64,000 bases of DNA. Source: Shimia aestuarii (GTDB lineage: Bacteria > Pseudomonadota > Alphaproteobacteria > Rhodobacterales > Rhodobacteraceae). A model generated the notes under the pieces. It worked only from the letters and a program-made list of their open reading frames with translations, did not search any database and had not been told where the DNA came from. The translations under genes were made by a program, and so were the position numbers. Shown piece after piece: positions 1 to 64,000 of this stretch (position 1 is its first letter; each line of letters begins with the position of its first letter). The stretch is taken from assembly GCF_900114635.1 (NCBI RefSeq), contig NZ_FOTQ01000002.1, positions 62,001-126,000 on the forward strand, given 5' to 3'.

Positions 1-765
1 CGCTTTGGACGCCTTCACGCGGTGCTTGGGCCGGGCATCAACTTTATCGTTCCATTTCTGGATGTTGCACGTCACAAAATTTCGATTCTCGAACGCCAGC
101 TGCCCACGATGAGCCAGGACGCGATCACCTCGGACAACGTGCTCCTGCAGGTGGACACTTCGGTCTTCTACCGCATCATCCAACCGGAAAAGACGGTTTA
201 CCGTATCCGCGACGTGGACGCGGCAATTGCTACCACCGTTGCCGGGATCGTGCGGGCCGAGATTGGCAAGATGGAACTGGACGAGGTACAATCGAACCGC
301 GCGCAGCTGACCTCTGCCATCAAAGCCTCTGTCGAAGACGCCGTGGATGACTGGGGGATCGAGGTGACGCGCTCGGAAATCCTTGATGTCAATCTCGACG
401 CCGCCACCCGCGAAGCGATGCTGCAACAGCTGAACGCCGAACGCGCCCGGCGCGCACAAGTCACCGAGGCCGAAGGCTCCAAGCGCGCAGTGGAACTCAA
501 TGCCGATGCCCAACTTTATGCCGCCGAACAGATTGCCAAGGCCCGTCGCATTCAGGCCGACGCAGAAGCCTATGCAACCGAGGTTGTGGCCAAGGCGATC
601 CGTGAAAACGGCATCGAGGCCGCGCAATACCAGGTTGCCCTGAAACAGGTCGAGGCACTGAACAGCCTTGGTGCCGGACAGGGGCAGCAAACCATCATTG
701 TTCCCGCACAGGCGCTTGAAGCGTTTGGCGACGCGTTCAAAATGCTGAAGGGAACCGGCAAATGA
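1..765 (+). CDS. SPFH/band 7 (stomatin/paraslipin-like) protein, 5' end cut off
   Basis: The frame is open from base 1, so the start lies upstream; the visible part begins RFGRLHAVLGPGINF, the usual entry into the SPFH domain. The SPFH fold occupies roughly the first 130 visible residues. An Ala/Glu/Arg-rich coiled coil follows (about 140-210) and then a short C-terminal tail. The family forms membrane-associated oligomeric rings that scaffold membrane microdomains and protease partners; the N-terminal membrane anchor is outside the window. The stop overlaps the NfeD-like start by 4 bp, the classic stomatin-NfeD operon pairing. GTG at 22 is not a plausible start because it would cut into the domain. 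Confidence 0.92.
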   Translation, partial: RFGRLHAVLGPGINFIVPFLDVARHKISILERQLPTMSQDAITSDNVLLQVDTSVFYRIIQPEKTVYRIRDVDAAIATTVAGIVRAEIGKMELDEVQSNRAQLTSAIKASVEDAVDDWGIEVTRSEILDVNLDAATREAMLQQLNAERARRAQVTEAEGSKRAVELNADAQLYAAEQIAKARRIQADAEAYATEVVAKAIRENGIEAAQYQVALKQVEALNSLGAGQGQQTIIVPAQALEAFGDAFKMLKGTGK

Positions 766-1037
766 GTGAACTCCTGTCAACATGGTGGGTGTGGCTGGCC
801 TTTGCGCTGGTACTCGCGATTCTCGAAGTCCTCGTGCCGGGCTTTGTATTCCTGGGTTTTGCCATCGCAGCGGCGATTGTCGGCCTCATGGTGTTGGGGC
901 CTGCGTCCCTGTTGTCCCTTCCCACGCTGATCCTGATTTTTGCCGCGCTTTCGCTTGCCTCATGGCTGCTGCTACGCCGCTTTTTTGCGCTACCAAAAGG
1001 GCAGGTCAAAACCTTCGATCACGATATCAACGATTGA
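762..1037 (+). CDS. Short NfeD-family membrane protein
   Basis: A 91-residue protein translationally coupled to the SPFH gene by an ATGA overlap. Two to three hydrophobic helices fill residues 8-75 and a short charged tail follows (LRRFFALPKGQVKTF). NfeD proteins are membrane partners of stomatin-like proteins. Most short NfeDs are about 140-150 residues with a C-terminal OB-fold; this one ends right after the membrane part, so the OB-fold is missing. There is no sign of a frameshift, so it appears to be a naturally short form. The family call rests on the operon partner and the topology. Confidence 0.8.
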   Translation: MSELLSTWWVWLAFALVLAILEVLVPGFVFLGFAIAAAIVGLMVLGPASLLSLPTLILIFAALSLASWLLLRRFFALPKGQVKTFDHDIND

Positions 1038-1122
1038 ACCGGACATTCCCGCACGACAAAGCCTATAAAGGGAACTCGCCCCGCATGGGGTGATTCTGCC
1101 TGTCAGCCAAGGAAACCGTTTG

Positions 1123-2565
1123 ATGAGCGATACCGATCAAAGCCAGTACGACCCGGAAGCCCCCACTGCCGACGGCGGCAGCCAGATATTGCGCTTTGGC
1201 TGGGAGGAATGGGTCGGCCTGCCGGATCTCGGCTTGCCCGCGCTCAAGTGCAAGGTCGATACCGGCGCACGCACCTCTTCCCTGCACGCCTTTGACATTG
1301 AGACATTTGGTCCCAAGAACGCGCCGAAAGTCCGTTTTGCCGTGCACCCCATTCCGGGGCGCGACGATCTCGTGATCCCCTGTTCAGCCGATATCATTGA
1401 CCGGCGCACCGTCACATCCTCCAATGGCGAAAGCGAAGAGCGCTACGTGATCAGCTCGACCCTCGTCGTCGGCCACGAAGCCTGGCCGATCGAACTGACC
1501 TTGACGAACCGCCTGGGCATGGCCAGCCACATGCTTTTGGGCCGCGAGGCGCTGCGCGATCACATCTCGATTGTTGCCACGGACCGGTTCTGTCAGCCGG
1601 AACTGAGCTACGACGTCTACCATTCCACCTCCATGCGCAAAGACGCCCCCAAACGCGCCTTGCGCATCGCGGTACTTTCGCGTGAAGACAACTACTCTAC
1701 CCGCCGCCTCGTGGAAGAAGGGGAAAAGCGGGGCCATTCCGTCGAGGTGATCGACACCACCCGATGTTACATGGCGATCAACTCCAAGAACCCCGAAGTG
1801 CATTACGACGGCAAACGTCTGCCCCGCTATGACGCCGTGATCCCGCGTATCGGTGCGTCGATCACGCCCTATGGCACAGCGGTGATCCGTCAGTTCGAGA
1901 CCATCGGAACCTATTGCGTGAACGGCTCTGCAGGCATCACGGCCAGTCGGGACAAGCTGCACGCCCATCAGGTACTGTCACGCCACCGCATCGACATGCC
2001 GGTCACTGCCTTCGCCAACTCGCCCAAGGACACGCGCAACCTGATCGACCTCGTCGGGTCCGCCCCGCTGATCGTCAAGCTTCTGGAAAGCACTCAGGGC
2101 AAAGGGGTCGTGTTGGCCGAAACCAAGAAGGCCGCCGAATCCGTGATCTCCGCGTTCCGGGGTCTCAAGGCCAACTTCCTTGTACAGCAATTCGTCAAGG
2201 AAGCGGCAGGCGAAGACCTGCGCTGTCTCGTGATCGGCAACAAGGTTGTCGGCGCCATGCTGCGCACCGGGGCCGAGGGCGATTTCCGCTCGAACCTGCA
2301 TCAGGGCGGCACCGCGCGCGCCGCGCGCATCTCCAAGGCCGAACGCGACGCCGCGCTCAAGGCGGCCAAGGCGTTTGGACTGAACCTTGCCGGGGTCGAC
2401 CTGCTGCGCAGCTCCGAAGGACCCAAAGTGCTCGAGGTGAACTCGTCCCCCGGGTTGGAGGGCATCGAGAAAGCGACCAAGCGCAACCAGGTGGAAAAAC
2501 TCTACGAAGAGATCGAGCTGCGCGTCCGCCCCGCCCCGGTGCGCCGCCGCAAGACCGCCAAATGA
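1123..2565 (+). CDS. Fusion of RimB-like retropepsin domain and RimK-type ATP-grasp ligase
   Basis: 480 residues from the ATG at 1123, which has AAGGAAA 7-8 bases upstream; an in-frame GTG at 1090 has no such site. Residues 25-165 match the RimB-like putative ATP-dependent zinc protease family (PF05618), with a retropepsin-type [11 protein letters not shown] motif near residue 45. From about residue 178 comes a RimK-type ATP-grasp ligase, with the nucleotide-binding region around [13 protein letters not shown] and the metal-binding EVNSSPG near 438. RimK adds glutamates to the C-terminus of ribosomal protein S6, and the RimB partner is linked to glutamate-tail turnover in pseudomonads. Here both activities would sit in one chain. 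Substrate is inferred. Confidence 0.85.
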
Positions 2566-2688
2566 CTGCGAGCAGATCTCGCCCGGAATACGCACAAGGG
2601 TGTCATCGGCAAAATGCCTCGTTTCGACCTCTGGACCTCGCCCGGCATATTCCCTATATGAACACTCAGGAATGACGCAGGACATGAC

Positions 2689-3051
2689 ATGACCCAGGCA
2701 CCAGACCCCGTAGAAGGCACCCCCCTGATTGCCCCCTCCAGCACGGATCACCCCCTGCACGAGCAGGCGGTCGAAGCCTGTCGGAGCGTCTATGACCCTG
2801 AAATTCCGGTCAATATCTATGACCTTGGGCTTGTCTACACGATCGAGATTTCCGAAGAAAACGATGTGCACATCATCATGACCCTCACCGCGCCGGGTTG
2901 TCCGGTGGCGGGCGAAATGCCCGGCTGGGTTCAGGAAGCCGTGGCTGGCGTGGCCGGCGTGCGCAACGTCACGGTTGAACTGGTCTGGTCGCCCCCGTGG
3001 GGCATGGAGATGATGTCCGATGAAGCCCGGCTTGAACTCGGCTTCATGTAA
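2689..3051 (+). CDS. sufT: SufT, MIP18/DUF59-family Fe-S assembly protein
   Basis: A 120-residue MIP18/DUF59 protein. The core [16 protein letters not shown] is near residue 32 and the invariant Cys-containing [12 protein letters not shown] near 65-75. SufT proteins help mature iron-sulfur proteins, probably during cluster transfer. A SufA-type carrier lies 1.4 kb downstream on the same strand, with a glycerophosphodiesterase between them, so this may be a relic of a suf locus; the rest of suf is not in the window. The 123-bp upstream gap holds no gene. Confidence 0.85.
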
Positions 3052-3155
3052 AACCGTTACCCAAGCATCATCATTCCTTTACCGGGCTGCCAAAGCCCTG
3101 TCATATTGGCACGACAAGACACGGACATTATTCCAACTTATGGGAGTGTCCGCAG

Positions 3156-4364
3156 ATGTTGCGCACTATTCTTCTCACTGGCCTTGCCATCGCCCCGATC
3201 CCGGCGCTTGCCGCCGAGGTCGAACTGGGCCCCCGCCCCTATTACCTGATTGACCAGATGCAGGACGGCCCGCTGAAACAGCGGCTGGAATCCTGCAAGG
3301 ACATGACGATGAAGCCGCACCCCTTTTCCATCGGACACCGCGGCGCGCCGCTGATGTTCCCCGAACACACCGTCGAATCCAACCGTGCGGCGGCCCGCAT
3401 GGGGGCCGGCATTCTCGAATGCGATGTAACCTTCACCAAGGACAAGGAACTGGTCTGCCGTCACGCCCAGAACGACCTGCACACCACCACCAACATCCTT
3501 GCCACCGAACTGGCCGACAAATGCACCGCAGGCTTCTCGCCAGCCAACGGCGACAGCAAGGCCAGCGCCGAATGCCGCACCTCGGATATTACCTTGGCCG
3601 AGTTTCGCAGCCTGAACGGCAAGATGGACGCCGCCGACAAATCGGCCACCACCGTCACGGCCTACCTTGACGGCACAGCTGGCTGGCGCACCGATCTTTA
3701 CGCCACCAAAGGCACGCTGATGACCCACGCGGAATCGATCGCCCTGTTCCGAGATCTCGGCGCCAAATTCACGCCCGAACTGAAAAGCCCCTCGGTCGAA
3801 ATGCCTTTCGATGGCTTCACCCAGGCCGACTATGCCCAGAAGCTGATCGACGAATACAAGGCCGCAGGCGTTCCGGCCACGGATGTCTGGGCTCAATCGT
3901 TCAACCTTGAAGACGTCCTATACTGGGTTGAAAACGAACCAGAATTCGGAAAACAGGCCGTCTTTCTTGACGCGTCCTACAACATCGATGGCTTCAATCC
4001 CAACGATGCTGCAACCTTCCCGTATGACTTTGCCGACCTCAAGGCCAAGGGTGTCAACTACATCGCTCCGCCAATGTGGATGCTGGTCGCCGTCGAAAAT
4101 GACAGGATTGTCCGCTCGGCCTATGCAAAGGCCGCCAACGACGCCGGTCTCAAGCTGATCACCTGGACCCTTGAACGCTCCGGTCCGCTCGCCAATGGCG
4201 GTGGCTGGTACTTCCAGTCGATCAAGGATGTGACCGGCAATGACGCGATGTATTTCGAGCTTCTGCACGTGCTGGCGCAGGACGTTGGTATCAAAGGCAT
4301 GTTCTCGGACTGGCCCGCGACCGTCACCTACTACGCCAACTGCCTCCTGTCCGACGCGTCCTGA
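3156..4364 (+). CDS. Periplasmic glycerophosphodiester phosphodiesterase
   Basis: A 402-residue GDPD-family enzyme that hydrolyses glycerophosphodiesters to glycerol 3-phosphate and an alcohol. A cleavable signal peptide ([19 protein letters not shown]) points to the periplasm. The catalytic signature is clear: [12 protein letters not shown] near residue 63, the metal-binding [12 protein letters not shown] near 87, and a second His in [11 protein letters not shown]. The length suits the large GlpQ-like class rather than the 250-residue cytoplasmic class. It is followed by a GC-rich hairpin. It could serve phospholipid-headgroup scavenging under phosphate stress, but I see no PHO box. Confidence 0.9.
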
Positions 4365-4383
4365 TCCGACACATCAATCCCAT

Positions 4384-4407
4384 GCCCCGCCGCATTTTCG
4401 GCGGGGC
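4384..4407 (+). terminator. GC-rich hairpin after the phosphodiesterase gene
   Basis: GCCCCGCCG and CGGCGGGGC form a perfect 9-bp stem around a CATTTT loop, 20 bases after the stop codon. No strong U tract follows, so termination efficiency is uncertain. Confidence 0.55.
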
Positions 4408-4467
4408 GACCTTGATACCCCCGCAATCCTGACCTATTTTGTCGTGGAAACGCGAGGAAATAACCCC

Positions 4468-4878
4468 ATGTTCGGTATCCACGAAAAACAGGCCGTCACC
4501 ATCACCCCGGCCGCCGCTGCGCAAATCCGCAAGCTGATGGACAAGGACGGCCATGCCGGCCTGCGCATCGGTGTGAAAAAGGGCGGCTGTGCGGGCATGG
4601 AATACACCATGGACTACGTTAACGAGACCGACCCGCATGACGAGGTGGTCGAACAGGACGGCGCCCGCGTGATGATCGCCCCCATGGCCCAGATGTTTCT
4701 TTTCGGGACCGAGATCGACTACCACGTATCCCTGCTGGAATCCGGCTTCAAGTTCAACAACCCGAACGTTGCCGATGCCTGCGGTTGCGGCGAATCGATC
4801 AAGTTCAAGGACATCGACGAACTGGCCGGGGAACAGGCCACCGAACAGGCCACGGGCGCCCCGCCCCGTCTGGGCTGA
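4468..4878 (+). CDS. SufA/HesB-type iron-sulfur cluster carrier
   Basis: 136 residues from the ATG at 4468, which has GAGGAAA upstream at good spacing. An A-type carrier: the conserved cysteines are visible as KKGGCAGMEY (about residue 42) and the C-terminal ACGCGES pair (about 110). These ligate the transferred 2Fe-2S or 4Fe-4S cluster. After the pair there is an unusual 25-residue tail rich in Glu, Ala and Thr (GEQATEQATG). The sufT gene upstream supports a role in Fe-S maturation. ErpA versus SufA cannot be decided here; I favour SufA because of sufT. Confidence 0.85.
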   Translation: MFGIHEKQAVTITPAAAAQIRKLMDKDGHAGLRIGVKKGGCAGMEYTMDYVNETDPHDEVVEQDGARVMIAPMAQMFLFGTEIDYHVSLLESGFKFNNPNVADACGCGESIKFKDIDELAGEQATEQATGAPPRLG

Positions 4879-4950
4879 TCCACCCCCTTGACCTCGTTCA
4901 CATCAACACTCAAAACCGTTCAAACGATATTTGAATGATGAGGGTTGAAC

Positions 4951-5700
4951 ATGCGTCGCAAACTGGCCGCCGGGAACTGGAAAATGAACGGTCTGGGCGA
5001 TGCCCTCGTCGAATTGCGCACCTTGGCCGACGCTCCCGCGCCAAACGAGACTGACATCCTGATCTGCCCCCCGGCGACGCTTCTCTCCCGCGCTGCCGAC
5101 GCTGTCCGCCACAGCGCCGTTGCCCTCGGTGGACAGGATTGCCACGCCAATGGGTCGGGCGCGCATACCGGCGAGATTTCCGCCGAAATGCTGCGCGACG
5201 CCGGAGCCAGCGCGGTGATCCTCGGCCATTCCGAACGCCGCGAAGACCACGACGAACATGACGAAGACGTGCGCGCCAAGGCCCGCGCTGCCTGGGCCGC
5301 CGGTCTGACCGCGATTGTGTGCATGGGCGAAAGCCTTGCCCAACGCGAGGCCGACAACACGCTCGACATCATCGGCGGCCAGTTGGCCGGGTCGATCCCG
5401 GATAACGCAACCGGCGAAAACCTGGTTGTGGCTTATGAACCGATCTGGGCCATTGGCACGGGCCGGGTTCCGACGATCGCCCAGATTGGCGAAGTGCATG
5501 ATTTCATCCGCGCCCGCCTCGAACGCCGCTTCGGCCCAGGCGTGGGTCGCTCCGTGCGCCTGCTCTATGGCGGTTCGGTCAAGCCGGAAAATGCCTCCGA
5601 AATCTTCTCGGTCCCGAATGTCGACGGCGCCCTCGTGGGCGGCGCCAGCCTCAAGTCCGCCGATTTCCGCGCCATCATTGACGCGCTCTCCGCCGCCTGA
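4951..5700 (+). CDS. tpiA: Triosephosphate isomerase
   Basis: 249 residues with all catalytic elements of TpiA: Lys in AGNWKMNG (about residue 11), His in ILGHSERR (about 92), Glu in [13 protein letters not shown] (about 160) and the phosphate loop LLYGGSV. It interconverts dihydroxyacetone phosphate and glyceraldehyde 3-phosphate in the cytosol. The start is the ATG at 4951, with ATGAGGG just upstream; a TTG two codons earlier is less likely. It appears monocistronic. Confidence 0.97.
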
Positions 5701-5794
5701 CCCCCAATAGGTCGTTTTTTTCCCGTTTCCGTCCCGCCCGGACATGCGCCGGGCCTCGACTTTCCGCAGGCTGTTGCCGACCACCGGGGGAAAC

Positions 5795-6223
5795 ATGACA
5801 ACAAACGGACATTGCCTGTGCGGGCAAACCCGCTGGGAGTTTGACGGCGACGCGACTTGGTCCTGCTATTGCCATTGCGACGACTGCCGTCGCAATTGTG
5901 CGGCCCCGGTCGTCGCCTGGATCGGCGTTCCGCTTTGTCAGTTCCGCTGGACCGGCGCGGCGCCCAAAACGCGGCAAAGCTCTCCTGGCGTCTACCGCCA
6001 CTTCTGCGCTTCCTGCGGCTCACCGATGGCATTCGAAGCCGACCACTACGCTGGCGGCATGCATCTCTACGCGGCCTCTCTGGAAGACCCCGAGCACTTC
6101 TCCCCGACATTCCATGTCAATGTCCAAAGCAAACTGCCCTGGCTGGAGATCTCGGACAGCTTGCCGATATACGAAGGCACCCTCCTCCACGCCCCCAAGG
6201 ATCTTGGTGAGCTTTCTCGCTGA
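5795..6223 (+). CDS. GFA-family (CENP-V/GFA domain) zinc protein
   Basis: 142 residues. The zinc-binding cysteines of the GFA fold are all present: HCLCG near residue 7, CYCHCDDCRR near 25 and FCASCGSP near 70. The family was named for glutathione-dependent formaldehyde activation, but most members have no proven activity. The start is the ATG at 5795, preceded by a G-run (CCGGGGGAAAC). A modular repeat element begins 8 bases after the stop. A second, divergent GFA protein lies at 26419-26838. Confidence 0.88.
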   Translation: MTTNGHCLCGQTRWEFDGDATWSCYCHCDDCRRNCAAPVVAWIGVPLCQFRWTGAAPKTRQSSPGVYRHFCASCGSPMAFEADHYAGGMHLYAASLEDPEHFSPTFHVNVQSKLPWLEISDSLPIYEGTLLHAPKDLGELSR

Positions 6224-6230
6224 CCTGCCA

Positions 6231-6292
6231 TTTCCTTTTGCCAGAAATATCCCGGGGGAGTCGTCGTTTGCGACGACGGGGGCAGCGCCCCC
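6231..6292. repeat. Modular intergenic element, copy a (with palindrome and G/C hairpin)
   Basis: Starts 8 bases after the GFA stop. The T-rich arm TTTCCTTTTGCCAGAAATAT runs into a CCCGGGGG core, followed by a GTCGTCG/CGACGAC hairpin (6260-6277) and a GGGGGC/GCCCCC hairpin (6278-6292). The same order of modules, with different hairpin sequences, recurs at 54713-54788 and in reverse at 58381-58439. Confidence 0.75.
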
Positions 6293-6307
6293 TCCCACCT
6301 CCACAAC

Positions 6308-6350
6308 AAAAAAAACGGCCCCCGCAAATCTGCCGGGGCCGCTTCCTTTT
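6308..6350 (-). terminator. Terminator of the dctPQM operon
   Basis: CGGCCCC (6316-6322) pairs with GGGGCCG (6335-6341). On the minus strand the stem is followed by a T run (the A run at 6308-6315), immediately after the dctM stop at 6366. The plus strand also shows CTTCCTTTT after the stem, so it may work in both directions. Confidence 0.75.
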
Positions 6351-6365
6351 CTCTCGTCACCAACG

Positions 6366-7745
6366 CTAGTTGGTTATGATCTCTGGTCCCATGAACGTGT
6401 TGGGCAGGAAGGTCGAGATCGCCGGTATATAGGTCACCATGATCAGGAACACGAAGAGCACGGCGAGGAACGGCAGCGCGGCGCGCACAACCCCCATCAT
6501 CGGCATTCCCGCAACCCCCGAGGTCACGAACAGGTTGAGCCCCACAGGTGGCGTGATCATCCCGATCTCCATGTTCACCACCATGATGATACCCAGGTGG
6601 ATCGGGTCGATGCCCAGCTGGATCGCGATCGGGAACACCAGCGGCGCCACGATCACAAGGAGGCCCGACGGCTCCATGAACTGACCACCGATCAACAGGA
6701 TGACGTTGACCACGATCAGGAACATCACCGGACCAAAGCCCGCGCTCAGCATCGCACCGGCGATGTGCTGCGGCACCTGCTGTTCGGTCAGAACATGCTT
6801 GAGGATCAGCGCGTTCGCGATCACGAACAACAGCGTCACGGTCAGCTTGCCCGCCTCGAACAGCGTGTGCTTGGTATCGCCATGGAAGAAGGCCGTGATC
6901 AGCGCGTAAGGCTTGCGCAGCAGGCTCGACTTCTCACCACCATTGGCCTCTTCCGAGAGTGGTCCCATGTCCTTGTAGATGAAGGATGCGATCAGGAAGG
7001 AATAGACGGCGGCCACGGCGGCGGCTTCAGTTGGGGTAAAGATCCCCCCGTAGATCCCACCAAGGATGATCACGATCAGGAACAGACCCCAGCCGGCCTC
7101 GCGGCCCGCGGTAAAGATCTCGCCCCAGCCCAGCCAGTCACCCTTGGGCAGGTTCTTGACCTTGGCCATGACATAAATCGTCACCATCAGCATGACACCG
7201 GCCATCAGGCCCGGAATGACCCCGGCAAGGAACATCCGCCCCACCGACACTTCGACGGCGGCGGCGTAAACCACCATCACGATCGACGGCGGGATCAGGA
7301 TGCCCAGCGTACCCGCGTTACAGATCACACCGGCGGCGAATTCCTTGGAATAGCCCACCTGCCGCATGCCCGCGATCACGATCGACCCGATCGCCACAAC
7401 GGTTGCCGGAGACGACCCCGACAGGGCCGCGAACATCATACAGGCAAACACACCCGCAATCGCCAGACCGCCCGGAAGATGGCCCACACAGGCAATCGAG
7501 AACCGGATGATGCGGCGCGCCACGCCCCCGGTCGTCATGAAAGACGACGCAAGGATGAAGAACGGGATCGCAAGAAGGGTGAAATGCCCTTCAAAGGCTT
7601 CGAACAGGGTCCCCGCAACCGACGCCAGCGTCGCGTCCGAGAACAACAGCAAGAACATGATCGAGCTCAGACCAAGGGAAACCGCAATCGGAACCCCGAT
7701 CAGCAAGAGGCCGATCACCATCGCAAACAAGAGAACCACTTCCAT
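6366..7745 (-). CDS. dctM: TRAP transporter large permease DctM
   Basis: 459 residues with about 12 hydrophobic segments. It is the large integral-membrane subunit of a tripartite ATP-independent periplasmic transporter, which imports organic acids using the sodium or proton gradient. Family motifs include GSSPATVVAIGSI near residue 115 and a MITPPVGLNLF segment near 408. It overlaps the dctQ stop by one base and is the last gene of dctPQM, with a terminator directly after it. Slightly longer than classical DctM (about 440), because of a charged cytoplasmic insert near 270-290. Confidence 0.95.
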   Translation of the reverse strand: MEVVLLFAMVIGLLLIGVPIAVSLGLSSIMFLLLFSDATLASVAGTLFEAFEGHFTLLAIPFFILASSFMTTGGVARRIIRFSIACVGHLPGGLAIAGVFACMMFAALSGSSPATVVAIGSIVIAGMRQVGYSKEFAAGVICNAGTLGILIPPSIVMVVYAAAVEVSVGRMFLAGVIPGLMAGVMLMVTIYVMAKVKNLPKGDWLGWGEIFTAGREAGWGLFLIVIILGGIYGGIFTPTEAAAVAAVYSFLIASFIYKDMGPLSEEANGGEKSSLLRKPYALITAFFHGDTKHTLFEAGKLTVTLLFVIANALILKHVLTEQQVPQHIAGAMLSAGFGPVMFLIVVNVILLIGGQFMEPSGLLVIVAPLVFPIAIQLGIDPIHLGIIMVVNMEIGMITPPVGLNLFVTSGVAGMPMMGVVRAALPFLAVLFVFLIMVTYIPAISTFLPNTFMGPEIITN

Positions 7746-8410
7746 CAGTCATGCTCCCCTTGCTGAGCGCGTACTTCTTCAATCTCGTCTTCCACCTCAT
7801 GACTTGCCACCAGACGGTCGGTCTCACCGCGCCAGATCTGAAGGGCCGCCTGGAAAAAGCGGAAGGTCAAAAGGAACATCGACACCGGCAACACGAGATA
7901 CGGCACCACCTTGGGCAGCTTCTCGTATTCCTCGCCATAGTTGATCCAGTCTTCAAGGAAGCTCAGGAATCCGACCATCGGCACGTCCTGCACTTCGTAG
8001 AAGGACTGGCTGCGGAACTTGTCCTCGAACCCGGTCGGGAACCAGCGCCCGGAGGTCGGCGGCAAGTCGGCAAAGACGGCCCAGTAATCATAGGCACCCT
8101 TGAGGAGCAACATCGAGAAGACGAGGCAGCATGCCACCGAGATCATCCCCATGATGCGCGCCACGCCCGGCGACACCATGTTCAGAATGGCGTCCACCCC
8201 AAGGTGGCTGTGTTTCTTGACCGCATAAGAGGCACCCAAGAGCACCAGCCAGCCGAACATGAACACTGTAAGTTCCAGCGCCCAGAGAATATTAGAGTTG
8301 AACCCGAAGCGGGCAATGACGTTGGCGAAGGTCACCGCTGTCATGAGCCCGAGGAGTATCGCGATCAGCGTCTCCTCGATCCGGTCCACAAAGCTATGTT
8401 TGTGATGCAT
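7745..8410 (-). CDS. dctQ: TRAP transporter small permease DctQ
   Basis: 221 residues with four predicted membrane helices; the small integral-membrane subunit linking DctP and DctM. Between helices 3 and 4 there is an insert of roughly 60 residues (about 105-165, containing PPTSGRWFPTGFEDKF) that minimal DctQ proteins lack. Translationally coupled to dctM (ATGA). Separated from dctP by 163 bp containing a strong hairpin. Confidence 0.93.
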   Translation of the reverse strand: MHHKHSFVDRIEETLIAILLGLMTAVTFANVIARFGFNSNILWALELTVFMFGWLVLLGASYAVKKHSHLGVDAILNMVSPGVARIMGMISVACCLVFSMLLLKGAYDYWAVFADLPPTSGRWFPTGFEDKFRSQSFYEVQDVPMVGFLSFLEDWINYGEEYEKLPKVVPYLVLPVSMFLLTFRFFQAALQIWRGETDRLVASHEVEDEIEEVRAQQGEHD

Positions 8411-8501
8411 TGTTCCCGTGTCCCGTGGTTTTGGAGCAAATCGGCCCTTCCCTGTTCAGGCAGGGTCATTCGGGGCCTGATTTCACTCTCTTGATACAAG
8501 T

Positions 8502-8527
8502 CGGGCGGACCATTCGCGGCCCGCCCG
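8502..8527. promoter_or_regulatory. Hairpin between dctP and dctQ
   Basis: CGGGCGG and CCGCCCG form a perfect 7-bp stem around a 12-base loop, between the dctP stop and the dctQ start. No T run follows on either strand. Hairpins here are common in TRAP operons and probably protect the abundant dctP transcript; that role is inferred. Confidence 0.55.
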
Positions 8528-8573
8528 CCTCATTTTCACTGTCCCATGAAAATTTCCTGCAAGTCAGCGCGAC

Positions 8574-9578
8574 TTACATCGCCGCGTTGATGGCCTGTGC
8601 CGCGTCGATGTTTTCCTGGCCTACGTCATCCGAGAACTTGTCCCAGACGGGCTTCATCACGTCGACCCATTCCTGACGTTGTTCTGCGGTCAGGCTGCGG
8701 ATCGTGCCGCCGGCGTCGATGATCGACTGCTTGGCCGCGTTGTTTACGGCGGTCGACTCGGCGTTACGCACTTCGGTCACTTCCGACAGAATGGTCAGGA
8801 ACTGGTCACGCACGTCGGGCTCCAGGCTGTCCAGCCAGTCAACAGAGGTCACGACGAGATAGTCGATGATGCCGTGGTTGGTTTCGGTCACGCCGTCCTG
8901 AACTTCAAAGAACTTCTTGCCGTAGATGTTCGACCAGGTGTTCTCCTGTCCGTCCACAACGCCCTGCTGCAGCGCGCCGTACACTTCCGAGAAGGCCATT
9001 TTCTGGGGCGAACCACCGATGGCTTCCATCTGGGCAACCAGCACGTCCGACGACTGAACGCGGAACTTGAGACCGTTTGCATCCGACGGCGAAACCAGCG
9101 GCACGTTGGCCGACATCTGCTTCATGCCATTGTGCCAGTAGGCCAGACCCTGCAGGCCGCGGCGCTGCATGCTGTCCAGAAGGCCCTGACCTGCGTCCGA
9201 CGCCTGGAAGGCATCAACCGCGTTCACGTCCTTGAACATGAAGGGCAGATCGAAGATGCGGAATTTCTTGGTGAACTTCTCGAATTTCGACAGCGACGGT
9301 GCGGCAAGCTGCACGTCGCCCTGCAACATGGCTTCGAGAACCTTGTTGTCGTTGTAAAGCGTCGAGTTCGGGAAGACTTCCATGCAGGCCTTGCCGTTCA
9401 TCTCTTCATTCACGCGCTGTTCAAGCAGCGACGCGGCGATCCCCTTGGGGTGCTTGTCGGTGTTGGTCACGTGGCTGAACTTGATGACGATCTCGCCGTC
9501 ATCACAGGCGGCCTGCGCGGCGGTTCCGGCGGTCACGGCCAGTGCGAGCGCCGTTGCGGCTGTGGTCAGAAATTTCAT
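8574..9578 (-). CDS. dctP: TRAP transporter periplasmic substrate-binding protein DctP
   Basis: 334 residues with a clear signal peptide cleaved after GTAAQA (about residue 23). DctP-family features: IVIKFSHVTNTDKHPKG near the N-terminus, the conserved Arg in GLKFRVQSSDV (about 172) that binds the substrate carboxylate, and GQENTWSNIYGKKF near 210. It delivers a carboxylate, probably a C4-dicarboxylate, to DctQM. The exact substrate cannot be read. The upstream gap of 359 bp contains two tandem dyads that look like activator sites. Confidence 0.93.
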   Translation of the reverse strand: MKFLTTAATALALAVTAGTAAQAACDDGEIVIKFSHVTNTDKHPKGIAASLLEQRVNEEMNGKACMEVFPNSTLYNDNKVLEAMLQGDVQLAAPSLSKFEKFTKKFRIFDLPFMFKDVNAVDAFQASDAGQGLLDSMQRRGLQGLAYWHNGMKQMSANVPLVSPSDANGLKFRVQSSDVLVAQMEAIGGSPQKMAFSEVYGALQQGVVDGQENTWSNIYGKKFFEVQDGVTETNHGIIDYLVVTSVDWLDSLEPDVRDQFLTILSEVTEVRNAESTAVNNAAKQSIIDAGGTIRSLTAEQRQEWVDVMKPVWDKFSDDVGQENIDAAQAINAAM

Positions 9579-9937
9579 GTGGGCTCCTCCCCAGGTTTCT
9601 ATTCAGTCCATGGTTTCCGCCCAATGGGGCGGCACACAAAAACAGTGACGCCTTCAACCGCGCGCCTCAACAGTTTGTTTGCACGGTGGGCGCGATGGTT
9701 ATTTTTCAAGCGATTTCAAGGAAATGTGACAGAAAACTTACACAATCTAAAATGCGCATCTTTCCTTTCGTGCGAATTTCCGCACGGGGTCGCGGGAGTT
9801 TGTGCGAAAATCCGCACAAACCATGCACCCAGCGGCAGGCGGCCATGCGCCTGCGTCAACCTGCTTCGATTCGGCTTGTTGACCCGCCTTTCCTTGGCGA
9901 TAGACTGCGCTCAACTTTTTCAGCGCATTGCACTCCC
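9579..9937. other. Divergent intergenic region between dctP and the desaturase
   Basis: A 359-bp gap with no credible gene. It must carry the dctP promoter (minus) and the desaturase promoter (plus). The centre is AT-richer than the flanks. The only strong structure is the pair of dyads at 9769-9820. I searched the dctP side by eye for a sigma-54 pattern (GG-N10-GC on the minus strand) and found none. Confidence 0.6.
9769..9820. promoter_or_regulatory. Tandem inverted repeats, candidate DctD upstream activator sites
   Basis: Dyad 1 (9769-9786) is CGTGCG-N6-CGCACG; dyad 2 (9799-9820) is TTTGTGCG-N6-CGCACAAA. Both arms are perfect, both share GTGCG-N6-CGCAC, and the centres are 32 bp apart, about three helical turns. 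Two tandem sites at fixed spacing are the pattern described for DctD upstream of rhizobial dctA. They lie about 190-240 bp upstream of dctP and 120-170 bp upstream of the desaturase, so the target gene is inferred. Confidence 0.6.
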
Positions 9938-11020
9938 ATGACCGAAACAACCACCCGCAACCGCATCTCCCCGCAATCGCGTCGCCACAATGACATGCGC
10001 CGCGAAGCCGTCCGGGCACATCCCGAGCTGGCCGATCTTTCGGGCACCCAGCCGCTCACGGTGCTGGCCCTGCCCGTTCTTCTGGCAATCCATTGGGGTA
10101 TCGCGTGGCTGGTGTCGGGGCAAAGCATTCTCGTGATCGGCCTCACCGCCTTTCTCGTCGGGCAGATCGTCTATCACTCGGCAGCCTCACTGATCCACGA
10201 AACCTGCCACAAGCTGATCTTCCGCGCCCCCGCCGCCAAGCTCGGCTTCGATCTCGGGCTCGAATTCATCCTGACGACCTATGGCAAGCAGCTGGTCTAC
10301 CAACATCAACACATCACGAGCCACCACCCCTTCATTGGCGACTATGCGCGGGATTATGAACACGAGGACCTCTGCGCCCTGCAAGCGCGCCAGTATATCG
10401 GGGAAACCTCGCCGGGGCTGCAGAAGATCCTCACCGGTCTTACCCTTTTCATCCACGCTCTGCCGCTGGGAACGCTGGTCCTGAATGACCTGATCCTGCC
10501 GCGCGTTTATGAATGGGCATCGGGCAAACCCCAGCACGACCCGGTCGAACGCTACACCGGCACCCGTCCCACCTCACGCGAAATGGCACCTTTCATTGCC
10601 GTGTCGATCCTTTCCAACGTTGTCATGCTTGTTGTTCTGGGTCCGTGGGCCCTGCTCTATCATCTCTGGACCGCGTCGTTCTTCCTAGGCAAGCTGGGCA
10701 TCTCCAACCTTGGTCAATCGCTCTCGGAGCATCCCGGCATGGACATGGAGAACCCGACCCGCTCCACCTACGGCCCGATCAACTGGCTGTTGTTCAACAC
10801 CGGCTATCACAACGAGCATCACAGCTTTCCCAACGTGCCATGGACCCGCCTGCCCGCCCTGCACAAAGGCGCGCCCGAGGTGTTCCATGCCGAGGCCGAG
10901 AAGTCCTATTTCGGCTGCTGGCTGGACCACGTGAAAGGCGATTTCACGCCTTCACGGGATCTCGAACTGCACCAGCATGACCAAAGCGCGCGCTGCGCCG
11001 GAAAGACGCTCAACGATTGA
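9938..11020 (+). CDS. DEGS-like membrane fatty acyl/sphingolipid-type desaturase
   Basis: 360 residues; a membrane di-iron desaturase with three His boxes: HETCH (about residue 87), HQHITSHH (about 124) and HNEHH (about 290). The C-terminal stretch STYGPINWLLFNTGYHNEHH, then FPNVPW, closely resembles eukaryotic sphingolipid delta-4 desaturase (DEGS1, as I recall it), as does the N-terminal RREAVRAHPEL. It would insert a double bond or hydroxyl in an acyl or long-chain-base substrate in the inner membrane. No other sphingolipid gene is in the window, so the substrate is open. Its 3' end overlaps the convergent L,D-transpeptidase gene by 11 bp. Confidence 0.85.
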   Translation: MTETTTRNRISPQSRRHNDMRREAVRAHPELADLSGTQPLTVLALPVLLAIHWGIAWLVSGQSILVIGLTAFLVGQIVYHSAASLIHETCHKLIFRAPAAKLGFDLGLEFILTTYGKQLVYQHQHITSHHPFIGDYARDYEHEDLCALQARQYIGETSPGLQKILTGLTLFIHALPLGTLVLNDLILPRVYEWASGKPQHDPVERYTGTRPTSREMAPFIAVSILSNVVMLVVLGPWALLYHLWTASFFLGKLGISNLGQSLSEHPGMDMENPTRSTYGPINWLLFNTGYHNEHHSFPNVPWTRLPALHKGAPEVFHAEAEKSYFGCWLDHVKGDFTPSRDLELHQHDQSARCAGKTLND

Positions 11021-12641
11021 GCGCCTCAAGGACTGCTGTGTCACGTCCATACAGGTCCTCACGAAACTGCACCGTGCCCGCCTCGACCCACGCCGTCCAA
11101 TAGGTCAGCAGCACTGGCACCGGGCGCGGCAGGTCGATGCGCGTGGTCTTTCCGCTGTCCAGAATCGCCTGCAAGCGCGCGCCGTTCCAATCCGGTGCTC
11201 CCTCCATCAGGAAATTGGCAAATTCGAAAGGATGCTCAAGACGCACACAGCCTGAACTCAGGTTGCGCTCATTGCGCTGGAACAGGGCCGGGTTGTCGGT
11301 GTCATGAAGATAGACCGCGTGCTTGTTGGGGAACATGAACTTGACCCGCCCCAGCGCATTCTTCGGCCCCGGCGTCTGCATCAGCGTCACCCCCGGATTG
11401 TCCGCCGCCCAATTTACCGTCTGCGCCGGGATCACCTGCCCCTCGGCATTCTTGACGACATAGCCACCGCGCTCCAGGTACCCCGGATCCTCCCGGATCC
11501 GCGCGAGCTTGTCCTTCAGGAAAATTGACCGGGGCACCGTCCATGTCGGATTGATCTCCATGTACTGGATATTGTCGCGGAACACCGGCGTCTGGCGGTA
11601 TTGCGATCCTGTCACCGACCGCGTGGTCCACACATCGTCCCCCTTGATGTAATAGGTCCGCCCACCCGCGATATTGACCAGAACGTATTCCGCGCCAAGG
11701 TCACGCATGATCCAGCGCGCCCGTTCAAGGCTGAGCCGGATCTGGTCCACGCGCTCTGCGGCAGTGCGGTTGAGCGCTTGAAAGGTCTTCTCCCCGATCA
11801 CCCCATCCGCCTCAAGCCCGTGACGCGCCTGAAAAACCTTCACATCCTCTTGCAGGTTCGCATCGTAAAGCCACGCCGCAGGCTCACCGGTTGCCGGGGC
11901 CTCAGGCAGGATTTGCCCGGCATTGAGCGCGGCTTCCGCCGCCAGCCGATAGCGCAGAGCTTCGACCGCCGCGGCCACGTCACCGGGTTTCAGAACATGT
12001 TCCGAGGGCACCCGCGGCCACCCCCCTGCGGCGGCAACTTCGCGATAGCGTGCCAGGGCCGTGACCAGGTCACGGTATTGCGCCGCGCCCAATGTGACCC
12101 GCGCCATCAGCGCACCAAACCCCTCATTGGCGAGATAGGCATTCACCACCTCTGCCGGATCCTGCTGCAGGACAAGGCGATCAAAGTTCCAGTCCTTGTC
12201 AAAGGCGGTTGGATCAACCTTGCCAAAAATCACAAAGCTCAAGAGACGCGCCGCCGCATCGCTGGCCAGAAATTCGTAGGCGGCGATGTCTTCCGGCGCG
12301 CCGCGCTCGCGCGCGCGCTCATGAAACGCCCGCAACTCGGCCAGTCGGAAATCCTGTTCCTGAAATCCCTGCGCAACTCCAAGCTCCAGTTCCCGAAACA
12401 GCGCTTCGGCCGCATCCGGCGCCATCCATGCCGGGGCAAACCCCCTCAGCGCATAAAACCTTGGTACGAACGCCTCGGTTTCGATTTCACGCTGCCCCGT
12501 TTCACTCTGCGCTGTACTGCCCAGCGCCAGCGCCATCGCCTCTATCTCGCGCTCCACAGGTCCAGCCATGGCCCCGCCGAATCCCATCACCGCGACAGAA
12601 ACCAATACCGCCGCCGCCAGCCGCTTCACACCGGTTCTCAT
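11010..12641 (-). CDS. L,D-transpeptidase (YcbB-like) with peptidoglycan-binding domain
   Basis: 543 residues from the ATG at 12641; in-frame ATGs at 12659 and 12665 are alternatives. Signal peptide ends near GFGGAMA. A helical scaffold fills residues 30-240, a peptidoglycan-binding domain (VKVFQARHGLEADGVIGEKT) is near 270, and a YkuD catalytic domain covers about 310-490. The nucleophile is the Cys in SGCVRLEHP (about 462), with the partner His in VYLHDTD. The enzyme forms 3-3 peptidoglycan cross-links in the periplasm. The size and order match the large YcbB/LdtD class. Convergent overlap with the desaturase. Confidence 0.92.
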   Translation of the reverse strand: MRTGVKRLAAAVLVSVAVMGFGGAMAGPVEREIEAMALALGSTAQSETGQREIETEAFVPRFYALRGFAPAWMAPDAAEALFRELELGVAQGFQEQDFRLAELRAFHERARERGAPEDIAAYEFLASDAAARLLSFVIFGKVDPTAFDKDWNFDRLVLQQDPAEVVNAYLANEGFGALMARVTLGAAQYRDLVTALARYREVAAAGGWPRVPSEHVLKPGDVAAAVEALRYRLAAEAALNAGQILPEAPATGEPAAWLYDANLQEDVKVFQARHGLEADGVIGEKTFQALNRTAAERVDQIRLSLERARWIMRDLGAEYVLVNIAGGRTYYIKGDDVWTTRSVTGSQYRQTPVFRDNIQYMEINPTWTVPRSIFLKDKLARIREDPGYLERGGYVVKNAEGQVIPAQTVNWAADNPGVTLMQTPGPKNALGRVKFMFPNKHAVYLHDTDNPALFQRNERNLSSGCVRLEHPFEFANFLMEGAPDWNGARLQAILDSGKTTRIDLPRPVPVLLTYWTAWVEAGTVQFREDLYGRDTAVLEALNR

Positions 12642-12860
12642 TATACCCTGCCCCTTCATGCCCATCCCGCGTTTTCATCGTTTTCACACACAATAGGCAC
12701 GCAACACCCCTACGCCAAACATGGTTGCACAGGAAACGCACCAAGCGCCGCAAAAAGTTATCAAAATTCATCTCCCCCCATTCCCAGACGGGCCGGTGAC
12801 TGCTTACATTCAAAGTCACCTCCGCGCTCAGGCGCTCTTTTTTGGACACAGATTTCGCCC

Positions 12861-14639
12861 ATGTTCGATTTTCTGACAAACGGACACTCCGACGCCATTG
12901 TTGCGCTGATCATCCTTTTCGCGATGTTCACCCTGTTCGTTCTCGAACGCTGGCCTGCCGAAGTCGTTGCCCTCGGTGCGGTCGCGGCTCTGCTTTTGAC
13001 CGGGGTGCTGCCCTACGGCGCCGCGCTGGGGGCGCTCTCGAACCCGGCCCCCTGGACAATCGGCGCGATGTTCATCGTTGCGGGGGCGCTGGTGCGTACC
13101 GGTGCGCTTGAAAAGTTCACCAAGCTGGCCGAAGAACGGGCCGACAGCAACCCGGCCATGGCCGTGGGCGTGCTGATCGGCTTTGCCGTGATCGCCTCGG
13201 CCTTTGTCAACAACACGCCTGTCGTTCTGGTGATGATCCCGGTCTTTATCCAACTGTCCCGCAAGCTAAACCTCCCGGCGAGCAAGCTTCTGATCCCGCT
13301 CTCATACGCGTCGATCCTTGGGGGCACGCTGACCCTCTTGGGCACCTCGACCAATCTCCTTGTCGCCGGGGTTGCCACCACCCACGGCCTGAAACCCTTT
13401 TCCATCTTCGAGGTCACGCCACTTGCCATCATCCTCGTGATCTGGGGCATGGTGTATCTCCGACTTGTCGGCGCGCGCCTGCTTCCCGAACGCGTGAGCA
13501 TGGCTGCGTTGTTTACCGATCAATCCAAAAAGAAGTTCCTCGCCGAGGTCGCCATCCCCGATGACAGCAAACTGATCAGTCAGAAAGTTGCCGAAGTCGA
13601 CCTTTTCAAGGGCGCGGGCATGCGCGTTGTCGATGTGCTGCGCGGCGATGCCTCTCTGCGTCGGGACCTTGCTGCTGTCACGCTTGAGGCCGGGGATCGC
13701 GTCGTGATCCGCACCCAGATGGAAGACCTGCTCGGGCTTCAGGGTGATCCCACCGTGCGGCAGGTGGACAAATTGTCGTCGCGCCGGACCATCACCGTCG
13801 AAGTGCTGATCGCGCCCAATTCGGCTCTGCTGGGTAAATCCATGGGCCAGCTGCGCCTTCGGCGGCGCTACGGTATCTACCCCCTTGCCCTGCACCGTCG
13901 TGACCGCAACATCAGCGGCCAGCTCGATCAGCAAGTGCTCGAGGTCGGGGATACGCTGCTTCTCGAAGGCGCGCCCGAAGACCTCGCCCGTCTTGCCAGC
14001 GATGCCGGCGCCGTCAACATCAGCCAGCCCACCGCCCGCGCCTATCGTCGCGCGCATGCGCCGCTGGCGGTTGCCGCACTTTTGGGGATCGTCGTTTTGG
14101 CAGCCCTCGGGGTGGCCCCGATCCTGTTCCTTGCCATCATCGCCGTCGCCTTTGTCCTTCTGGCCGGATGCATCGACGCGGACGAAGCCTTCTCGCTGGT
14201 CGACGGCCGCCTTCTTGTGCTGATCTTTTCAATGCTCGCGATTGGCGTCGCGCTGGAATCCTCGGGCGCCGTGCTGCTGATCGTCGATCTTGCCAAACCC
14301 TGGCTCGAGATCATGCCCCCCTTCCTGATCGTCTGGTCGCTCTACCTGCTGACCTCGATCCTGACCGAGCTGATTTCCAACAACGCCGTCGCGGTTGTGA
14401 TCACCCCCCTCGCCATCTCGCTGGGCACCGCCCTTGGGATCGACCCGCGCCCGCTGGTGATTGCCGTGATGATTGCCGCCTCGGCCAGCTTTGCCACGCC
14501 CATCGGCTATCAGACCAACATGATGGTCTACGGTCCCGGCGGCTATCGCTTCACCGACTTCCTGCGCATCGGTATCCCATTGAACCTCTCGGTCGGCTTG
14601 CTCGCCTCTGCACTGATCCCGGTGTTCTGGCCGCTCTAA
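12861..14639 (+). CDS. SLC13-family permease with two RCK_C (TrkA-C) domains
   Basis: 592 residues. Two membrane halves (about 1-205 and 395-592) flank two cytoplasmic TrkA-C domains (about 215-300 and 310-390, the second with LLGKSMGQLRLRRRYG). Each half has a re-entrant SLC13-type motif: NNTPVVLVMIP near 116 and ISNNAVAVVITP near 505. The SLC13/DASS family carries dicarboxylates, sulfate or other anions with sodium; the RCK_C version is common in bacteria and often linked to sulfate. Substrate unknown. The stop codon overlaps the dctD stop by 3 bp in convergent orientation, so dctBD could also control it, but they are not co-transcribed. Confidence 0.9.
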   Translation: MFDFLTNGHSDAIVALIILFAMFTLFVLERWPAEVVALGAVAALLLTGVLPYGAALGALSNPAPWTIGAMFIVAGALVRTGALEKFTKLAEERADSNPAMAVGVLIGFAVIASAFVNNTPVVLVMIPVFIQLSRKLNLPASKLLIPLSYASILGGTLTLLGTSTNLLVAGVATTHGLKPFSIFEVTPLAIILVIWGMVYLRLVGARLLPERVSMAALFTDQSKKKFLAEVAIPDDSKLISQKVAEVDLFKGAGMRVVDVLRGDASLRRDLAAVTLEAGDRVVIRTQMEDLLGLQGDPTVRQVDKLSSRRTITVEVLIAPNSALLGKSMGQLRLRRRYGIYPLALHRRDRNISGQLDQQVLEVGDTLLLEGAPEDLARLASDAGAVNISQPTARAYRRAHAPLAVAALLGIVVLAALGVAPILFLAIIAVAFVLLAGCIDADEAFSLVDGRLLVLIFSMLAIGVALESSGAVLLIVDLAKPWLEIMPPFLIVWSLYLLTSILTELISNNAVAVVITPLAISLGTALGIDPRPLVIAVMIAASASFATPIGYQTNMMVYGPGGYRFTDFLRIGIPLNLSVGLLASALIPVFWPL

Positions 14640-15862
14640 CGAAACTCCTCGGGCTTCAGCCGGTATTTCGCCAGCTTGTCATACATCGTCTTGCGCGGCA
14701 GCTTGAGCGCCTCTGCGGCGACCGCCGCGCGCCCGCCATGCCGCCTGAGCGCCTCGACCAGAAGCGCGCGCTCGACCTGTGCCATCTGTTCGGCAAGCCC
14801 CTGACCGCCACCCTGCGTCTCTTCCCCAGGAAGCCCAAGCACAAAGCGCATCGCCACCGACATCAGCGCCCGCGCATTGCCCGGCCAGTCCCGCGCCATC
14901 AGACCCGAAATCACCTCGGGGGTGATTTCCGGCGCCTTCACTCCGGATTGTTCGGCGGCCTGCGCCACGTAATGCCGAAACAGTACCGGAATATCCTCGG
15001 GTCGCTCGGAAAGTGCCGGAATGCGCACCTGCAGCGCGTCCAGGCGGTAATAGAGATCGGCATGCAACGCGCCGGTTTCAACCGCGCTGTCAAGTTCCGC
15101 CGCGCTACCGAAAATCAGCCGCGGATGCCCGCCCTGTTCCAGCATCTCCATCAGCGCAAACTGGGTGTCCATCGGCATGGCCTGGATCTCGTCCAGAAAC
15201 AGGGTCCCGCCCTGAGCTTCTTCAACCACCTCTGCGAACCGCTCCGGCACCATGCCCGCCGCCGTATGCTTGCCAAAGGGCCCCGTGCTCCGGGGCGAAC
15301 ACAGGTGGATCACTTCGGCCACCTTGGAAATCCCGGTCCCCGGCGCGCCAGTCACCAGCACCTCGGCGCCGATCCTTGCCACGTTGCGAACCTGCGCACG
15401 CAACCGCTCGGCCTGCTTGGACACCCCGAAAAGCCAACGCGCCGCCGCATCGCCGCTTTCCAGCTGCGCCTTCATCTCCCGGTTCTCCAGCGCCATGTCG
15501 CGCGCTTTCTGTGCCCGCGCGATGACGGCCGTCAATTCCGAAGGTGCACAGGGTTTCTCAAGGAACCCGAACGCGCCCTGCGTCATGGCGCGCACCGCCA
15601 TGGGGATGTCCCCCTCTCCGGTCAAGAGGATCACCGGCAACTCGCCATCCACGCCCTGCGTGTAATCCAGAAGATGAAACCCGTCCCGCCCCGGCATCCG
15701 CATGTCCGACAGGATCACGCCTTTGAAACCGGGCACGATGTGATCCTTGGCCTCGACAAACGACCCCGCCGCAATCACCGGAAAATCCGCCAGCTCCAGC
15801 GTCTGCGTCAGCGCCTCGCGCACCATCGGATCGTCATCCACCACCAGAACGGGTGCACTCAT
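14636..15862 (-). CDS. dctD: DctD-like response regulator with degenerate sigma-54 AAA+ domain
   Basis: 408 residues from the ATG at 15862, coupled to the dctB stop by ATGA. The receiver domain (1-120) keeps the acidic pocket and phospho-Asp (ILSDMRMPG). The AAA+ domain (about 145-330) is altered: Walker A reads GAPGTGIS, so the nucleotide-binding Lys is Ile, and the region between SPRSTGPF and the next helix is shortened by about 25 residues, removing the GAFTGA sigma-54 contact loop. Walker B (GGTLFLDEI) and the arginine-finger region remain. A Fis-type HTH ends the protein (AVAAEALKLPRKTMYDKL). It probably cannot drive sigma-54 and may act as an ordinary DNA-binding activator. Confidence 0.9.
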   Translation of the reverse strand: MSAPVLVVDDDPMVREALTQTLELADFPVIAAGSFVEAKDHIVPGFKGVILSDMRMPGRDGFHLLDYTQGVDGELPVILLTGEGDIPMAVRAMTQGAFGFLEKPCAPSELTAVIARAQKARDMALENREMKAQLESGDAAARWLFGVSKQAERLRAQVRNVARIGAEVLVTGAPGTGISKVAEVIHLCSPRSTGPFGKHTAAGMVPERFAEVVEEAQGGTLFLDEIQAMPMDTQFALMEMLEQGGHPRLIFGSAAELDSAVETGALHADLYYRLDALQVRIPALSERPEDIPVLFRHYVAQAAEQSGVKAPEITPEVISGLMARDWPGNARALMSVAMRFVLGLPGEETQGGGQGLAEQMAQVERALLVEALRRHGGRAAVAAEALKLPRKTMYDKLAKYRLKPEEFR

Positions 15863-17625
15863 GCCACCTTGTCCTCTTTCCAATAGTCAAGTTCCACCGT
15901 GAACACCGCCCCCCCATCGGGCGCGTTTGTCCCCCGTATATTGCCGCCAAAGCTCTGCACCAGGCCATAGGAAATGGACAGACCAAGCCCCATCCCCTCG
16001 GAACTGCCCACCGCCTTGGTCGAGTAAAAAGGATCGAAAATGCGGTCGGGTTCAGCAATGCCCGGCCCCGTGTCGCGCACCGCCACCGACAGGCGCGGCC
16101 CGACCTCGAGGGAAATCTCAATCTGCTTGCGCGGCGCATCCGCCATCGCGTCCACCGCGTTGTTGATCAGGTTCACGAAGACCTGCCCAAGCCGCACCTC
16201 GCCCCCCAGCGCAAAAACGCCCTGCGGCGCCTGATCCGCGTCCCAGTGCAGGATCACACCCGCCTGTCGCACGCGCGGCTCCGTCAACTCGACCGCCTGA
16301 TTGATCACCGACACAAGATCGACCTTGCCCATCGGTTCGCTTTCATTGCGGGCAAAGGCGCGCAGGTTCTTGATGATCCGCGCCATGCGCGTGGCCATCT
16401 GCGCAATTTTCCCGAGATTTTCCTCGGCCTTCTCTGGTTTGCCCCGCTCCATGAACCGCGCGCCATTCTCGGCAAAACTCTGGATCGCCATCAGGGGCTG
16501 GTTCAACTCGTGACTGATCCCGGCACTCATCTGCCCCAGCGCGCTCAGCTTGCCCGCCTGCACAAGATCGGCCTGCGCCTTCTTGAGCGCGGCCTCGGCC
16601 TCTTCGCGTTCGGTGATCTCGTGGCGCAGGGCAATGTTGGTCTCGCTCAGCTCCGCCGTACGTTCTTCAACCCGCTCTTCCAGAACCGCATTCGCTTCGG
16701 CCAGCACCCGCCGCCGCTCGATCGCCTGCCACAGGAACAGGCCGAACACCATCATCGCCGCCCCCACGGCCGCCGCCTGCAACCCGGCCAGCCGAAGCGC
16801 CGGTGCGACATCGACAAGCGCTTCGCCCCGCATCTCGATCACGGGCAGGTCCTGCACGATATGAATCCCGCGTTTCGGCAGGTAAGGCCCCCAATCAAGC
16901 CGCCACAATTCGTGCCCGGCACGAAAGAACTGCACAAATGGCGGCGCGTAGCCTTCGGGCGGAACAAGGCCCACGTCCCCGCCCCGCCGCTGCCAGAACA
17001 ACAGCTCGGACCGGTTCGAAATGAACACCTCCCCAGCATCGTCAACAAAGAACACCGCTGGGCGATCCCCGCGCCAGTTCTCTTCGACATTCTCGATATC
17101 GACCACCACGATCAGAACGCCCGAAACCCGTCCGTCCGGGCCGAAATTCGGTGAGGCGAAATAGAAGGCACGACGACCAAAGCGCGGGTCCACCTCATGG
17201 TGCGCGCCCAAGGCGCCCTGTAGCGCCCGCTCGAAATAGGGCGCCCCGTTGATCCGGCCATCCTGCTCGAAACGCCCATGGGCCGAGGTGATCACGCGCC
17301 CGTCCGCAGCAGCATAGACCAGATCAAGCGCAGCCGTCTTGTCCGCGGCCTCCAAAAGCAGCGCCTTTGCGGTTCCGACATCCCCCTGCCCCCAGCTTAG
17401 CGCCACCAGATACGGGTGCTCGGACAGCAGCACCGCCAATTCCTGATAGCGCTGAAGCTGCGCCGTCAGGCGGTCAGCGGCAAGCGCGAGATCCGCCTCG
17501 CCCCGCCGCGCCAGCTGGTCCAGCGCCTGTCCATAGCCGAACCGCCAGACACCGCCGGCCACCACCGCCAATGCCAGAAGGAAAAGCGCCAGAATCGCCG
17601 CCCGATGCCGTATCCACGTTCTCAT
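15859..17625 (-). CDS. dctB: C4-dicarboxylate sensor histidine kinase DctB
   Basis: 588 residues. Membrane helix 1 (about 10-28), a periplasmic double-Cache sensor (about 35-270, with ALDLVYAAADGRVI), helix 2 (about 280-300), a coiled coil, then HisKA with the phospho-His in SAGISHELNQP (about 372). The HATPase follows with N box NLINNAVDAM and G boxes DTGPGI and GMGLGLSI. This is DctB architecture. The overlap with dctD shows co-expression. The nearest transport candidates are dctPQM, 5 kb away, and the adjacent SLC13 permease. Confidence 0.92.
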   Translation of the reverse strand: MRTWIRHRAAILALFLLALAVVAGGVWRFGYGQALDQLARRGEADLALAADRLTAQLQRYQELAVLLSEHPYLVALSWGQGDVGTAKALLLEAADKTAALDLVYAAADGRVITSAHGRFEQDGRINGAPYFERALQGALGAHHEVDPRFGRRAFYFASPNFGPDGRVSGVLIVVVDIENVEENWRGDRPAVFFVDDAGEVFISNRSELLFWQRRGGDVGLVPPEGYAPPFVQFFRAGHELWRLDWGPYLPKRGIHIVQDLPVIEMRGEALVDVAPALRLAGLQAAAVGAAMMVFGLFLWQAIERRRVLAEANAVLEERVEERTAELSETNIALRHEITEREEAEAALKKAQADLVQAGKLSALGQMSAGISHELNQPLMAIQSFAENGARFMERGKPEKAEENLGKIAQMATRMARIIKNLRAFARNESEPMGKVDLVSVINQAVELTEPRVRQAGVILHWDADQAPQGVFALGGEVRLGQVFVNLINNAVDAMADAPRKQIEISLEVGPRLSVAVRDTGPGIAEPDRIFDPFYSTKAVGSSEGMGLGLSISYGLVQSFGGNIRGTNAPDGGAVFTVELDYWKEDKVA

Positions 17626-17781
17626 GCCCGCACCCTACCTTCATATTCTCCGCCCCGCGAGTCGTCCCCAACAACATCAAATCGCGACACGTCACCTCGC
17701 CCCCTGCCGAAATCGGTGCGCGTAATCGCGCAATCGGATGACGCCCCTTGCCAATCTGAACAACGCAGGCAAATTGGCGCC

Positions 17782-18963
17782 ATGGAACGTGTGACTCAAT
17801 CCCCGACCGACCCGGCCTTCGTGCAAAATCCCTACGCCTTTTACGACCGGGCCCGCGATCTTGGCTCCATGGTGTTCTGGGAAGAGTACGGCATGCCCGC
17901 CGCGCTCTCCAACGCCACGGTTTCAATGATCTTCAAGGACCGCCGCTTCGGGCGTGAGGTGCCGCCGGAACTGACACCCGAGATTCCGCCCCATCTCGAA
18001 GCTTTCTACGCGGTCGAGGCCCATTCCATGCTGGAACTGGAACCGCCCCGCCACACCCGCCTGCGTTCCCTCGTGCTGCGGGCTTTTACCACCCGCGCCA
18101 TCACCGATCTGCGCCCGGGCATCGAAGCCCTGTGTCACGACCTGATCGACACTTTCCCGTCAGAGCCGTTCAACCTGCTCGACGGGTTCTGTGACCAGGT
18201 GCCGGTCATCACCATTGCCCGCCTTCTCGGCGTGCCCGACGACATGGCCCCGCAATTCCTGAGTTGGTCACACGCCATGGTCGCCATGTATATGGCGGGC
18301 CGCACCCGCACCCACGAGGACGCCGCCGCGCAGGCGGCCAGCGAATTCACCGCCTTCCTCAAGGACTATATCGACACAAGACGCAAGACTCCGTCGGACG
18401 ACCTGATCACGCGCCTGATCCAGGCCGAAGAAGCCGGCGACAAGCTTTCGACAGAAGAGCTGATCACCACCTGCATCCTGATCCTCAATGCGGGCCACGA
18501 GGCCACGGTGCATTCCCTCGGCAATGGCGTAAAAACCCTGCTGGAACAGAACATCGACCGCGCTTTTCTGGCGCCCGACGCCATCGACGGCACGGTCGAG
18601 GAAATCCTGCGCTTTGACCCGCCGCTACACATGTTCACCCGCTATGCCTATGAAGATATCGAGGTCGGCCGCCATACCTTCCGACGTGGCGATCAGGTTG
18701 CGCTGCTACTCGGCGCGGCCAACCGCGATCCCGGCGTTTGGGAGGACCCACATGCCTTCAACCCACGCCGCCCGGTGCAGACCAATGTCAGCTTCGGTGG
18801 GGGCTTGCATTTCTGCGTCGGCGCACCGCTCGCGCGGCTTGAGATGCAGATTGCCCTGCCGATCCTGTTCGAGCGCTGCCCCAACCTGCGCCTCACAGAA
18901 CCACCACGCTATGCGAACACCTATCACTTCCACGGGCTGGAAAAGCTGATGGTTCAAATCTAA
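17782..18963 (+). CDS. Cytochrome P450
   Basis: 393 residues, a soluble bacterial P450. The heme-ligand Cys is residue 345 in FGGGLHFCVGAP. The I-helix has LNAGHEATVHS (the acid/Thr proton-relay region) and the K-helix ExxR reads EEILRFDPP. As a class I enzyme it would need a ferredoxin and reductase; no ferredoxin is adjacent, and fpr lies 4 kb downstream in another unit. Substrate unknown. The gene is divergent from dctBD and appears monocistronic. Confidence 0.93.
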   Translation: MERVTQSPTDPAFVQNPYAFYDRARDLGSMVFWEEYGMPAALSNATVSMIFKDRRFGREVPPELTPEIPPHLEAFYAVEAHSMLELEPPRHTRLRSLVLRAFTTRAITDLRPGIEALCHDLIDTFPSEPFNLLDGFCDQVPVITIARLLGVPDDMAPQFLSWSHAMVAMYMAGRTRTHEDAAAQAASEFTAFLKDYIDTRRKTPSDDLITRLIQAEEAGDKLSTEELITTCILILNAGHEATVHSLGNGVKTLLEQNIDRAFLAPDAIDGTVEEILRFDPPLHMFTRYAYEDIEVGRHTFRRGDQVALLLGAANRDPGVWEDPHAFNPRRPVQTNVSFGGGLHFCVGAPLARLEMQIALPILFERCPNLRLTEPPRYANTYHFHGLEKLMVQI

Positions 18964-19020
18964 CCGTTGCACCGTGCGCTAAGTTAATTTCGCCCTGTGA
19001 CGCCGAATTCCAGTTCCGAA

Positions 19021-19060
19021 ACCGACGTAATACCGACACAATACCGACGTGTTGCCGAAC
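19021..19060. repeat. 11-bp tandem ACCGACGNNAT repeats, locus 1
   Basis: Three consecutive 11-bp units, ACCGACGTAAT, ACCGACACAAT and ACCGACGTGTT, then a partial unit GCCGAAC. They lie between the P450 stop and the Lrp regulator stop. The period is close to one DNA turn, so each unit presents the same face. The same unit, also ending in CCGAAC, recurs at 48644-48683. Confidence 0.8.
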
Positions 19061-19103
19061 AGGTTTCTTACGCACTTTCAGTGCATTAACTTGATTCTTC
19101 GCA

Positions 19104-19565
19104 TCAAAGCGGCAGCATCGTCGTCGACTTGATCTCTTCCATCGACAAGAGCGCGGTCACGTTGTGCACCTTCACCTCTGAAATCAGCGCCTGATAGAAT
19201 GTGTCATAGGCCCGTGCGTTCTGGACCTGCACCTTGAGAATATAGTCTATATCCCCCGCCAGCCGGTGCGCCTCGAGCACTTCGGGGCGGTCCTGCAGCG
19301 CCTGCAGGAACTTGGCCTGCCAATCCGCTTCATGCTCGGACGTGCGGATCAGAACAAAGAAACAAGCCTCGAACCCGAGCGCCTCGGCATCGAGCAGAAC
19401 CGTCTGCCTTCGGATCACCCCGGCTTCGCGCAACTTACGAATCCGATTCCACACCGGCGTCTTCGAAGACCCCACTCGCTTGGCAATTTCATCCAGCGAT
19501 TGCGCCGCATCGCGCTGCAACTCACCAAGGATTTTCCGGTCCATCTCGTCGATCCGCAATGCCAT
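19104..19565 (-). CDS. Lrp/AsnC-family transcriptional regulator
   Basis: 153 residues from the ATG at 19565, with GGAGAAAA upstream. An N-terminal helix-turn-helix (about 5-60: DRKILGELQRDAAQSLDEIA, then KRVGSSKTPVWNRIRKL) and a C-terminal RAM ligand-binding domain (about 65-150) give the standard architecture. It is divergent from the DUF2849-cysI-cysH operon with 141 bp between, so it is a good candidate regulator of sulfur assimilation, sensing an amino acid such as cysteine or methionine. The ligand is inferred. Confidence 0.93.
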   Translation of the reverse strand: MALRIDEMDRKILGELQRDAAQSLDEIAKRVGSSKTPVWNRIRKLREAGVIRRQTVLLDAEALGFEACFFVLIRTSEHEADWQAKFLQALQDRPEVLEAHRLAGDIDYILKVQVQNARAYDTFYQALISEVKVHNVTALLSMEEIKSTTMLPL

Positions 19566-19706
19566 CCCATTTTCTCCAGCTATCCGGGAAATTCGCACTG
19601 CGTGGCGACACAACCGGAACAAACGTTTCTATTTTTCCCACCATCTGGCGCGATAGGGGGAATATTTCCTATATCTACACCCAAGTCAAACCAATGGAGT
19701 CCGGTC

Positions 19707-20015
19707 ATGCCCCGCGCATTCACGCCCAAAGTCATCACCGCCAACGCCCTGATCGAGGGCGACGTGATCTATCTTGCCGCAGATGACAGCTGGACCCGTG
19801 ACATGTGCAAGGCCGAACTGATCACCGACGAGGCCCACGCCCAGCTGCGCCATCTCGAAGCCGAGCAACGCGCCAGCGAAGCGGTTGGCGTCTATCTCGC
19901 CGATGCCACGCCCGGCACCACCGGCCCCGAACCGACCCATTTCCGCGAGGATTTCCGCCGCACCGGCCCCTCGAACTATTTCCACGGCAAGCAGGAAGAG
20001 GCAAACCATGTATAA
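19707..20015 (+). CDS. DUF2849 protein, first gene of the sulfite reductase operon
   Basis: 102 residues, starting MPRAFTPKVITANALIEGDV. DUF2849 proteins are small and uncharacterised, and occur directly upstream of nitrite/sulfite reductase in many alphaproteobacteria. Here it overlaps the reductase start by 8 bp. No signal peptide, membrane helix or cysteine motif is visible. Conserved Asp/Trp residues sit in the LAADDSWTRD segment. A role in assembly or regulation of the reductase is plausible but unproven. Confidence 0.85.
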   Translation: MPRAFTPKVITANALIEGDVIYLAADDSWTRDMCKAELITDEAHAQLRHLEAEQRASEAVGVYLADATPGTTGPEPTHFREDFRRTGPSNYFHGKQEEANHV

Positions 20016-21675
20016 GTACACCGATTTCGACGCCGCTTTCCTTGCAGAGCGCAACCGCCAGTTCCGTGCCCAGGTCGAGCGCCGCATCGCCGGCAACCTG
20101 ACCGAGGACGAGTTCAAGCCGCTGCGGCTGATGAACGGTCTTTACCTGCAGCTGCACGCCTACATGCTGCGTGTCGCCATCCCCTATGGCACGCTGTCAT
20201 CCGCGCAGATGGACCAGCTCGCGCTGCTCGCCGACAAGTGGGACAAGGGCTATGGCCATTTCACCACACGCCAGAACATCCAGTACAACTGGCCCAAGCT
20301 CAGTGACGTGCCGGACATGCTCGACGCTCTGGCCGAGGTGAACTTGCACGCCATCCAGACCTCCGGCAACACCATCCGCAACGTGACCGCGGACCACTTC
20401 GCCGGGGCCGCCGCGGACGAGATCGCAGACCCGCGGCCTGTCGCGGAACTGATCCGCCAGTGGTCCACCGACCACCCGGAATTCCAGTTCATGGGCCGCA
20501 AGTTCAAGATCGCCGTGTCCGGGGCCGAGAATGACCGCGCCGTGCTCAAGGCACACGACCTGGCCGTGCGGATCGTGAAAAACGACGAGGGTGAAACTGG
20601 CTATCAGATCCTCGTTGGCGGCGGCTTGGGCCGCACTCCGATGATTGGCAAGGTCCTGCGTGATTTTCTCCCCAGCGCCGACCTGCTGGCATATATCGAG
20701 AGTGTTGTCTCGGTCTGGAACCAGATCGGCCGCCGCGATAACAAGTACAAGGCGCGGATCAAGATCACCGTGCACGAACATGGTCTCGACGATATCCGCG
20801 CCCGTGTCGACGCGCGGTTCGCGCAAATCCGCCCCACATTCGGCGGCTTCGATCAAGAGCTTCTGGCCCAGATCGAACAGCACTTCGCCGCGCCCGCCTT
20901 CCGCGAAGCGCCGACGGACGCCTTTAATCGGGCCTATGACGCTGACCCGCTGTTCCGCAGCTGGGCCGACAGCAACCTGAGCGCGCACCGCGCTCCGGGC
21001 TATGCCATTGTCACGGTCTCGCTCAAGAAGCATGGCGCGACCCCCGGCGATGCGACCTCGGACCAGATGCGTGCGCTTGCGGACGTTGCCCGTCAATACG
21101 GCCATGACGAGCTGCGCATCAGCCACGAGCAGAACGTGATCCTGCCGCATGTGCACAAATCCGACCTGCCCGAGATCTATGCCGCCCTGCGCGACGCCGA
21201 TCTGCACACCGCCAATATCGGCATGATCTCGGACATCATCGCCTGCCCGGGCATGGACTACTGCGCGCTGGCCACGGCCCGTTCGATCCCTGTTGCCCAG
21301 CAGATCGCGACCCGCTTTGACGAACTCAAGCTGGAGCACGATATCGGCCACCTGCAGATCAAGATTTCTGGATGCATCAACGCCTGCGGTCACCACCATG
21401 TCGGCCATATCGGCATTCTGGGCCTCGACCGCGCGGGTGTGGAAAACTACCAGATCACGCTGGGCGGCGACGCCACGTGGGACGCGGCCATCGGTGAACG
21501 CGCCGGCCCCGGCTTTGCCTATGACGAGATTGTTCCGGCAATCGAACGACTGGTCGAAGGCTATCTCGAACTGCGCGAAAGCCCCGAGGAAACCTTCCTC
21601 GCCGCCTATCGCCGCCTGGGTCTTGCCCCGTTCAAGGCCTATCTCTACCCCGAGGCGCGGGCCAATGCGGCATAA
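20008..21675 (+). CDS. cysI: Assimilatory nitrite/sulfite reductase hemoprotein
   Basis: 555 residues with the duplicated ferredoxin-like plus siroheme/4Fe-4S architecture. The four cluster cysteines are visible as ACPGMDYC (about 413-420) and SGCINACGHHH (about 454-462). It reduces sulfite to sulfide with six electrons at a coupled siroheme/4Fe-4S centre in the cytosol. Nitrite cannot be excluded from sequence, but cysH next to it indicates sulfite. There is no separate flavoprotein CysJ, so electrons probably come through ferredoxin and the Fpr encoded downstream. Overlaps both neighbours by 8-11 bp. Confidence 0.95.
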   Translation: MYKYTDFDAAFLAERNRQFRAQVERRIAGNLTEDEFKPLRLMNGLYLQLHAYMLRVAIPYGTLSSAQMDQLALLADKWDKGYGHFTTRQNIQYNWPKLSDVPDMLDALAEVNLHAIQTSGNTIRNVTADHFAGAAADEIADPRPVAELIRQWSTDHPEFQFMGRKFKIAVSGAENDRAVLKAHDLAVRIVKNDEGETGYQILVGGGLGRTPMIGKVLRDFLPSADLLAYIESVVSVWNQIGRRDNKYKARIKITVHEHGLDDIRARVDARFAQIRPTFGGFDQELLAQIEQHFAAPAFREAPTDAFNRAYDADPLFRSWADSNLSAHRAPGYAIVTVSLKKHGATPGDATSDQMRALADVARQYGHDELRISHEQNVILPHVHKSDLPEIYAALRDADLHTANIGMISDIIACPGMDYCALATARSIPVAQQIATRFDELKLEHDIGHLQIKISGCINACGHHHVGHIGILGLDRAGVENYQITLGGDATWDAAIGERAGPGFAYDEIVPAIERLVEGYLELRESPEETFLAAYRRLGLAPFKAYLYPEARANAA

Positions 21676-22462
21676 CACGGTTTCCCCCCTGGTTTCGCCG
21701 CTGAACACGGCGGCGAACCTGTCGGAGCTGCCCGCCGATCCGCTCAAGGCCAAGGTCGACGCGCTCAATGCACGGTATCGGCACCATTCGGCGACCGCAG
21801 TGATCGAGGCGGCCTTGCGCGACCCGCAGGCGGGCAGGATCGCGCTCGTGTCCTCGTTCGGGGCCGAGTCGGTGGTGCTCCTGCACCTCGCGTCCATGGT
21901 GGATCGCAATATCCCCGTGCTCTTCGTGGACACCGAGATGCTGTTTGCCGAAACGCTGGTTTATCAACAGGAGCTGGCCGAGCGCCTGCATCTGCAGAAT
22001 ATCCAGATCATCCGCGCCTCGGACGCGACGCTGGCTGCCGAAGACCCGGACGGCACGCTGCACCAGCACGACACCGACTCCTGCTGTGCCCTGCGCAAGA
22101 CCCGGCCGCTGCAAAAGGCCCTGCGCGACTTTGACGGCTGGATCACCGGGCGCAAGCGGTTCCAGTCCGGCACCCGCGCCGCACTCGATTTCTTCGAAGT
22201 CGAGGACTTCACCGGCCGGATCAAGGTCAACCCGCTGGCCCATTGGGCGCCCGAGGACGTGCGCGCCTACATGGAAGAAAACCGCCTGCCCCGTCACCCG
22301 ATGGTGGCCAAGGGGTACCCGTCGATCGGCTGCGCCCCCTGCACCAGCCCGGTTGCCGAAGGCGAAGACCCCCGTTCGGGCCGCTGGCGCGGTCAGGACA
22401 AGGAAGAATGCGGCATCCATTTCGTGAATGGCAAAATGGTGCGCCAAGGAGAAAAGACATGA
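21665..22462 (+). CDS. cysH: Adenylyl-sulfate (APS) reductase
   Basis: 265 residues. The PAPS-reductase fold has the nucleotide loop ALVSSFGAESVVLLHL near residue 58. Two paired-cysteine motifs, DSCCALRKT (about 139) and IGCAPC (about 220), are the 4Fe-4S ligands that separate bacterial APS reductases from cluster-free PAPS reductases. The catalytic Cys is in ECGIH near the C-terminus. It reduces APS to sulfite and AMP using thioredoxin or glutathione. The start overlaps the cysI stop; the stop overlaps DUF934 by ATGA. Confidence 0.95.
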   Translation: MRHNTVSPLVSPLNTAANLSELPADPLKAKVDALNARYRHHSATAVIEAALRDPQAGRIALVSSFGAESVVLLHLASMVDRNIPVLFVDTEMLFAETLVYQQELAERLHLQNIQIIRASDATLAAEDPDGTLHQHDTDSCCALRKTRPLQKALRDFDGWITGRKRFQSGTRAALDFFEVEDFTGRIKVNPLAHWAPEDVRAYMEENRLPRHPMVAKGYPSIGCAPCTSPVAEGEDPRSGRWRGQDKEECGIHFVNGKMVRQGEKT

Positions 22463-22872
22463 CTGTACTCGTGACCGATTCCGGCTTTCAGGCCGATGAC
22501 TTCACCAAACCTTTCGTGCCCGTGAACGAAGCCGCCAACGACGTTGTTGCACTCGATGTGCCCTCCGATTTCGACCCGGCCGAGCTGCTCACCCACCTCT
22601 CGGGTGTCGAGATGATCCGCGTCGATTTCCCGTCCTTCGCCGACGGGCGCGGCTTCACCATCGCGCGTCAGCTTCGGCTAAGCGGGTACAAGGGCCGTCT
22701 GCGCGCCCGTGGCCATGTGATCTCGGATCAATACGCCATGGCGCGGCGCTGTGGCTTTGACGAGGTAGAGATCTCCGACGAGTTGGCCGCGCGCCAACCC
22801 AAGGCCGAATGGGTCTTCCGCGCAGACTGGCAGGCTCATGACTACCAGTCCCGGATGCGCGGGCAGCACTGA
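22459..22872 (+). CDS. DUF934 protein of the sulfur assimilation operon
   Basis: 137 residues, translationally coupled to cysH. DUF934 proteins are found beside sulfite reductase genes in proteobacteria and are often called oxidoreductase probably involved in sulfite reduction, without direct proof. A GRGFTIARQLR segment near residue 62 is the family core. No cofactor motif is obvious. Confidence 0.88.
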   Translation: MTVLVTDSGFQADDFTKPFVPVNEAANDVVALDVPSDFDPAELLTHLSGVEMIRVDFPSFADGRGFTIARQLRLSGYKGRLRARGHVISDQYAMARRCGFDEVEISDELAARQPKAEWVFRADWQAHDYQSRMRGQH

Positions 22873-22905
22873 CGCCCCGTTACCCACTGTCAAAGATAGC
22901 CAATT

Positions 22906-22930
22906 TGCGATATGTCAAAGACATCTCGCA
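22906..22930 (+). promoter_or_regulatory. Imperfect hairpin between DUF934 and fpr
   Basis: TGCGATATGTC and GACATCTCGCA form an 11-bp stem with one mismatch around an AAA loop, 65 bases before the fpr start. It has no T run. It may be an operator or an mRNA-processing hairpin that separates fpr from the cys operon. Confidence 0.4.
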
Positions 22931-22994
22931 GATACACCTTCAAATCCCATGCAGAACTGATAGATGGGGGACAGCCTCCCCCGCCCCTTTTGAT

Positions 22995-23852
22995 ATGACC
23001 GAGCAAAAACCAGTGACCGAAGCCCAAGCCACCGCCGTACCCAAGGTACCCACCCTGCCCGACGCGCAAACCGTGACCGAGGTGCAGCACTATACCGACC
23101 GCCTGTTTTCCTTCAAATGCACGCGGCCCGCGACGCTGCGTTTCCGCTCAGGCGAATTTGTCATGATCGGCCTGATGGGCGATCCCGATCCCAAGACCGG
23201 CAAGCAGAAACCGCTTCTGCGCGCCTATTCCATCGCCTCGCCCAGCTGGGACGAGGAACTGGAATTCTATTCGATCAAGGTCCAGGACGGCCCGCTGACC
23301 TCCAAGCTCCAGCATATCAAACCGGGCGACGAAATCATCCTGCGCCCCAAACCCGTCGGCACGCTGGTGCATGACGCGCTTCTGCCCGGCAAACGCATCT
23401 GGTTCTTTGCCACCGGCACCGGCTTTGCCCCCTTCGCCTCGCTGCTGCGCGAACCGCAGACCTACGAGGACTACGACGAGGTGATCATCACCCACACCTG
23501 CCGCGAAGCGGGCGAGCTGACCTATGGGCGCAACATCATCGACTCTCTCAAGGACGATGAACTGCTGAACGAAGTGATCGGCGAAGGCTTCTGGAAAAAG
23601 ATCAAGTACTACCCGACCACCACCCGCGAAGAGAGCGCCAAGATGGGCCGGATCACCGACCTGATCAACTCGGGCGAAGCTTACAAGGATCTCGGCGTCG
23701 AACCGCTCTGCCCGCAAAACGACCGCGCCATGATCTGTGGCAACCTCGCTTTCAACCTTGAACTCAAGGACATGCTCGAGGCCGCTGGCCTCGAAGAAGG
23801 CGCCAATTCAAAGCCTGCGCAATACGTGGTCGAAAAAGCGTTTCTGGATTGA
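22995..23852 (+). CDS. fpr: Ferredoxin-NADP+ reductase
   Basis: 285 residues of the plant-type FNR superfamily, bacterial subclass. FAD binding is shown by LLRAYSIASPSW (about 78-88), NADP binding by FATGTGFAPFASLL (about 140) and MICGN (about 247). The C-terminus is QYVVEKAFLD. It would supply reduced ferredoxin to the sulfite reductase or oxidise it under redox stress. ATG at 22995 is chosen because the upstream in-frame extension has no conserved sequence. Its last 11 codons and terminator are duplicated 0.8 kb downstream. Confidence 0.93.
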   Translation: MTEQKPVTEAQATAVPKVPTLPDAQTVTEVQHYTDRLFSFKCTRPATLRFRSGEFVMIGLMGDPDPKTGKQKPLLRAYSIASPSWDEELEFYSIKVQDGPLTSKLQHIKPGDEIILRPKPVGTLVHDALLPGKRIWFFATGTGFAPFASLLREPQTYEDYDEVIITHTCREAGELTYGRNIIDSLKDDELLNEVIGEGFWKKIKYYPTTTREESAKMGRITDLINSGEAYKDLGVEPLCPQNDRAMICGNLAFNLELKDMLEAAGLEEGANSKPAQYVVEKAFLD

Positions 23853-23943
23853 ACAATCCCCACATCTGAAACACTAGGAAACCCCGGCTTGATCGCCGGG
23901 GTTTCTTTTTGGGAGACCAACCGACGCCCACCAGGCGGGACAA
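23820..23943. repeat. Direct repeat copy 1: fpr 3' end plus terminator
   Basis: About 124 bp covering the last fpr codons, the stop, the terminator and about 35 bp beyond (to a CACCAGGCGGG block). It is repeated with roughly 80% identity (estimated by eye) at 24593-24715, on the other side of the acetyltransferase gene. Confidence 0.85.
23878..23910 (+). terminator. fpr terminator
   Basis: GAAACCCCGGC and GCCGGGGTTTC form a perfect 11-bp stem around TTGATC, followed by TTTTT: a textbook intrinsic terminator. Confidence 0.92.
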
Positions 23944-24024
23944 ACCAGACACTCGCTGATTTTGATCGGGGCTTTGTCTTTGTGCTAATATGCCCTCAAT
24001 CATCCTTTGCAGGGAGTATGGCGC

Positions 24025-24525
24025 ATGCATATCGTCGAGGCGCGGTCACAGGCGGAAGTTGATGATGCTGCAGCCCTCATGCGCGGCTTGTATGAGGCGA
24101 ACAAATCTCTTTACTCTGACGATCTTCAAACCATTGAAGACTACTACCGCGGGTCATGGTTCTTCGAAACCCGGCCGCAAATCCCGACCGAATACTGCCC
24201 CCCTCAAGGGGACGTGCTCATTGCCTACATGGACGGCCAAGCCGCCGGTACTGTGGCGATCTATCGAATGGACGACAGTCATTGCGAGCTAAAGTCCATG
24301 TTTGTTGAGCCACAGTTCAGAACCAGCGGAGTTGCATCCGCTCTTTGCAAAAAAGTGATCGAATTGGCCGTGGCGCAGGGATACAGCACTGTGAGGCTGA
24401 CAACCGGGGAACGCCAAGGCCCTGCCAGACACCTGTATGAGCGGCTTGGGTTCAAGATTGTCACGCCGTGGGATGCCAATCCGCCACAAGGCTATGACTA
24501 TTTTGAACTTGAGGTAACCCACTAG
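24025..24525 (+). CDS. GNAT-family N-acetyltransferase
   Basis: 166 residues from the ATG at 24025, with AGGGAG upstream. The GNAT acetyl-CoA segment is ELKSMFVEPQFRTSGVASAL (about 91-110), though the usual Q/RxxGxG/A loop reads RTSGVAS. The C-terminal RHLYERLGFKIV is typical. Substrate unknown. Its upstream region and codons are more AT-rich than the neighbours, and it is bracketed by two copies of the fpr 3' end, so it looks like an inserted gene. Confidence 0.88.
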   Translation: MHIVEARSQAEVDDAAALMRGLYEANKSLYSDDLQTIEDYYRGSWFFETRPQIPTEYCPPQGDVLIAYMDGQAAGTVAIYRMDDSHCELKSMFVEPQFRTSGVASALCKKVIELAVAQGYSTVRLTTGERQGPARHLYERLGFKIVTPWDANPPQGYDYFELEVTH

Positions 24526-24592
24526 GTCCGGCCCAGGCATATCTATCGTTCGAGCGCATGAGGCTCCAGCAGCGCGCAAACGCACCCCCAAA

Positions 24593-24625
24593 CAATACGT
24601 GGTCGAAAAAGCGCTCCTGGATTGA
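24593..24625 (+). pseudogene. Remnant of an fpr-like gene 3' end
   Basis: Eleven codons reading QYVVEKALLD and stop, against QYVVEKAFLD in intact fpr. They are followed by the same spacer and terminator. Upstream in the same frame I can follow about 10 more codons (EAPAARKRTPK) that do not match fpr, so the homology ends abruptly. Confidence 0.7.
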
Positions 24626-24650
24626 GCGATACCCAAATCTGAACCGTCAA

Positions 24651-24682
24651 AAACCCCGGCTTGGTCGCCGGGGTTTGTTTTT
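24651..24682 (+). terminator. Duplicated terminator
   Basis: AAACCCCGGC and GCCGGGGTTT around TTGGTC, followed by GTTTTT. It now serves the acetyltransferase gene. Confidence 0.88.
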
Positions 24683-24755
24683 GGGATGCCAACCGAGGCC
24701 CACCAGGCGGGGCAACTGTGCCTTGGCAGAGCCGATCTCAATTGACCGCTTGAGG

Positions 24756-25208
24756 TCACTGGGCAGCGGAAAACCTGTACTCGATATCGGAAAAGGCATC
24801 CTCACCAAACCCGTAGGCAAAGGCCAAACCTTCCGGCCCGGCGGTCACGCCATGTTCCGTGTTGGACGGGATAAAAACCGCCACTCCTGGCAAAATTTCA
24901 ACGGGCTGCCCGTCCAGCATGACGGTGCCCGATCCGCTCAGGCCAAAGTAAAATTCGGGTGGCGTGTGGCGATGCAGGTGCAACACGCCATGCGCGGGAA
25001 AGTTTGCAACGCCCAGAACCACCCCGTTCGACGGTGTCCTGTCACGTGAAATCAGCGTCTGCCAGGTCACGTCACCGAAGGCGGGATCAAATCCCCCTTC
25101 AATCGGCTGATCATCCAACGCGACAACAAAGCCTGCTGGATTGTCATTTGCGGCTGCTGGCGCAAAGTCCTGTTGAACGACATAGTCGTTGAGCTGGGTC
25201 ATGGGCAT
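24756..25208 (-). CDS. Single-domain cupin, candidate DMSP lyase DddW
   Basis: 150 residues from the ATG at 25208, preceded by TGAGGAAA. The metal site of the cupin barrel is HLHRHTPPEFYFG: H79, H81, E85, with Y87, and H119 in NTEHG. The size, the HxHxxxExY spacing and a divergently transcribed LysR gene all resemble dddW of Ruegeria pomeroyi, an iron-dependent lyase that splits dimethylsulfoniopropionate to DMS and acrylate. From memory, DddW uses H81, H83, E87, Y89 and H121, a constant offset of two from these positions; I could not verify this. Many unrelated small cupins share the HxHxxxE motif, so the function stays tentative. Confidence 0.5.
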   Translation of the reverse strand: MPMTQLNDYVVQQDFAPAAANDNPAGFVVALDDQPIEGGFDPAFGDVTWQTLISRDRTPSNGVVLGVANFPAHGVLHLHRHTPPEFYFGLSGSGTVMLDGQPVEILPGVAVFIPSNTEHGVTAGPEGLAFAYGFGEDAFSDIEYRFSAAQ

Positions 25209-25320
25209 GGTGCGTTTCCTCAAAAAGGGTATCCTGTCAGGCCGAGATTTCTACGACTTGCCCGCAAAGTAAAAGCGACATAAACAGGAAGTTATCGGCA
25301 ATTTTTTTTGGTGATGGCCT

Positions 25321-26229
25321 GTGCTCAAAAACAAGATCAACCTGACTTGGCTACGCACTTTCGAAGCCGCCTCTCGCCACCTGAACTTCACCGCAACGGC
25401 AACGGAACTGGGCCTCACCCAGACAGCGGTCAGCCTCCATATCCGAACGCTGGAAGAGCAACTGGGAAGCCGCTTGTTTCACCGCAGGGCGCGCCATCTG
25501 TCCCTGACGGATATCGGGCAGGCCTATGTTGCAACGGTCCGACAGGCTTTGGCGGACATTGACGTGGCCACGGCCAGCCTGTTTGGGGCGACGCGCAACG
25601 AAACCATTACGGTCAAGGCACCGATCTCGACTTCCGCTCTTTGGCTGGCGCCGCGACTTCCCAAGTTCAAGCTGGCTCACCCCGACATTAATGTCCGCCT
25701 CGTTTCGAACATCTGGACAGATGCCACGGGTTTTGACCACGTGGACGTGGAGCTGCGTGTCGGAAGAGGCGACTGGACCGACACCGCCTCCGAACGCTTG
25801 TCCGATGATGTCATGGTCCCGATCGGGCCTGTGGCGGCGGAAAAGACCACCTTTGCCCCCGAGGCGCTTTTGAAGGGCCCATTCATTCGGATTCTGGGGC
25901 AGGAAGCCGATTGGATCAGGTATTTGGCGGCCCACGATCTTGCCCTGCCCGAGAATGCTGAAGAACTCTACGTCGACACCATGACAGCCGCGATTGAGCT
26001 GGCCGCGAATGGCGGCGGCTATGCGGTTGTTTTGAAGCGCTTGGTGGAAATGGCAAACGCAACCGCACCGCGTGTCGCCGTAATCGGCGCTGACGTCCCC
26101 ACGCCAAACGGGCACTACCTCATGCGCCCCAGATCAAAGAGGTCAAAAAGGTCGGTGGTCCTGCTGTTCGAAAACTGGCTCCGAGAGCAGTTTTCGGACG
26201 GCGGGACCTTCGAAGACGATTCGGAGTGA
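25321..26229 (+). CDS. LysR-family regulator (GcvA-like), divergent from the cupin
   Basis: 302 residues from a GTG start. The winged HTH covers residues 7-66 (WLRTFEAASRHLNFTATATE, then LGLTQTAVSLHIRTLEEQLG), followed by a two-lobed effector domain (about 92-295). The protein belongs to the GcvA-like subgroup with few insertions. Divergent arrangement with a 112-bp shared promoter strongly suggests that it controls the cupin gene. If the cupin is DddW, the inducer would be DMSP or a product. A short low-charge region near the C-terminus is followed by RPRSKRSKRS. Confidence 0.93.
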   Translation: MLKNKINLTWLRTFEAASRHLNFTATATELGLTQTAVSLHIRTLEEQLGSRLFHRRARHLSLTDIGQAYVATVRQALADIDVATASLFGATRNETITVKAPISTSALWLAPRLPKFKLAHPDINVRLVSNIWTDATGFDHVDVELRVGRGDWTDTASERLSDDVMVPIGPVAAEKTTFAPEALLKGPFIRILGQEADWIRYLAAHDLALPENAEELYVDTMTAAIELAANGGGYAVVLKRLVEMANATAPRVAVIGADVPTPNGHYLMRPRSKRSKRSVVLLFENWLREQFSDGGTFEDDSE

Positions 26230-26418
26230 CATCGCAGGGCGACCAGCCATCCAACATGCGGGATTGATCATATGCGGCCTCGAAGACGGCTCTGACGTGA
26301 ACCCAAAGCAAAGCGTGCTCAATGGCCTTTCTTGTCTGATCCGTGCGACAGGCCATCTCAGAACAGGCAAGCCGCCGTTTCCGGCGCGACCAGTTTCATG
26401 GTCTTCAGCTGTTCGGCG

Positions 26419-26838
26419 TCACGTATCGAAATAGGTTGGAAACCCCTCAAAGGTCTCTGCTGGCGCCTGTCCGAGTTCCCAATTCGCACGCTCACAGGTA
26501 AACACCTCGGCCCGCTTTGTCACCTGCGGCGCTCCTTCCAGCGCCCCGGCAGGCACGATCACGAACCGCCCCGATGCGCCCTCGAAAGGCAGGGCGCTTC
26601 CACATTGGTTGCAGAACGCGCGAGAAAACTGGCGGTCCGGGTGCCGGAACTTGGTCACGTGCGCCTCCCCCCTGACCCAGCGCAGGGTGCGGGTCGTCGA
26701 AAACAGGTTTGCCGCCATCGCAGAACCGCTCAGCTTGCGGCACTGCTCACAGTGGCAGAACAGCAGAAACGCAAAATCGTTTTCGATTTCGAAGCTCGTC
26801 GCACCACACAGGCACCCGCCCTCGATCATCCCGGTCAT
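26419..26838 (-). CDS. GFA-family zinc protein, second copy
   Basis: 139 residues. Zinc cysteines are GGCLCGATSF near residue 8, FCHCEQCRKLSG near 27 and AFCNQCGSALPF near 75. A different subgroup from the protein at 5795-6223 (more acidic, with a WVRGEAHVTKF segment). Start at 26838 is supported by GGAGTTGGAG upstream. Function unproven, as for the family. Confidence 0.88.
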   Translation of the reverse strand: MTGMIEGGCLCGATSFEIENDFAFLLFCHCEQCRKLSGSAMAANLFSTTRTLRWVRGEAHVTKFRHPDRQFSRAFCNQCGSALPFEGASGRFVIVPAGALEGAPQVTKRAEVFTCERANWELGQAPAETFEGFPTYFDT

Positions 26839-26907
26839 GTCTCCAACTCCCCGATCCGCTTGCAACATCATAGCACAGGGGCCACGACGCAGAAGCGCGC
26901 ACGACGC

Positions 26908-26936
26908 AAAAAAAGGGCCGCCCATCCGGGCGACCC
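26908..26936 (-). terminator. Terminator of the Ala/Glu-rich protein gene
   Basis: GGGCCGCCC pairs with GGGCGACCC around ATCC, with one C-A mismatch. On the minus strand it is followed by a run of seven T. It lies 38 bases after the stop at 26974. Confidence 0.75.
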
Positions 26937-26973
26937 CTGACATGTCCGTCTCTGGCAAACCGCCAGACGCAGC

Positions 26974-27498
26974 TTAGTTGCCGCTTTCGCTGTCGGGAAG
27001 TTTCGGCTCGGCGCCTTCCACAGCCCCTTCAAGCGATTTGGTCATGTCGCTGACCGCATCCGTCGCCGCCTCAGTGCCCCCGTCAATCAGTTCCTGCGCA
27101 GCATCCACAGCGTCCGAAGCCTGTTCGCTGACTTCCTCGACGGTATCAGTCACAACTTCCTGTGCTGCGTCGGATGCCTCTTCGGCGGCCTCGGTTGCTG
27201 TATCCATTGCGCCTTCAACGGCGTCTGCGGTGCCCTCGACAGCCTCTTCCATGGCGTCCTTGGCCGTATCCACGGCCTCGTCGACGGCCTCTTTCGCAGC
27301 TTCAGCGGCCTCTTCAACCGCCTCTTCCACTTCCTCAACCGCCTGCTCGACAGGGTTTTCCTCTGTCACAGGGGTTGTTTCGGTCGGCGCGCTGACTTCC
27401 GGTTCAGGTGTCGCCACCTCTTCCGGCGCCTTGAAAAACGCAAAATACCCGCCAACCACAACTGCTGCGGCGACCACGATCCCAATCACATACTTCAT
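26974..27498 (-). CDS. Membrane-anchored Ala/Glu-rich helical repeat protein
   Basis: 174 residues. Residues 4-24 form a single hydrophobic anchor (IGIVVAAAVVVGGYFAFF). A Pro/Thr/Glu linker follows to about 48, then about 100 residues of near-continuous Ala/Glu/Val/Asp with repeated 4- and 11-residue spacing (EAVEEA, EAVDEAVDTA, DAVEGAMDTA). The composition resembles LEA-like or apolipoprotein-like amphipathic helices. No catalytic residues and only conservative membrane topology are visible. It has its own terminator. Function unknown; a periplasmic stress or membrane-surface role is a guess. Confidence 0.8.
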   Translation of the reverse strand: MKYVIGIVVAAAVVVGGYFAFFKAPEEVATPEPEVSAPTETTPVTEENPVEQAVEEVEEAVEEAAEAAKEAVDEAVDTAKDAMEEAVEGTADAVEGAMDTATEAAEEASDAAQEVVTDTVEEVSEQASDAVDAAQELIDGGTEAATDAVSDMTKSLEGAVEGAEPKLPDSESGN

Positions 27499-27695
27499 CT
27501 GGGAATTCTCCTTTTTTCAATCTCCGCCCTGACGGGCATATCTCACATGTAGCGGCAATGTGGCCATCCCTCGTCTGCCCACAAGGGGGAAAGCCGCGCG
27601 ATTAGGCTCATAATCGCGCATTCGGCTGTTGTGTCGGCACGAAACCGCGAATAAATTACCGCCCGAACAACGACAGCTATTGAAGGAACAAAACC

Positions 27696-28241
27696 ATAGC
27701 CCGCAGACCTCACAACGCGCCCCCGCAGCGCGACACCGGCCCCCGCATCAACGGACGTATTCGCGCACCTGAAATCCGCCTGATCGGCGCAGATGGCGAA
27801 AATATCGGGGTCGTCCACCCTGCCAAAGGCATGGCACTGGCCGAAGAGGCCGGGCTTGATCTGGTCGAGATCTCGCCCAACGCGAACCCGCCCGTCTGCA
27901 AGATCATGGATTTCGGCAAGTTCAAGTACGAACAGCAAAAACGCGAATCCGAAGCCCGCAAGAAGCAGAAGGTCATCGAGGTCAAAGAGGTCAAGTTCCG
28001 CCCGAACACCGACACCCATGACTACGACGTGAAGATGCGCAACGTGGTCAAATTCCTTGAGAAAGGCGACAAGGTCAAAGTCACCCTGCGCTTCCGTGGT
28101 CGCGAAATGGCCCACCAGAACCTCGGGCGCGAACTGCTCGAACGTGTGGCCGAAGACATCAAGGAAATCGGCAAGGTTGAAAACATGCCCAAGATGGAAG
28201 GCCGCCAGATGATCATGATGATCGGCCCCCTGTCCAAGTAA
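27696..28241 (+). CDS. infC: Translation initiation factor IF-3, apparent ATA start
   Basis: 181 residues if translation begins at the ATA at 27696. The N-terminal domain ([20 protein letters not shown]) and linker are present, then the C-terminal domain to MIGPLSK. The frame has a TGA at 27681 and no ATG, GTG or TTG before 27831, which would remove the whole N-terminal domain. AAGGA lies 7-8 bases before the ATA. infC commonly uses a rare start codon (AUU in E. coli), because IF-3 itself discriminates against it and so represses its own translation. IF-3 prevents premature subunit joining and proofreads start codons. Confidence 0.93.
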
Positions 28242-28267
28242 GTCCGACACAGAATGTCGGATACGGG

Positions 28268-28305
28268 AACCCCTCGCTTCGTGAACAAGCGGGGGGTTTC
28301 TTTTT
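28268..28305 (+). terminator. infC terminator
   Basis: AACCCCTCGCTT pairs with AAGCGGGGGGTT around a 7-base loop (12 bp, one G-U), followed by TCTTTTTT. Confidence 0.9.
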
Positions 28306-28340
28306 TGAGGCGGCTCGCCCCCTTCAGAAAGGACCATGCC

Positions 28341-28940
28341 ATGTGGGAAAACCGCTTTGCCACCTCCCCCGACTACGTCTTCGGTACTGCGCCTGCGCAA
28401 TTCATGGTCGATCACCGCGATCATCTGATCAAGGGCGCCACCGCGCTGGCCGTGGCGGACGGAGAGGGGCGCAACTCGGTCTACATGGCCGAACAGGGCA
28501 TGGATGTCACCGCGCTCGAATTCGCCCCGAGCGCCATTGCCCGCGCGCACAAGCTCGCCTCGGAACGCGGCGTGTCGGTCGAATTTCTCCAGCGCGACAT
28601 CATGAACGAACCGTGGCCCGCCAGAACCTATGATCTCGTGGCCGGCATCTTCATCCAGTTCGTCGGCCCCGATGGCCGCCGCCAGCAATTCCAGCGCATG
28701 AAAGACGCCACCAAACCCGGCGGTCTGGTCATGCTCCACGGCTATCGCCCCGAACAGCTCGACTACGGCACCGGCGGCCCTCCCAATGCCGAGAACATGT
28801 ACACCGAAGTCATCCTGCGCGCCGCCTTTGTCGGCTGGGACATCCTCGTCCTCAAGGAATATGACCGCGAGGTGCAGGAAGGTCGCGGACACTCCGGCAT
28901 GTCCGCCCTGATCGACCTGATCGCCCGCAAGCCCGCCTGA
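28341..28940 (+). CDS. Class I SAM-dependent methyltransferase (TehB-like)
   Basis: 199 residues from the ATG at 28341, with AAAGGA upstream. SAM-binding motif I is ALAVADGEGRNSVYMAEQGM (about 37-56), motif II LEFAPSAIARAHKLA, motif III around DLVAGIFIQFVGPDGR. The size and WENRF start match the small TehB/thiopurine-like methyltransferases. Substrate unknown. Its frame does not overlap infC, and the infC terminator lies between them. Confidence 0.88.
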   Translation: MWENRFATSPDYVFGTAPAQFMVDHRDHLIKGATALAVADGEGRNSVYMAEQGMDVTALEFAPSAIARAHKLASERGVSVEFLQRDIMNEPWPARTYDLVAGIFIQFVGPDGRRQQFQRMKDATKPGGLVMLHGYRPEQLDYGTGGPPNAENMYTEVILRAAFVGWDILVLKEYDREVQEGRGHSGMSALIDLIARKPA

Positions 28941-28975
28941 AAAAGAAGGGGCGCCGCATAACCACGACGCCCCCT

Positions 28976-29009
28976 CTTCATTTTGCCAAAAATACTCCCG
29001 CCGGAGGCG
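28976..29009. repeat. Modular intergenic element, copy b (CCGCCGGAGG subtype)
   Basis: CTTCATTTTGCCAAAAATAC followed by TCCCGCCGGAGGCG. Lies between the convergent methyltransferase and coxM genes. Nearly identical to copy d at 40748-40781. Confidence 0.75.
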
Positions 29010-29016
29010 ATCCGAC

Positions 29017-29802
29017 CTATCCGCAGGCGGCCACGGCCCGCTTGGTCAGCACCGCAATCAGATGCGCGCGATAGGCCGCCGTGCCGTGCAGGTCGGAAAT
29101 CATTCCATCCGCACCCGGCGCCGCGGGCACCGCATCGGCCGAGAAATTCCCGGACAGCGCCTCCTCCGCAGCACTCCAGCGGAAGACGCCTTCCTCGGAC
29201 GCCCCGGTCACGGCCACACGGACACCATCGGCAAACCTGGCGACGAACACACCCACCAGCGCAAAGCGCGACGCGGGCTGTTCAAACTTCTGGTAGTTTG
29301 CCGCCTCCGGCACCGGAAAACGTACCTCGGTGATAATCTCCCCCTCGTCCAGTGCCGTAGCAAACATGCCCTGGAAGTAATCATCCGCCGCGATCTCGCG
29401 GGCGTTGGTGACGATCGTCGCCCCCGAAGCCAGCGCCGCCGACGGGTAACAGGCCGACGGGTCGTTATTGGCCAGCGAGCCGCCAATCGTGCCGCGTGCC
29501 CGCACCGCCGGGTCCCCGATATTGCACGCGAGCGCTGCCAGCGCCGGGTAGCTGCCTGCATTGGCCGCCACGTCCGCATGCACGGTCGCCCCGCCCACGC
29601 AAACCTGTCCGTCATCGCTCATGCAGACACCCTTGATATCGGCAATCCCTGCGAGGCTGACCAGCTTGGACGGGCTGGCGAGGCGCTGCTTGAGCGTCGG
29701 GATCAGGGTCTGCCCCCCGCCCAGCGCCTGCGCATCTTCCCCGGCTAGCGCGGCCACCGCGTCGGCCACCGATGTCGGCTTTTCAAAGTCAAAATTGTAC
29801 AT
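29017..29802 (-). CDS. coxM: CO-dehydrogenase-type medium (FAD) subunit CoxM
   Basis: 261 residues. FAD-binding motifs of the xanthine-oxidase-family medium subunit are visible: ALGGGQTLIPTLKQRL (about residue 28) and GTIGGSLANNDPSACYP (about 103). It passes electrons from the 2Fe-2S clusters of CoxS to the quinone pool or another acceptor. Start MYNFDFEKP is preceded by AAGGAAAAGAG. It is 104 bp downstream of coxL, with modular element copy c between. Confidence 0.92.
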   Translation of the reverse strand: MYNFDFEKPTSVADAVAALAGEDAQALGGGQTLIPTLKQRLASPSKLVSLAGIADIKGVCMSDDGQVCVGGATVHADVAANAGSYPALAALACNIGDPAVRARGTIGGSLANNDPSACYPSAALASGATIVTNAREIAADDYFQGMFATALDEGEIITEVRFPVPEAANYQKFEQPASRFALVGVFVARFADGVRVAVTGASEEGVFRWSAAEEALSGNFSADAVPAAPGADGMISDLHGTAAYRAHLIAVLTKRAVAACG

Positions 29803-29840
29803 CTCTCTTTTCCTTCCCAAGGAAGCCGGGTCCAACCCCT

Positions 29841-29887
29841 CTTCCTTTTGCCAGAAATATCCTCGGGGGTCCGTGGGCAGACAGCCC
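29841..29887. repeat. Modular intergenic element, copy c
   Basis: CTTCCTTTTGCCAGAAATAT then CCTCGGGGG, then GGGC/GCCC hairpin arms (29875-29887). It sits between coxL and coxM inside a minus-strand operon. It is the one copy whose T-rich arm does not follow a stop codon in the same direction. Confidence 0.65.
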
Positions 29888-29906
29888 CCGGTCCAACCCT
29901 CTCATC

Positions 29907-32270
29907 CTATCCCTGCATCGCAGCCCAGACGCGCGACGGCGACACGGGCATGTCGATATGGGTCACGTCATGACCGCCCGACTGCAACGCGTCGATCACC
30001 GCGTTCACCACCGAAGGCGGCGAACCGATGGCTCCGGCCTCACCACAACCCTTCACTCCAAGCGGGTTATGGGTACAGGGCGTCTGGCTGGAATGATCGA
30101 CATTGTAGAACGGCACATCATCCGCACGCGGCATGGCGTAATCCATGTAAGACGCGCTCAGAAGCTGACCATCCTCATCATAGACACAGCCTTCCAGCAA
30201 CGCCTGACCGATGCCCTGGCCAATGCCGCCATGCACCTGACCATCCACGATCATCGGGTTGACGATATTGCCAAAGTCATCCGCCGCCGAGAAGCGTTCG
30301 ATGGTGACTTTCCCGGTCTCCGGGTCCACCTCGACCTCACAGCAATAGGCGCCCGAGGGATAGGTAAAGTTCGCCGGGTCGTAAAACGCGGTTTCCTCCA
30401 GCCCCGGTTCGATGTCTTCGAGTGGATAGTTATGGGGCACATAGGCCGCAAGGGTCACATCGCCCCAGGCCACCGATTTGTCGGTCCCGGCGACGCTGAA
30501 CTGACCATCCTTCAACTCGATATCGGCCTCTGCGGCTTCCATCAGGTGGGCCGCGATCTTCTTGGCCTTGTTGATGATCTTTTCCGTGGCCCGCACCATG
30601 GCCGAGCCACCCACAGCCAGCGAGCGCGAGCCATAGGTGCCCATGCCCATCGGTGTGTTGGCAGTATCGCCATGCACGATTTCCACCATGCTCTCGTCGA
30701 TCCCGATCATCTCGGCAATCACCTGCGGGAAGCTGGTTTCATGCCCCTGACCGTGGCTGTGGCTGCCGGTCATGACCACGAGGCCACCCGTGGCATTCAC
30801 CCGCACCGTTGCGCTTTCATAGAGACCAGCCCGTGCGCCCAATTGCCCGACAAGGTTACTCGGCGCGATGCCGCAGGCCTCGATGTAACAGTTCACACCC
30901 AGCCCGCGCAGCTTGCCCTTGGCTTCGCTTTCCTTGCGCCGGGCTTCAAAGCCCGAAAGGTCCGCGATCTTCTCCAGCGCATCCATCGTGCCGTGATAAT
31001 CCCCGGTGTCATACTCGACCGCCACGGGCGTGGCATAGGGGAACTCGGTGATGAAATTCTGACGGCGTAGCGCAATCGGATCAACGCCCAGCTCACGCGC
31101 GGCCTTGTCGATTACCCGCTCCAGCTGGAATGTCGCCTCGGGGCGCCCGGCCCCACGATAGGCGTCCACCGGCACCGTGTTGGTAAACACCGCCTTGACG
31201 TTCACATAGATCACTGGCGTGCGGTAGTTCCCGGCCATCAACGTGCCATGTAGCCAGGTCGGCACAGACGGTGCAAAGGTCGACAGATACGCACCCATAT
31301 TGGCATAGGTCTCGGTGCGCACCGCGGTAAAGTTGTTGTCCTTGTCCAGCGCCAGTTCGATCTTGGTGACGTGGTCACGGCCATGCGCGTCCGACATGAA
31401 CGCTTCCGAACGGGAAGCGGTCCATTTGACCGGACGGTTGATCGCCTTGGCGGCAAAGGTACAGAACGCCTCTTCCGCGTAATGGAAGATCTTGGTGCCA
31501 AAGCCCCCACCCACATCCGGCGCAATCACGCGCAGCTTGTGTTCCGGAATGCCCAGCACAAACGCGCCCATCAAAAGGCGGATCACATGCGGGTTCTGGC
31601 TGGTGGTATAAAGCGTGCTGTCATCCGTGGCGCGATTGTAATCGCCAATGGCAACGCGTGGCTCCATCGGGTTGGCAATCAGGCGGTTGTTGACCAGTTC
31701 CAGCGTCGTCACATGTGCCGCATCTTTGATCGCCTGATCAACGGCATCCTTGTTCTCTTCAACAAACCCCCAGTCATAACAAAGGTTGTTTTCAAGGTCG
31801 TCATGCACCTTGGTGGCGCCCTCGGCCAGCGCCGCCTTCATGTCGACCACGGCAGGAAGCTCTTCGATGTCGAGCTCGATCGCCTCGGCCGCATCGCGCG
31901 CCTGCTCATAGGTGTCGGCCACCACGGCGGCAATCGGATCGCCCACATGGCGCACCTTGCCCTGTGCGAGCACCGGGTGTGCCGGCTCCTGCATCGGGTT
32001 GCCATGGCGGTCCGTCACCTGCCAGCCGCAGGGAATGCCGCCAACGCCTTCAAAATCGGCGCCGGTGAAAATCCGCACCACGCCCGGCATCGCCGCGGCG
32101 ACGTCGGTACCGATCCCGTTGATCTTCCCATGCGCCACATCCGAGCGCAGGAAATGCACATAGGCCTGACCGTTTACGTTGATATCGTCTGTGTAATTGC
32201 CCGTCCCGGTCAGAAACCGGACGTCTTCGCGCCGCTTCGGGCTGGCGCCAATGCCATGATCTTTCGGCAT
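29907..32270 (-). CDS. coxL: Form II aerobic CO-dehydrogenase-type large (Mo) subunit CoxL
   Basis: 787 residues from the ATG at 32270, with GGGAGGA upstream. Molybdenum hydroxylase large subunit with the Mo-pterin segments GGGFGTKI (about 258) and GQGHETSFPQV (about 520), and the catalytic Glu in KGCGEAGAIG (about 745). The active-site loop reads AYRGAGR near residue 372. That is the form II signature; true form I CO dehydrogenases have AYxCSFR with the Cu-binding Cys. Form II enzymes are widespread in roseobacters and do not reliably confer CO oxidation, so the substrate may be another small molecule. Confidence 0.93.
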   Translation of the reverse strand: MPKDHGIGASPKRREDVRFLTGTGNYTDDINVNGQAYVHFLRSDVAHGKINGIGTDVAAAMPGVVRIFTGADFEGVGGIPCGWQVTDRHGNPMQEPAHPVLAQGKVRHVGDPIAAVVADTYEQARDAAEAIELDIEELPAVVDMKAALAEGATKVHDDLENNLCYDWGFVEENKDAVDQAIKDAAHVTTLELVNNRLIANPMEPRVAIGDYNRATDDSTLYTTSQNPHVIRLLMGAFVLGIPEHKLRVIAPDVGGGFGTKIFHYAEEAFCTFAAKAINRPVKWTASRSEAFMSDAHGRDHVTKIELALDKDNNFTAVRTETYANMGAYLSTFAPSVPTWLHGTLMAGNYRTPVIYVNVKAVFTNTVPVDAYRGAGRPEATFQLERVIDKAARELGVDPIALRRQNFITEFPYATPVAVEYDTGDYHGTMDALEKIADLSGFEARRKESEAKGKLRGLGVNCYIEACGIAPSNLVGQLGARAGLYESATVRVNATGGLVVMTGSHSHGQGHETSFPQVIAEMIGIDESMVEIVHGDTANTPMGMGTYGSRSLAVGGSAMVRATEKIINKAKKIAAHLMEAAEADIELKDGQFSVAGTDKSVAWGDVTLAAYVPHNYPLEDIEPGLEETAFYDPANFTYPSGAYCCEVEVDPETGKVTIERFSAADDFGNIVNPMIVDGQVHGGIGQGIGQALLEGCVYDEDGQLLSASYMDYAMPRADDVPFYNVDHSSQTPCTHNPLGVKGCGEAGAIGSPPSVVNAVIDALQSGGHDVTHIDMPVSPSRVWAAMQG

Positions 32271-32290
32271 CTCATATCCTCCCATTGATC

Positions 32291-32353
32291 GGTGCGTGAA
32301 ATCACGCACCCTACATCCCGGTGTCACTGGTAGGGTGCGTGTTCACACGCACC
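32291..32353. promoter_or_regulatory. Nested inverted repeats between coxS and coxL
   Basis: Two local hairpins, GGTGCGTG-AAAT-CACGCACC (32291-32310) and GGTGCGTG-TTCA-CACGCACC (32334-32353). In addition CACGCACCCTAC (32303-32314) can pair with GTAGGGTGCGTG (32330-32341) as a 12-bp stem that excludes both. The mutual exclusivity resembles an attenuator. It may equally be a pair of REP-like palindromes placed between the 2Fe-2S and Mo subunit genes to set their ratio. Confidence 0.65.
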
Positions 32354-32365
32354 GTTCGTCCCGTG

Positions 32366-32851
32366 TCACTCGGCAGCAATCGCGCTCACGTCCTGTCCGG
32401 ACGCGGCCATGATCGCCTTGACGATGTTGTGATACCCGGTGCAGCGGCAGATATTGCCTTCAAGGTAATCCCGGATTTCCGCTTCGCTCGGTTTCGGGTT
32501 CTCTTTCAAAAGCGCAGCCGCCGACATCACCATTCCCGGTGTGCAGAATCCGCACTGAAGCCCGTGGTGATCCTGAAACGCCTGTTGAATGGTGTTGAGC
32601 GTGCCATCCGGCGCCGCCTGCCCTTCGATGGTTTCCACCTCGGCGCCATCGGCTTCCATCGCCAACATGGTGCAGCTTTTGACGGCCTGCCCGTTGACAT
32701 GCACCACGCAGGCGCCGCACTGGCTGGTGTCGCAACCGACATGGGTGCCGGTCAGGTTGAGGGTTTCCCGCAAGAATTGGCTGAGCAAGGTGCGTCCTTC
32801 GGCATCGCCGGACATCTCCTTGCCATTCACGGTCATGGTGACCTGTGACAT
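32366..32851 (-). CDS. coxS: CO-dehydrogenase-type small (2Fe-2S) subunit CoxS
   Basis: 161 residues. Two 2Fe-2S clusters: plant-type ligands [16 protein letters not shown] (about 40-55) with a later Cys at CTMLAM, and the alpha-helical cluster [10 protein letters not shown] (about 100) plus [13 protein letters not shown] (about 135). It relays electrons from the Mo site of CoxL to the FAD of CoxM. Start at 32851 has GGGAGGAG upstream. First of the structural genes S-L-M in transcription order, the usual form II order. Confidence 0.95.
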
Positions 32852-32960
32852 TGGCTCCTCCCAGAGTTGTTGAACTTTTTTCTGTTCTTGATGTGCGGAA
32901 AGTAAAACACGGGTTCCCAAGTCTGAGAAGGCGCTTTTTTCCCGTCAGCCGCCCAAGCGG

Positions 32961-33971
32961 TTAGACATTGGTCGTAGGTCGCCGCCGCTCGCGTGGCATG
33001 GGCCGGGTCGGGATCTCCTTCAAGAGCCCTCCGACCCCCATACCTGCAATGTCGCCGTGGCTGACCTCGATCCCACAGGCCACGCGGGACAGAACCCAGT
33101 CCGCGCCATTAAGCGCAGGCGATCGCGCACAGCCCGGCAGGCCAATCACCGGGCGCGTCCCGACACAGCCCAGAAACAACAGATTGCCCGGATCAACCGG
33201 CATCCCGAAACGCTCGACACGCCCACCTGCCTGCCGCACCGCCTCGGGCGCAACGTCATGCGGGTCCGAGGTCGCGGACCCGGTCAGGATCAGAACCAAA
33301 TCCCCCTTGGCTGCCGCCACCGCCACGGCGAGCGCATCGACCCGATGCGGCACCATCACCACCTCGCTCAAATCCATGCCCAGCGCCTCAAGTCGCCCTT
33401 CGATGGCCTTGCGCCCCTTGTCTCCGACCCCACCGGGGATCTCGGTAATGATCAATGACGCGGTCTCATGCAGCACCGGCGCCAGCCGCATCGCTGCTGC
33501 CCCCAACTCCGCTGCGTGGGCCAGATCCGCCTCCGGAACACCATAGGAAATGATCTTGACGGTCCCGACCATCTGCCCGGTCCCGACTTGCTGAAACGGT
33601 GGCACGGTCGCCAGTGTAATCATCGGATGCACCGCATTGAGCGCATCCAAGGCGGCCACATCCAGCAACGCCACTCCCGGCGCGGTCGCCACGAGGTTCA
33701 CGCGCCCCGTAAAGGCCCTTGTCCGCTCCAAATGCGCGGCCACCTCATCCGGCACCAAAGCCCGCGCCAGGCGCTCTGCCGCGACATCCTCGTGCAAATC
33801 CTCGGGGTCCAGCGCGGCCACCGTGACCTCACCAATCCCCGCCGCACGCAACGCCTCAATATGCGCCGTGCCCAGCACCAATCCCTTGCGCAGCTTCTCC
33901 GAACCGGCTTGGACCGAATGCGCAAGGATCTCCCCTTGGGCATCCTCGATGGAAACGGGTCCGAACCTCAC
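32961..33971 (-). CDS. Molybdopterin-binding protein (MoeA/MoCF-like) of the cox cluster
   Basis: 336 residues. The C-terminal half carries a MoCF_biosynth-type fold (VLILTGSATSDPHDVAPEAV near 228, GNLLFLGCVGTRPVIGLPG near 265). The N-terminal part has a MoeA-like GTAHIEALRAAGIGEV. Such proteins accompany xanthine-dehydrogenase-family enzymes, where they probably help insert or modify the Mo-pterin cytosine cofactor. The start overlaps the XdhC-family stop. The final 12 residues are Arg/Pro-rich. Confidence 0.85.
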   Translation of the reverse strand: MRFGPVSIEDAQGEILAHSVQAGSEKLRKGLVLGTAHIEALRAAGIGEVTVAALDPEDLHEDVAAERLARALVPDEVAAHLERTRAFTGRVNLVATAPGVALLDVAALDALNAVHPMITLATVPPFQQVGTGQMVGTVKIISYGVPEADLAHAAELGAAAMRLAPVLHETASLIITEIPGGVGDKGRKAIEGRLEALGMDLSEVVMVPHRVDALAVAVAAAKGDLVLILTGSATSDPHDVAPEAVRQAGGRVERFGMPVDPGNLLFLGCVGTRPVIGLPGCARSPALNGADWVLSRVACGIEVSHGDIAGMGVGGLLKEIPTRPMPRERRRPTTNV

Positions 33972-34936
33972 GCGCCTTTCCTCAGCAACTGCACCATCTC
34001 GGCCAGGATCGACACGGCAATCTCCGACGGCCCCGCCGCCCCGATATCAAGCCCGATCGGCCCGTGAATGCGCGCGATCTCGTCTTGCGTGAACCCCGCC
34101 TCGCCCAATCGCGCCACCCGGCTCGCATGGGTGCGCTTGCTACCCAGCGCGCCGATGTAAAACACGTCCGAGCGCAGCGCCACATGCAGCGCCGGATCAT
34201 CCAGCTTCGGGTCATGGGTCAACAGCACAAGCGCCGTACGCCCATCCAGTCCGATTACGTCCAGCGCCTCATCCGGCCAGTCCTCAACGATGGTTTCGCC
34301 GGGAAACCGCGCTTGCGAACCAAACGCGCTGCGCGGATCGACAAGGATCGGATCAAACCCCGCCACCCGCGCCATCGGCACAAGCGCCTGCGCGATATGC
34401 ACTGCCCCCACGATCACCAGACGCAAGGGCGGGTTGTGAATGGCCACAAACCGCCCGTCCTCCTCAAGCCCCGAACGGTCCATGCGAAACCGCTCCTCGA
34501 ACCCCTCTTCGCTGAGCAAACCGCCCCCGGTTTCTCCATCACAGACATAGGCCACAGGCCGCCGCTCGGCCCGCGCCGACACCAGCGCATCCAGCACAAC
34601 TTCGCTCATGACCGCGCCCACAGGCTCGACCAACACCCGGATCGTGCCACCACAGGCCAACCCCACGGCAAATGCATCTCCGTCGCTGACACCGAATTCC
34701 AAGAGGCGCCCCTTGCCCTCTTCCAAAGCCTCCAGCGCCTCGACCATCACCGCGCCCTCGACACACCCGCCCGAGACCGAGCCTTCGATCTGACCATCGC
34801 CGGAAACGACCATCTGCGCCCCCACACGGCGCGGCGCGCTGCCCCATGTTTCGACCACAGTGGCCAAGGCTGCTCCGCGCCCCGCGCGATGCCATTCCAA
34901 CGCCAGTTCCGGCGCGCCCTGCACTCTTTCCGTCAT
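33968..34936 (-). CDS. XdhC/CoxI-family maturation protein
   Basis: 322 residues from the ATG at 34936, with GGGGGGAA upstream. The N-terminal XdhC_CoxI domain has VETWGSAPRRVGAQMVV and GSVSGGCVEGAV near residue 50; a Rossmann XdhC_C domain (LVIVGAVHIAQALVPMARVA) occupies about 180-315. The family binds the molybdenum cofactor and inserts sulfurated cofactor into xanthine-oxidase-family enzymes. The two domains, often separate genes (coxF and coxI), are joined here. Coupled to the molybdopterin-binding gene by overlap. Confidence 0.9.
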   Translation of the reverse strand: MTERVQGAPELALEWHRAGRGAALATVVETWGSAPRRVGAQMVVSGDGQIEGSVSGGCVEGAVMVEALEALEEGKGRLLEFGVSDGDAFAVGLACGGTIRVLVEPVGAVMSEVVLDALVSARAERRPVAYVCDGETGGGLLSEEGFEERFRMDRSGLEEDGRFVAIHNPPLRLVIVGAVHIAQALVPMARVAGFDPILVDPRSAFGSQARFPGETIVEDWPDEALDVIGLDGRTALVLLTHDPKLDDPALHVALRSDVFYIGALGSKRTHASRVARLGEAGFTQDEIARIHGPIGLDIGAAGPSEIAVSILAEMVQLLRKGA

Positions 34937-35022
34937 GAATTCCCCCCGGCGCATTCCTGCCTTTGCGCAAAAGATGTGGCATCCCCACCCAAAGCGCAAG
35001 TTCGACCAAATGGTACATGCCA

Positions 35023-35055
35023 AACAAAAAAAGGCCGGGCACCCGGCCCGGCCTT
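35023..35055 (-). terminator. Terminator after the YeeE/YedE pair
   Basis: AAGGCCGGGC and GCCCGGCCTT form a perfect 10-bp stem (35031-35055) around ACCCG. On the minus strand a T-rich run follows. It lies 25 bases after the stop at 35080 and about 90 bases before the xdhC start, so it separates the YeeE pair from xdhC-coxSLM. Confidence 0.88.
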
Positions 35056-35079
35056 CTTCCCATCCATTTCAACCGCGGT

Positions 35080-35667
35080 TTATTCAGCCGCCACCGGCGC
35101 AGCCCCTTCCCCGACAAGACGTTCAGGCAATAGGAATGCCACCAGCACGAACACCGCGCCCAGAACAATGCCCAGCACATCACCCGACATGCCAACAAGA
35201 CCTTCGTATTCGGCGCCCGGCACGGTGCCCAAAGTCACCTTGCCACCGGCGATCTTGTCCAGAAGACCGCTGGCTTTCCACGCCGGGTAAGTCACCATGT
35301 AGGCCGCCGCGCCCAACAGGCCCCCGGCGATAAAGAACAGCGCATCCTTGCGCCCGGACGCCGCCGCACAGACACCCGTACCGGGGCAATAGCCCGACGC
35401 GGCCCAGCCCGCGCCCAGCATCAACCCACCAAGGAACACACCGACATAGGCGGTCTTGACCGACATGTGACCGACATCCACGAGGCCCAGCATCTGCCCC
35501 CCGAACATCAGGATCGACCCGGTGCCAATGGCCAGCAGAATGGTCTTCATCAGGTGCAGGTTACGCAATGACAACATGCGAATGATCCAGTTCGGGCTGG
35601 TTGCCCCGATCCGGTCCAGCGTCGCGCCAAAGGCGGCGCCAATCAGCAAAGCAAGAAGGATATTCAT
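35080..35667 (-). CDS. YeeE/YedE-family transporter half, second gene
   Basis: 195 residues and about five membrane helices. The conserved half-channel motif ASGYCPGTGVCAAASG, with the two Cys near residues 91 and 98, is clear. YeeE/YedE proteins (PF04143) form channels for thiosulfate or related reduced sulfur; two half-size proteins together match one full-length TsuA. It lies 4 bp downstream of its partner. Confidence 0.9.
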   Translation of the reverse strand: MNILLALLIGAAFGATLDRIGATSPNWIIRMLSLRNLHLMKTILLAIGTGSILMFGGQMLGLVDVGHMSVKTAYVGVFLGGLMLGAGWAASGYCPGTGVCAAASGRKDALFFIAGGLLGAAAYMVTYPAWKASGLLDKIAGGKVTLGTVPGAEYEGLVGMSGDVLGIVLGAVFVLVAFLLPERLVGEGAAPVAAE

Positions 35668-35671
35668 CTGA

Positions 35672-36226
35672 TCAGGCCTCCCGTCCATACATGATCATCG
35701 CCACCGGAATGGCAGCAGCAAAGGCACCGGCAGCAAAGATGTAGCCGCTGAGCGCAGTCTGCATCATGCCCGACATCATATGCCCCGAGGTACAGCCCCC
35801 CGCCAGCCGCGCGCCATAAAGCACGATAAAGCCGCCCAGAAAGGCCACCAGATAGCGCTTCATCGGCGTATCACCGAAATTCGCCCGCCAGATCGCGGGA
35901 AGACGCCGCTCCTCGGCACGGACCCCGCCGCGCGCCATCGCTGACAGGAACGCCCCCGCCATCATCGCCAGCACGAAGACAAAGCTGTAGTTCAGCGGAT
36001 TGGCCGCGTTCTTGGCATATTTGCCATTTGATTTCGCGAGATAGGCGTTGGTCGACGTATAGGCGCCGTCATCGGTCTGTGTGATCAACTCGGCATTCAC
36101 GGTGTTGCCGATAATCGCGTCCAGAATGACGAACTGCGTCGAAACCCCGATGGGCTTGACCAGCAGCACCGCCAGAAAGAACACGAAGCCCAGCAGCACG
36201 CCGCCGGTTTTCCAGTTCAAAGGCAT
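35672..36226 (-). CDS. YeeE/YedE-family transporter half, first gene
   Basis: 184 residues from the ATG at 36226, with GGAGG 8 bases upstream. Four or five membrane helices with the motif LAGGCTSGHMMSGMMQ near residue 140, where the Cys marks the sulfur-conducting path. Between helices 1 and 2 lies a periplasmic stretch of about 45 residues (NTVNAELITQTDDGAYTSTN). PmpA/PmpB-type pairs like this are usually under a sulfide-responsive ArsR repressor (BigR/SqrR); a dyad overlaps the ribosome-binding site here. Confidence 0.9.
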   Translation of the reverse strand: MPLNWKTGGVLLGFVFFLAVLLVKPIGVSTQFVILDAIIGNTVNAELITQTDDGAYTSTNAYLAKSNGKYAKNAANPLNYSFVFVLAMMAGAFLSAMARGGVRAEERRLPAIWRANFGDTPMKRYLVAFLGGFIVLYGARLAGGCTSGHMMSGMMQTALSGYIFAAGAFAAAIPVAMIMYGREA

Positions 36227-36237
36227 TGGATCATCCT

Positions 36238-36265
36238 CCATATATTCTATTTGGTTAATATATGG
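36238..36265. promoter_or_regulatory. AT-rich dyad overlapping the yeeE ribosome-binding site
   Basis: CCATATATT and AATATATGG are perfect 9-bp arms with a 10-bp spacer. The inner part ATTC-N8-TAAT is one base from the ATTC-N8-GAAT pattern I recall for SqrR-type persulfide-responsive repressors. The left arm overlaps the GGAGG sequence, so a bound protein would block expression directly. Confidence 0.6.
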
Positions 36266-36305
36266 ATTTCGGAATGCGTCTGTCTTGATCTGGATCAACC
36301 CGCGT

Positions 36306-37565
36306 TCAGGGACCACCCAAGGCAGCCATCAGACGGGCTTTTTCACCCAGATCGTCGGGCCGCGAAATGGCCTCTGCAAGCTCTTCGAGCGTGGCAATGG
36401 AATGCCCGGCCCGGAAACTGTCGACATGCGGCAGCATGGCACGAATGCCTTGGGCTTTGGGCGCGAACCCGTCCCAGCGCAGCAACGGATTGAGCCAGAT
36501 CAGCCGCCGCGCACTCAGTTGCAGCCGCTTCACCTCATGCGCCAGCGCCTCCGGGTCCCCCCGGTCAAGCCCGTCCGTGATCAGCAGAACCACCGCCCCC
36601 TGCCCCATCACCCGGCGCGACCAGTCACGGTTGAAATCATGCAGGCAATCCCCGATCCGCGTGCCGCCTTCCCAATCCTGCGCCTCGGCCCCCGCCGCCG
36701 CCAGTGCGGAATCCACGTCGCGCGTGGCGAGATGGCGGGTGATATTGGTCAACCGCGTGCCAAATGTGAACCCATGCACACGCGCCCAGCCCGCGCCCTT
36801 GTGATTGGCGACCGCATGGAGAAAATGCAAAACCATCCGACTATATTGGCTCATCGAGCCCGAAATATCGCAAAGCACCACGAGGTTGGGCCAGCGCATG
36901 CGTGGGCTCTTGCGGGCCAGCATCTGCACCTCGCCCCCCTGCCGCATGGCGTTGCGCAACGTGCGCCGCCAATCGGCGCGCGCGCCCAACGGATCAGGCT
37001 TGCCCCGACGCGAGGCGATCGGCTGCACAGGCAGTGACATCCGCGCCAGCATCCGTTTCGCCGCCGCCACCTCCTCGGTGCTCATCTGTTCGAAATCCAG
37101 CGTACGCAGGCGTTCTTCGGTCGACATGGTGAGCGAGGCATCGACCTCGATCTCCGTGCCTTCCTCCTCGAACTCCATGTCCGGCACATCCGCCTGTACC
37201 CCGTCAAGCAACGCCTCGGCGGCGCGCTTCTCTCCAGCCTGCCCGCCCCGTTCTTCCTGCACACCGCGCACCGCGGGCAGCATCATCGCCATCATGTGCT
37301 CCATGAACCGCGGATCGCGCCAATACAGGCGAAAGACCTGCGCAAACACCGTGCGGTGTTCGGGCCGGGACACGAAACAGGCATGCAGCGTCCAGTAAAA
37401 ATCGCGCTTTTCGCTAAACCCCGCCGCCTCGACCGCACGGATCGCGTCTATCACGCGACCTGGGCCAATCGGCAAACCCGCCTTGCGCAACGCCTGGGCA
37501 AACCACGTGATATTATGGGTCAGCTTGGGGTTTTCGGGGATCTCCAGAGGCGCGTATTCAGCCAT
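36306..37565 (-). CDS. coxE: CoxE, VWA-domain (MIDAS) protein
   Basis: 419 residues. A C-terminal von Willebrand A domain with the MIDAS motif CDISGSMSQYS (about residue 238) and later Thr/Asp sites (LITDGLDRG, about 340). The N-terminal helical part (1-130) is typical of CoxE. It works with the MoxR ATPase CoxD to mature the metal site of the CO dehydrogenase or related enzymes. A region at 130-150 is strongly acidic (DMEFEEEGTEIEVD). Confidence 0.92.
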   Translation of the reverse strand: MAEYAPLEIPENPKLTHNITWFAQALRKAGLPIGPGRVIDAIRAVEAAGFSEKRDFYWTLHACFVSRPEHRTVFAQVFRLYWRDPRFMEHMMAMMLPAVRGVQEERGGQAGEKRAAEALLDGVQADVPDMEFEEEGTEIEVDASLTMSTEERLRTLDFEQMSTEEVAAAKRMLARMSLPVQPIASRRGKPDPLGARADWRRTLRNAMRQGGEVQMLARKSPRMRWPNLVVLCDISGSMSQYSRMVLHFLHAVANHKGAGWARVHGFTFGTRLTNITRHLATRDVDSALAAAGAEAQDWEGGTRIGDCLHDFNRDWSRRVMGQGAVVLLITDGLDRGDPEALAHEVKRLQLSARRLIWLNPLLRWDGFAPKAQGIRAMLPHVDSFRAGHSIATLEELAEAISRPDDLGEKARLMAALGGP

Positions 37566-37573
37566 GTTCCGCT

Positions 37574-37623
37574 GCGGGGGGCCAGCCCCCCGCTCCCCCC
37601 GGGGTATTTTCGGAAAAAGAAAG
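37574..37623. repeat. Modular intergenic element, copy e (reverse)
   Basis: Read on the minus strand it begins 3 bases after the coxD stop: CTTTCTTTTTCCGAAAATAC, CCCCGGGG, then a perfect 9-bp hairpin GCGGGGGGC/GCCCCCCGC (37574-37593). The middle palindrome is absent. coxE starts 9 bases beyond the hairpin. Confidence 0.75.
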
Positions 37624-37625
37624 CA

Positions 37626-38534
37626 TCAGGCCGGCTCCAAAGCCGCGCGCGCCTCGTCCAGCAGGCGTTTGGCTTCGGAGCCCTGCAGCTTGGCGATATC
37701 ATCCTGATACTTCAGAACCGCGCCCAGCGTGTCGGCAATGACCTGCGGCGACAACTCCAGCACATCCAAAGCCAACAGGCATTTCGCCCAGTCGATTGTT
37801 TCGGCCACACCGGGTTTCTTGAACAGGTCCTCGGTGCGCAAACGCTGGACAAACGCCACCACTTCGCGACTCAGCGTTTCGGAGGCTTCTGGCGCGCGTT
37901 TGGCAAGGATTTCCAGCTCGCGCGTGAAATCAGGATAGTCGACCCAGTGATAAAGGCAGCGGCGCTTGAGCGCATCATGCACTTCACGAGTGCGGTTCGA
38001 GGTGACAATCACGATTGGCGGCTCAGGGGCCACAATGGTCCCGATCTCGGGGATTGTGACCTGAAAATCACTGAGCGCCTCGAGCAAAAACGCCTCGAAC
38101 GGCTCATCCGTGCGATCCAGCTCATCGATGAGCAACACGGGCGCACCGGCCGGATCGGGCCGCATGGCCTGCAAAAGCGGGCGTTCGACAAGGTAATCCG
38201 GGCCAAACAACTCCTGTTGCAGCACCTCGCGATCCGCATTGCCGCCCGCCTCGGCCGTGCGAATGGCCACCATCTGCGCAGCAAAGTTCCACTCATAGAC
38301 CGCGCTCGACGCATCCAGCCCCTCGTAACACTGCAACCGGATCAACCTGCGCCCCAACCCCGCGGCAATCGCCTTGGCGATCTCGGTCTTGCCGACCCCG
38401 GCCTCGCCCTCAAGGAAAATCGGCCGCCCCAGCCGCAGCGACAGGAACACCACCGTCGCCAGTGCCCGCCCGCAGACATAGCCCTGGCCGCCCAGCATCT
38501 CCTGAACCGCGTCGATACTCTCGAGATCCTGCAT
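37626..38534 (-). CDS. coxD: CoxD, MoxR-family AAA+ ATPase
   Basis: 302 residues. Walker A GEAGVGKTEIAKAI (about 42-55), Walker B VLLIDELDRTDE (about 127), sensor 1 IVIVTSNRTRE (about 165). The MoxR family provides ATP-driven chaperone activity for metal-centre assembly; CoxD is reported to help build the Cu/Mo-S site of CODH. First gene of the cox cluster in transcription order. No clear promoter is recognisable in the 185 bp upstream. Confidence 0.93.
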   Translation of the reverse strand: MQDLESIDAVQEMLGGQGYVCGRALATVVFLSLRLGRPIFLEGEAGVGKTEIAKAIAAGLGRRLIRLQCYEGLDASSAVYEWNFAAQMVAIRTAEAGGNADREVLQQELFGPDYLVERPLLQAMRPDPAGAPVLLIDELDRTDEPFEAFLLEALSDFQVTIPEIGTIVAPEPPIVIVTSNRTREVHDALKRRCLYHWVDYPDFTRELEILAKRAPEASETLSREVVAFVQRLRTEDLFKKPGVAETIDWAKCLLALDVLELSPQVIADTLGAVLKYQDDIAKLQGSEAKRLLDEARAALEPA

Positions 38535-38719
38535 GGCACCCCTCCTTTGCCCCGCGTCAGGCTGCACGAGCCCCGCCCACCCCGTCAACCGCTCCGACAC
38601 GCGACAAAAGTTGTAGATTGGGGCACCCTTCCCAACTTTTGCCGCAAATGGTGTGTATTTCTCCGTTCAAGAGCGCAAAAAGCGCCGGTATGATGTGGTC
38701 GGTTTCGAGGATTGAGCAG

Positions 38720-39664
38720 ATGCAGGATTCCCCAAATGGCTTTGATGCCCCGATGCTGGGGCTCAAGCGCAAGGCGTGGCTGGCCAAGCTGGAAGAGATC
38801 GCCGAGGAGCACGGGTATTTTCAGCCGCTCGGCGCGAAACACTGTGCCACGCTGATCGAAGACAAGCCGATCCTGTTGATCACCTTCGAAACCATGCAAA
38901 GCATTCAGGACCGCGGCGATACCGGCCAGCCCTTGGGCTGGGAACTGGTGCGCGAACTGGGTTGGTCGCATCTCTGTCTTCTGTCGGACGGGGACACCTG
39001 GTTCCGCGATCCGGCGGTCTATGCCTATTTCGACCGCCTGTCCGATGACGGGTTCTTCGAGGATTTCGACCGGATCGTGGTCTATGGTGCCGGGTCCTGC
39101 GGCTATGCCGCTGCTGCCTTTTCTGCCGCGGCGCCTGGTTCGACCGTGGTTGCGCTCCAACCGCAGGCCACGCTGGACCCGGACCTTGCCGGCTGGGACC
39201 GCCGCTTTCCCGAGGCGCGTCGCCTGAGTTTCACGGATCGCTACGGCTATGCCCCGGACATGCTCGACGCCGCCGAAGACGCCTTTGTGATCCACGATCC
39301 GCGCCAGGATCTCGACGCCATGCATGCGGCCCTCTTCGCCCGTGAAAACGTCACGCGCCTGGCGACTCCCTTTCTCGGCGACGACATCGAAGCCGACCTT
39401 CTCGAAATGCAGATCCTGTTTCGTATCCTCGCCAAGGCCGGAGCCGGCAAGCTCACCCCTCATGCCTTTCATCGCCTCTACCGCGCCCGACGCACGCACA
39501 TGCCCTATCTCAACGCGCTCCTGCGCGAGATCGAGCGCCAGAAACGCCCCTTCATCAAGGCGCTGCTCTGCGCAAATGTTGCCCGCCGCCTGAAAGAGCC
39601 GCGCTTCATGCGCAAGCTCAACATGCTGGTGCAGGCCGCCGACAAGGGCCGCTTGGCAAGCTGA
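38720..39664 (+). CDS. Conserved Rhodobacterales protein of unknown function
   Basis: 314 residues from the ATG at 38720. Related proteins in the order have been labelled phosphoadenosine phosphosulfate reductase, but the Cys motifs and PP-loop of that enzyme are missing. A central alpha/beta part is visible: RIVVYGAGSCGYAAAAFSAA (about 117-136), which resembles the serine elbow of hydrolases with Cys in place of Ser, then VVALQPQATLDPDLAGWD. The C-terminal third is helical and basic. It is soluble and stands alone upstream of pyrC. Confidence 0.8.
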   Translation: MQDSPNGFDAPMLGLKRKAWLAKLEEIAEEHGYFQPLGAKHCATLIEDKPILLITFETMQSIQDRGDTGQPLGWELVRELGWSHLCLLSDGDTWFRDPAVYAYFDRLSDDGFFEDFDRIVVYGAGSCGYAAAAFSAAAPGSTVVALQPQATLDPDLAGWDRRFPEARRLSFTDRYGYAPDMLDAAEDAFVIHDPRQDLDAMHAALFARENVTRLATPFLGDDIEADLLEMQILFRILAKAGAGKLTPHAFHRLYRARRTHMPYLNALLREIERQKRPFIKALLCANVARRLKEPRFMRKLNMLVQAADKGRLAS

Positions 39665-39705
39665 ATCCACTGGATTGCCGCGTCCGTTTTGTGTAAGCGG
39701 CCCCC

Positions 39706-40746
39706 ATGACCCAAAGCCTGATCCTTGCCCGCCCCGATGACTGGCATCTGCACCTGCGCGATGGCGCGATGCTCGCTGCTGTTCTGCCCGAAACCGCGCG
39801 CCATTTCGCCCGTGCGATCATCATGCCCAACCTCGTGCCCCCCGTCGTCACCGGCGCACAGGCCGCCGCCTACCGCGACCGCATCCTGACCGCCCTGCCA
39901 GACGGCATGTCCTTCGAGCCGCTGATGACGCTCTACCTCACCGAGGACACCGATCCCGCGGACGTCGCCGCCGCCCATGCCAGCGGTCTGGTCAAGGCGG
40001 TGAAACTCTATCCGGCGGGCGCCACCACCAATTCCGCCTCCGGGGTCTCGGATTTCACCAAGGTGCGCGCCGTTCTCGAGAAAATGGCCGAGATCGGCCT
40101 GCCGCTCTGCGTGCATGGCGAAGTCACAGACCGCGACATCGACATCTTCGACCGCGAAGCCGTGTTCATCGACCGCGTGCTCGATCCGATCCGCAAGGCG
40201 ACGCCGGGCCTGCGCGTGGTAATGGAACATATCACCACCAAGAACGGCGTCGACTATGTGTTGGCCAATGACACCGATCTCGGAGCAACGATCACGGTTC
40301 AGCACCTGATCCTTGATCGCAATGACATGCTGGTGGGGGGGATGCGACCGCATTACTACTGCCTGCCGATCCTGAAGCGCTCCGACCACCGCAAGGCGTT
40401 GCACGCCGCCGCTATCTCTGGCGATGCGCGCTTCTTCCTCGGCACCGACAGCGCTCCCCACCCGACCCACGCGAAAGAGGCCGAATGCTGTTCGGCCGGG
40501 TGCTTTACCGCGCCCAACGCCCTGCCCATCCTTGCCCAGACCTTCGAAACAGCCGGGGCATTGGACAAGCTCGAAGGCTTCATCTCGCGCCACGGTCCCG
40601 CCTTCTACGGACTTCCGGTCAACAGTGACACGATCACTCTCACCAAATCCGACGCCCCCACGACCTTCCCCGCCAAGATCGACGCAGGTGACCACACCGT
40701 CACCGTCTTTGATCCCGGCTTCCCGGTCTACTGGAGCGTGACCTGA
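39706..40746 (+). CDS. pyrC: Dihydroorotase, class II
   Basis: 346 residues. Zinc ligands HLHLRD at residue 15, the carbamylated Lys in [13 protein letters not shown] (about 102) and later His residues in VHGEVTD and VMEHITT. The substrate Asp is in [13 protein letters not shown] near 247. It closes carbamoyl-aspartate to dihydroorotate. The next gene, pyrE, catalyses the step after dihydroorotate dehydrogenase, with an element (copy d) in between. Confidence 0.97.
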
Positions 40747-40747
40747 T

Positions 40748-40781
40748 CTTCATTTTGCCAGAAATACTCCCGCCGGAGGCG
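40748..40781. repeat. Modular intergenic element, copy d (CCGCCGGAGG subtype)
   Basis: Starts 2 bases after the pyrC stop: CTTCATTTTGCCAGAAATAC then TCCCGCCGGAGGCG. It differs from copy b by one base in the shared 34 bases as read by eye. It lies in the 75-bp gap before pyrE. Confidence 0.78.
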
Positions 40782-40821
40782 TCCCGACCCCGCCCCCGGC
40801 GCAAACTCCAAGGATAATCCG

Positions 40822-41502
40822 ATGATCCCCACCTCCTATCCCTCGCAAGAGGAAATCGCTCGCCTCACCGCCCGGATGCTGCTTGAAATCGGCGCTGTGA
40901 ACTTCAACACGGACGAGCCCTATACGCTCGCCTCCGGCCTGCCCTCGCCAAGCTATATCGATTGCCGTAAGCTGATCTCCTTCCCGCGTATCCGCGCTAC
41001 CCTGATGGATTTCCTGACCGTCACCGTCATGCGCAACGCAGGCTTTGAAGCCTTCGACAATATCGCGGGCGGCGAAACTGCCGGCATCCCCTTTGCCGCG
41101 CTGGTGGCCGAACGCATGGCTCTACCGATGACCTATGTGCGCAAGAAACCCAAAGGCTATGGCAAGAATGCCCGCATCGAAGGCGCAATGCGCGAAGGTG
41201 AACGTGTCCTGCTGGTCGAGGATCTGACCACCGACGGCGGCTCCAAGCTGTCCTTCGTGGACGCGATCCGTGACACCGGCGCCACCTGCGGCCACACGGC
41301 GGTGATCTTCTATTATGACATCTTCCCCGAGACGACCAAAACGCTCGGGGATCATGGCGTTGAGCTGCACCACCTTTGTACCTGGTGGGACGTGCTGGCC
41401 GAAGCCAAAGCCCAGGGTGCCTTCTCCGAAGAAACCCTTGCGGAAGTCGAATCCTTCTTGCGCGACCCGCGCGCGTGGCAAGAGGCCCGCATGAAGGGCT
41501 GA
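40822..41502 (+). CDS. pyrE: Orotate phosphoribosyltransferase
   Basis: 226 residues. The PRPP-binding motif [13 protein letters not shown] (about residue 131) and the substrate loop [19 protein letters not shown] (about 102) are typical of PyrE. It joins orotate and PRPP into OMP. The C-terminal extension after the core is about 40 residues, as in other roseobacters. An intrinsic terminator follows. Confidence 0.96.
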
Positions 41503-41531
41503 CCGCTGTTCGACAAGAAAATCTTGGCATG

Positions 41532-41556
41532 CGCCCGCCCATCCGGCGGGCGTTTT
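41532..41556 (+). terminator. pyrE terminator
   Basis: CGCCCGCC and GGCGGGCG form a perfect 8-bp stem around CATCC, followed by TTTT. Confidence 0.85.
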
Positions 41557-41610
41557 GCGCTATATGTTGACCCTGGGCCCTCGAACCTGCCAAGATACGG
41601 TAGAGACAGG

Positions 41611-41630
41611 TTATCCACAGCCCATCCACA
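41611..41630. promoter_or_regulatory. DnaA boxes upstream of dnaB
   Basis: TTATCCACA (41611-41619) is a perfect DnaA box, and CCATCCACA (41622-41630) is a weaker match starting 11 bp later in the same orientation. They lie 70-90 bp upstream of the dnaB start, around the likely promoter, so DnaA control of dnaB is plausible. Confidence 0.6.
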
Positions 41631-41700
41631 TAAACATACAATTTGCGGACAGCCCGGCCTCTGGTCTAGAACCCCGTCACACGGGGAAATGGGGACAGAC

Positions 41701-43188
41701 ATGAACGAGATCGCAACCATCAATGCGACCGGAACCGAGGCAGCCGATACCGATCCGATGCCGCATTCGATTGAGGCTGAACAACAGCTTCTCGGCGCCA
41801 TCCTGACCAACAACGACATCTTTGACCGGGTGGCGTCGATCATCGACTCCTCCCATTTCTACGATCCGGTGCATGCCCGCATCTATGAAGTGGCCGCCGC
41901 CCGCATCGCCAAGAACAACCTCGCCTCGCCGGTGACGCTCAAGGCGTTCCTCGAAGACGACGAGGGCCTCAAGGAACTCGGTGGCCCCGCCTATCTCGCC
42001 CGCCTTGCAGGGGCGGCGATCTCGGCCTTTGCCGCGCGCGACTACGCCCAGATGATCTATGACATGGCGATCCGTCGTGAACTCATTGGCCTTGGCAACA
42101 ACATCGCCACCAAGGCCAAGAAGGTCGACGTGCAACTGGAACCCAAGGAACAGATCGTCGAGGCCGAACAGGCGCTCTACAAGCTGTCCGAACAGGGGCA
42201 GACCGAACGCGGCTTCGTCTCCTTCCTAAAAGCGGTCACCGAGGCCGTGAACACCGCCAACGCCGCCTACCAGCGCGAAGGCGGGCTTGCGGGCATCTCC
42301 ACCGGCCTGATCGACATGGACAAGAAACTCGGCGGGTTGCACCCGTCGGACCTCCTGATCCTCGCCGGGCGCCCCTCGATGGGGAAAACCTCGCTTGCCA
42401 CCAACATCGCCTTCAACGTCGCCAAGGCCTACAAGAAAGGCATCAAGCCCGACGGCTCCGAAGGTGCCATCGAGGGCGGCGTTGTCGGCTTCTACTCGCT
42501 CGAAATGAGCGCCGAACAGCTTGCCGCGCGGATTCTCTCAGAGGCCGCCGAAGTGCCGTCCGAGCAAATCCGGCGCGGCGACATGACGGAACAGGAATTC
42601 CGCCGCTTCGTCGATGCCGCCAAGGCGCTCGAAGCCTGCCCGCTCTATATCGACGACACGCCCGCCCTGCCCATCGCACAGCTTGCGGCCCGCGCCCGCC
42701 GCCTCAAGCGGACCCACGGGCTGGACTTGTTGATCATCGACTACCTGCAGCTCTGCCGCGGCACGGCCGAGAACCGGGTTCAGGAGATCGGCGAAATCTC
42801 GATGGGCATGAAGGCCATCGCCAAGGAACTCAACATCCCCGTCATTGCGCTCTCCCAGCTCAGCCGGACCGTGGAAAGCCGCGACGACAAACGCCCGCAG
42901 CTTTCGGACCTTCGTGAATCCGGTTCGATCGAACAGGACGCCGATGTTGTGATGTTCGTGTTCCGTGAAGAATACTATGTCGAACGGGAAAAACCGTCCG
43001 ACGAAAAGCTCGAGGAAATGGCCGTCTGGCAGGACCGCATGGAACGGCTGCACGGCAAGGCCGAGGTCATCGTCGGCAAACAGCGTCACGGCCCCATCGG
43101 CACGGTCGAGCTCAGCTTCGAAGGCCGTTTCACCCGCTTTGGCAACCTTGTCAAACCCTGGCAGCAAGGCAGCGAAGGCGACTTCTAA
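41701..43188 (+). CDS. dnaB: Replicative DNA helicase DnaB
   Basis: 495 residues. N-terminal collar domain (about 20-125, PHSIEAEQQLLGAIL), linker, and RecA-like motor: Walker A AGRPSMGKTSLA (about 222-233), Walker B LLIIDYLQL (about 343), and the C-terminal FREEYY region. It unwinds DNA at the fork and recruits primase. The start is the ATG at 41701 with a GGGGACAGAC leader; upstream in-frame sequence is pyrE-terminator DNA. No intein: the Walker A and motif H3 regions are uninterrupted. Confidence 0.97.
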   Translation: MNEIATINATGTEAADTDPMPHSIEAEQQLLGAILTNNDIFDRVASIIDSSHFYDPVHARIYEVAAARIAKNNLASPVTLKAFLEDDEGLKELGGPAYLARLAGAAISAFAARDYAQMIYDMAIRRELIGLGNNIATKAKKVDVQLEPKEQIVEAEQALYKLSEQGQTERGFVSFLKAVTEAVNTANAAYQREGGLAGISTGLIDMDKKLGGLHPSDLLILAGRPSMGKTSLATNIAFNVAKAYKKGIKPDGSEGAIEGGVVGFYSLEMSAEQLAARILSEAAEVPSEQIRRGDMTEQEFRRFVDAAKALEACPLYIDDTPALPIAQLAARARRLKRTHGLDLLIIDYLQLCRGTAENRVQEIGEISMGMKAIAKELNIPVIALSQLSRTVESRDDKRPQLSDLRESGSIEQDADVVMFVFREEYYVEREKPSDEKLEEMAVWQDRMERLHGKAEVIVGKQRHGPIGTVELSFEGRFTRFGNLVKPWQQGSEGDF

Positions 43189-43203
43189 AAGGCGCCCAAA
43201 TGC

Positions 43204-43257
43204 ACAAGGGCCGCGCCTTTCCAGCCCCAAGGGGACAAGGAAAGGCGCGGCCCTTGT
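43204..43257. terminator. Strong bidirectional hairpin between dnaB and the acidic protein gene
   Basis: A perfect 19-bp stem (43204-43222 with 43239-43257, arms starting ACAAGGGCCG) around a 16-base loop. It lies between converging genes. The T run after the stem is weak, so it may rely on stem strength. Confidence 0.8.
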
Positions 43258-43270
43258 TCGTTCTGCGACC

Positions 43271-44158
43271 TCAGATCAGTTCGACGTCGAAGTCTTCGGC
43301 GTCATCTTCGACAACGGGGTCATCTTCCTCGCCGCTATCGTCGATGCTCAGAGCGGCCATCAGCTCCAACCCGCTGTCGCCGCCATAGCCTTCAAGCGCG
43401 CCGTCCTCCAAGGCCGCGTAATACGCTTCCAGAACCTCATCCGCGCTCTGGAACCCGCCCTCTGGCGCCTCGATATTGAACAGTTCAACCGGCCACCCCT
43501 GCTCACCGAACTCATAGAAGGTGATGTTGGTCAGCGTACCGATATTATAGTCCTCGTCGGCGATGTTTTCTTCGAAATACGCAAGGTAGTTCTCGAAAGT
43601 CGGCTCCACATCTTCGCCCAGCGCGTGACCATAGCCTTCGCGCTCTTCATCCACGACAAACACACCATTGATCGGTCCGCCCTCGACCGTGGTCTCGAAA
43701 AAGACCTTCTCGATCAGCGGTTCTTCGGGCTCTTCAGGCTCCTCCGGCTCATCGGAAACGGCCTTGATCGACCCTTCCGGCGTCGTCGTCGACGTGGCGC
43801 GGATACCAAAGACATCGATTTCATCAAGGCTCGTGATATCAAGCTGAACCGTCAGCGTATCGCCTTCCCCAACATAGGTTTCCTTGTCGGTTCCCTCCGG
43901 GCCAAGCCCCGGATCGCTCAGCTCGGCAGCCGAATCCCACTGGACCTTCTCGCCGTCCAGCCGCGCGCCGTTCATATTAAGCGGCCCACTCAGGCTTTCG
44001 CTGCTGCCCGAGAAATCATCGTCGCCAAAGTAGATGGCATTGACGTCCATGCCGCCTTCTTCAACCGTGATATCGGCAAAAAACTCACCATTTTCTTCAT
44101 AAATTACAACAGAATATGTCAGCCCTTCGGCCTCGTAGGTAAAAATCTTCTCGGGCAT
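43271..44158 (-). CDS. Large acidic protein of unknown function
   Basis: 295 residues, extremely acidic: Asp and Glu dominate and Lys/Arg are few. The N-terminal half looks beta-rich (IFTYEAEGLTYSVVIYEENG). A proline/glutamate hinge (EPEEPEEPEEP, about residue 138-148) separates it from a second beta/alpha part, and the C-terminus is a short acidic tail. There is no signal peptide or membrane helix. Acidic proteins of this kind can be type I-secreted, with a non-cleaved C-terminal signal, but no RTX repeat is present. Function unknown. Confidence 0.8.
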   Translation of the reverse strand: MPEKIFTYEAEGLTYSVVIYEENGEFFADITVEEGGMDVNAIYFGDDDFSGSSESLSGPLNMNGARLDGEKVQWDSAAELSDPGLGPEGTDKETYVGEGDTLTVQLDITSLDEIDVFGIRATSTTTPEGSIKAVSDEPEEPEEPEEPLIEKVFFETTVEGGPINGVFVVDEEREGYGHALGEDVEPTFENYLAYFEENIADEDYNIGTLTNITFYEFGEQGWPVELFNIEAPEGGFQSADEVLEAYYAALEDGALEGYGGDSGLELMAALSIDDSGEEDDPVVEDDAEDFDVELI

Positions 44159-44295
44159 GACATCCCCCTTTCAAGATGACTACAGGCGATGAAGTCTCCT
44201 TCCCGCCACCCAGCGCCCCCACCGGCAAATCCTCATGAACACGCCCGTGTTTAACACAAATTCGCCGTAATTTTGCCGCAAATGCGCTCGTCCAA

Positions 44296-44314
44296 CGGAA
44301 ACACTCCGTTTCCG
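44296..44314. promoter_or_regulatory. Short inverted repeat upstream of the acidic protein and NTF2-like genes
   Basis: CGGAAAC and GTTTCCG form 7-bp arms around ACTCC. It lies in the 262-bp divergent gap between the two genes, about 110 bp before the NTF2-like start. Possible operator; no known regulator is assigned. Confidence 0.4.
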
Positions 44315-44420
44315 ATACACGCCTTCGGTGATCGGCCCCGCTGATGGCGGGCGGGATCATGTCTGTCTTGACCCTGCCCCTTTTTGCTCCGAACCTGCGC
44401 CCAGGAAAGAGGGGAACGTT

Positions 44421-44849
44421 TTGACAATTCACGATTTCATGGCCGCCTATCACCGCGTCTGGACCAACCGCGACCCCGAAGGCTTTGCCGATCTGTTCAT
44501 TCCCGGCGGACGTTATCACAACACGCCTTTTCAGGTGCAGACGGGGCGCGCCGAACTGATCGAATACTGGAACCGCATCCTGCTTCAGGAAGACATCCGC
44601 ATGTCGGTCAAGGTGCTGGCGGAAACCGAAACCGGCGGCATCGGTCATTGGAACGTGGATTACCAGGTCGCCTCCGAAGAGCTTTTCGAGATCTGGGCCA
44701 AATCCACCGGCACCGGCCTGCCCGATCGCAAACCCGGCGATCCCCTGCCGCGTCTGACTCTGGACGGCACGCTTCTGGCAGAATTTGCCCCCGACGGACT
44801 GGCCCGCGAGGTTCGTATCTGGTGGCACTCCAACGCCTACATGCCCTGA
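44421..44849 (+). CDS. NTF2-like/SnoaL-type protein, TTG start
   Basis: 142 residues from a TTG at 44421 that has GAGGGG 6-7 bases upstream; an in-frame ATG at 44439 has no ribosome-binding site. NTF2-like fold: N-terminal FMAAYHRVWTNRDPEGFADLF, PGGRYHNTPFQVQTGR and a GHWNVDYQV sheet. The family includes small isomerases, hydrolases and ligand binders. No catalytic His/Asp pair can be assigned with confidence. Confidence 0.8.
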   Translation: MTIHDFMAAYHRVWTNRDPEGFADLFIPGGRYHNTPFQVQTGRAELIEYWNRILLQEDIRMSVKVLAETETGGIGHWNVDYQVASEELFEIWAKSTGTGLPDRKPGDPLPRLTLDGTLLAEFAPDGLAREVRIWWHSNAYMP

Positions 44850-44887
44850 GACTGGCGATCCGGCCACGATCAGGCTAGCGTCGTCTC

Positions 44888-45373
44888 ATGCAGACACTCA
44901 GACCCGCCCGCCATTCCGACGCAAACCGCTGTTTCGCGCTTGAAACCGCCGCCTATGGCGGCCCCGAGGCCGCCTCACTTGAACGCATTTCCAAGCGGAT
45001 TGCCAATTATCCCCGTGGGTTCCTTGTGCTGGAGATCGACGGCAACGTGGTGGGGTTCATCAATTCTGGCTGCGCCCGTGACGTCGAAATGTCCGACGAC
45101 GCGTTCAAGGAACTGATCGGCCATGACCCAGACGCTCCGAACGTGGTTATCCTGTCGGTTGTTGTTGACCCTGCACATCAGGGAACGGGCCTGTCGCGCG
45201 CCCTCATGGTCGAGTTCATCGCCCGGATGCAGGCGATGGGCAAAGAGACGATCCATCTCATCTGCAAGGAACACCACGTTCCGCTCTACGAGAGGTTCGG
45301 CTATGCCTATGACCGCCCCTCGGCCTCAAACCATGGCGGCAAAACGTGGCACGAGATGTCCATGCAGCTGTGA
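44888..45373 (+). CDS. GNAT-family N-acetyltransferase (AANAT-like)
   Basis: 161 residues. Acetyl-CoA motif [19 protein letters not shown] (about 97-115) with the canonical QGTG. The N-terminal [15 protein letters not shown] and the C-terminal [13 protein letters not shown] match the arylalkylamine-like subgroup. The gene is 62 bp upstream of alr and may be co-transcribed, but no functional link to alanine metabolism is proven. Confidence 0.9.
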
Positions 45374-45434
45374 TCCCTGCGCGTCCGTGGCTTTCCGCTT
45401 GACCTCCGCGCCTCACCCGACAACAAACGCACCC

Positions 45435-46472
45435 ATGGCAACAGCAACTCTGAATATTGACCTCGACGCGCTCATTTCCAACTGGCGGGCGCTGGATGCC
45501 GAAACCGCGTGCGAAACCGCCGCCGTGGTCAAGGCGAACGGCTATGGTCTGGGGGCCGACCGCGTGGCGCGCACCCTGATGAAGATCGGCGTGCGCAAGT
45601 TCTTTGTCGCCGTCGCCGAGGAAGGCGCCGCCCTGCGTCAGGCCGTCGGCCCCGATCCCGAGATCAACATTTTTGGCGGACATATGGCAGGCGACACCGA
45701 CATGATTTCCGACATGGGCCTGACCCCCATGCTTAACTCGGTGGATCAGATCGTGCGCCATGTCGAGGCGCTGCCTGCCCACCCCTTTGGCGTACAGCTT
45801 GACACCGGAATGAACCGGCTTGGCCTTGAACCGGCGGAATGGGCCGCGGTGCGCAACCTCGTGATCGAACGTAACCCGACGCTGATCATGTCGCATCTGG
45901 CCTGCGCCGATGAACCCGAACACCCGATGAACCCGCGCCAACTGGCCACCTTCCACGAGATGACCGACGGGCTCAATGTGCCCCGCTCCCTCGCGGCCAC
46001 GGGCGGCATCCTGCTTGGGTCGGACTATCATTTCGACCTCACCCGCCCCGGCGTTGGCCTTTACGGCGGCATGCCCTTTGTCGAAGCCGCCCCGGTGGCG
46101 GGCCTCTCGATTCCGGTCATTCAAATCCGCGACGTCGCTGAGGGAGAGACGGTCGGCTACTCAAACACATGGATCGCAGACCGCCCCAGCCGCGTCGCCA
46201 CGATTTCCGCAGGCTATGCTGACGGCATCATCCGCGCCATGGGGCCAGAGATTTCCGTCTTCGCAGGCGAGGCACGCTGCAAGGTGATCGGCCGCATCTC
46301 GATGGACCTGATCGCCGTCGATGTCACCGATCTCGACGAAGCACCGTCCCATGTCGAACTCCTGGGCCAACACCAGTCCGTCGACACTGTGGCCGAGGCC
46401 GCAGGCACCATCGGATATGAAATCCTGACCTCGCTCGGGCATCGCTATGCCCGGCGATACCGGGGCGGATGA
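45435..46472 (+). CDS. alr: Alanine racemase
   Basis: 345 residues, PLP-dependent. The PLP Lys is in [14 protein letters not shown] (about 34) and the second catalytic Tyr in [11 protein letters not shown] (about 260). It makes D-alanine for peptidoglycan. The stop overlaps mlaE by 4 bp, so the lipid-transport genes are translationally coupled to cell-wall precursor synthesis. Confidence 0.96.
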
Positions 46473-47254
46473 TGCTCCTGATCCATCCCCTCGCCGCCAT
46501 CGGGCGGCGCACGCTAGCGCTCTTGGCGATGTTGGGCAACGTGACCCTTTTCGTGATCGGCGCCATCACCCATATCTTCCGCCCGCCTTTCTACGGGCGC
46601 GAATTTCTCAACGCGCTCCTGAATATCGGCTGGCTCTCGCTGCCCGTCGTGGGCATGACCGCAATCTTCACCGGCGGTGCGCTCGCCCTGCAGATCTATG
46701 ACGGCTCCTCGCGCTTTTCCGCCGAAGCTGTCGTGCCCCAGATCGTCGCCATCGGCATGGTGCGCGAGTTGGGCCCTGTGCTTGTCGGCCTCATGGTGGC
46801 CGCCCGCGTGACATCATCCATCGCGGCCGAGATCGCCACGATGAAAGTCACCGAACAGATCGACGCGCTGACCACGCTCTCGACCCACCCGATGAAATAT
46901 CTCACTGCCCCGCGCGTGCTTGCCGCATTGCTGGTGGTCCCGGTTCTGGTGGGTGTAGGCGATATCATCGGCATCTATGGCGGCTTTCTCGTGGCCACCG
47001 GCCAGCTTGGCTTCAACCCGGCCAATTACATCCGCAACACCGCCGACTTCCTTGAAGCCTCCGACGTGATCTCTTCGCTGATCAAAGGTTCGGCCTTTGG
47101 CGGCATCGCCGCCGTGATGGGCTGCTATTTCGGCATGAACTCGGGCCGCGGCGCACAGGGCGTCGGACAGGCCACCAAAAGCTCGGTTCAGGCCGCCGCC
47201 GTTCTGATCCTTGCCGCCAACTTCCTGCTCACTTCACTGTTCTTTGCCTCATGA
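46469..47254 (+). CDS. mlaE: MlaE-family lipid ABC transporter permease
   Basis: 261 residues. MlaE/YrbE permease with about six hydrophobic segments and the family core [20 protein letters not shown] (about 94-113), followed by [15 protein letters not shown]. It forms the inner-membrane part of the Mla system, moving phospholipids between membranes. Overlaps mlaF by 4 bp. No mlaD, mlaB or mlaC follows within the window. Confidence 0.95.
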
Positions 47255-47997
47255 TCACCTTTCAGGACGTCCATAAATCATTCGGCCCCAAAAAGGTGCT
47301 GCGCGGGGTCAACCTCGATATCCCCAAGGGCACGTCCATGGTGATCATCGGCGGCTCCGGCACCGGCAAATCCGTGGCGCTGAAATGTGTGCTTGGCCTG
47401 ATCACACCGGATTCCGGCACGATCATGGTCGACGGCAAAGACGCCACGCAGGGGGACCGCGACGCCTTTCTCGCCCGCTTTGGCATGCTGTTTCAGGGCG
47501 GCGCGCTGTTTGACTCGCTTACCGTCTGGCAAAACGTCGCTTTCCGCCTCCTGCGCGGGTCCTTGAAGCGCCCAAAGCACGAGGCCCGCGAGATCGCCAT
47601 CGAAAAACTGCGCCGCGTCGGCCTCACCCCGGACGTCGCCGATCTCTTCCCGTCCGAACTTTCGGGCGGCATGCAGAAACGGGTGGGTCTGGCCCGCGCC
47701 ATCGCCGCCGAACCCGAGATTATCTTCTTTGACGAGCCCACCACGGGGCTTGATCCGATCATGTCAGGCGTGATCAACGACCTGATCCGCGAGATCGTGG
47801 TCGAAATGGGCGCCACCGCCATGACCATCACCCACGACATGACCTCGGTGCGCGCGATTGCCGACAATGTCGCCATGCTGCATGACGGGGTGATCCAGTG
47901 GACCGGCCCGGTAAGCGAGATGGACAGTTCCGGCGATCCCTACCTGACCCAGTTCATCTCGGGCAGCGCGGACGGGCCAATCGAAGCTGTGCGGTGA
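47251..47997 (+). CDS. mlaF: MlaF-family lipid ABC transporter ATPase
   Basis: 248 residues. Walker A IIGGSGTGKSVALK (about 31-44), signature LSGGMQKRVGLARA (about 139), Walker B EIIFFDEPTTGLD (about 160) and the H-loop THD. It powers the MlaE permease. The C-terminal region after the H-loop (VAMLHDGVIQWTG) is standard. The damaged membrane-protein frame begins at its stop codon. Confidence 0.95.
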   Translation: MITFQDVHKSFGPKKVLRGVNLDIPKGTSMVIIGGSGTGKSVALKCVLGLITPDSGTIMVDGKDATQGDRDAFLARFGMLFQGGALFDSLTVWQNVAFRLLRGSLKRPKHEAREIAIEKLRRVGLTPDVADLFPSELSGGMQKRVGLARAIAAEPEIIFFDEPTTGLDPIMSGVINDLIREIVVEMGATAMTITHDMTSVRAIADNVAMLHDGVIQWTGPVSEMDSSGDPYLTQFISGSADGPIEAVR

Positions 47998-48356
47998 CCA
48001 CCGCGTTACTCTTTCTAATGGTTGCCAGCCCTTTCGCGGCATTCGCATCGGTCGTACTCACCGGGGTCAAACTTCGTAGAACCAGCGACTTGCATTTGAT
48101 GGGAAATGCGTTGTTGGGGTTGCCGGTCTTCGTTTTTTCATAAATCGTCGTTGTGTACTTTCTATCCGGCGCATCTTCCGCTTGGCTAACGCAAAGCTGG
48201 ATACCGGTACTCCCGCTAATCCTAAGCGGAGCAACCATTGTCGGCATCCTCGTGTATAGCCTGATCGCATTCGTTGCTCCTCTTCATTCAATTGTCTCCT
48301 TGATTCTGGTGTCGATCAGCGCCGTCGTAGTTTTTGGAACTATTTATCTGGGTTGA
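47994..48356 (+). pseudogene. Membrane-protein gene broken by an in-frame TAA
   Basis: A frame that begins GTG at 47994, overlapping the mlaF stop, encodes 49 residues (VTTALLFLMVASPFAAFASV...) and meets TAA at 48141. It then continues in the same frame for 70 more residues with three hydrophobic helices (IVVVYFLSGASSAWL...) to the TGA at 48354. The whole would be a 120-residue four-helix membrane protein. Base composition is more AT-rich than the neighbours. The alternative is two small real membrane peptides, with the second starting at a GTG near 48153. Confidence 0.55.
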
Positions 48357-48419
48357 CGAGGTACCGCGAAAACGCTCTCGACGTTGTGTGCTGGTGCAAT
48401 TACTTCAGCCCGGAATCAA

Positions 48420-48476
48420 GGCGTGCCTTGGCACGCCGCCGGGCAGCGCCCGACCGCCCCATGGGCGGGCGCTTTT
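48420..48476 (+). terminator. Paired hairpins, probable terminator after mlaF
   Basis: GGCGTGCC/GGCACGCC (48420-48437) is followed by CCGCCC/GGGCGG flanked by GCGC arms (48446-48472) and then TTTT. The second hairpin with its T run fits an intrinsic terminator of the alr-mlaEF unit; the first is REP-like. Confidence 0.65.
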
Positions 48477-48643
48477 GCAACACCTCCACTCCGCACCACC
48501 GTCAAAAGTACTCGGCACCATCAACCACCCAGCCAAAATCGTTGAAACGCCCACCCGCGGTCGGGCGCCACCCGGCCAATCCCTAACAAAACCCTGCGTA
48601 CCCTCCCTGAATACTACCCAAAAACACGATCCGCGAAATCCAT

Positions 48644-48683
48644 ACCGACGCAATACCGACGTGATACCGACGCAATACCGAAC
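48644..48683. repeat. 11-bp tandem ACCGACGNNAT repeats, locus 2
   Basis: ACCGACGCAAT, ACCGACGTGAT and ACCGACGCAAT in direct succession, then ACCGAAC. It has the same unit length, sequence and CCGAAC end as 19021-19060. It lies 100 bp upstream of the PqiA-like gene. Confidence 0.82.
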
Positions 48684-48782
48684 CTCAATTTCAAACAAAA
48701 TCAGTATCTTAACCCTGATTCGCCCTAACCCACCGCACGCTCCCCGTTGCGCGTGCACCGAAAACCCCCTAGCTGACACCTC

Positions 48783-49211
48783 ATGACCCTGCGCCTTGCC
48801 AACCTCGCCCTTTTGATCCTTTTCCCCATCGCGTGGTTCGCCCCGCTCCTGCGCGCCGGGTTCTTGCCGATATTTGGCCTCTCGGAAATCACCATCATCT
48901 CCGGCCTGCAATCCCTCTGGCACAGCGACGTCGCCCTTGCCCTACTCGTCACCTTCCTCGCCATCTTCGCGCCCTACATGAAGGTCATCGGCATCGCCCT
49001 GATCCAATTCGGCTACCTACGCCGCAAGACCCTGCCCGTGCTGGAATTTCTCGGCAAACTGGCGATGGCTGACGTCTTTCTGATCGCGCTGTACGTGGTG
49101 ATCGTCAAAGGCGCGGGCTATGTCACCGTCGAAACCGGCTGGGGCATTTATCTCTTCACGGGCTGCGTTCTCGCCTCGATCGCGATTAGCCATTTGACGC
49201 GCAAGCGGTAG
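48783..49211 (+). CDS. PqiA-like inner-membrane protein (single-domain)
   Basis: 142 residues and four membrane helices. The C-terminal LEFLGKLAMADVFLIALYVV matches the PqiA core around the conserved GKWSMxDVFVVA segment. The cysteine pairs of full-length PqiA are missing, and the N-terminal half is replaced by one helix pair. PqiA/YebS proteins pair with MCE proteins in lipid transport. No MCE gene is adjacent. Stop TAG overlaps the radA leader. Confidence 0.75.
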   Translation: MTLRLANLALLILFPIAWFAPLLRAGFLPIFGLSEITIISGLQSLWHSDVALALLVTFLAIFAPYMKVIGIALIQFGYLRRKTLPVLEFLGKLAMADVFLIALYVVIVKGAGYVTVETGWGIYLFTGCVLASIAISHLTRKR

Positions 49212-49228
49212 TGGTCCAAAACAAGAAC

Positions 49229-50596
49229 ATGGCCAAGTCAAAAACCCAGTTCACCTGCACCGCCTGCGGCAATGTCACCACCAAATGGGCCGGGCGCTGC
49301 GAAGCCTGTGGCGAATGGAATTCCATTGTCGAAGAGGCCCCGCTCTCCTCCGGTCCCTCCGCCGCCACCCTTGGCACGACGCGCGGCCGCCGCATCGAAC
49401 TCACCGATCTGCGCACCGAGGAGACCCCGCCCCCCCGCACCGTCTCTGGCGTGGCCGAGCTGGACCGGGTGCTGGGCGGCGGTCTGGTCCCGGCCAGCGC
49501 CATTCTCGTGGGCGGTGATCCGGGTATCGGCAAGTCCACCCTGCTCCTGCAGGCCGCAGCAAGATTTGCCCGTATGGGTCTGAAAACAATCTATGTTTCC
49601 GGCGAAGAGGCCAGCGCGCAGGTGCGCATGCGCGCCCAACGTCTTGGGCTCACCCAATCGCCCGTGCAACTCGCCGCCGAAACAAACCTGCGCGACATCC
49701 TCACCACGCTGGATGAGGAACGCCCGCAGCTTGCCATCATCGATTCAATCCAGACCATGTGGTCGGACAGCATCGGTTCCGCCCCTGGTTCCGTGTCACA
49801 GGTCCGCGCCGCCGCCCATGAACTCACCGCGTTCGCCAAGCGCAAAGGCATGGCCGTCATCCTGGTCGGCCACGTCACCAAGGAAGGCCAGATCGCAGGC
49901 CCCCGCGTCGTCGAACACATGGTCGACACCGTGCTTTATTTCGAAGGCGAGCGTGGCCACCAGTTCCGCGTGCTGCGAGCAGTGAAAAACCGCTTCGGCC
50001 CCGCCGATGAAATCGGCGTGTTCGAGATGACCGGCAAGGGGCTCGCCGAAGTTACTAACCCCTCGGCGCTGTTCCTTTCGGATCGTGGCCAGCCCACACC
50101 GGGAAGCGTGGTCTTTGCCGGGATCGAAGGCACCCGCCCCGTCCTGATCGAGCTTCAGGCGCTTGTTGCGCCTTCGCCCCATTCCCAACCCCGCCGCACG
50201 GTTGTCGGCTGGGACGGCGGGCGCCTGGCGATGATTCTCGCGGTGTTAGAGGCGCGCTGCGGCATCCCTTTCGCAGGGCTCGACGTCTATCTCAACGTGG
50301 CCGGGGGCATGAAAATCTCCGAACCGGCCGCCGATCTCGCCGTCGCCGCCGCTTTGCTCTCTGCGCGAGAAGATGCCGCCCTGCCCGCAGATACGGTGGT
50401 TTTTGGCGAAATTAGCCTCTCCGGCGCCCTTCGCGCGGTCGGTCAGACAGAAAACAGGTTGAAAGAAGCCCAAAAACTTGGTTTTTCATCGGCAATTGCT
50501 CCGAAAGGCGGCAAGTCCCTGACCGTGGATGGCATCAAGCTGAACCGGATCACGGATCTGGCCAGCTTTGTGGGCGAAACATTCGGAGCGGGTTAA
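49229..50596 (+). CDS. radA: DNA repair protein RadA
   Basis: 455 residues from the ATG at 49229; a GTG at 49211 is an alternative. N-terminal zinc finger CTACG...CEACGEWN (about 9-33), RecA-like ATPase with GGDPGIGKSTLLL (about 92), the RadA KNRFG motif (about 252) and a C-terminal Lon-like domain. It drives branch migration in recombinational repair. The upstream neighbour PqiA-like gene is coupled only loosely. Confidence 0.95.
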   Translation: MAKSKTQFTCTACGNVTTKWAGRCEACGEWNSIVEEAPLSSGPSAATLGTTRGRRIELTDLRTEETPPPRTVSGVAELDRVLGGGLVPASAILVGGDPGIGKSTLLLQAAARFARMGLKTIYVSGEEASAQVRMRAQRLGLTQSPVQLAAETNLRDILTTLDEERPQLAIIDSIQTMWSDSIGSAPGSVSQVRAAAHELTAFAKRKGMAVILVGHVTKEGQIAGPRVVEHMVDTVLYFEGERGHQFRVLRAVKNRFGPADEIGVFEMTGKGLAEVTNPSALFLSDRGQPTPGSVVFAGIEGTRPVLIELQALVAPSPHSQPRRTVVGWDGGRLAMILAVLEARCGIPFAGLDVYLNVAGGMKISEPAADLAVAAALLSAREDAALPADTVVFGEISLSGALRAVGQTENRLKEAQKLGFSSAIAPKGGKSLTVDGIKLNRITDLASFVGETFGAG

Positions 50597-50640
50597 CCTG
50601 CCCTCCGTCACGAAAAACGGCCCAGAGGGAACGGGAATAC

Positions 50641-51195
50641 ATGGACGGTTTCACCATCATCGACGGCGTCGTCGCAGGCGTCATCATCATCTCCGCGCTG
50701 CTGGCCTATAGCCGCGGCCTCGTACGCGAAGCCATGGCCATTGCAGGATGGGTGGCTGCGGCCATCCTTGCCTTCATGTTCGCGCCGCAGGTGCAACCGC
50801 TGGTCAAGGAAATCCCGGTTGTCGGCGATTATCTCTCGGATAGCTGCGAGTTGTCGATCATCGCCAGCTTTGCGGTGGTCTTTGCCCTGTCTCTCGTGGT
50901 CGTGTCGCTGTTCACACCACTCTTTTCCACGCTGGTCCAGCGCTCGGCGCTCGGCGGTCTGGATCAGGGCATGGGCTTCATCTTCGGCGTTCTGCGCGGC
51001 ATCCTGCTCGTGGCGATTGCCTTCTTTGTCTATGAAACCGTGATCACCTCGCAGAGCATCGCCATGGTCGATGACAGCCGCTCGGCTCAGGTGTTCTCAC
51101 GCATGACACAAAAGATCGAGGATCGCGACCCCGAACAGGCGCTTGGTTGGATCACCACTCAATACGAACAACTGGTCGGTATCTGCGAAAAATAA
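50641..51195 (+). CDS. cvpA: CvpA-family membrane protein
   Basis: 184 residues and four membrane helices: FTIIDGVVAGVIIISALLAY (3-22), a second near 30, a third near 75 and the fourth near 118. CvpA is needed for colicin V production in E. coli and affects envelope permeability; its direct role is unclear. It often lies upstream of purF, as here, with a TAXI gene in between. Confidence 0.92.
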   Translation: MDGFTIIDGVVAGVIIISALLAYSRGLVREAMAIAGWVAAAILAFMFAPQVQPLVKEIPVVGDYLSDSCELSIIASFAVVFALSLVVVSLFTPLFSTLVQRSALGGLDQGMGFIFGVLRGILLVAIAFFVYETVITSQSIAMVDDSRSAQVFSRMTQKIEDRDPEQALGWITTQYEQLVGICEK

Positions 51196-51217
51196 GCAGA
51201 TCTCCCCCCAATTTTCG

Positions 51218-51249
51218 AAGGCCCGCGTTATGCACGCGGGCCTTTTTAC
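51218..51249 (+). terminator. cvpA terminator
   Basis: AAGGCCCGCG and CGCGGGCCTT form a perfect 10-bp stem around TTATGCA, followed by TTT. Confidence 0.88.
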
Positions 51250-51346
51250 TTGGTGCTGAGCGGCTTACCCGTTTCAAACCGCTTTCCCTTGTTCACCCGC
51301 GCCCTGCAAGCTAGCGTTCCTCAACTTGAACAAACAGGCTCAAACA

Positions 51347-52618
51347 ATGCGGTTATGGATTGCAGTCCTACTTATCACGGCGATTCTGGTCCCTGCCGTT
51401 ATCCTGATCGTCCTGCTTCCTCCGAACACGCTTACCTTCGCCGCAGGCCCCAAGGGAGGCGCCTATGCCCAAGTGGCCGAACGCTATCGTGACATCCTCG
51501 CGCGCGACGGAATCGAACTCGAAATCCTCTACACCAACGGTTCGGTCGACAACGCCGCGCTGCTCTCTGGCAGAGAAGCCGACGTGGCCCTGCTTCAAGG
51601 GGGCGTCGAAATAGAAGAAAACGCCGCCGAAGCCATTGCAGGCGTCTTCTATGAACCCATGCTGTTCCTCGTGCAGACCAAGCGCAACATTCCGAAAAAC
51701 CCGGCCCTCTGGCGCGGCATGCGGATCACCAGCGGCCAGATCGGATCGGGCACCCATGTCGCTTTTCAGGATTTTCAGGCCGCCGCGGGCATCGCCTCCG
51801 ACAGCAACGCCAACGCCTATCTCTCGTATGATGCCGCGCTTGAGGCGCTGCAAACGGGTGAGGTGGACATGGCCGTCTTCGTGACCACGATCGATGCGCC
51901 CTACCTTGCCCGTGCCTATGCCGCGGACGATATCGCCTTTCTGTCGATCGACTATGTCGAAACCATCTCCCGGCGCCTCGAATATGCCACCGTCGCCACG
52001 ATACCGAGCGGTGCCATATCGCTCCTGCCGGTGGTGCCGCGCGCCGCGCAACAGGTGCTCGCACTCGAAGCCCGCCTGATCATGACCCCCAACCTGCATC
52101 CCGCACTCATCAACCGGCTGACCATGGCGGCCAAGGAACTGCACTCGGCGCGGGATATCATCACCGGACGCAATACCTTCCCCTCTGTCGAAGGCACCGG
52201 CATGACAGTCAACACGGTGGCCCGCCAACTGATCCAGGAGGGCCCGTCGACGTGGCATCAATGGCTGCCCTACTGGATGGCCGCCCAGCTCAATCGCCTG
52301 CTGCTCTTGACCCTTCCCATATTGCTTATCCTGGTTCCCTTGCTGCGCGTGTTCCCGGCAATCTACGCCTATTTCATGGGGTGGCGGGTCTGGCAGCACT
52401 ATCCGAATATCCGCCAGATCGAAGATGAACTCACCCTGAAACAGGACGCCGACACACTGCAGACCATGGATCAGCAGCTCGAGGCCATGGACAGCCGGAT
52501 CGCCAGCCTGCGCCTCCCCGCCGCCTATCGCCCCGCCGCCTATCACGCCCGGATGCATATCGACCTCGTGCGCAAACGCATCGAGGACAAATACGCCCGC
52601 GAGCATACCGAAACGTAA
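51347..52618 (+). CDS. Membrane-tethered TAXI-family substrate-binding protein
   Basis: 423 residues. An uncleaved-looking N-terminal helix (about 3-27) leads into a TAXI binding domain (AAGPKGGAYAQVAERYRDIL near 36; LFLVQTKRN, SGQIGSGTHVAFQD). A second membrane stretch (about 316-345) is followed by a cytoplasmic tail with a coiled coil (about 360-423). TAXI proteins normally serve 4TM-12TM fused TRAP permeases, but none is in the window. The cytosolic tail suggests a role in sensing or protein contacts rather than plain delivery. Confidence 0.88.
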   Translation: MRLWIAVLLITAILVPAVILIVLLPPNTLTFAAGPKGGAYAQVAERYRDILARDGIELEILYTNGSVDNAALLSGREADVALLQGGVEIEENAAEAIAGVFYEPMLFLVQTKRNIPKNPALWRGMRITSGQIGSGTHVAFQDFQAAAGIASDSNANAYLSYDAALEALQTGEVDMAVFVTTIDAPYLARAYAADDIAFLSIDYVETISRRLEYATVATIPSGAISLLPVVPRAAQQVLALEARLIMTPNLHPALINRLTMAAKELHSARDIITGRNTFPSVEGTGMTVNTVARQLIQEGPSTWHQWLPYWMAAQLNRLLLLTLPILLILVPLLRVFPAIYAYFMGWRVWQHYPNIRQIEDELTLKQDADTLQTMDQQLEAMDSRIASLRLPAAYRPAAYHARMHIDLVRKRIEDKYAREHTET

Positions 52619-52778
52619 TCCTGCCGCGACCACCCCGCCCCTTGATGCATCGTGCCCCGCCCCCTATCTGCGGCACACACGCGCGGGGCCAAGACTTTTG
52701 TGATCCTTTCGTGACATACTGCCCCCGACCCCTTAAGAGGGGCGCAAGCCTGCCCAATCGGATTCGGAGCCACTCGCC

Positions 52779-54272
52779 TTGTCCAAGCATATGCCGCCCG
52801 CCCACCCCTTCGACTTTGACGCCATGCGCCCGTTCGCGGACGACGACAAACTGAAAGAGGAGTGCGGTGTCTTCGGCGTCATCGGCCTCGCCGACGCGGC
52901 CAATTTCGTGGCCCTCGGCCTGCACGCGCTGCAACACCGCGGACAAGAAGCAGGCGGTATCGTCTGCCATCACCCGGAACACGGCTTCAACAGCGCCCGC
53001 CGCTTCGGCTACGTCCGCGACAACTTCACCAAGGCCAGCCTGATGGAAACCCTGCCCGGTCCGCTTGCGATCGGGCATGTGCGCTATTCCACCGCCGGCT
53101 CCAAGGGCGCGGCCATCCGCGACGTCCAGCCCTTCTTTGGCGAGTTTTCCATGGGCGGCGCAGCCATCGCCCATAACGGCAACATCACCAATGCCAACGC
53201 CCTGCGCAAAGAGCTGATCGAACGCGGCTCCATCTTCCAGAGCAGCTCGGACAGTGAATGCATCATCCACCTGATGGCCCGCTCACTTCAGCGCAACATC
53301 CCCGAACGCATGCAAGACGCCCTGCGCCGGGTCGAAGGCGCCTTCTCGGTCGTGGCCATGACCCGCACCAAACTGATCGGTGTGCGCGACCCGCATGGCG
53401 TGCGTCCCCTGGTGCTCGGGCGCCTTGGCGATGGTTGGGTCCTCAGCTCGGAAACCTGCGGCCTCGACATCATCGGCGCCGAATACATCCGTGAAATCGA
53501 ACCCGGTGAAATGGTGGTCATTACAGAGGAAGACGGAGTCGAAAGCTCGTTCCCCTTCCGCCCTCAACCCAGCAAGTTCTGCATCTTCGAACACGTCTAT
53601 TTCTCGCGCCCCGATTCGATCATCGGCGGCCGCTCGGTCTATGAAACCCGCCGCCAGATCGGCGTGGAACTGGCTCGCGAAAACCCGGTCGAGGCCGATC
53701 TCGTCTGCGCCGTTCCCGACAGCGGCACCCCCGCCGCCATCGGCTTTAGCCAGGAAAGCGGCATTCCCTTTGCCATGGGCATCATCCGCAACCAGTACAT
53801 GGGGCGCACCTTCATCGAACCCACCGAGCAGATCCGGAACATGGGTGTGCGGCTTAAACTGAATGTTAACCGCGCCCTGATAAAAGGGAAGCGCGTGATC
53901 CTGGTGGATGATTCGGTTGTCCGCGGCACCACCAGCCGCAAGATCAAGGAAATGATCCTCGATGCCGGCGCGAAAGAGGTGCATTTCCGCATCGCCTCGC
54001 CGCCGACAGCCTGGCCTTGCTTCTACGGCGTCGACACGCCGCAACGCGAGAAGCTGCTCGCGGCCACAATGTCTGAGGATGAAATGGCAGAACACCTCGC
54101 GGTGGACAGCTTGAAATTCATCTCGCTCGACGGGCTTTATCGCGCCGTGGGCGAGGCGACAGGCCGCTCCAAGGACTGCCCGCAATATTGCGACGCCTGT
54201 TTCTCGGGCGAATACCCGGTCACGCCCTCCGACATGCTCGAAAAGGGTTTCGAAATGAAGGCGGCGGAATAG
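52779..54272 (+). CDS. purF: Amidophosphoribosyltransferase (Fe-S, propeptide type)
   Basis: 497 residues from a TTG at 52779 with CGGAG upstream; the ATG at 52791 is possible. The N-terminal glutaminase nucleophile Cys is residue 29 in KEECGVFGVIG, after a propeptide. The PRPP loop is VILVDDSVVRGTTSRK (about 367). Fe-S ligand cysteines of the Bacillus-type enzyme are seen: KFCIFEHVYF, AWPCFYGVD and CPQYCDACF. It commits PRPP to purine synthesis. Confidence 0.96.
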   Translation: MSKHMPPAHPFDFDAMRPFADDDKLKEECGVFGVIGLADAANFVALGLHALQHRGQEAGGIVCHHPEHGFNSARRFGYVRDNFTKASLMETLPGPLAIGHVRYSTAGSKGAAIRDVQPFFGEFSMGGAAIAHNGNITNANALRKELIERGSIFQSSSDSECIIHLMARSLQRNIPERMQDALRRVEGAFSVVAMTRTKLIGVRDPHGVRPLVLGRLGDGWVLSSETCGLDIIGAEYIREIEPGEMVVITEEDGVESSFPFRPQPSKFCIFEHVYFSRPDSIIGGRSVYETRRQIGVELARENPVEADLVCAVPDSGTPAAIGFSQESGIPFAMGIIRNQYMGRTFIEPTEQIRNMGVRLKLNVNRALIKGKRVILVDDSVVRGTTSRKIKEMILDAGAKEVHFRIASPPTAWPCFYGVDTPQREKLLAATMSEDEMAEHLAVDSLKFISLDGLYRAVGEATGRSKDCPQYCDACFSGEYPVTPSDMLEKGFEMKAAE

Positions 54273-54414
54273 CCGCCGACTCCACGCGCCCACGCCTGGA
54301 CAGCCCGCACTCCCCCGTGATCGGCAAGGCAATGCTGCAATGCGGCAAAAACCTGCCGAGCAGTACCTGAGGGCTCTTTTCTTCCTTCCTGCCCGCTGAT
54401 ACCTGCCGTCCTCG

Positions 54415-54430
54415 TGCCCTTAAAAGGGCA
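54415..54430. promoter_or_regulatory. Perfect 7-bp dyad upstream of the small conserved protein
   Basis: TGCCCTT-AA-AAGGGCA, 18 bases before the start codon at 54448 and next to the ribosome-binding region. It could fold in mRNA or bind a protein. No partner is known. Confidence 0.45.
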
Positions 54431-54447
54431 AGGAACACAGGTATCCC

Positions 54448-54705
54448 ATGACCACCAAGACTCCCGACGCCGTGGCCGCGACGGCCACCACCCCGGGCGT
54501 GCTCAAGAACCGCACGCGCCTAACGTTGATTGGCCTGATGGGCACTACCGAGAACCCCTCGGCGCTCCTGCTCACCCCGTCCGGGCGCACGCTCAAGGTC
54601 GGCCTCGGAGACCGGACACCGGGCGGCAAGGTGGTCGGGATCGACAATACCAGCATCGTCCTGCAATCCGGGTCGCGCGAAACCCGCCTGACCATGCCAA
54701 ACTGA
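54448..54705 (+). CDS. Small conserved protein, PilP/GspC-like beta domain
   Basis: 85 residues. The C-terminal 60 residues form a beta pattern (RLTLIGLMGTTENPSALLLT, then GRTLKVGLGDRTPGGKVVGI, then DNTSIVLQ) resembling the PilP or GspC homology region. There is no signal peptide or membrane anchor, which those proteins have, so the similarity may only reflect fold. Function not assigned. The modular element copy f follows 8 bases after its stop. Confidence 0.75.
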   Translation: MTTKTPDAVAATATTPGVLKNRTRLTLIGLMGTTENPSALLLTPSGRTLKVGLGDRTPGGKVVGIDNTSIVLQSGSRETRLTMPN

Positions 54706-54712
54706 CCCTTCA

Positions 54713-54788
54713 CTTTCTTTTTCCCCAAATACCCCGGGGTGAAGCTTGAAAATCCTGCAGGATTTTCAAGCTGAGGGGCTGGCCCCTC
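54713..54788. repeat. Modular intergenic element, copy f (with 30-bp palindrome)
   Basis: T-rich arm CTTTCTTTTTCCCCAAATAC and CCCCGGGG (54713-54739), then a perfect 30-bp palindrome at 54743-54772 (15+15, arm AGCTTGAAAATCCTG), then a GAGGGGC/GCCCCTC hairpin with a 2-base loop (54773-54788). It lies between the small conserved gene and the SDR gene. Confidence 0.8.
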
Positions 54789-54824
54789 ACCCTCCCTCTT
54801 GACCTCCTGCGCCCAAGGGCGCAC

Positions 54825-55493
54825 ATGAAGCGCATGACTGACAGCACTTCTTCCGAGAAAATCGCGCTGGTGACTGGCGCATCGCGCGGCCTTGGCGCCG
54901 CCATTGCCGAAGCCCTGGCGCCAAACTTCCATGTCGTCGCCGTGGCCCGTACCACCGGCGGGCTCGAAGAACTGGATGACCGCATCCAGGCCAAGGGTGG
55001 CAAGGCAACGCTGGCGCCGATGGACATCACCAATGTTGACGCCATGGCTCAGCTCTGCCGCTCGATCCACGACCGCTGGGGCAAGATCGACCTCTGGGTG
55101 CACACCGCCATCCACGGTGCCCCGCTCACCCCGGCAGGACATATCGACCCCAAGGACTGGGACAAGTCGGTCAAGATCAATCTCGACGCCACCGGTCGGC
55201 TGATCCCCTTCCTGACGCCTTTGCTGGGCCAAGACGGCCATGCCGTATTCTTCGACGATCCACATGGCGGCGAGAAGTTCTTCGGCAGCTACGGCGCAAC
55301 CAAGACCGGCCAGATTGCCCTCGCCAAAAGCTGGCAGGTGGAAAACACGAATATCGGCCCAAAGGTCTCGATCCTGTCGCCCAACCCCATGCCCACAGGT
55401 CTGCGCGCGCGCTTCCACCCCGGTGAAGACCGCGCGCCCCTTGCCCATCCGCGCGACGAAGCAGCCCGGCTTCTGACAGAACTGGGTCTCTGA
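54825..55493 (+). CDS. Short-chain dehydrogenase/reductase with altered active site
   Basis: 222 residues. Cofactor motif VTGASRGLGAAIAEAL (about 17) and the Tyr-x3-Lys pair GSYGATK (about 155-161) are present. The Ser normally 13 residues before the Tyr is absent; that region reads HAVFFDDPHGG. The Asn of the tetrad corresponds to KINLDATG. It may bind NAD(P) without normal catalysis or use other residues. Start at 54825 or the ATG at 54834. Confidence 0.85.
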   Translation: MKRMTDSTSSEKIALVTGASRGLGAAIAEALAPNFHVVAVARTTGGLEELDDRIQAKGGKATLAPMDITNVDAMAQLCRSIHDRWGKIDLWVHTAIHGAPLTPAGHIDPKDWDKSVKINLDATGRLIPFLTPLLGQDGHAVFFDDPHGGEKFFGSYGATKTGQIALAKSWQVENTNIGPKVSILSPNPMPTGLRARFHPGEDRAPLAHPRDEAARLLTELGL

Positions 55494-55589
55494 CGCCCCT
55501 TCCCGGCGCGAACACGGGGTCGCGATACTTGCCCCCCGCCCATGGCTCCACTAGACAGGAGCCAAGAGGCGGTTAGGGGCAGGCCAAAC

Positions 55590-56372
55590 ATGCGTATTCT
55601 CATCACCAATGACGACGGCATCAACGCGCCCGGACTGGCCGTGCTGTACAAGATCGCCGCCGAGGTGGCAGGCAAGGATGGCGAAGTCTGGACCGTCGCA
55701 CCGGCGTTCGAACAATCCGGCGTGGCCCACTGCATCAGCTACACCCACCCCACGATGATCGCCAAGATGGGTGACCGCAGCTTTGCCGCCGAAGGAAGCC
55801 CCGCAGACTGCGTGCTTGCGGGCGTACATGACGTGATGAAGGGCCGCCGCCCCGACCTGATCCTCTCCGGCGTGAACCGGGGCAACAACTCCGCCGAGAA
55901 CGCGCTCTATTCGGGCACGCTCGGCGGCGCCATGGAAGGCGCGTTGCAGGGCATTCCCTCCATGGCCCTGTCGCAATATCTTGGCCCCGCCAACTACACC
56001 GCAGAAGACCCGTTCGACGCCGCCGGACAATTCGGGGCCGACGTGGTGCGCAAGGTATTGGCCGCAACACCGGACAACCCATCGGCCTACCATCTGTTCT
56101 ACAACATCAATTTCCCGCCGGTCATGGCCGACGACGTCAAGGGCGTGCGGGTCACGACCCAGGGCATGCGCCAGGGCACCAATTTCTCGGTCGAACCGCA
56201 CGCTTCGCCTTCGGGGCGGCGTTTCCTGTGGGCCAAGGGCGGCAACCAGCAGATCCAGACCGAAGCAGGCAGCGACGCTGCCGCCAATCTTGACGGATAC
56301 ATTTCCGTCACGCCCATGCGCGCTGACCTGACCGCGCATGATGCGCTTGCGGCGCTGAAGGGGATCGAATGA
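55590..56372 (+). CDS. surE: 5'-nucleotidase SurE
   Basis: 260 residues with the metal-binding NDDG near residue 7, [19 protein letters not shown] (about 95) and the usual dimer region. SurE removes phosphate from nucleoside monophosphates and polyphosphate under stress. The stop overlaps pcm by 4 bp, giving the conserved surE-pcm-nlpD order. Confidence 0.96.
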
Positions 56373-57025
56373 GCCTCGAAGACGACGCCACCGCCGAACG
56401 CAAGATGCAGTTCCTCTTTGCGCTGCGCTCAAAGGGGGTCATGGATCAGGCGGTCCTGACGGCCATGGAACGCATTGACCGGGGCCGCTTCGTGCGCGGC
56501 CTCTTTGCCGAACGCGCCTACGAGGACACCCCGCTGCCCATTGCCTGTGGCCAAACCATTTCCCAGCCTTCCGTGGTCGCCCTGATGACGCAGGCCCTTG
56601 AGGTCAGCGCACGTGACAAGGTGCTCGAAGTTGGCACCGGTTCGGGCTATCAGGCCGCGATCCTGAGCCTTCTGGCGCGGCGCGTCTACACCGTGGACCG
56701 GCACAAACGACTGGTGCGCGAGGCACGCGAGGTCTTCGAAGAACTGGACCTCGTGAATATTACTGCCTTTACCTCGGACGGCAGCTTCGGCCTGCCCGAT
56801 CAGGCCCCCTTTGATCGCATCATCGTGACCGCCGCCGCCGAGGACCCGCCCGGCCCCCTCTTGGCCCAATTGAAGATCGGCGGTATCATGGTGCTGCCCG
56901 TGGGCCAGTCGGACACGGTGCAAAGCCTGATCCGCGTGCGGCGAACGGAGACCGGGTTTGACTATGATGAACTGCGCCCGGTGCGCTTTGTGCCCTTGAT
57001 CGAGGGCATCGCGCGCGATAATTGA
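56369..57025 (+). CDS. pcm: Protein-L-isoaspartate O-methyltransferase
   Basis: 218 residues. SAM-binding [15 protein letters not shown] (about 89-103) and the preceding [15 protein letters not shown] are diagnostic. It repairs L-isoaspartyl damage. The start overlaps the surE stop (ATGA). Confidence 0.96.
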
Positions 57026-57144
57026 GCATTTTGGGCCGGGTTTCCCCTTGGAAACAGCGAAATCCGCGCCATTTTGAAATTGACGAATGACAAACGGCCC
57101 CGGCGCAAGACCAACCAACAAGGGGCGCATGCGAGGGCATCGAG

Positions 57145-58371
57145 ATGGGAATTTTTCCGGGTAAACCTGCACGACTGGCGATGGCCGGGTTGTGTCTTGC
57201 GCTGGTCGCCGCCTGCGACGACGGATTTGACGTGGACCTGCGCGGCGGATTGGGCGCCGGGCTGGACACCACCACCGCCGCCAAGACCGCAACCGCCAAA
57301 CGCCCCCGCCCCGACAATCGCGGCATCATCTCCTATCCCGGCTACCAGGTGGCCGTGGCCAAGCGCGGCGATACGCTGAGCGATGTTTCGGCGCGCGTCG
57401 GCATCCCGGCAAGCGAACTGGCCAAGTACAATGGCATTCAGCCAGACGCCCGGTTGCGCGACGGCGAAATCGTTGCGCTGCCCTACAAGGTGGCTGAACC
57501 TTCCGCGGCAACCGGTGGCACCGGTATTGTGCAGCCCCCGCAAAGCGATGTCGACATTGCCGCCATCGCCGGAAATGCCATCGACAAGGCCGAACCCGAA
57601 GTGGCGACGGAAACGCTCGCCCCGGCCGCAGCACCCGCCCCCAATACCCAAACGGGCTATGAACCGATCCGCCACAAGGTCAAGCGCGGCGAAACGGCCT
57701 TTACCATCTCGCGGCTCTACAATGTCTCGGTACGCTCCCTTGCAGAATGGAACGGGCTGGGCAGCGACTTCACCATTCGCGAAAACCAGATCCTGCTGAT
57801 CCCCCCGGCCGATCCCGTGGCCGAGAAAAAGGCAAAGAGCACATCGTCGACCTCTGCAGCGGCCCCCGCCGCGGCAGCAGCCGCAGCAGCGACCACGCTG
57901 CCCGGTCAGGGATCACCGACGCCGACGCCGCCCAGCTCGACCAAGCCGCTGCCCCCGGATGACACCAAGACCAAGGTTGCTGCGCCGCAATCCCCGGATC
58001 TCGGCAAGACGCAGTCCGCCAGCAGCGCGCGCATGAGCTATCCGGTCGACGGCAAGATCATCCGCCCCTATTCCAAGGGCAAGAACAACGGCATTGATAT
58101 CGCGGGCAAAGCCGGCACCCCGGTCAAGGCAGCTGCCGATGGCAAGGTTGCCGCAATCACCACGGATGCGGACGATGTCAAGATTGTCGTGCTGCGCCAC
58201 AGCGACAATCTCATGACGGTCTATTACAACGTCGATACGGTGAAAGTGTCCAAGGGGGCCAGCGTCAAAAGGGGCGAGGCCCTTGCCGTACTGCCCGCCA
58301 AAGACAGTTTCGTGCATTTCGAGGTTCGCAAGGGCTTCGACAGTGTCGACCCGATGCCCTACCTGAAATAA
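57145..58371 (+). CDS. NlpD-like lipoprotein with LysM domains and degenerate M23 domain
   Basis: 408 residues. Lipobox LALVAAC (Cys about 27). LysM domains near residues 70-110 (VAVAKRGDTLSDVSARVGI) and 173-220 (HKVKRGETAFTISRLYNV), a Pro/Ala/Thr linker, then an M23 fold (about 290-405). The zinc ligands are lost: the first His motif reads NNGIDIAG near 313, and the HxH motif reads FVHFEV near 388. As with E. coli NlpD, a non-catalytic domain would activate an amidase rather than cut peptidoglycan. Position after surE-pcm agrees. Confidence 0.92.
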   Translation: MGIFPGKPARLAMAGLCLALVAACDDGFDVDLRGGLGAGLDTTTAAKTATAKRPRPDNRGIISYPGYQVAVAKRGDTLSDVSARVGIPASELAKYNGIQPDARLRDGEIVALPYKVAEPSAATGGTGIVQPPQSDVDIAAIAGNAIDKAEPEVATETLAPAAAPAPNTQTGYEPIRHKVKRGETAFTISRLYNVSVRSLAEWNGLGSDFTIRENQILLIPPADPVAEKKAKSTSSTSAAAPAAAAAAAATTLPGQGSPTPTPPSSTKPLPPDDTKTKVAAPQSPDLGKTQSASSARMSYPVDGKIIRPYSKGKNNGIDIAGKAGTPVKAAADGKVAAITTDADDVKIVVLRHSDNLMTVYYNVDTVKVSKGASVKRGEALAVLPAKDSFVHFEVRKGFDSVDPMPYLK

Positions 58372-58380
58372 CTTGCCGCA

Positions 58381-58439
58381 GGGGCGCTGCCCCGTCTCAG
58401 CAAGCTGAGTCTCCCCGGGGTATTTTTGGAAAAAGAAAG
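58381..58439. repeat. Modular intergenic element, copy g (reverse, full)
   Basis: GGGGC-GCT-GCCCC (58381-58393), CTCAGC-AA-GCTGAG (58396-58409), then CTCCCCGGGG and TATTTTTGGAAAAAGAAAG. It is the same three modules as copy f in the opposite orientation, with a different middle palindrome. For nlpD on the plus strand it reads as hairpins followed by TATTTTT, so it could terminate; the DUF815 stop lies 20 bases beyond. Confidence 0.78.
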
Positions 58440-58458
58440 TGCTGCGTGGCGACCGGAG

Positions 58459-59298
58459 TCAGAGCGCCACGCCACGACGCCCAGCCAGATCCGTAAAGTA
58501 TTGCCACGCCACGCGGCCCGACCGCGCCCCGCGCGTGGCCTGCCATTCAATCGCCTCGGCGCGCAGGGTTTCATCGTCAATTTCGACGCCGTGGGCATCA
58601 CAATAGCCGCGGATCATGGCAAGGTAGTCGTCCTGCGTGCAGGGGTGGAAGCCGAGCCAGAGGCCAAAGCGGTCCGAAAGGGAGACTTTTTCCTCGACCG
58701 CCTCAGAGGGATTGATCGCGCTCGAGCGTTCATTTTCGATCATGTCCCGCGGCATCAGGTGTCGGCGGTTGGAGGTGGCATAAAAGACCACGTTGTCCGG
58801 GCGGCCTTCGATACCGCCATCCAGAACCGCCTTGAGCGATTTGTAATGCTGGTCATCATGGCTGAACGAGAGGTCGTCACAGAACAGCAGGAACCGTTCA
58901 TCGCGCCCGCGCAACAGGTTCAACAGACGCGCGACACTGGGCAGGTCTTCGCGTTGCAATTCCACGATCTTGAGCGGTAGCCCCTGTTTCAGCACTTCTG
59001 CATGCACCGCCTTGACCAGCGAAGATTTCCCCATGCCGCGCGCGCCCCACAACAGCGCATTGTTGGCCGGAAGACCGCGCGCGAACTGCAACGTGTTCTC
59101 CAGCAGCGTATCGCGCGACCGGTCCACCCCGATCAGGAGGTCGATCTCCACGCGGTTGATCCGCGCCACTGACTCGAGCCGATCCGGGTCCACGTGCCAG
59201 ACAAAACCGTCCGCCGCCGAGAAATCCGGCGCCGCCAAAGGGGCGGGCGACATGCGTTCAAGGGCATCGGCAATACGGGTCAGCGTGGCATCGTTCAT
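58459..59298 (-). CDS. DUF815-family ATP-binding protein
   Basis: 279 residues from the ATG at 59298, with GGAGAGCC upstream. Walker A is LLWGARGMGKSSLVKAV (about 83-99), and a Walker B-like FLLFCDDLSFSHDD (about 136). DUF815 proteins are AAA-type ATPases of unknown role, widespread in proteobacteria. There is no membrane helix. It is convergent with nlpD and upstream of tatC in the same direction as tatABC but with a 123-bp gap. Confidence 0.88.
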   Translation of the reverse strand: MNDATLTRIADALERMSPAPLAAPDFSAADGFVWHVDPDRLESVARINRVEIDLLIGVDRSRDTLLENTLQFARGLPANNALLWGARGMGKSSLVKAVHAEVLKQGLPLKIVELQREDLPSVARLLNLLRGRDERFLLFCDDLSFSHDDQHYKSLKAVLDGGIEGRPDNVVFYATSNRRHLMPRDMIENERSSAINPSEAVEEKVSLSDRFGLWLGFHPCTQDDYLAMIRGYCDAHGVEIDDETLRAEAIEWQATRGARSGRVAWQYFTDLAGRRGVAL

Positions 59299-59421
59299 TT
59301 CGGCTCTCCAGTCTTTGCTCGCGGCCCAGAAACCACGATCAGAAGACGGCGGCAAGGGGGAGATACGCAAGCGGCGCGCGGGTGATCCCGCGCGCCGTAT
59401 CCGACCTTCGGTGGGTCTTGG

Positions 59422-60315
59422 TCATTTCGAAGCTTCGTCGTCCTCGTCGAACTCTTTCATCAGAGGATCGTCAAACTCTTCTTCATCGTCATAGTAACCA
59501 TCGGCGCGCAGCTGAGCCTCGCGCTTGGCTTCGACGCGGCGCACGAGGAAGATCGAAATCTCGTAAAGCCCGTAGACCACGACAAACAGGATCACCTGCG
59601 TGATCACGTCCGGCGGCGTCACCAGCGCAGCCAGCACGAGGATGCCGACCACTGCGTATTTGCGCACGGTGCCCAATCCCTCGGCGCTGACCAGACCGGC
59701 CTTGCCCATCAGGGTCAGAAGCACCGGAAGCTGGAAACACAGGCCAAAGGCGACGATGAACTTGATGGTCAGATTCAGGTATTCCTGAGCAGAGCCCTGG
59801 AACACGACCGACAGGGGCGCCGCATTCATGCCGCCTTCTACAACCGCTTCGCCTTCTCCGCCAAACTGCTGGAACCCGAGGAAAAAGTCATAGGCCAGCG
59901 GCGTGACCACGAAGAACGCGAACGACGCGCCCAGAAGGAACATGAAAGGAGAGGCGATCAGAAACGGCAGGAACGCGCCCTTCTCGTTCTTGTAAAGCCC
60001 CGGCGCCACAAATCGCCACATCTGCAGGGCGATATAGGGAAAGGCGAGGATCAGACCGCCCAGCAATGACACCTTGATCGCCACGAAGAACCCTTCCTGC
60101 GGCGAAATGAAGATCAGGTCGCAGTCCTGTCCCCGCTCGGCCAGAACCGAGCACAACGGCGCAGTCAGGAAGTTGAAGATCGGGGTGGCCACCGTGAAAC
60201 AGATGATCATGCCGATCAGGAAGGCGACCACCGAGTGAATCAGGCGGTTGCGCAGTTCGGCCAGATGCTCGATCAGCGGGGCCGAGCTGTCGTCGATCTC
60301 GTCAGTGCTGCTCAT
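59422..60315 (-). CDS. tatC: Twin-arginine translocase subunit TatC
   Basis: 297 residues and six membrane helices, with the N-terminal [15 protein letters not shown] motif that binds twin-arginine signals. The C-terminal tail after helix 6 is about 40 residues and very acidic ([11 protein letters not shown]). The start overlaps the tatB stop by 4 bp. Confidence 0.96.
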
Positions 60316-60815
60316 GCTTTGGAATCCTCGGCGGAATCAGTGGTTTGCGTGGCCTTGCGTGCCGCATCGGCACGGGCCTTGGCTTCGGCGGCTGCTTCCT
60401 CGGCTGCCTTGGCCTCGGCATCCAGACGTTCCTGGGCCTTCTTCGCCGTCGCTTCCTGGATCTTGTGGGCATCCTCGGCACGCTGTGCGGCCAGCTTGCC
60501 CGTTTCACTCTCGGGATCAAGGTTCAGGTCCGTAACCGACTTGGCCGTCTCCTTGACCGCATCTGTTGCAGCCTTGACCGGGTTCGTGACCTTGTTCAGC
60601 CCATCTGTCGCGCTCCGGAATGTGTCGGTCACATCCTTCACGCCAGCCTGATCCGCAGCCTGGTTCATGGCCGTCGAAAACTCACGCGCCATACCCTTTG
60701 CCTTGCCCACGAACCGCCCCACCGAGCGGAACAGAACAGGCAAATCCTTGGGGCCGACGACGATCAGCGCGACGATGCCGATCACCAGCAGTTCAGTCCA
60801 ACCCAGATCGAACAT
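60312..60815 (-). CDS. tatB: Twin-arginine translocase subunit TatB
   Basis: 167 residues. N-terminal helix with the TatB signature [20 protein letters not shown] followed by PKDLP, an amphipathic helix ([13 protein letters not shown]), then a long Ala/Lys/Glu-rich coil. It forms the receptor with TatC. It is 18 bp downstream of tatA. Confidence 0.95.
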
Positions 60816-60833
60816 CTATCAGGCGCCTCCGGC

Positions 60834-61049
60834 TCAGACTTTGTCTTTTTCGTCTTCGGGGGTAACGTCCTTGGCCGTGTTGGCGGCTTCTTTTTCAAGC
60901 TCTTCCTGGCCTTCGTTGATGCCGCGCTTGAACGAGGTGATGCCCTTGCCGACTTCGCCCATCAGCGAGCTGATCTTGCCACGGCCAAACAGCACGAGCA
61001 CGACAACGGCGATCAGAAGAAGGCCCGGCAGACCGATATTGTTCAACAT
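60834..61049 (-). CDS. tatA: Twin-arginine translocase subunit TatA
   Basis: 71 residues: a single N-terminal membrane helix, the FGRGKI hinge, an amphipathic helix (SSLMGEVGKGITSFKRG) and an acidic tail. It polymerises into the protein-conducting pore. First gene of tatABC. Confidence 0.95.
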   Translation of the reverse strand: MLNNIGLPGLLLIAVVVLVLFGRGKISSLMGEVGKGITSFKRGINEGQEELEKEAANTAKDVTPEDEKDKV

Positions 61050-61186
61050 GTCTTTATCTCCCTAGCATCGGGCGCCGCGCGGGCGTCCCGGTAAATGACG
61101 CCTCAGTCCTAGCGCCTTGTTGACCGGTGGAAAAGCGCCAAACATCATGTCAGATGCGCCGATTGGGGGTGTTTGTGCACTTGTTT

Positions 61187-61221
61187 TGTCATTATCCTGT
61201 CAGTTGTCAGCTTTTTGTCAG
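61187..61221. promoter_or_regulatory. Direct TGTCA repeats in the tatA / WYL divergent promoter
   Basis: TGTCA(G) starts at 61187, 61198, 61205 and 61216, so two pairs each spaced 11 bp start-to-start, with a further TGTCAG at 61148. They lie within 60 bp of the WYL regulator start codon. Candidate operator for the regulator itself. Confidence 0.55.
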
Positions 61222-61241
61222 TTGAAGGTTAAATCAGCGCC

Positions 61242-61904
61242 ATGAAACGAGCGGATCGGCTCTATGCCCTGATCGAGATATTGAAGGATGGCCGCCTGCA
61301 CCGGGCCGAGGACATGGCCAAGCGGCTTGGGGTTTCCATGCGTACGATATACCGCGACATGGAAACCCTCGCGGCAAGCGGTGTGCCCGTCGAAGGCGAA
61401 CGTGGGCTGGGTTACGCCGCGCGTGCCGCGATCACACTGCCCCCCCTGAACCTGACGGAATCGGAACTCGAGGCGCTTCACATCGGCTTGGCTGCGGTGG
61501 GCGGCGGAATGGAAGGGGATCTGCGCGAAGCGGCCGAATCGCTCAGCGCCAAGATTGACGCTGTACTGCCCGAAGACAGCCGCGCCGCGCCCAAGAGCTT
61601 TGGTTTTGCCATCTACCCCTTTGCCGACGCTGCGCAGGGGTTCCGTCATCTGACCCCCTTGCGCACGGCCATTCGCGCGCGGCAAAAGCTGCGCCTTACG
61701 CTGACCGACGGGCGCATTTGCGACGTTCGACCGCTCAAGATGGACTATTGGGGGCGCGTGTGGACTTGCGTCGTCTGGAGCGAAACCGGGGACGCGTTTG
61801 AAACACTCCGGGTTGATCAGATCGATACCGTCACCATCCTGCCCGGCCTGTTCGTGGAGGAACCGGGCAAGCGTCTTCAGGATTTTCAGGTCCAAACCCG
61901 TTGA
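61242..61904 (+). CDS. HTH-WYL transcriptional regulator
   Basis: 220 residues. N-terminal DeoR/HTH_11-type winged helix (RLYALIEILKDGRLHRAEDM, then KRLGVSMRTIYRDME) and a WYL domain with the PLKMDYWGRVW segment (about 165-175). WYL regulators sense nucleic-acid or nucleotide ligands in several systems. It is divergent from tatA. The downstream gene encodes a secreted protein whose start lies 65 bp after this stop. Confidence 0.9.
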   Translation: MKRADRLYALIEILKDGRLHRAEDMAKRLGVSMRTIYRDMETLAASGVPVEGERGLGYAARAAITLPPLNLTESELEALHIGLAAVGGGMEGDLREAAESLSAKIDAVLPEDSRAAPKSFGFAIYPFADAAQGFRHLTPLRTAIRARQKLRLTLTDGRICDVRPLKMDYWGRVWTCVVWSETGDAFETLRVDQIDTVTILPGLFVEEPGKRLQDFQVQTR

Positions 61905-61969
61905 GGCACATCATGGCGCCTGTCACGGGATCGTCCTACACTCCAAGCGTTACGACAAAGGAGGTTCTC

Positions 61970-62515
61970 ATGAAGCGCCCGATTTACGCCTTTTCTTCGC
62001 TGGTCGCTCTGGCGTCACCTCTCGCGGCCCAGCCCTTGTGCGAAACGATGCTCGGAACGCAAGCGTTCGACTATCAATCCATTTGCGTCAGCAGTGCCTT
62101 GGCGCCGCAATCAGGCAACCGGTACGACATTGGCTCGATGCGTGACGCCAACGATTACACCGCTTGGTGCGAAGGTGTCCCGGGACCCGGGATCGGAGAA
62201 CAGATCACGCTGAGCTATCGGTTTGCCGGACCACTTGAGCGGATCTGGATCAGCAATGGCTACGCCAAGTCGCCCAAGTCCTTTGCGGATAATGGACGCA
62301 TTCGCGACATCACGGTGCATTTCTGGGCCGTGGACGATCCCCAACGTCGGACACTGCAGTATCGCCTCGCGGATCACGGCAAGGAACAGCCCATCCCGAT
62401 CCCTTGGACCACTTTACAGCCTCGGGCGATCGAAATCGTGATCGACAGCGTCTATCCCGGCGCCCGCTGGCAGGATACCTGCGTCAACGAGTTCTGGCCG
62501 GATTTCGGTATGTGA
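61970..62515 (+). CDS. Secreted protein with NADase-type glycan-binding-like domain
   Basis: 181 residues from the ATG at 61970, which has AAAGGAGG upstream. A signal peptide ends near SPLAAQP. The body has the discoidin-like pattern of the NADase-type glycan-binding domain: NDYTAWCEGVPGPGIGEQIT (about 64-83) and GRIRDITVHFW (about 112). Two or three Cys pairs could form disulfides. No catalytic domain follows. A binding or envelope role is likely; ligand unknown. Confidence 0.8.
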   Translation: MKRPIYAFSSLVALASPLAAQPLCETMLGTQAFDYQSICVSSALAPQSGNRYDIGSMRDANDYTAWCEGVPGPGIGEQITLSYRFAGPLERIWISNGYAKSPKSFADNGRIRDITVHFWAVDDPQRRTLQYRLADHGKEQPIPIPWTTLQPRAIEIVIDSVYPGARWQDTCVNEFWPDFGM

Positions 62516-62524
62516 ACAGACGGT

Positions 62525-63625
62525 TCAATCCTTGGCCGGAAACACGAAACACCGGTCGCGGCGGATGGTCAGCCAAAGCGGCGTCCCCTCGCCCGGCAGG
62601 AACACGTTTGGCACCGTGACCTTGAGCTCGGATCCGTCATAGTCCATGCGGAATTCAACAAGGCTTTCATTGCCCATGAATCGTGCGCGCTTCACGATAC
62701 CCCGCGCCGCCACGCCGTCGCTGGCGGTCGGCAATGGCCCTTTGCCATCACGGTCAAAGTCGAGCTTGAGATGCTGCGGGCGGATCACGATGTCCACCTT
62801 GGCGCCGTCCGCCAGCCCCGGCGTCAGGAACTGGCCAAAGGGCGTGTCGGTCAGCGCACCTTTGGAAACGCCCCGGATCACGTTGATATCGCTAAAGAAA
62901 CCAACCGCCTCACGATCCACGGGCGCGTTGTAGATATTGTAGGGCGCGCCTTGCTGAACAATCTTTCCGTGCCGCATCAGCGCAATTTCATCTGCCATGC
63001 GCATCGCTTCTTCCGGCTCATGTGTCACCAGCATCACCGCCGTGTCTTCTTCCTTGAGAAGGCTCAACGTCTGATCCCTGATTTCATCACGCAACCGGTT
63101 GTCGAGCCCGGAAAACGGCTCGTCCATCAACATGATCCGCGGCCGTGGCGCCAGCGCGCGCGCCAGCGCGATCCGCTGCTGTTCCCCCCCCGAAAGGACA
63201 TGCGGAAACTCGTCAATCGCCCAGCCCAGGTTGACCTTGGCCAAAAGCGCCTCGACGCGCGCCCGTTTTTCATCTTTGCTGGTCTTCAGACCAAAGGCCA
63301 CGTTGTCCGCCACACTCAGATGCGGGAACAGGGCAAAATCCTGAAACATCAGGCCGATATGGCGCCGCTCAGGTGGGATGCGGAACACCGTGTCACAGAT
63401 CAGCTTGCCGTCGACATAGATTTCGCCGCTGTCCTGCATGTCGACCCCGGCAATCATGCGCAGCGTCGTTGATTTGCCGCAGCCCGACGGCCCCAGCAGG
63501 CAAAGCACCTGCCCCGGTTGGATGGTCAGCGATACGTCATCGACCACCTGCCGGTCACCAAAGGCGCGACGCAGGTGGCGAACTTCCAGCCGGGGCGGAG
63601 GAGTGGTTTGGGTCTGCGACTGCAC
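62525..63625 (-). CDS. ABC transporter ATPase, ferric iron-type (FbpC/AfuC-like)
   Basis: 366 residues from a GTG at 63625 with AAGAGG upstream; an in-frame ATG lies at 63718. Walker A LLGPSGCGKSTTLRM (about 42-56), signature LSGGEQQRIALARA, Walker B RIMLMDEPFSGLD and H-loop THEPEEAM. A TOBE domain follows (IRPQHLKLDF, about 280). This layout fits iron(III), spermidine or sulfate importers; the DEPFSGLDNRLRDEIR motif favours iron. No permease or binding protein is visible nearby. Confidence 0.85.
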   Translation of the reverse strand: MQSQTQTTPPPRLEVRHLRRAFGDRQVVDDVSLTIQPGQVLCLLGPSGCGKSTTLRMIAGVDMQDSGEIYVDGKLICDTVFRIPPERRHIGLMFQDFALFPHLSVADNVAFGLKTSKDEKRARVEALLAKVNLGWAIDEFPHVLSGGEQQRIALARALAPRPRIMLMDEPFSGLDNRLRDEIRDQTLSLLKEEDTAVMLVTHEPEEAMRMADEIALMRHGKIVQQGAPYNIYNAPVDREAVGFFSDINVIRGVSKGALTDTPFGQFLTPGLADGAKVDIVIRPQHLKLDFDRDGKGPLPTASDGVAARGIVKRARFMGNESLVEFRMDYDGSELKVTVPNVFLPGEGTPLWLTIRRDRCFVFPAKD

Positions 63626-63724
63626 GGGTGCCTCTTGCAATCCCCGAGGGAATTCATCGGGTTTGCCCGAGATGTACCAGCCCCCCCGCCCCGCTTCAAC
63701 CCTGCGAACGCATCTCAAAAGCGA

Positions 63725-64000
63725 TCAGGAGGTCAGCTCAAAGCCGATCTCGCCCATCACCTTGCCGTTGACCTGAATGGCAACCCTGTGCGGACCCGGA
63801 TGCAGGGTAAACGTGGTGGCATTGCCCTTGAGGGGATGCGCCTTGGCCAGCCGCAGCCGCCCTTCGGCAGGGACAAGCCCCTGTTTGAGCTTGAACACTT
63901 TCCTGCCCTGCCGCCCATTGGGTCGGTGAAACGTGATCACATAGTCAACCAGAACCGGCACGGGCGCCCCGCCCCGCGTTTCCAGAACCACGGAAAGGTC
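63725..64000 (-). CDS. C-terminal part of a probable DNA alkylation repair protein
   Basis: The frame is open through the end of the window, so the start lies beyond base 64000. The visible 91 residues form an Ig-like beta domain (VDYVITFHRPNGRQGRKVFK, HPGPHRVAIQVNGKVMGEI). This resembles the C-terminal domain of COG4335-type DNA alkylation repair (HEAT-repeat) proteins, as I recall it. The HEAT part is outside the window, so the call is provisional. Confidence 0.6.
   Translation of the reverse strand, partial: DLSVVLETRGGAPVPVLVDYVITFHRPNGRQGRKVFKLKQGLVPAEGRLRLAKAHPLKGNATTFTLHPGPHRVAIQVNGKVMGEIGFELTS

Follow-up and report, generated by a model that had tools for sequence, protein, structure and literature searches.

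The window, a 64,000-nucleotide (64 kb) stretch of a Shimia aestuarii contig, holds seven copies of a short repeat, all seven of those claimed in an earlier note on this DNA. The constant part of the repeat is a 22-bp bipartite signal, [12-nt arm]-NN-AAATAYYC, in which a pyrimidine-rich arm of 12 nt is followed by two weakly constrained bases (NN) and then by the AAATAYYC core, while the GC hairpins downstream are a usual but optional part. The copies are as follows.

Copy a, 6231..6292, plus strand: arm 6231-6242, NN 6243-6244, core AAATATCC 6245-6252; downstream G-run 6254-6258, palindrome 6259-6277 and GGGGGCAGCGCCCCC hairpin 6278-6292.
Copy b, 28976..29008, plus strand: arm 28976-28987, NN, core AAATACTC 28990-28997, CCGCCGGAGGC tail, no G/C hairpin.
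Copy c, 29841..29891, plus strand: arm 29841-29852, NN, core AAATATCC 29855-29862, G/C hairpin; in the gap between a CoxL-like ORF (29907-32327, minus strand) and a CoxM-like ORF (29017-29835, minus strand).
Copy d, 37574..37623, minus strand: arm 37623-37612, NN, core AAATACCC 37609-37602, G/C hairpin; between an AAA ATPase gene (37626-38600, minus strand) and a CoxE-like gene (36306-37565, minus strand).
Copy e, 40748..40780, plus strand: arm 40748-40759, NN, core AAATACTC 40762-40769, CCGCCGGAGGC tail; between an amidohydrolase gene (39706-40746, plus strand) and a phosphoribosyltransferase gene (40822-41502, plus strand).
Copy f, 54713..54788, plus strand: arm 54713-54724, NN, core AAATACCC 54727-54734, palindrome 54743-54772, GAGGGGCTGGCCCCTC hairpin 54773-54788.
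Copy g, 58381..58439, minus strand: arm 58439-58428, NN, core AAATACCC 58425-58418, palindrome, GGGGCGCTGCCCC hairpin 58393-58381.

For the two minus-strand copies, d and g, the positions quoted earlier are the plus-strand ends of their hairpins. The module make-up then described holds for a, f and g (inner palindrome and G/C hairpin), c (hairpin only) and b (neither), but d and e had been interchanged: d has the G/C hairpin only, and e has neither and, like b, carries CCGCCGGAGGC. Six of the seven arms had been said to follow a stop codon read in the same direction. We found five, namely a (after a GFA-domain ORF ending at 6223), d (after the AAA ATPase gene, ending at 37626 on the minus strand), e (after the amidohydrolase gene, ending at 40746), f (after a small ORF with no Pfam match, ending at 54705) and g (after a DUF815 gene, ending at 58459 on the minus strand), with the ORFs upstream of a and f omitted by stricter gene calls. 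In copies b and c the arm faces a gene start and the stop codon adjoins the hairpin side. Copies c, d and e occupy gaps of ∼60 to 105 bp between genes that are apparently co-transcribed (likely operons). The 64 kb window gave no Rfam match at the gathering score.

The CTTNNTTTTNCCNNAAATA arm pattern matched 125 times (71 on the plus and 54 on the minus strand) in the 4.23-Mb genome of the window, whereas the reversed arm pattern, used as a control on the same genome, gave 0 matches. A longer pattern including YYC, with up to two mismatches allowed, gave 171 matches versus 0 for its control. Copies lie outside called genes in 91 of 96 cases and inside them in 5, and BLAST matches were also obtained on large plasmids. 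The repeat is real, not a product of chance, and is dispersed through the genome. NN is purine-purine in 75/96 copies and is therefore partly constrained. The G-run tail is present in 69 copies of this search-selected sample and absent in 27/96, which keep arm and core nonetheless; the idea of the hairpin as the essential part finds no support.

The strict pattern was found in 66 of 100 Rhodobacteraceae genomes, in 24 of the 25 genomes of the genus (the window's own genome included) and in 2 of 285 alphaproteobacteria from other families; the element is nearly confined to Rhodobacteraceae. Each genome examined uses one to three main spellings of the arm, or dialects, which run genome-wide and differ between species. 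An arm dialect is mostly coupled to one core ending (88/95). This coupling is not structural, since the CTTCATTTTGCC arm is joined to ACTC in genome G000 but to ATCC in G033, and the same observation rules out pairing of the arm with the core in cis as its cause. A spelling that is species specific throughout the genome points to a putative partner reading the signal.

In a sample of 90 intergenic copies from the window's genome, the arm side adjoins a stop codon in 60 and the hairpin side in 63. Stop/stop gaps hold 38/90 copies versus 21.5% of control gaps, and start/start gaps hold 5/90 versus 23%. The repeat prefers gene 3' ends, by either of its sides, and the proposal of a modular dispersed element at these ends was borne out. 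A set direction with respect to the gene upstream was not: of 110 copies lying between tandem genes in five genomes, 56 share the direction of those genes, which equals random and rules out an arm-after-same-direction-stop rule. Because tandem orientation is random, we read the repeat as acting as DNA rather than RNA.

Selection on hairpin structure, also proposed earlier, finds support in helix 1, which covaries. Among fifteen 40-nt hairpins, picked for equal length out of 42 in one hairpin class, five of the eight pairs show compensatory changes on both sides, 210 of 210 cells pair, and the covariation score was reached in 0 of 500 shuffles. This covariation, like the 3'-end preference and the excess in stop/stop gaps, would suit a bidirectional terminator family, whose hairpins would stop transcription from either side with the T arm or the opposite-strand TATTT as a weak U-tract. 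A home-made terminator scan, run without a chance control, further found 12/96 copies with a canonical hairpin immediately upstream for which the arm serves as T-tract and 11/96 with an upstream one on the opposite strand, but only 4/96 with a canonical hairpin and T-tract within 120 bases downstream. We nevertheless regard such a family as unlikely, given the rarity of U-tracts and the position of copies c, d and e within likely operons; the copies lacking the G-run tail and the genome-specific 12-nt spelling, which a terminator does not need, also argue against it. The repeat thus shares with intrinsic terminators a GC hairpin at gene 3' ends but differs from them in its rare U-tract, optional hairpin, random tandem orientation and presence in likely operons.

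For 21 orthologous sites examined in two congeners, place and orientation of the copy are conserved, and the flanks are 71 to 89% identical. Seven of these sites have the same dialect, with 1/140 differences in arm and core and 8/14 in NN; the former value is partly circular because the split into same and switched sites was made on arm/core similarity itself. The other 14, at which arm or core differs, show 59/280 and 20/28 differences, respectively, and all 21 pairs together show 60/420 in arm and core, about equal to flank divergence. Switched sites often keep the register and a similar hairpin alongside: hairpin similarity averages 19.8 for switched pairs versus 4.5 for random pairs, and in 4 of the 14 the hairpins are no more alike than in a typical random pair. 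Site c has four arm spellings in four congeners, and three of these spellings (in G000, G002 and G014) also appear in the spelling lists of the respective genomes. Occupied and empty sites were both seen among congeners, with occupancy scored at sites c and e.

Copies tend to lie on the strand with negative GC skew in G000 (47/62), G033 (24/27) and G002 (40/51). G100 shows this bias marginally (34/53), and G083 (10/22) and G034 (18/32) show none; the weak GC skew of the latter two makes them unusable for this test. With skew taken at fourfold sites, the G000 bias drops to 38/55; at named loci it is 38/52, and 22/35 (p = 0.18) once the shared cox site is left out. Two orientation domains account for 57/64 copies in G033, a fit equaled in 0 of 2,000 permutations; these domains track GC skew, even through a local flip at 822-842 kb, with skew and orientation disagreeing in one sample (255 kb). 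Orientation follows replication in three of the six genomes. The earlier note, drawn from one window, did not include dialects, in-place replacement, arm-facing pairs or replication-strand bias.

Strand bias, the mixture of occupied and empty sites, and the inverted pairs and composite units described below would all be expected of a miniature mobile element moved by a putative single-strand enzyme at the lagging-strand template, with copies as insertions and dialects as successive invasions. The IS200/IS605 elements (IS608) likewise insert on the lagging strand, but here no Y1 transposase was found and a short signal is kept at orthologous sites. The RAYT/Y1 domain PF01797 was sought in 13 genomes and detected in none, against 5 positives among 14 controls, and RAYT/IS200 mobilization was rejected on that result; the register and similar hairpins often held at switched sites also speak against invasion, making a mobile element improbable. 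Phage-type matches came to a single viral contig and a weak, unrelated phage record; such a yield speaks against this reading, and a phage origin was rejected as improbable. Half-sites of serine recombinases are 12 bp with a 2-bp center; this candidate was rejected as the arm and core halves are, by eye, not inverted repeats.

All 30 close pairs of copies are inverted with arm facing arm, and 15 of them have gaps of 11 to 18 bp. They resemble the inverted DUS pairs described at terminators (PMC3630211, PMC1852404). These pairs, genome-wide dialects with a shared half and differing dialects at the same site would agree with a DNA uptake-like signal, preferred by a transformation receptor and spread by biased uptake, with dialects as in Neisseriaceae. 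Like DUS/USS, the repeat has dialects between related genomes and inverted pairs near gene ends, but it falls short of the ∼1,000 or more copies, spread into coding DNA as well, that are expected of them (171 copies; 5/96 in called genes). Its signal is longer, it has hairpins attached, and several genomes carry two or three dialects. Near-misses are few (171 matches with up to two mismatches to the longer pattern versus 125 exact matches to the shorter), and three genomes show replication-strand bias. An uptake signal is accordingly quite doubtful. Very improbable is a KOPS-, Chi- or Ter-like site, a polar mark for chromosome organization that a translocase or fork protein would read. The skew-tracking G033 domains with their local flip favor it, but it sits badly with the bias absent in two of six genomes, the association with the 3' ends of genes, the use of several dialects by a single genome, the plasmid matches and the discordant G033 sample (255 kb).

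We give about even chances to a REP-like dispersed DNA element read by a putative factor. As in REP, BIME and REPIN families, the repeats are short and intergenic with palindromes, number more than 100 per genome in several groups, form inverted pairs and lie at gene ends; 125 copies, 91/96 outside called genes and 30 close pairs, all inverted, were found here. The constant part differs from theirs in being a bipartite non-palindromic signal, in dialects that vary at the same sites and in replication-strand bias in three genomes, and no RAYT domain or enrichment of the RAYT-associated tags was found. GTAG occurs in 9/95 copies versus 30.4 shuffled and CGTC in 42/95 versus 52.4, each counted on either strand anywhere within 68 bases downstream of the core rather than at a set position beside a palindrome. 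In 30/95 copies there is a G[AG]CGGGG junction, in which the CGTC complement is partly contained. The literature searched, as judged from its listings, agrees with the earlier statement that no formal description is known, and the motif letters returned only unrelated subjects among the matches listed.

The signal would be read as DNA by a trans-acting factor, or by a small set of paralogues, whose specificity would drift; sites already present would then be converted to the new dialect where they stand. Recognition or spread coupled to the replication fork may underlie the strand bias of three genomes. In mRNA, the hairpins could act as REP-like 3' structures, not terminators, that slow exonucleases and insulate neighboring genes. 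More tentatively, we consider it possible that a family-wide dialect system exists in which fast-evolving putative DNA-binding factors, one per dialect, read the 12-2-8 signal at the replication fork, a change of specificity rewrites >100 sites in concert and linked hairpins protect gene 3' ends. A composite module flanked by inverted copies was seen in six genomes, with no Rfam match above gathering, and may be part of the dialect machinery.

Short dispersed repeats are usually viewed as decaying mobile debris or as terminators. The constrained part here is a sequence signal that congeners spell differently at the same sites, and concerted evolution of dispersed bacterial DNA can therefore be tested in cultured marine bacteria. 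For annotators of Rhodobacteraceae genomes, the repeat is also a practical clue to gene ends, and it predicts a putative sequence-specific factor in this abundant ocean family.

All seven copies claimed by the earlier note are present in the window, and the organism's own genome (G000, 4.23 Mb) contains 125 perfect occurrences of the arm pattern CTTNNTTTTNCCNNAAATA and 0 of the reversed pattern. A longer pattern that includes YYC, allowing up to 2 mismatches, gave 171 matches vs 0 when reversed. Three main arm spellings, CTTTCTTTTTCC (41), CTTCATTTTGCC (40) and CTTCCTTTTGCC (12), and 2 singletons make up the 95 distinct copies sampled from this genome, and the coupling between arm and core is obeyed in 88 of them (CTTTC with ACCC in 40, CTTCA with ACTC in 37 and CTTCC with ATCC in 11), with 7 exceptions. 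The two-base spacer that separates the arm from the core (NN) carries ∼0.5 bit per position and is purine-purine in 75 of 96 copies. In the profile of these 96 copies, 0.6 to 0.7 bit is reached at -6 and -5 (both C) and at -1 (T); the search pattern itself imposed the T of offset 1, the AAATA and the final C, which are therefore uninformative. In another searched genome, G014, and in G000 (e.g., G000:C18:752418), arms of the form TTCTCAATG belong to a dialect that diverges from the others: the arm has 9 nt, and the spacer preceding AAATACCCC is longer. A degenerate form of this dialect lies at one G000 site orthologous to a copy in the genome G002.

Downstream of the core, the tails of the 96 copies are a G-run (69), A-rich (12), CCGCCGGAGGC (8) or other (7). 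Across 67 parsed copies, the C-run and both G-runs vary together in length (correlations of 0.47 to 0.62), and inner segments of at least 12 nt (52 parsed, 51 distinct) have a mean stem of 7.6 bp vs 3.4 bp when shuffled. Among fifteen gap-free 40-mers, which were picked out of 42 same-class hairpins because their lengths are equal, helix 1 shows two-sided changes in 5 of 8 pairs and 210 of 210 cells of helices 1 and 2 are paired, helix 2 being invariant in this set and thus uninformative. The helix 1 covariation, the inner stems and the run-length correlation bear out the earlier suggestion of selection on structure. In single-sequence folds, two of six tested stretches (copies g and d) were not above shuffles in stability.

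Other repeats were also observed. Dispersed short tandem arrays with an 11-bp unit like AATACCGACGC occur at 19019-19058 and 48642-48681 of the window and near 8170 of the fetched locus L034, in one case immediately following an element copy. In the loci L046, L056, L062 and L323, from G000 and G002, element copies are followed by a recurring segment that contains CACGCCCAAC or a close variant of it, in 3 of the 4 loci also with a hairpin and a GGGCGGGAGCGC-like end; this segment looks like a further module. A 93-nt direct repeat (window 23820-23912 and 24593-24685, 773 bp apart) ends in a canonical hairpin and T-tract.

The strict pattern with CCGGGG matches 66 of 100 family genomes (one per genus, own included), with controls at 0 in every row, and, within the genus, 24 of 25 genomes, again counting the organism's own. 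Judged by eye, the cox site of the congeners G008 and G005 matches that of named Shimia loci, which makes Shimia the probable genus. A class sample of 289 genomes included 4 from the family; among the remaining 285, 2 match (one has 1 copy, the other 3), which is chance level, since the reversed control matches 4 of the 285, once each. BLAST matches were found in 25 plasmid records (24 Rhodobacterales and 1 Streptomyces); phage records gave 1 match, weak and unrelated, and viral contigs gave 1. Two small genomes of other alphaproteobacterial families hold 2 (G041:C28) and 3 (G055:C1/C3) copies of CTTGCTTTTACCnCAAATA, which may or may not be related to the element. Among the matches listed, arms vary between genera and between congeners, with few spellings inside a genome.

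Arm spellings by genome, among the matches listed
G092: CTTTTTCTGGCC
G089: CTTCATCTTGCC
G140: CTTCTTTGGGT
G034: CTTCTTCGTTGT, TTTCATTGTGGC
G023: CTTCCTCTTGCC
G014: CTTCCTTTCGCC
G002: CTTCTTTTGGCC, CTTCATTTTGCC, TTTCATTGTTCC

Of 90 sampled intergenic copies (of the 96, 5 fall within called genes and 1 has no neighbor), 38 lie between two stops, 47 are flanked by a single stop and 5 by two starts, compared to 21.5%, 55% and 23% of control gaps in the same loci. Copy c sits between CoxL- and CoxM-like genes, copy d between AAA ATPase and CoxE-like genes, and copy e between amidohydrolase and phosphoribosyltransferase genes, presumably pyrC-pyrE, in gaps of about 60 to 105 bp, depending on the CoxM start. 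We infer that all three gene sets are operons; a strong terminator at these positions would be costly.

To compare orthologous sites, loci around G002 copies were matched by their flanks to fetched G000 copies, and 99 G000 and 72 G002 copies yielded 21 same-orientation pairs that passed a register filter. Seven same-dialect pairs differ at 1 of 140 arm/core positions and 8 of 14 NN positions, and fourteen pairs with a switched dialect at 59 of 280 and 20 of 28, differences that are partly circular given that the split was made by arm/core similarity. Less circular evidence is that arm/core differences per pair are bimodal (six pairs with 0, one each with 1, 2 and 3, seven with 4, four with 5 and one with 6) and that most arms match a spelling listed for the genome they come from. 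Mean hairpin-segment scores were 19.8 for switched, 22.7 for same-dialect and 4.5 for non-orthologous pairs, the hairpins of 4 of the 14 switched pairs scoring no higher than a typical random pair. Copy d and its G002 counterpart both have a stop codon two bases upstream and nearly identical hairpins, with different arm and core. At the site of copy c, 4 of the 23 loci retrieved carry the element (G000, G002, G014, with one extra base before AAATA, and G016); the remaining 19 have a short spacer instead, and two of these, only 58 to 59% identical, may be paralogues. At the site of copy e, the element is present in 4 of 25 loci (G000, G002, G005 and G013); of the others, one is a truncated locus, two contain longer spacers that are unrelated or decayed, one contains other sequence and the rest have short spacers.

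Close pairs (gap <260 bp) found by regular expression in all fetched DNA face each other arm to arm in 30 of 30 cases, a raw count uncorrected for convergent gene pairs, with gaps of 11 to 18 bp in 15. In all 7 cases found, from six genomes, two inverted copies that face arm to arm enclose a second conserved module, made up of TTAACCTT or AAGGTTAA, CGGTACAGGCnGG..GCCGATGnCCG and a variable palindrome, in that order.

Second module, position in fetched loci
L005:1520-1669
L042:3102-3253, left element copy degenerate
L087:10767-10904, minus strand
L119:20321-20462, minus strand
L177:16194-16340
L193:9745-9852
L324:5644-5753

This module could encode a small RNA or be a cargo; an acyl-CoA dehydrogenase gene is nearby in 4 of 5 neighbor-scanned loci (L005, L087, L177 and L193; not L324).

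In tandem gaps, called with our own simple codon-usage gene caller and excluding loci <6 kb as well as copies that fall within called genes (4, 2, 7, 2 and 1), the element runs along the gene direction in 16/30 (G000), 8/14 (G033), 4/11 (G083), 8/16 (G034) and 20/39 (G100) cases. By local GC skew, the arm-to-hairpin strand is the C-rich one in 47/62, 24/27, 10/22, 18/32 and 34/53 copies of the same genomes and in 40/51 of G002, totaling 173/247 over the six; fourfold-site skew gave 38/55, 24/27, 13/22, 20/32 and 34/53 for the first five. Named loci gave 38/52, or 22/35 once the shared cox site was removed. As a general rule, the lagging-sense strand is the C-rich one. For all 64 pattern copies of G033, two orientation domains fit 57, which none of 2,000 permutations reached; the sampled skew changes sign near the domain boundaries, including a local flip at 822 to 842 kb, and disagrees with orientation at 255 kb. 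The genes of G033 show no strand bias (204/407 on the negative-skew strand).

No prior description of the element was found in the literature searched, which mostly lies outside subscription journals and whose silence is not proof. Points of comparison were excerpts on REPs and REPINs (PMC3116915, PMC6006769 and PMC3733652), DUS dialects (PMC3630211) and TransTermHP (PMC1852404). In PMC8632094, the Rhodobacterales motifs HRC-8-4 and uORFC-8-2 are presented in connection with particular loci rather than as dispersed repeats.

The hairpins resemble REPs and, by analogy, may act like them in mRNA. That the element is oriented at random with respect to tandem genes favors DNA over RNA as the target of the predicted recognition, and a link to replication is suggested by the strand bias seen in three genomes. 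A putative sequence-specific partner would yield conservation at old sites, a loose two-base spacer, species-specific spellings and replacement in place.
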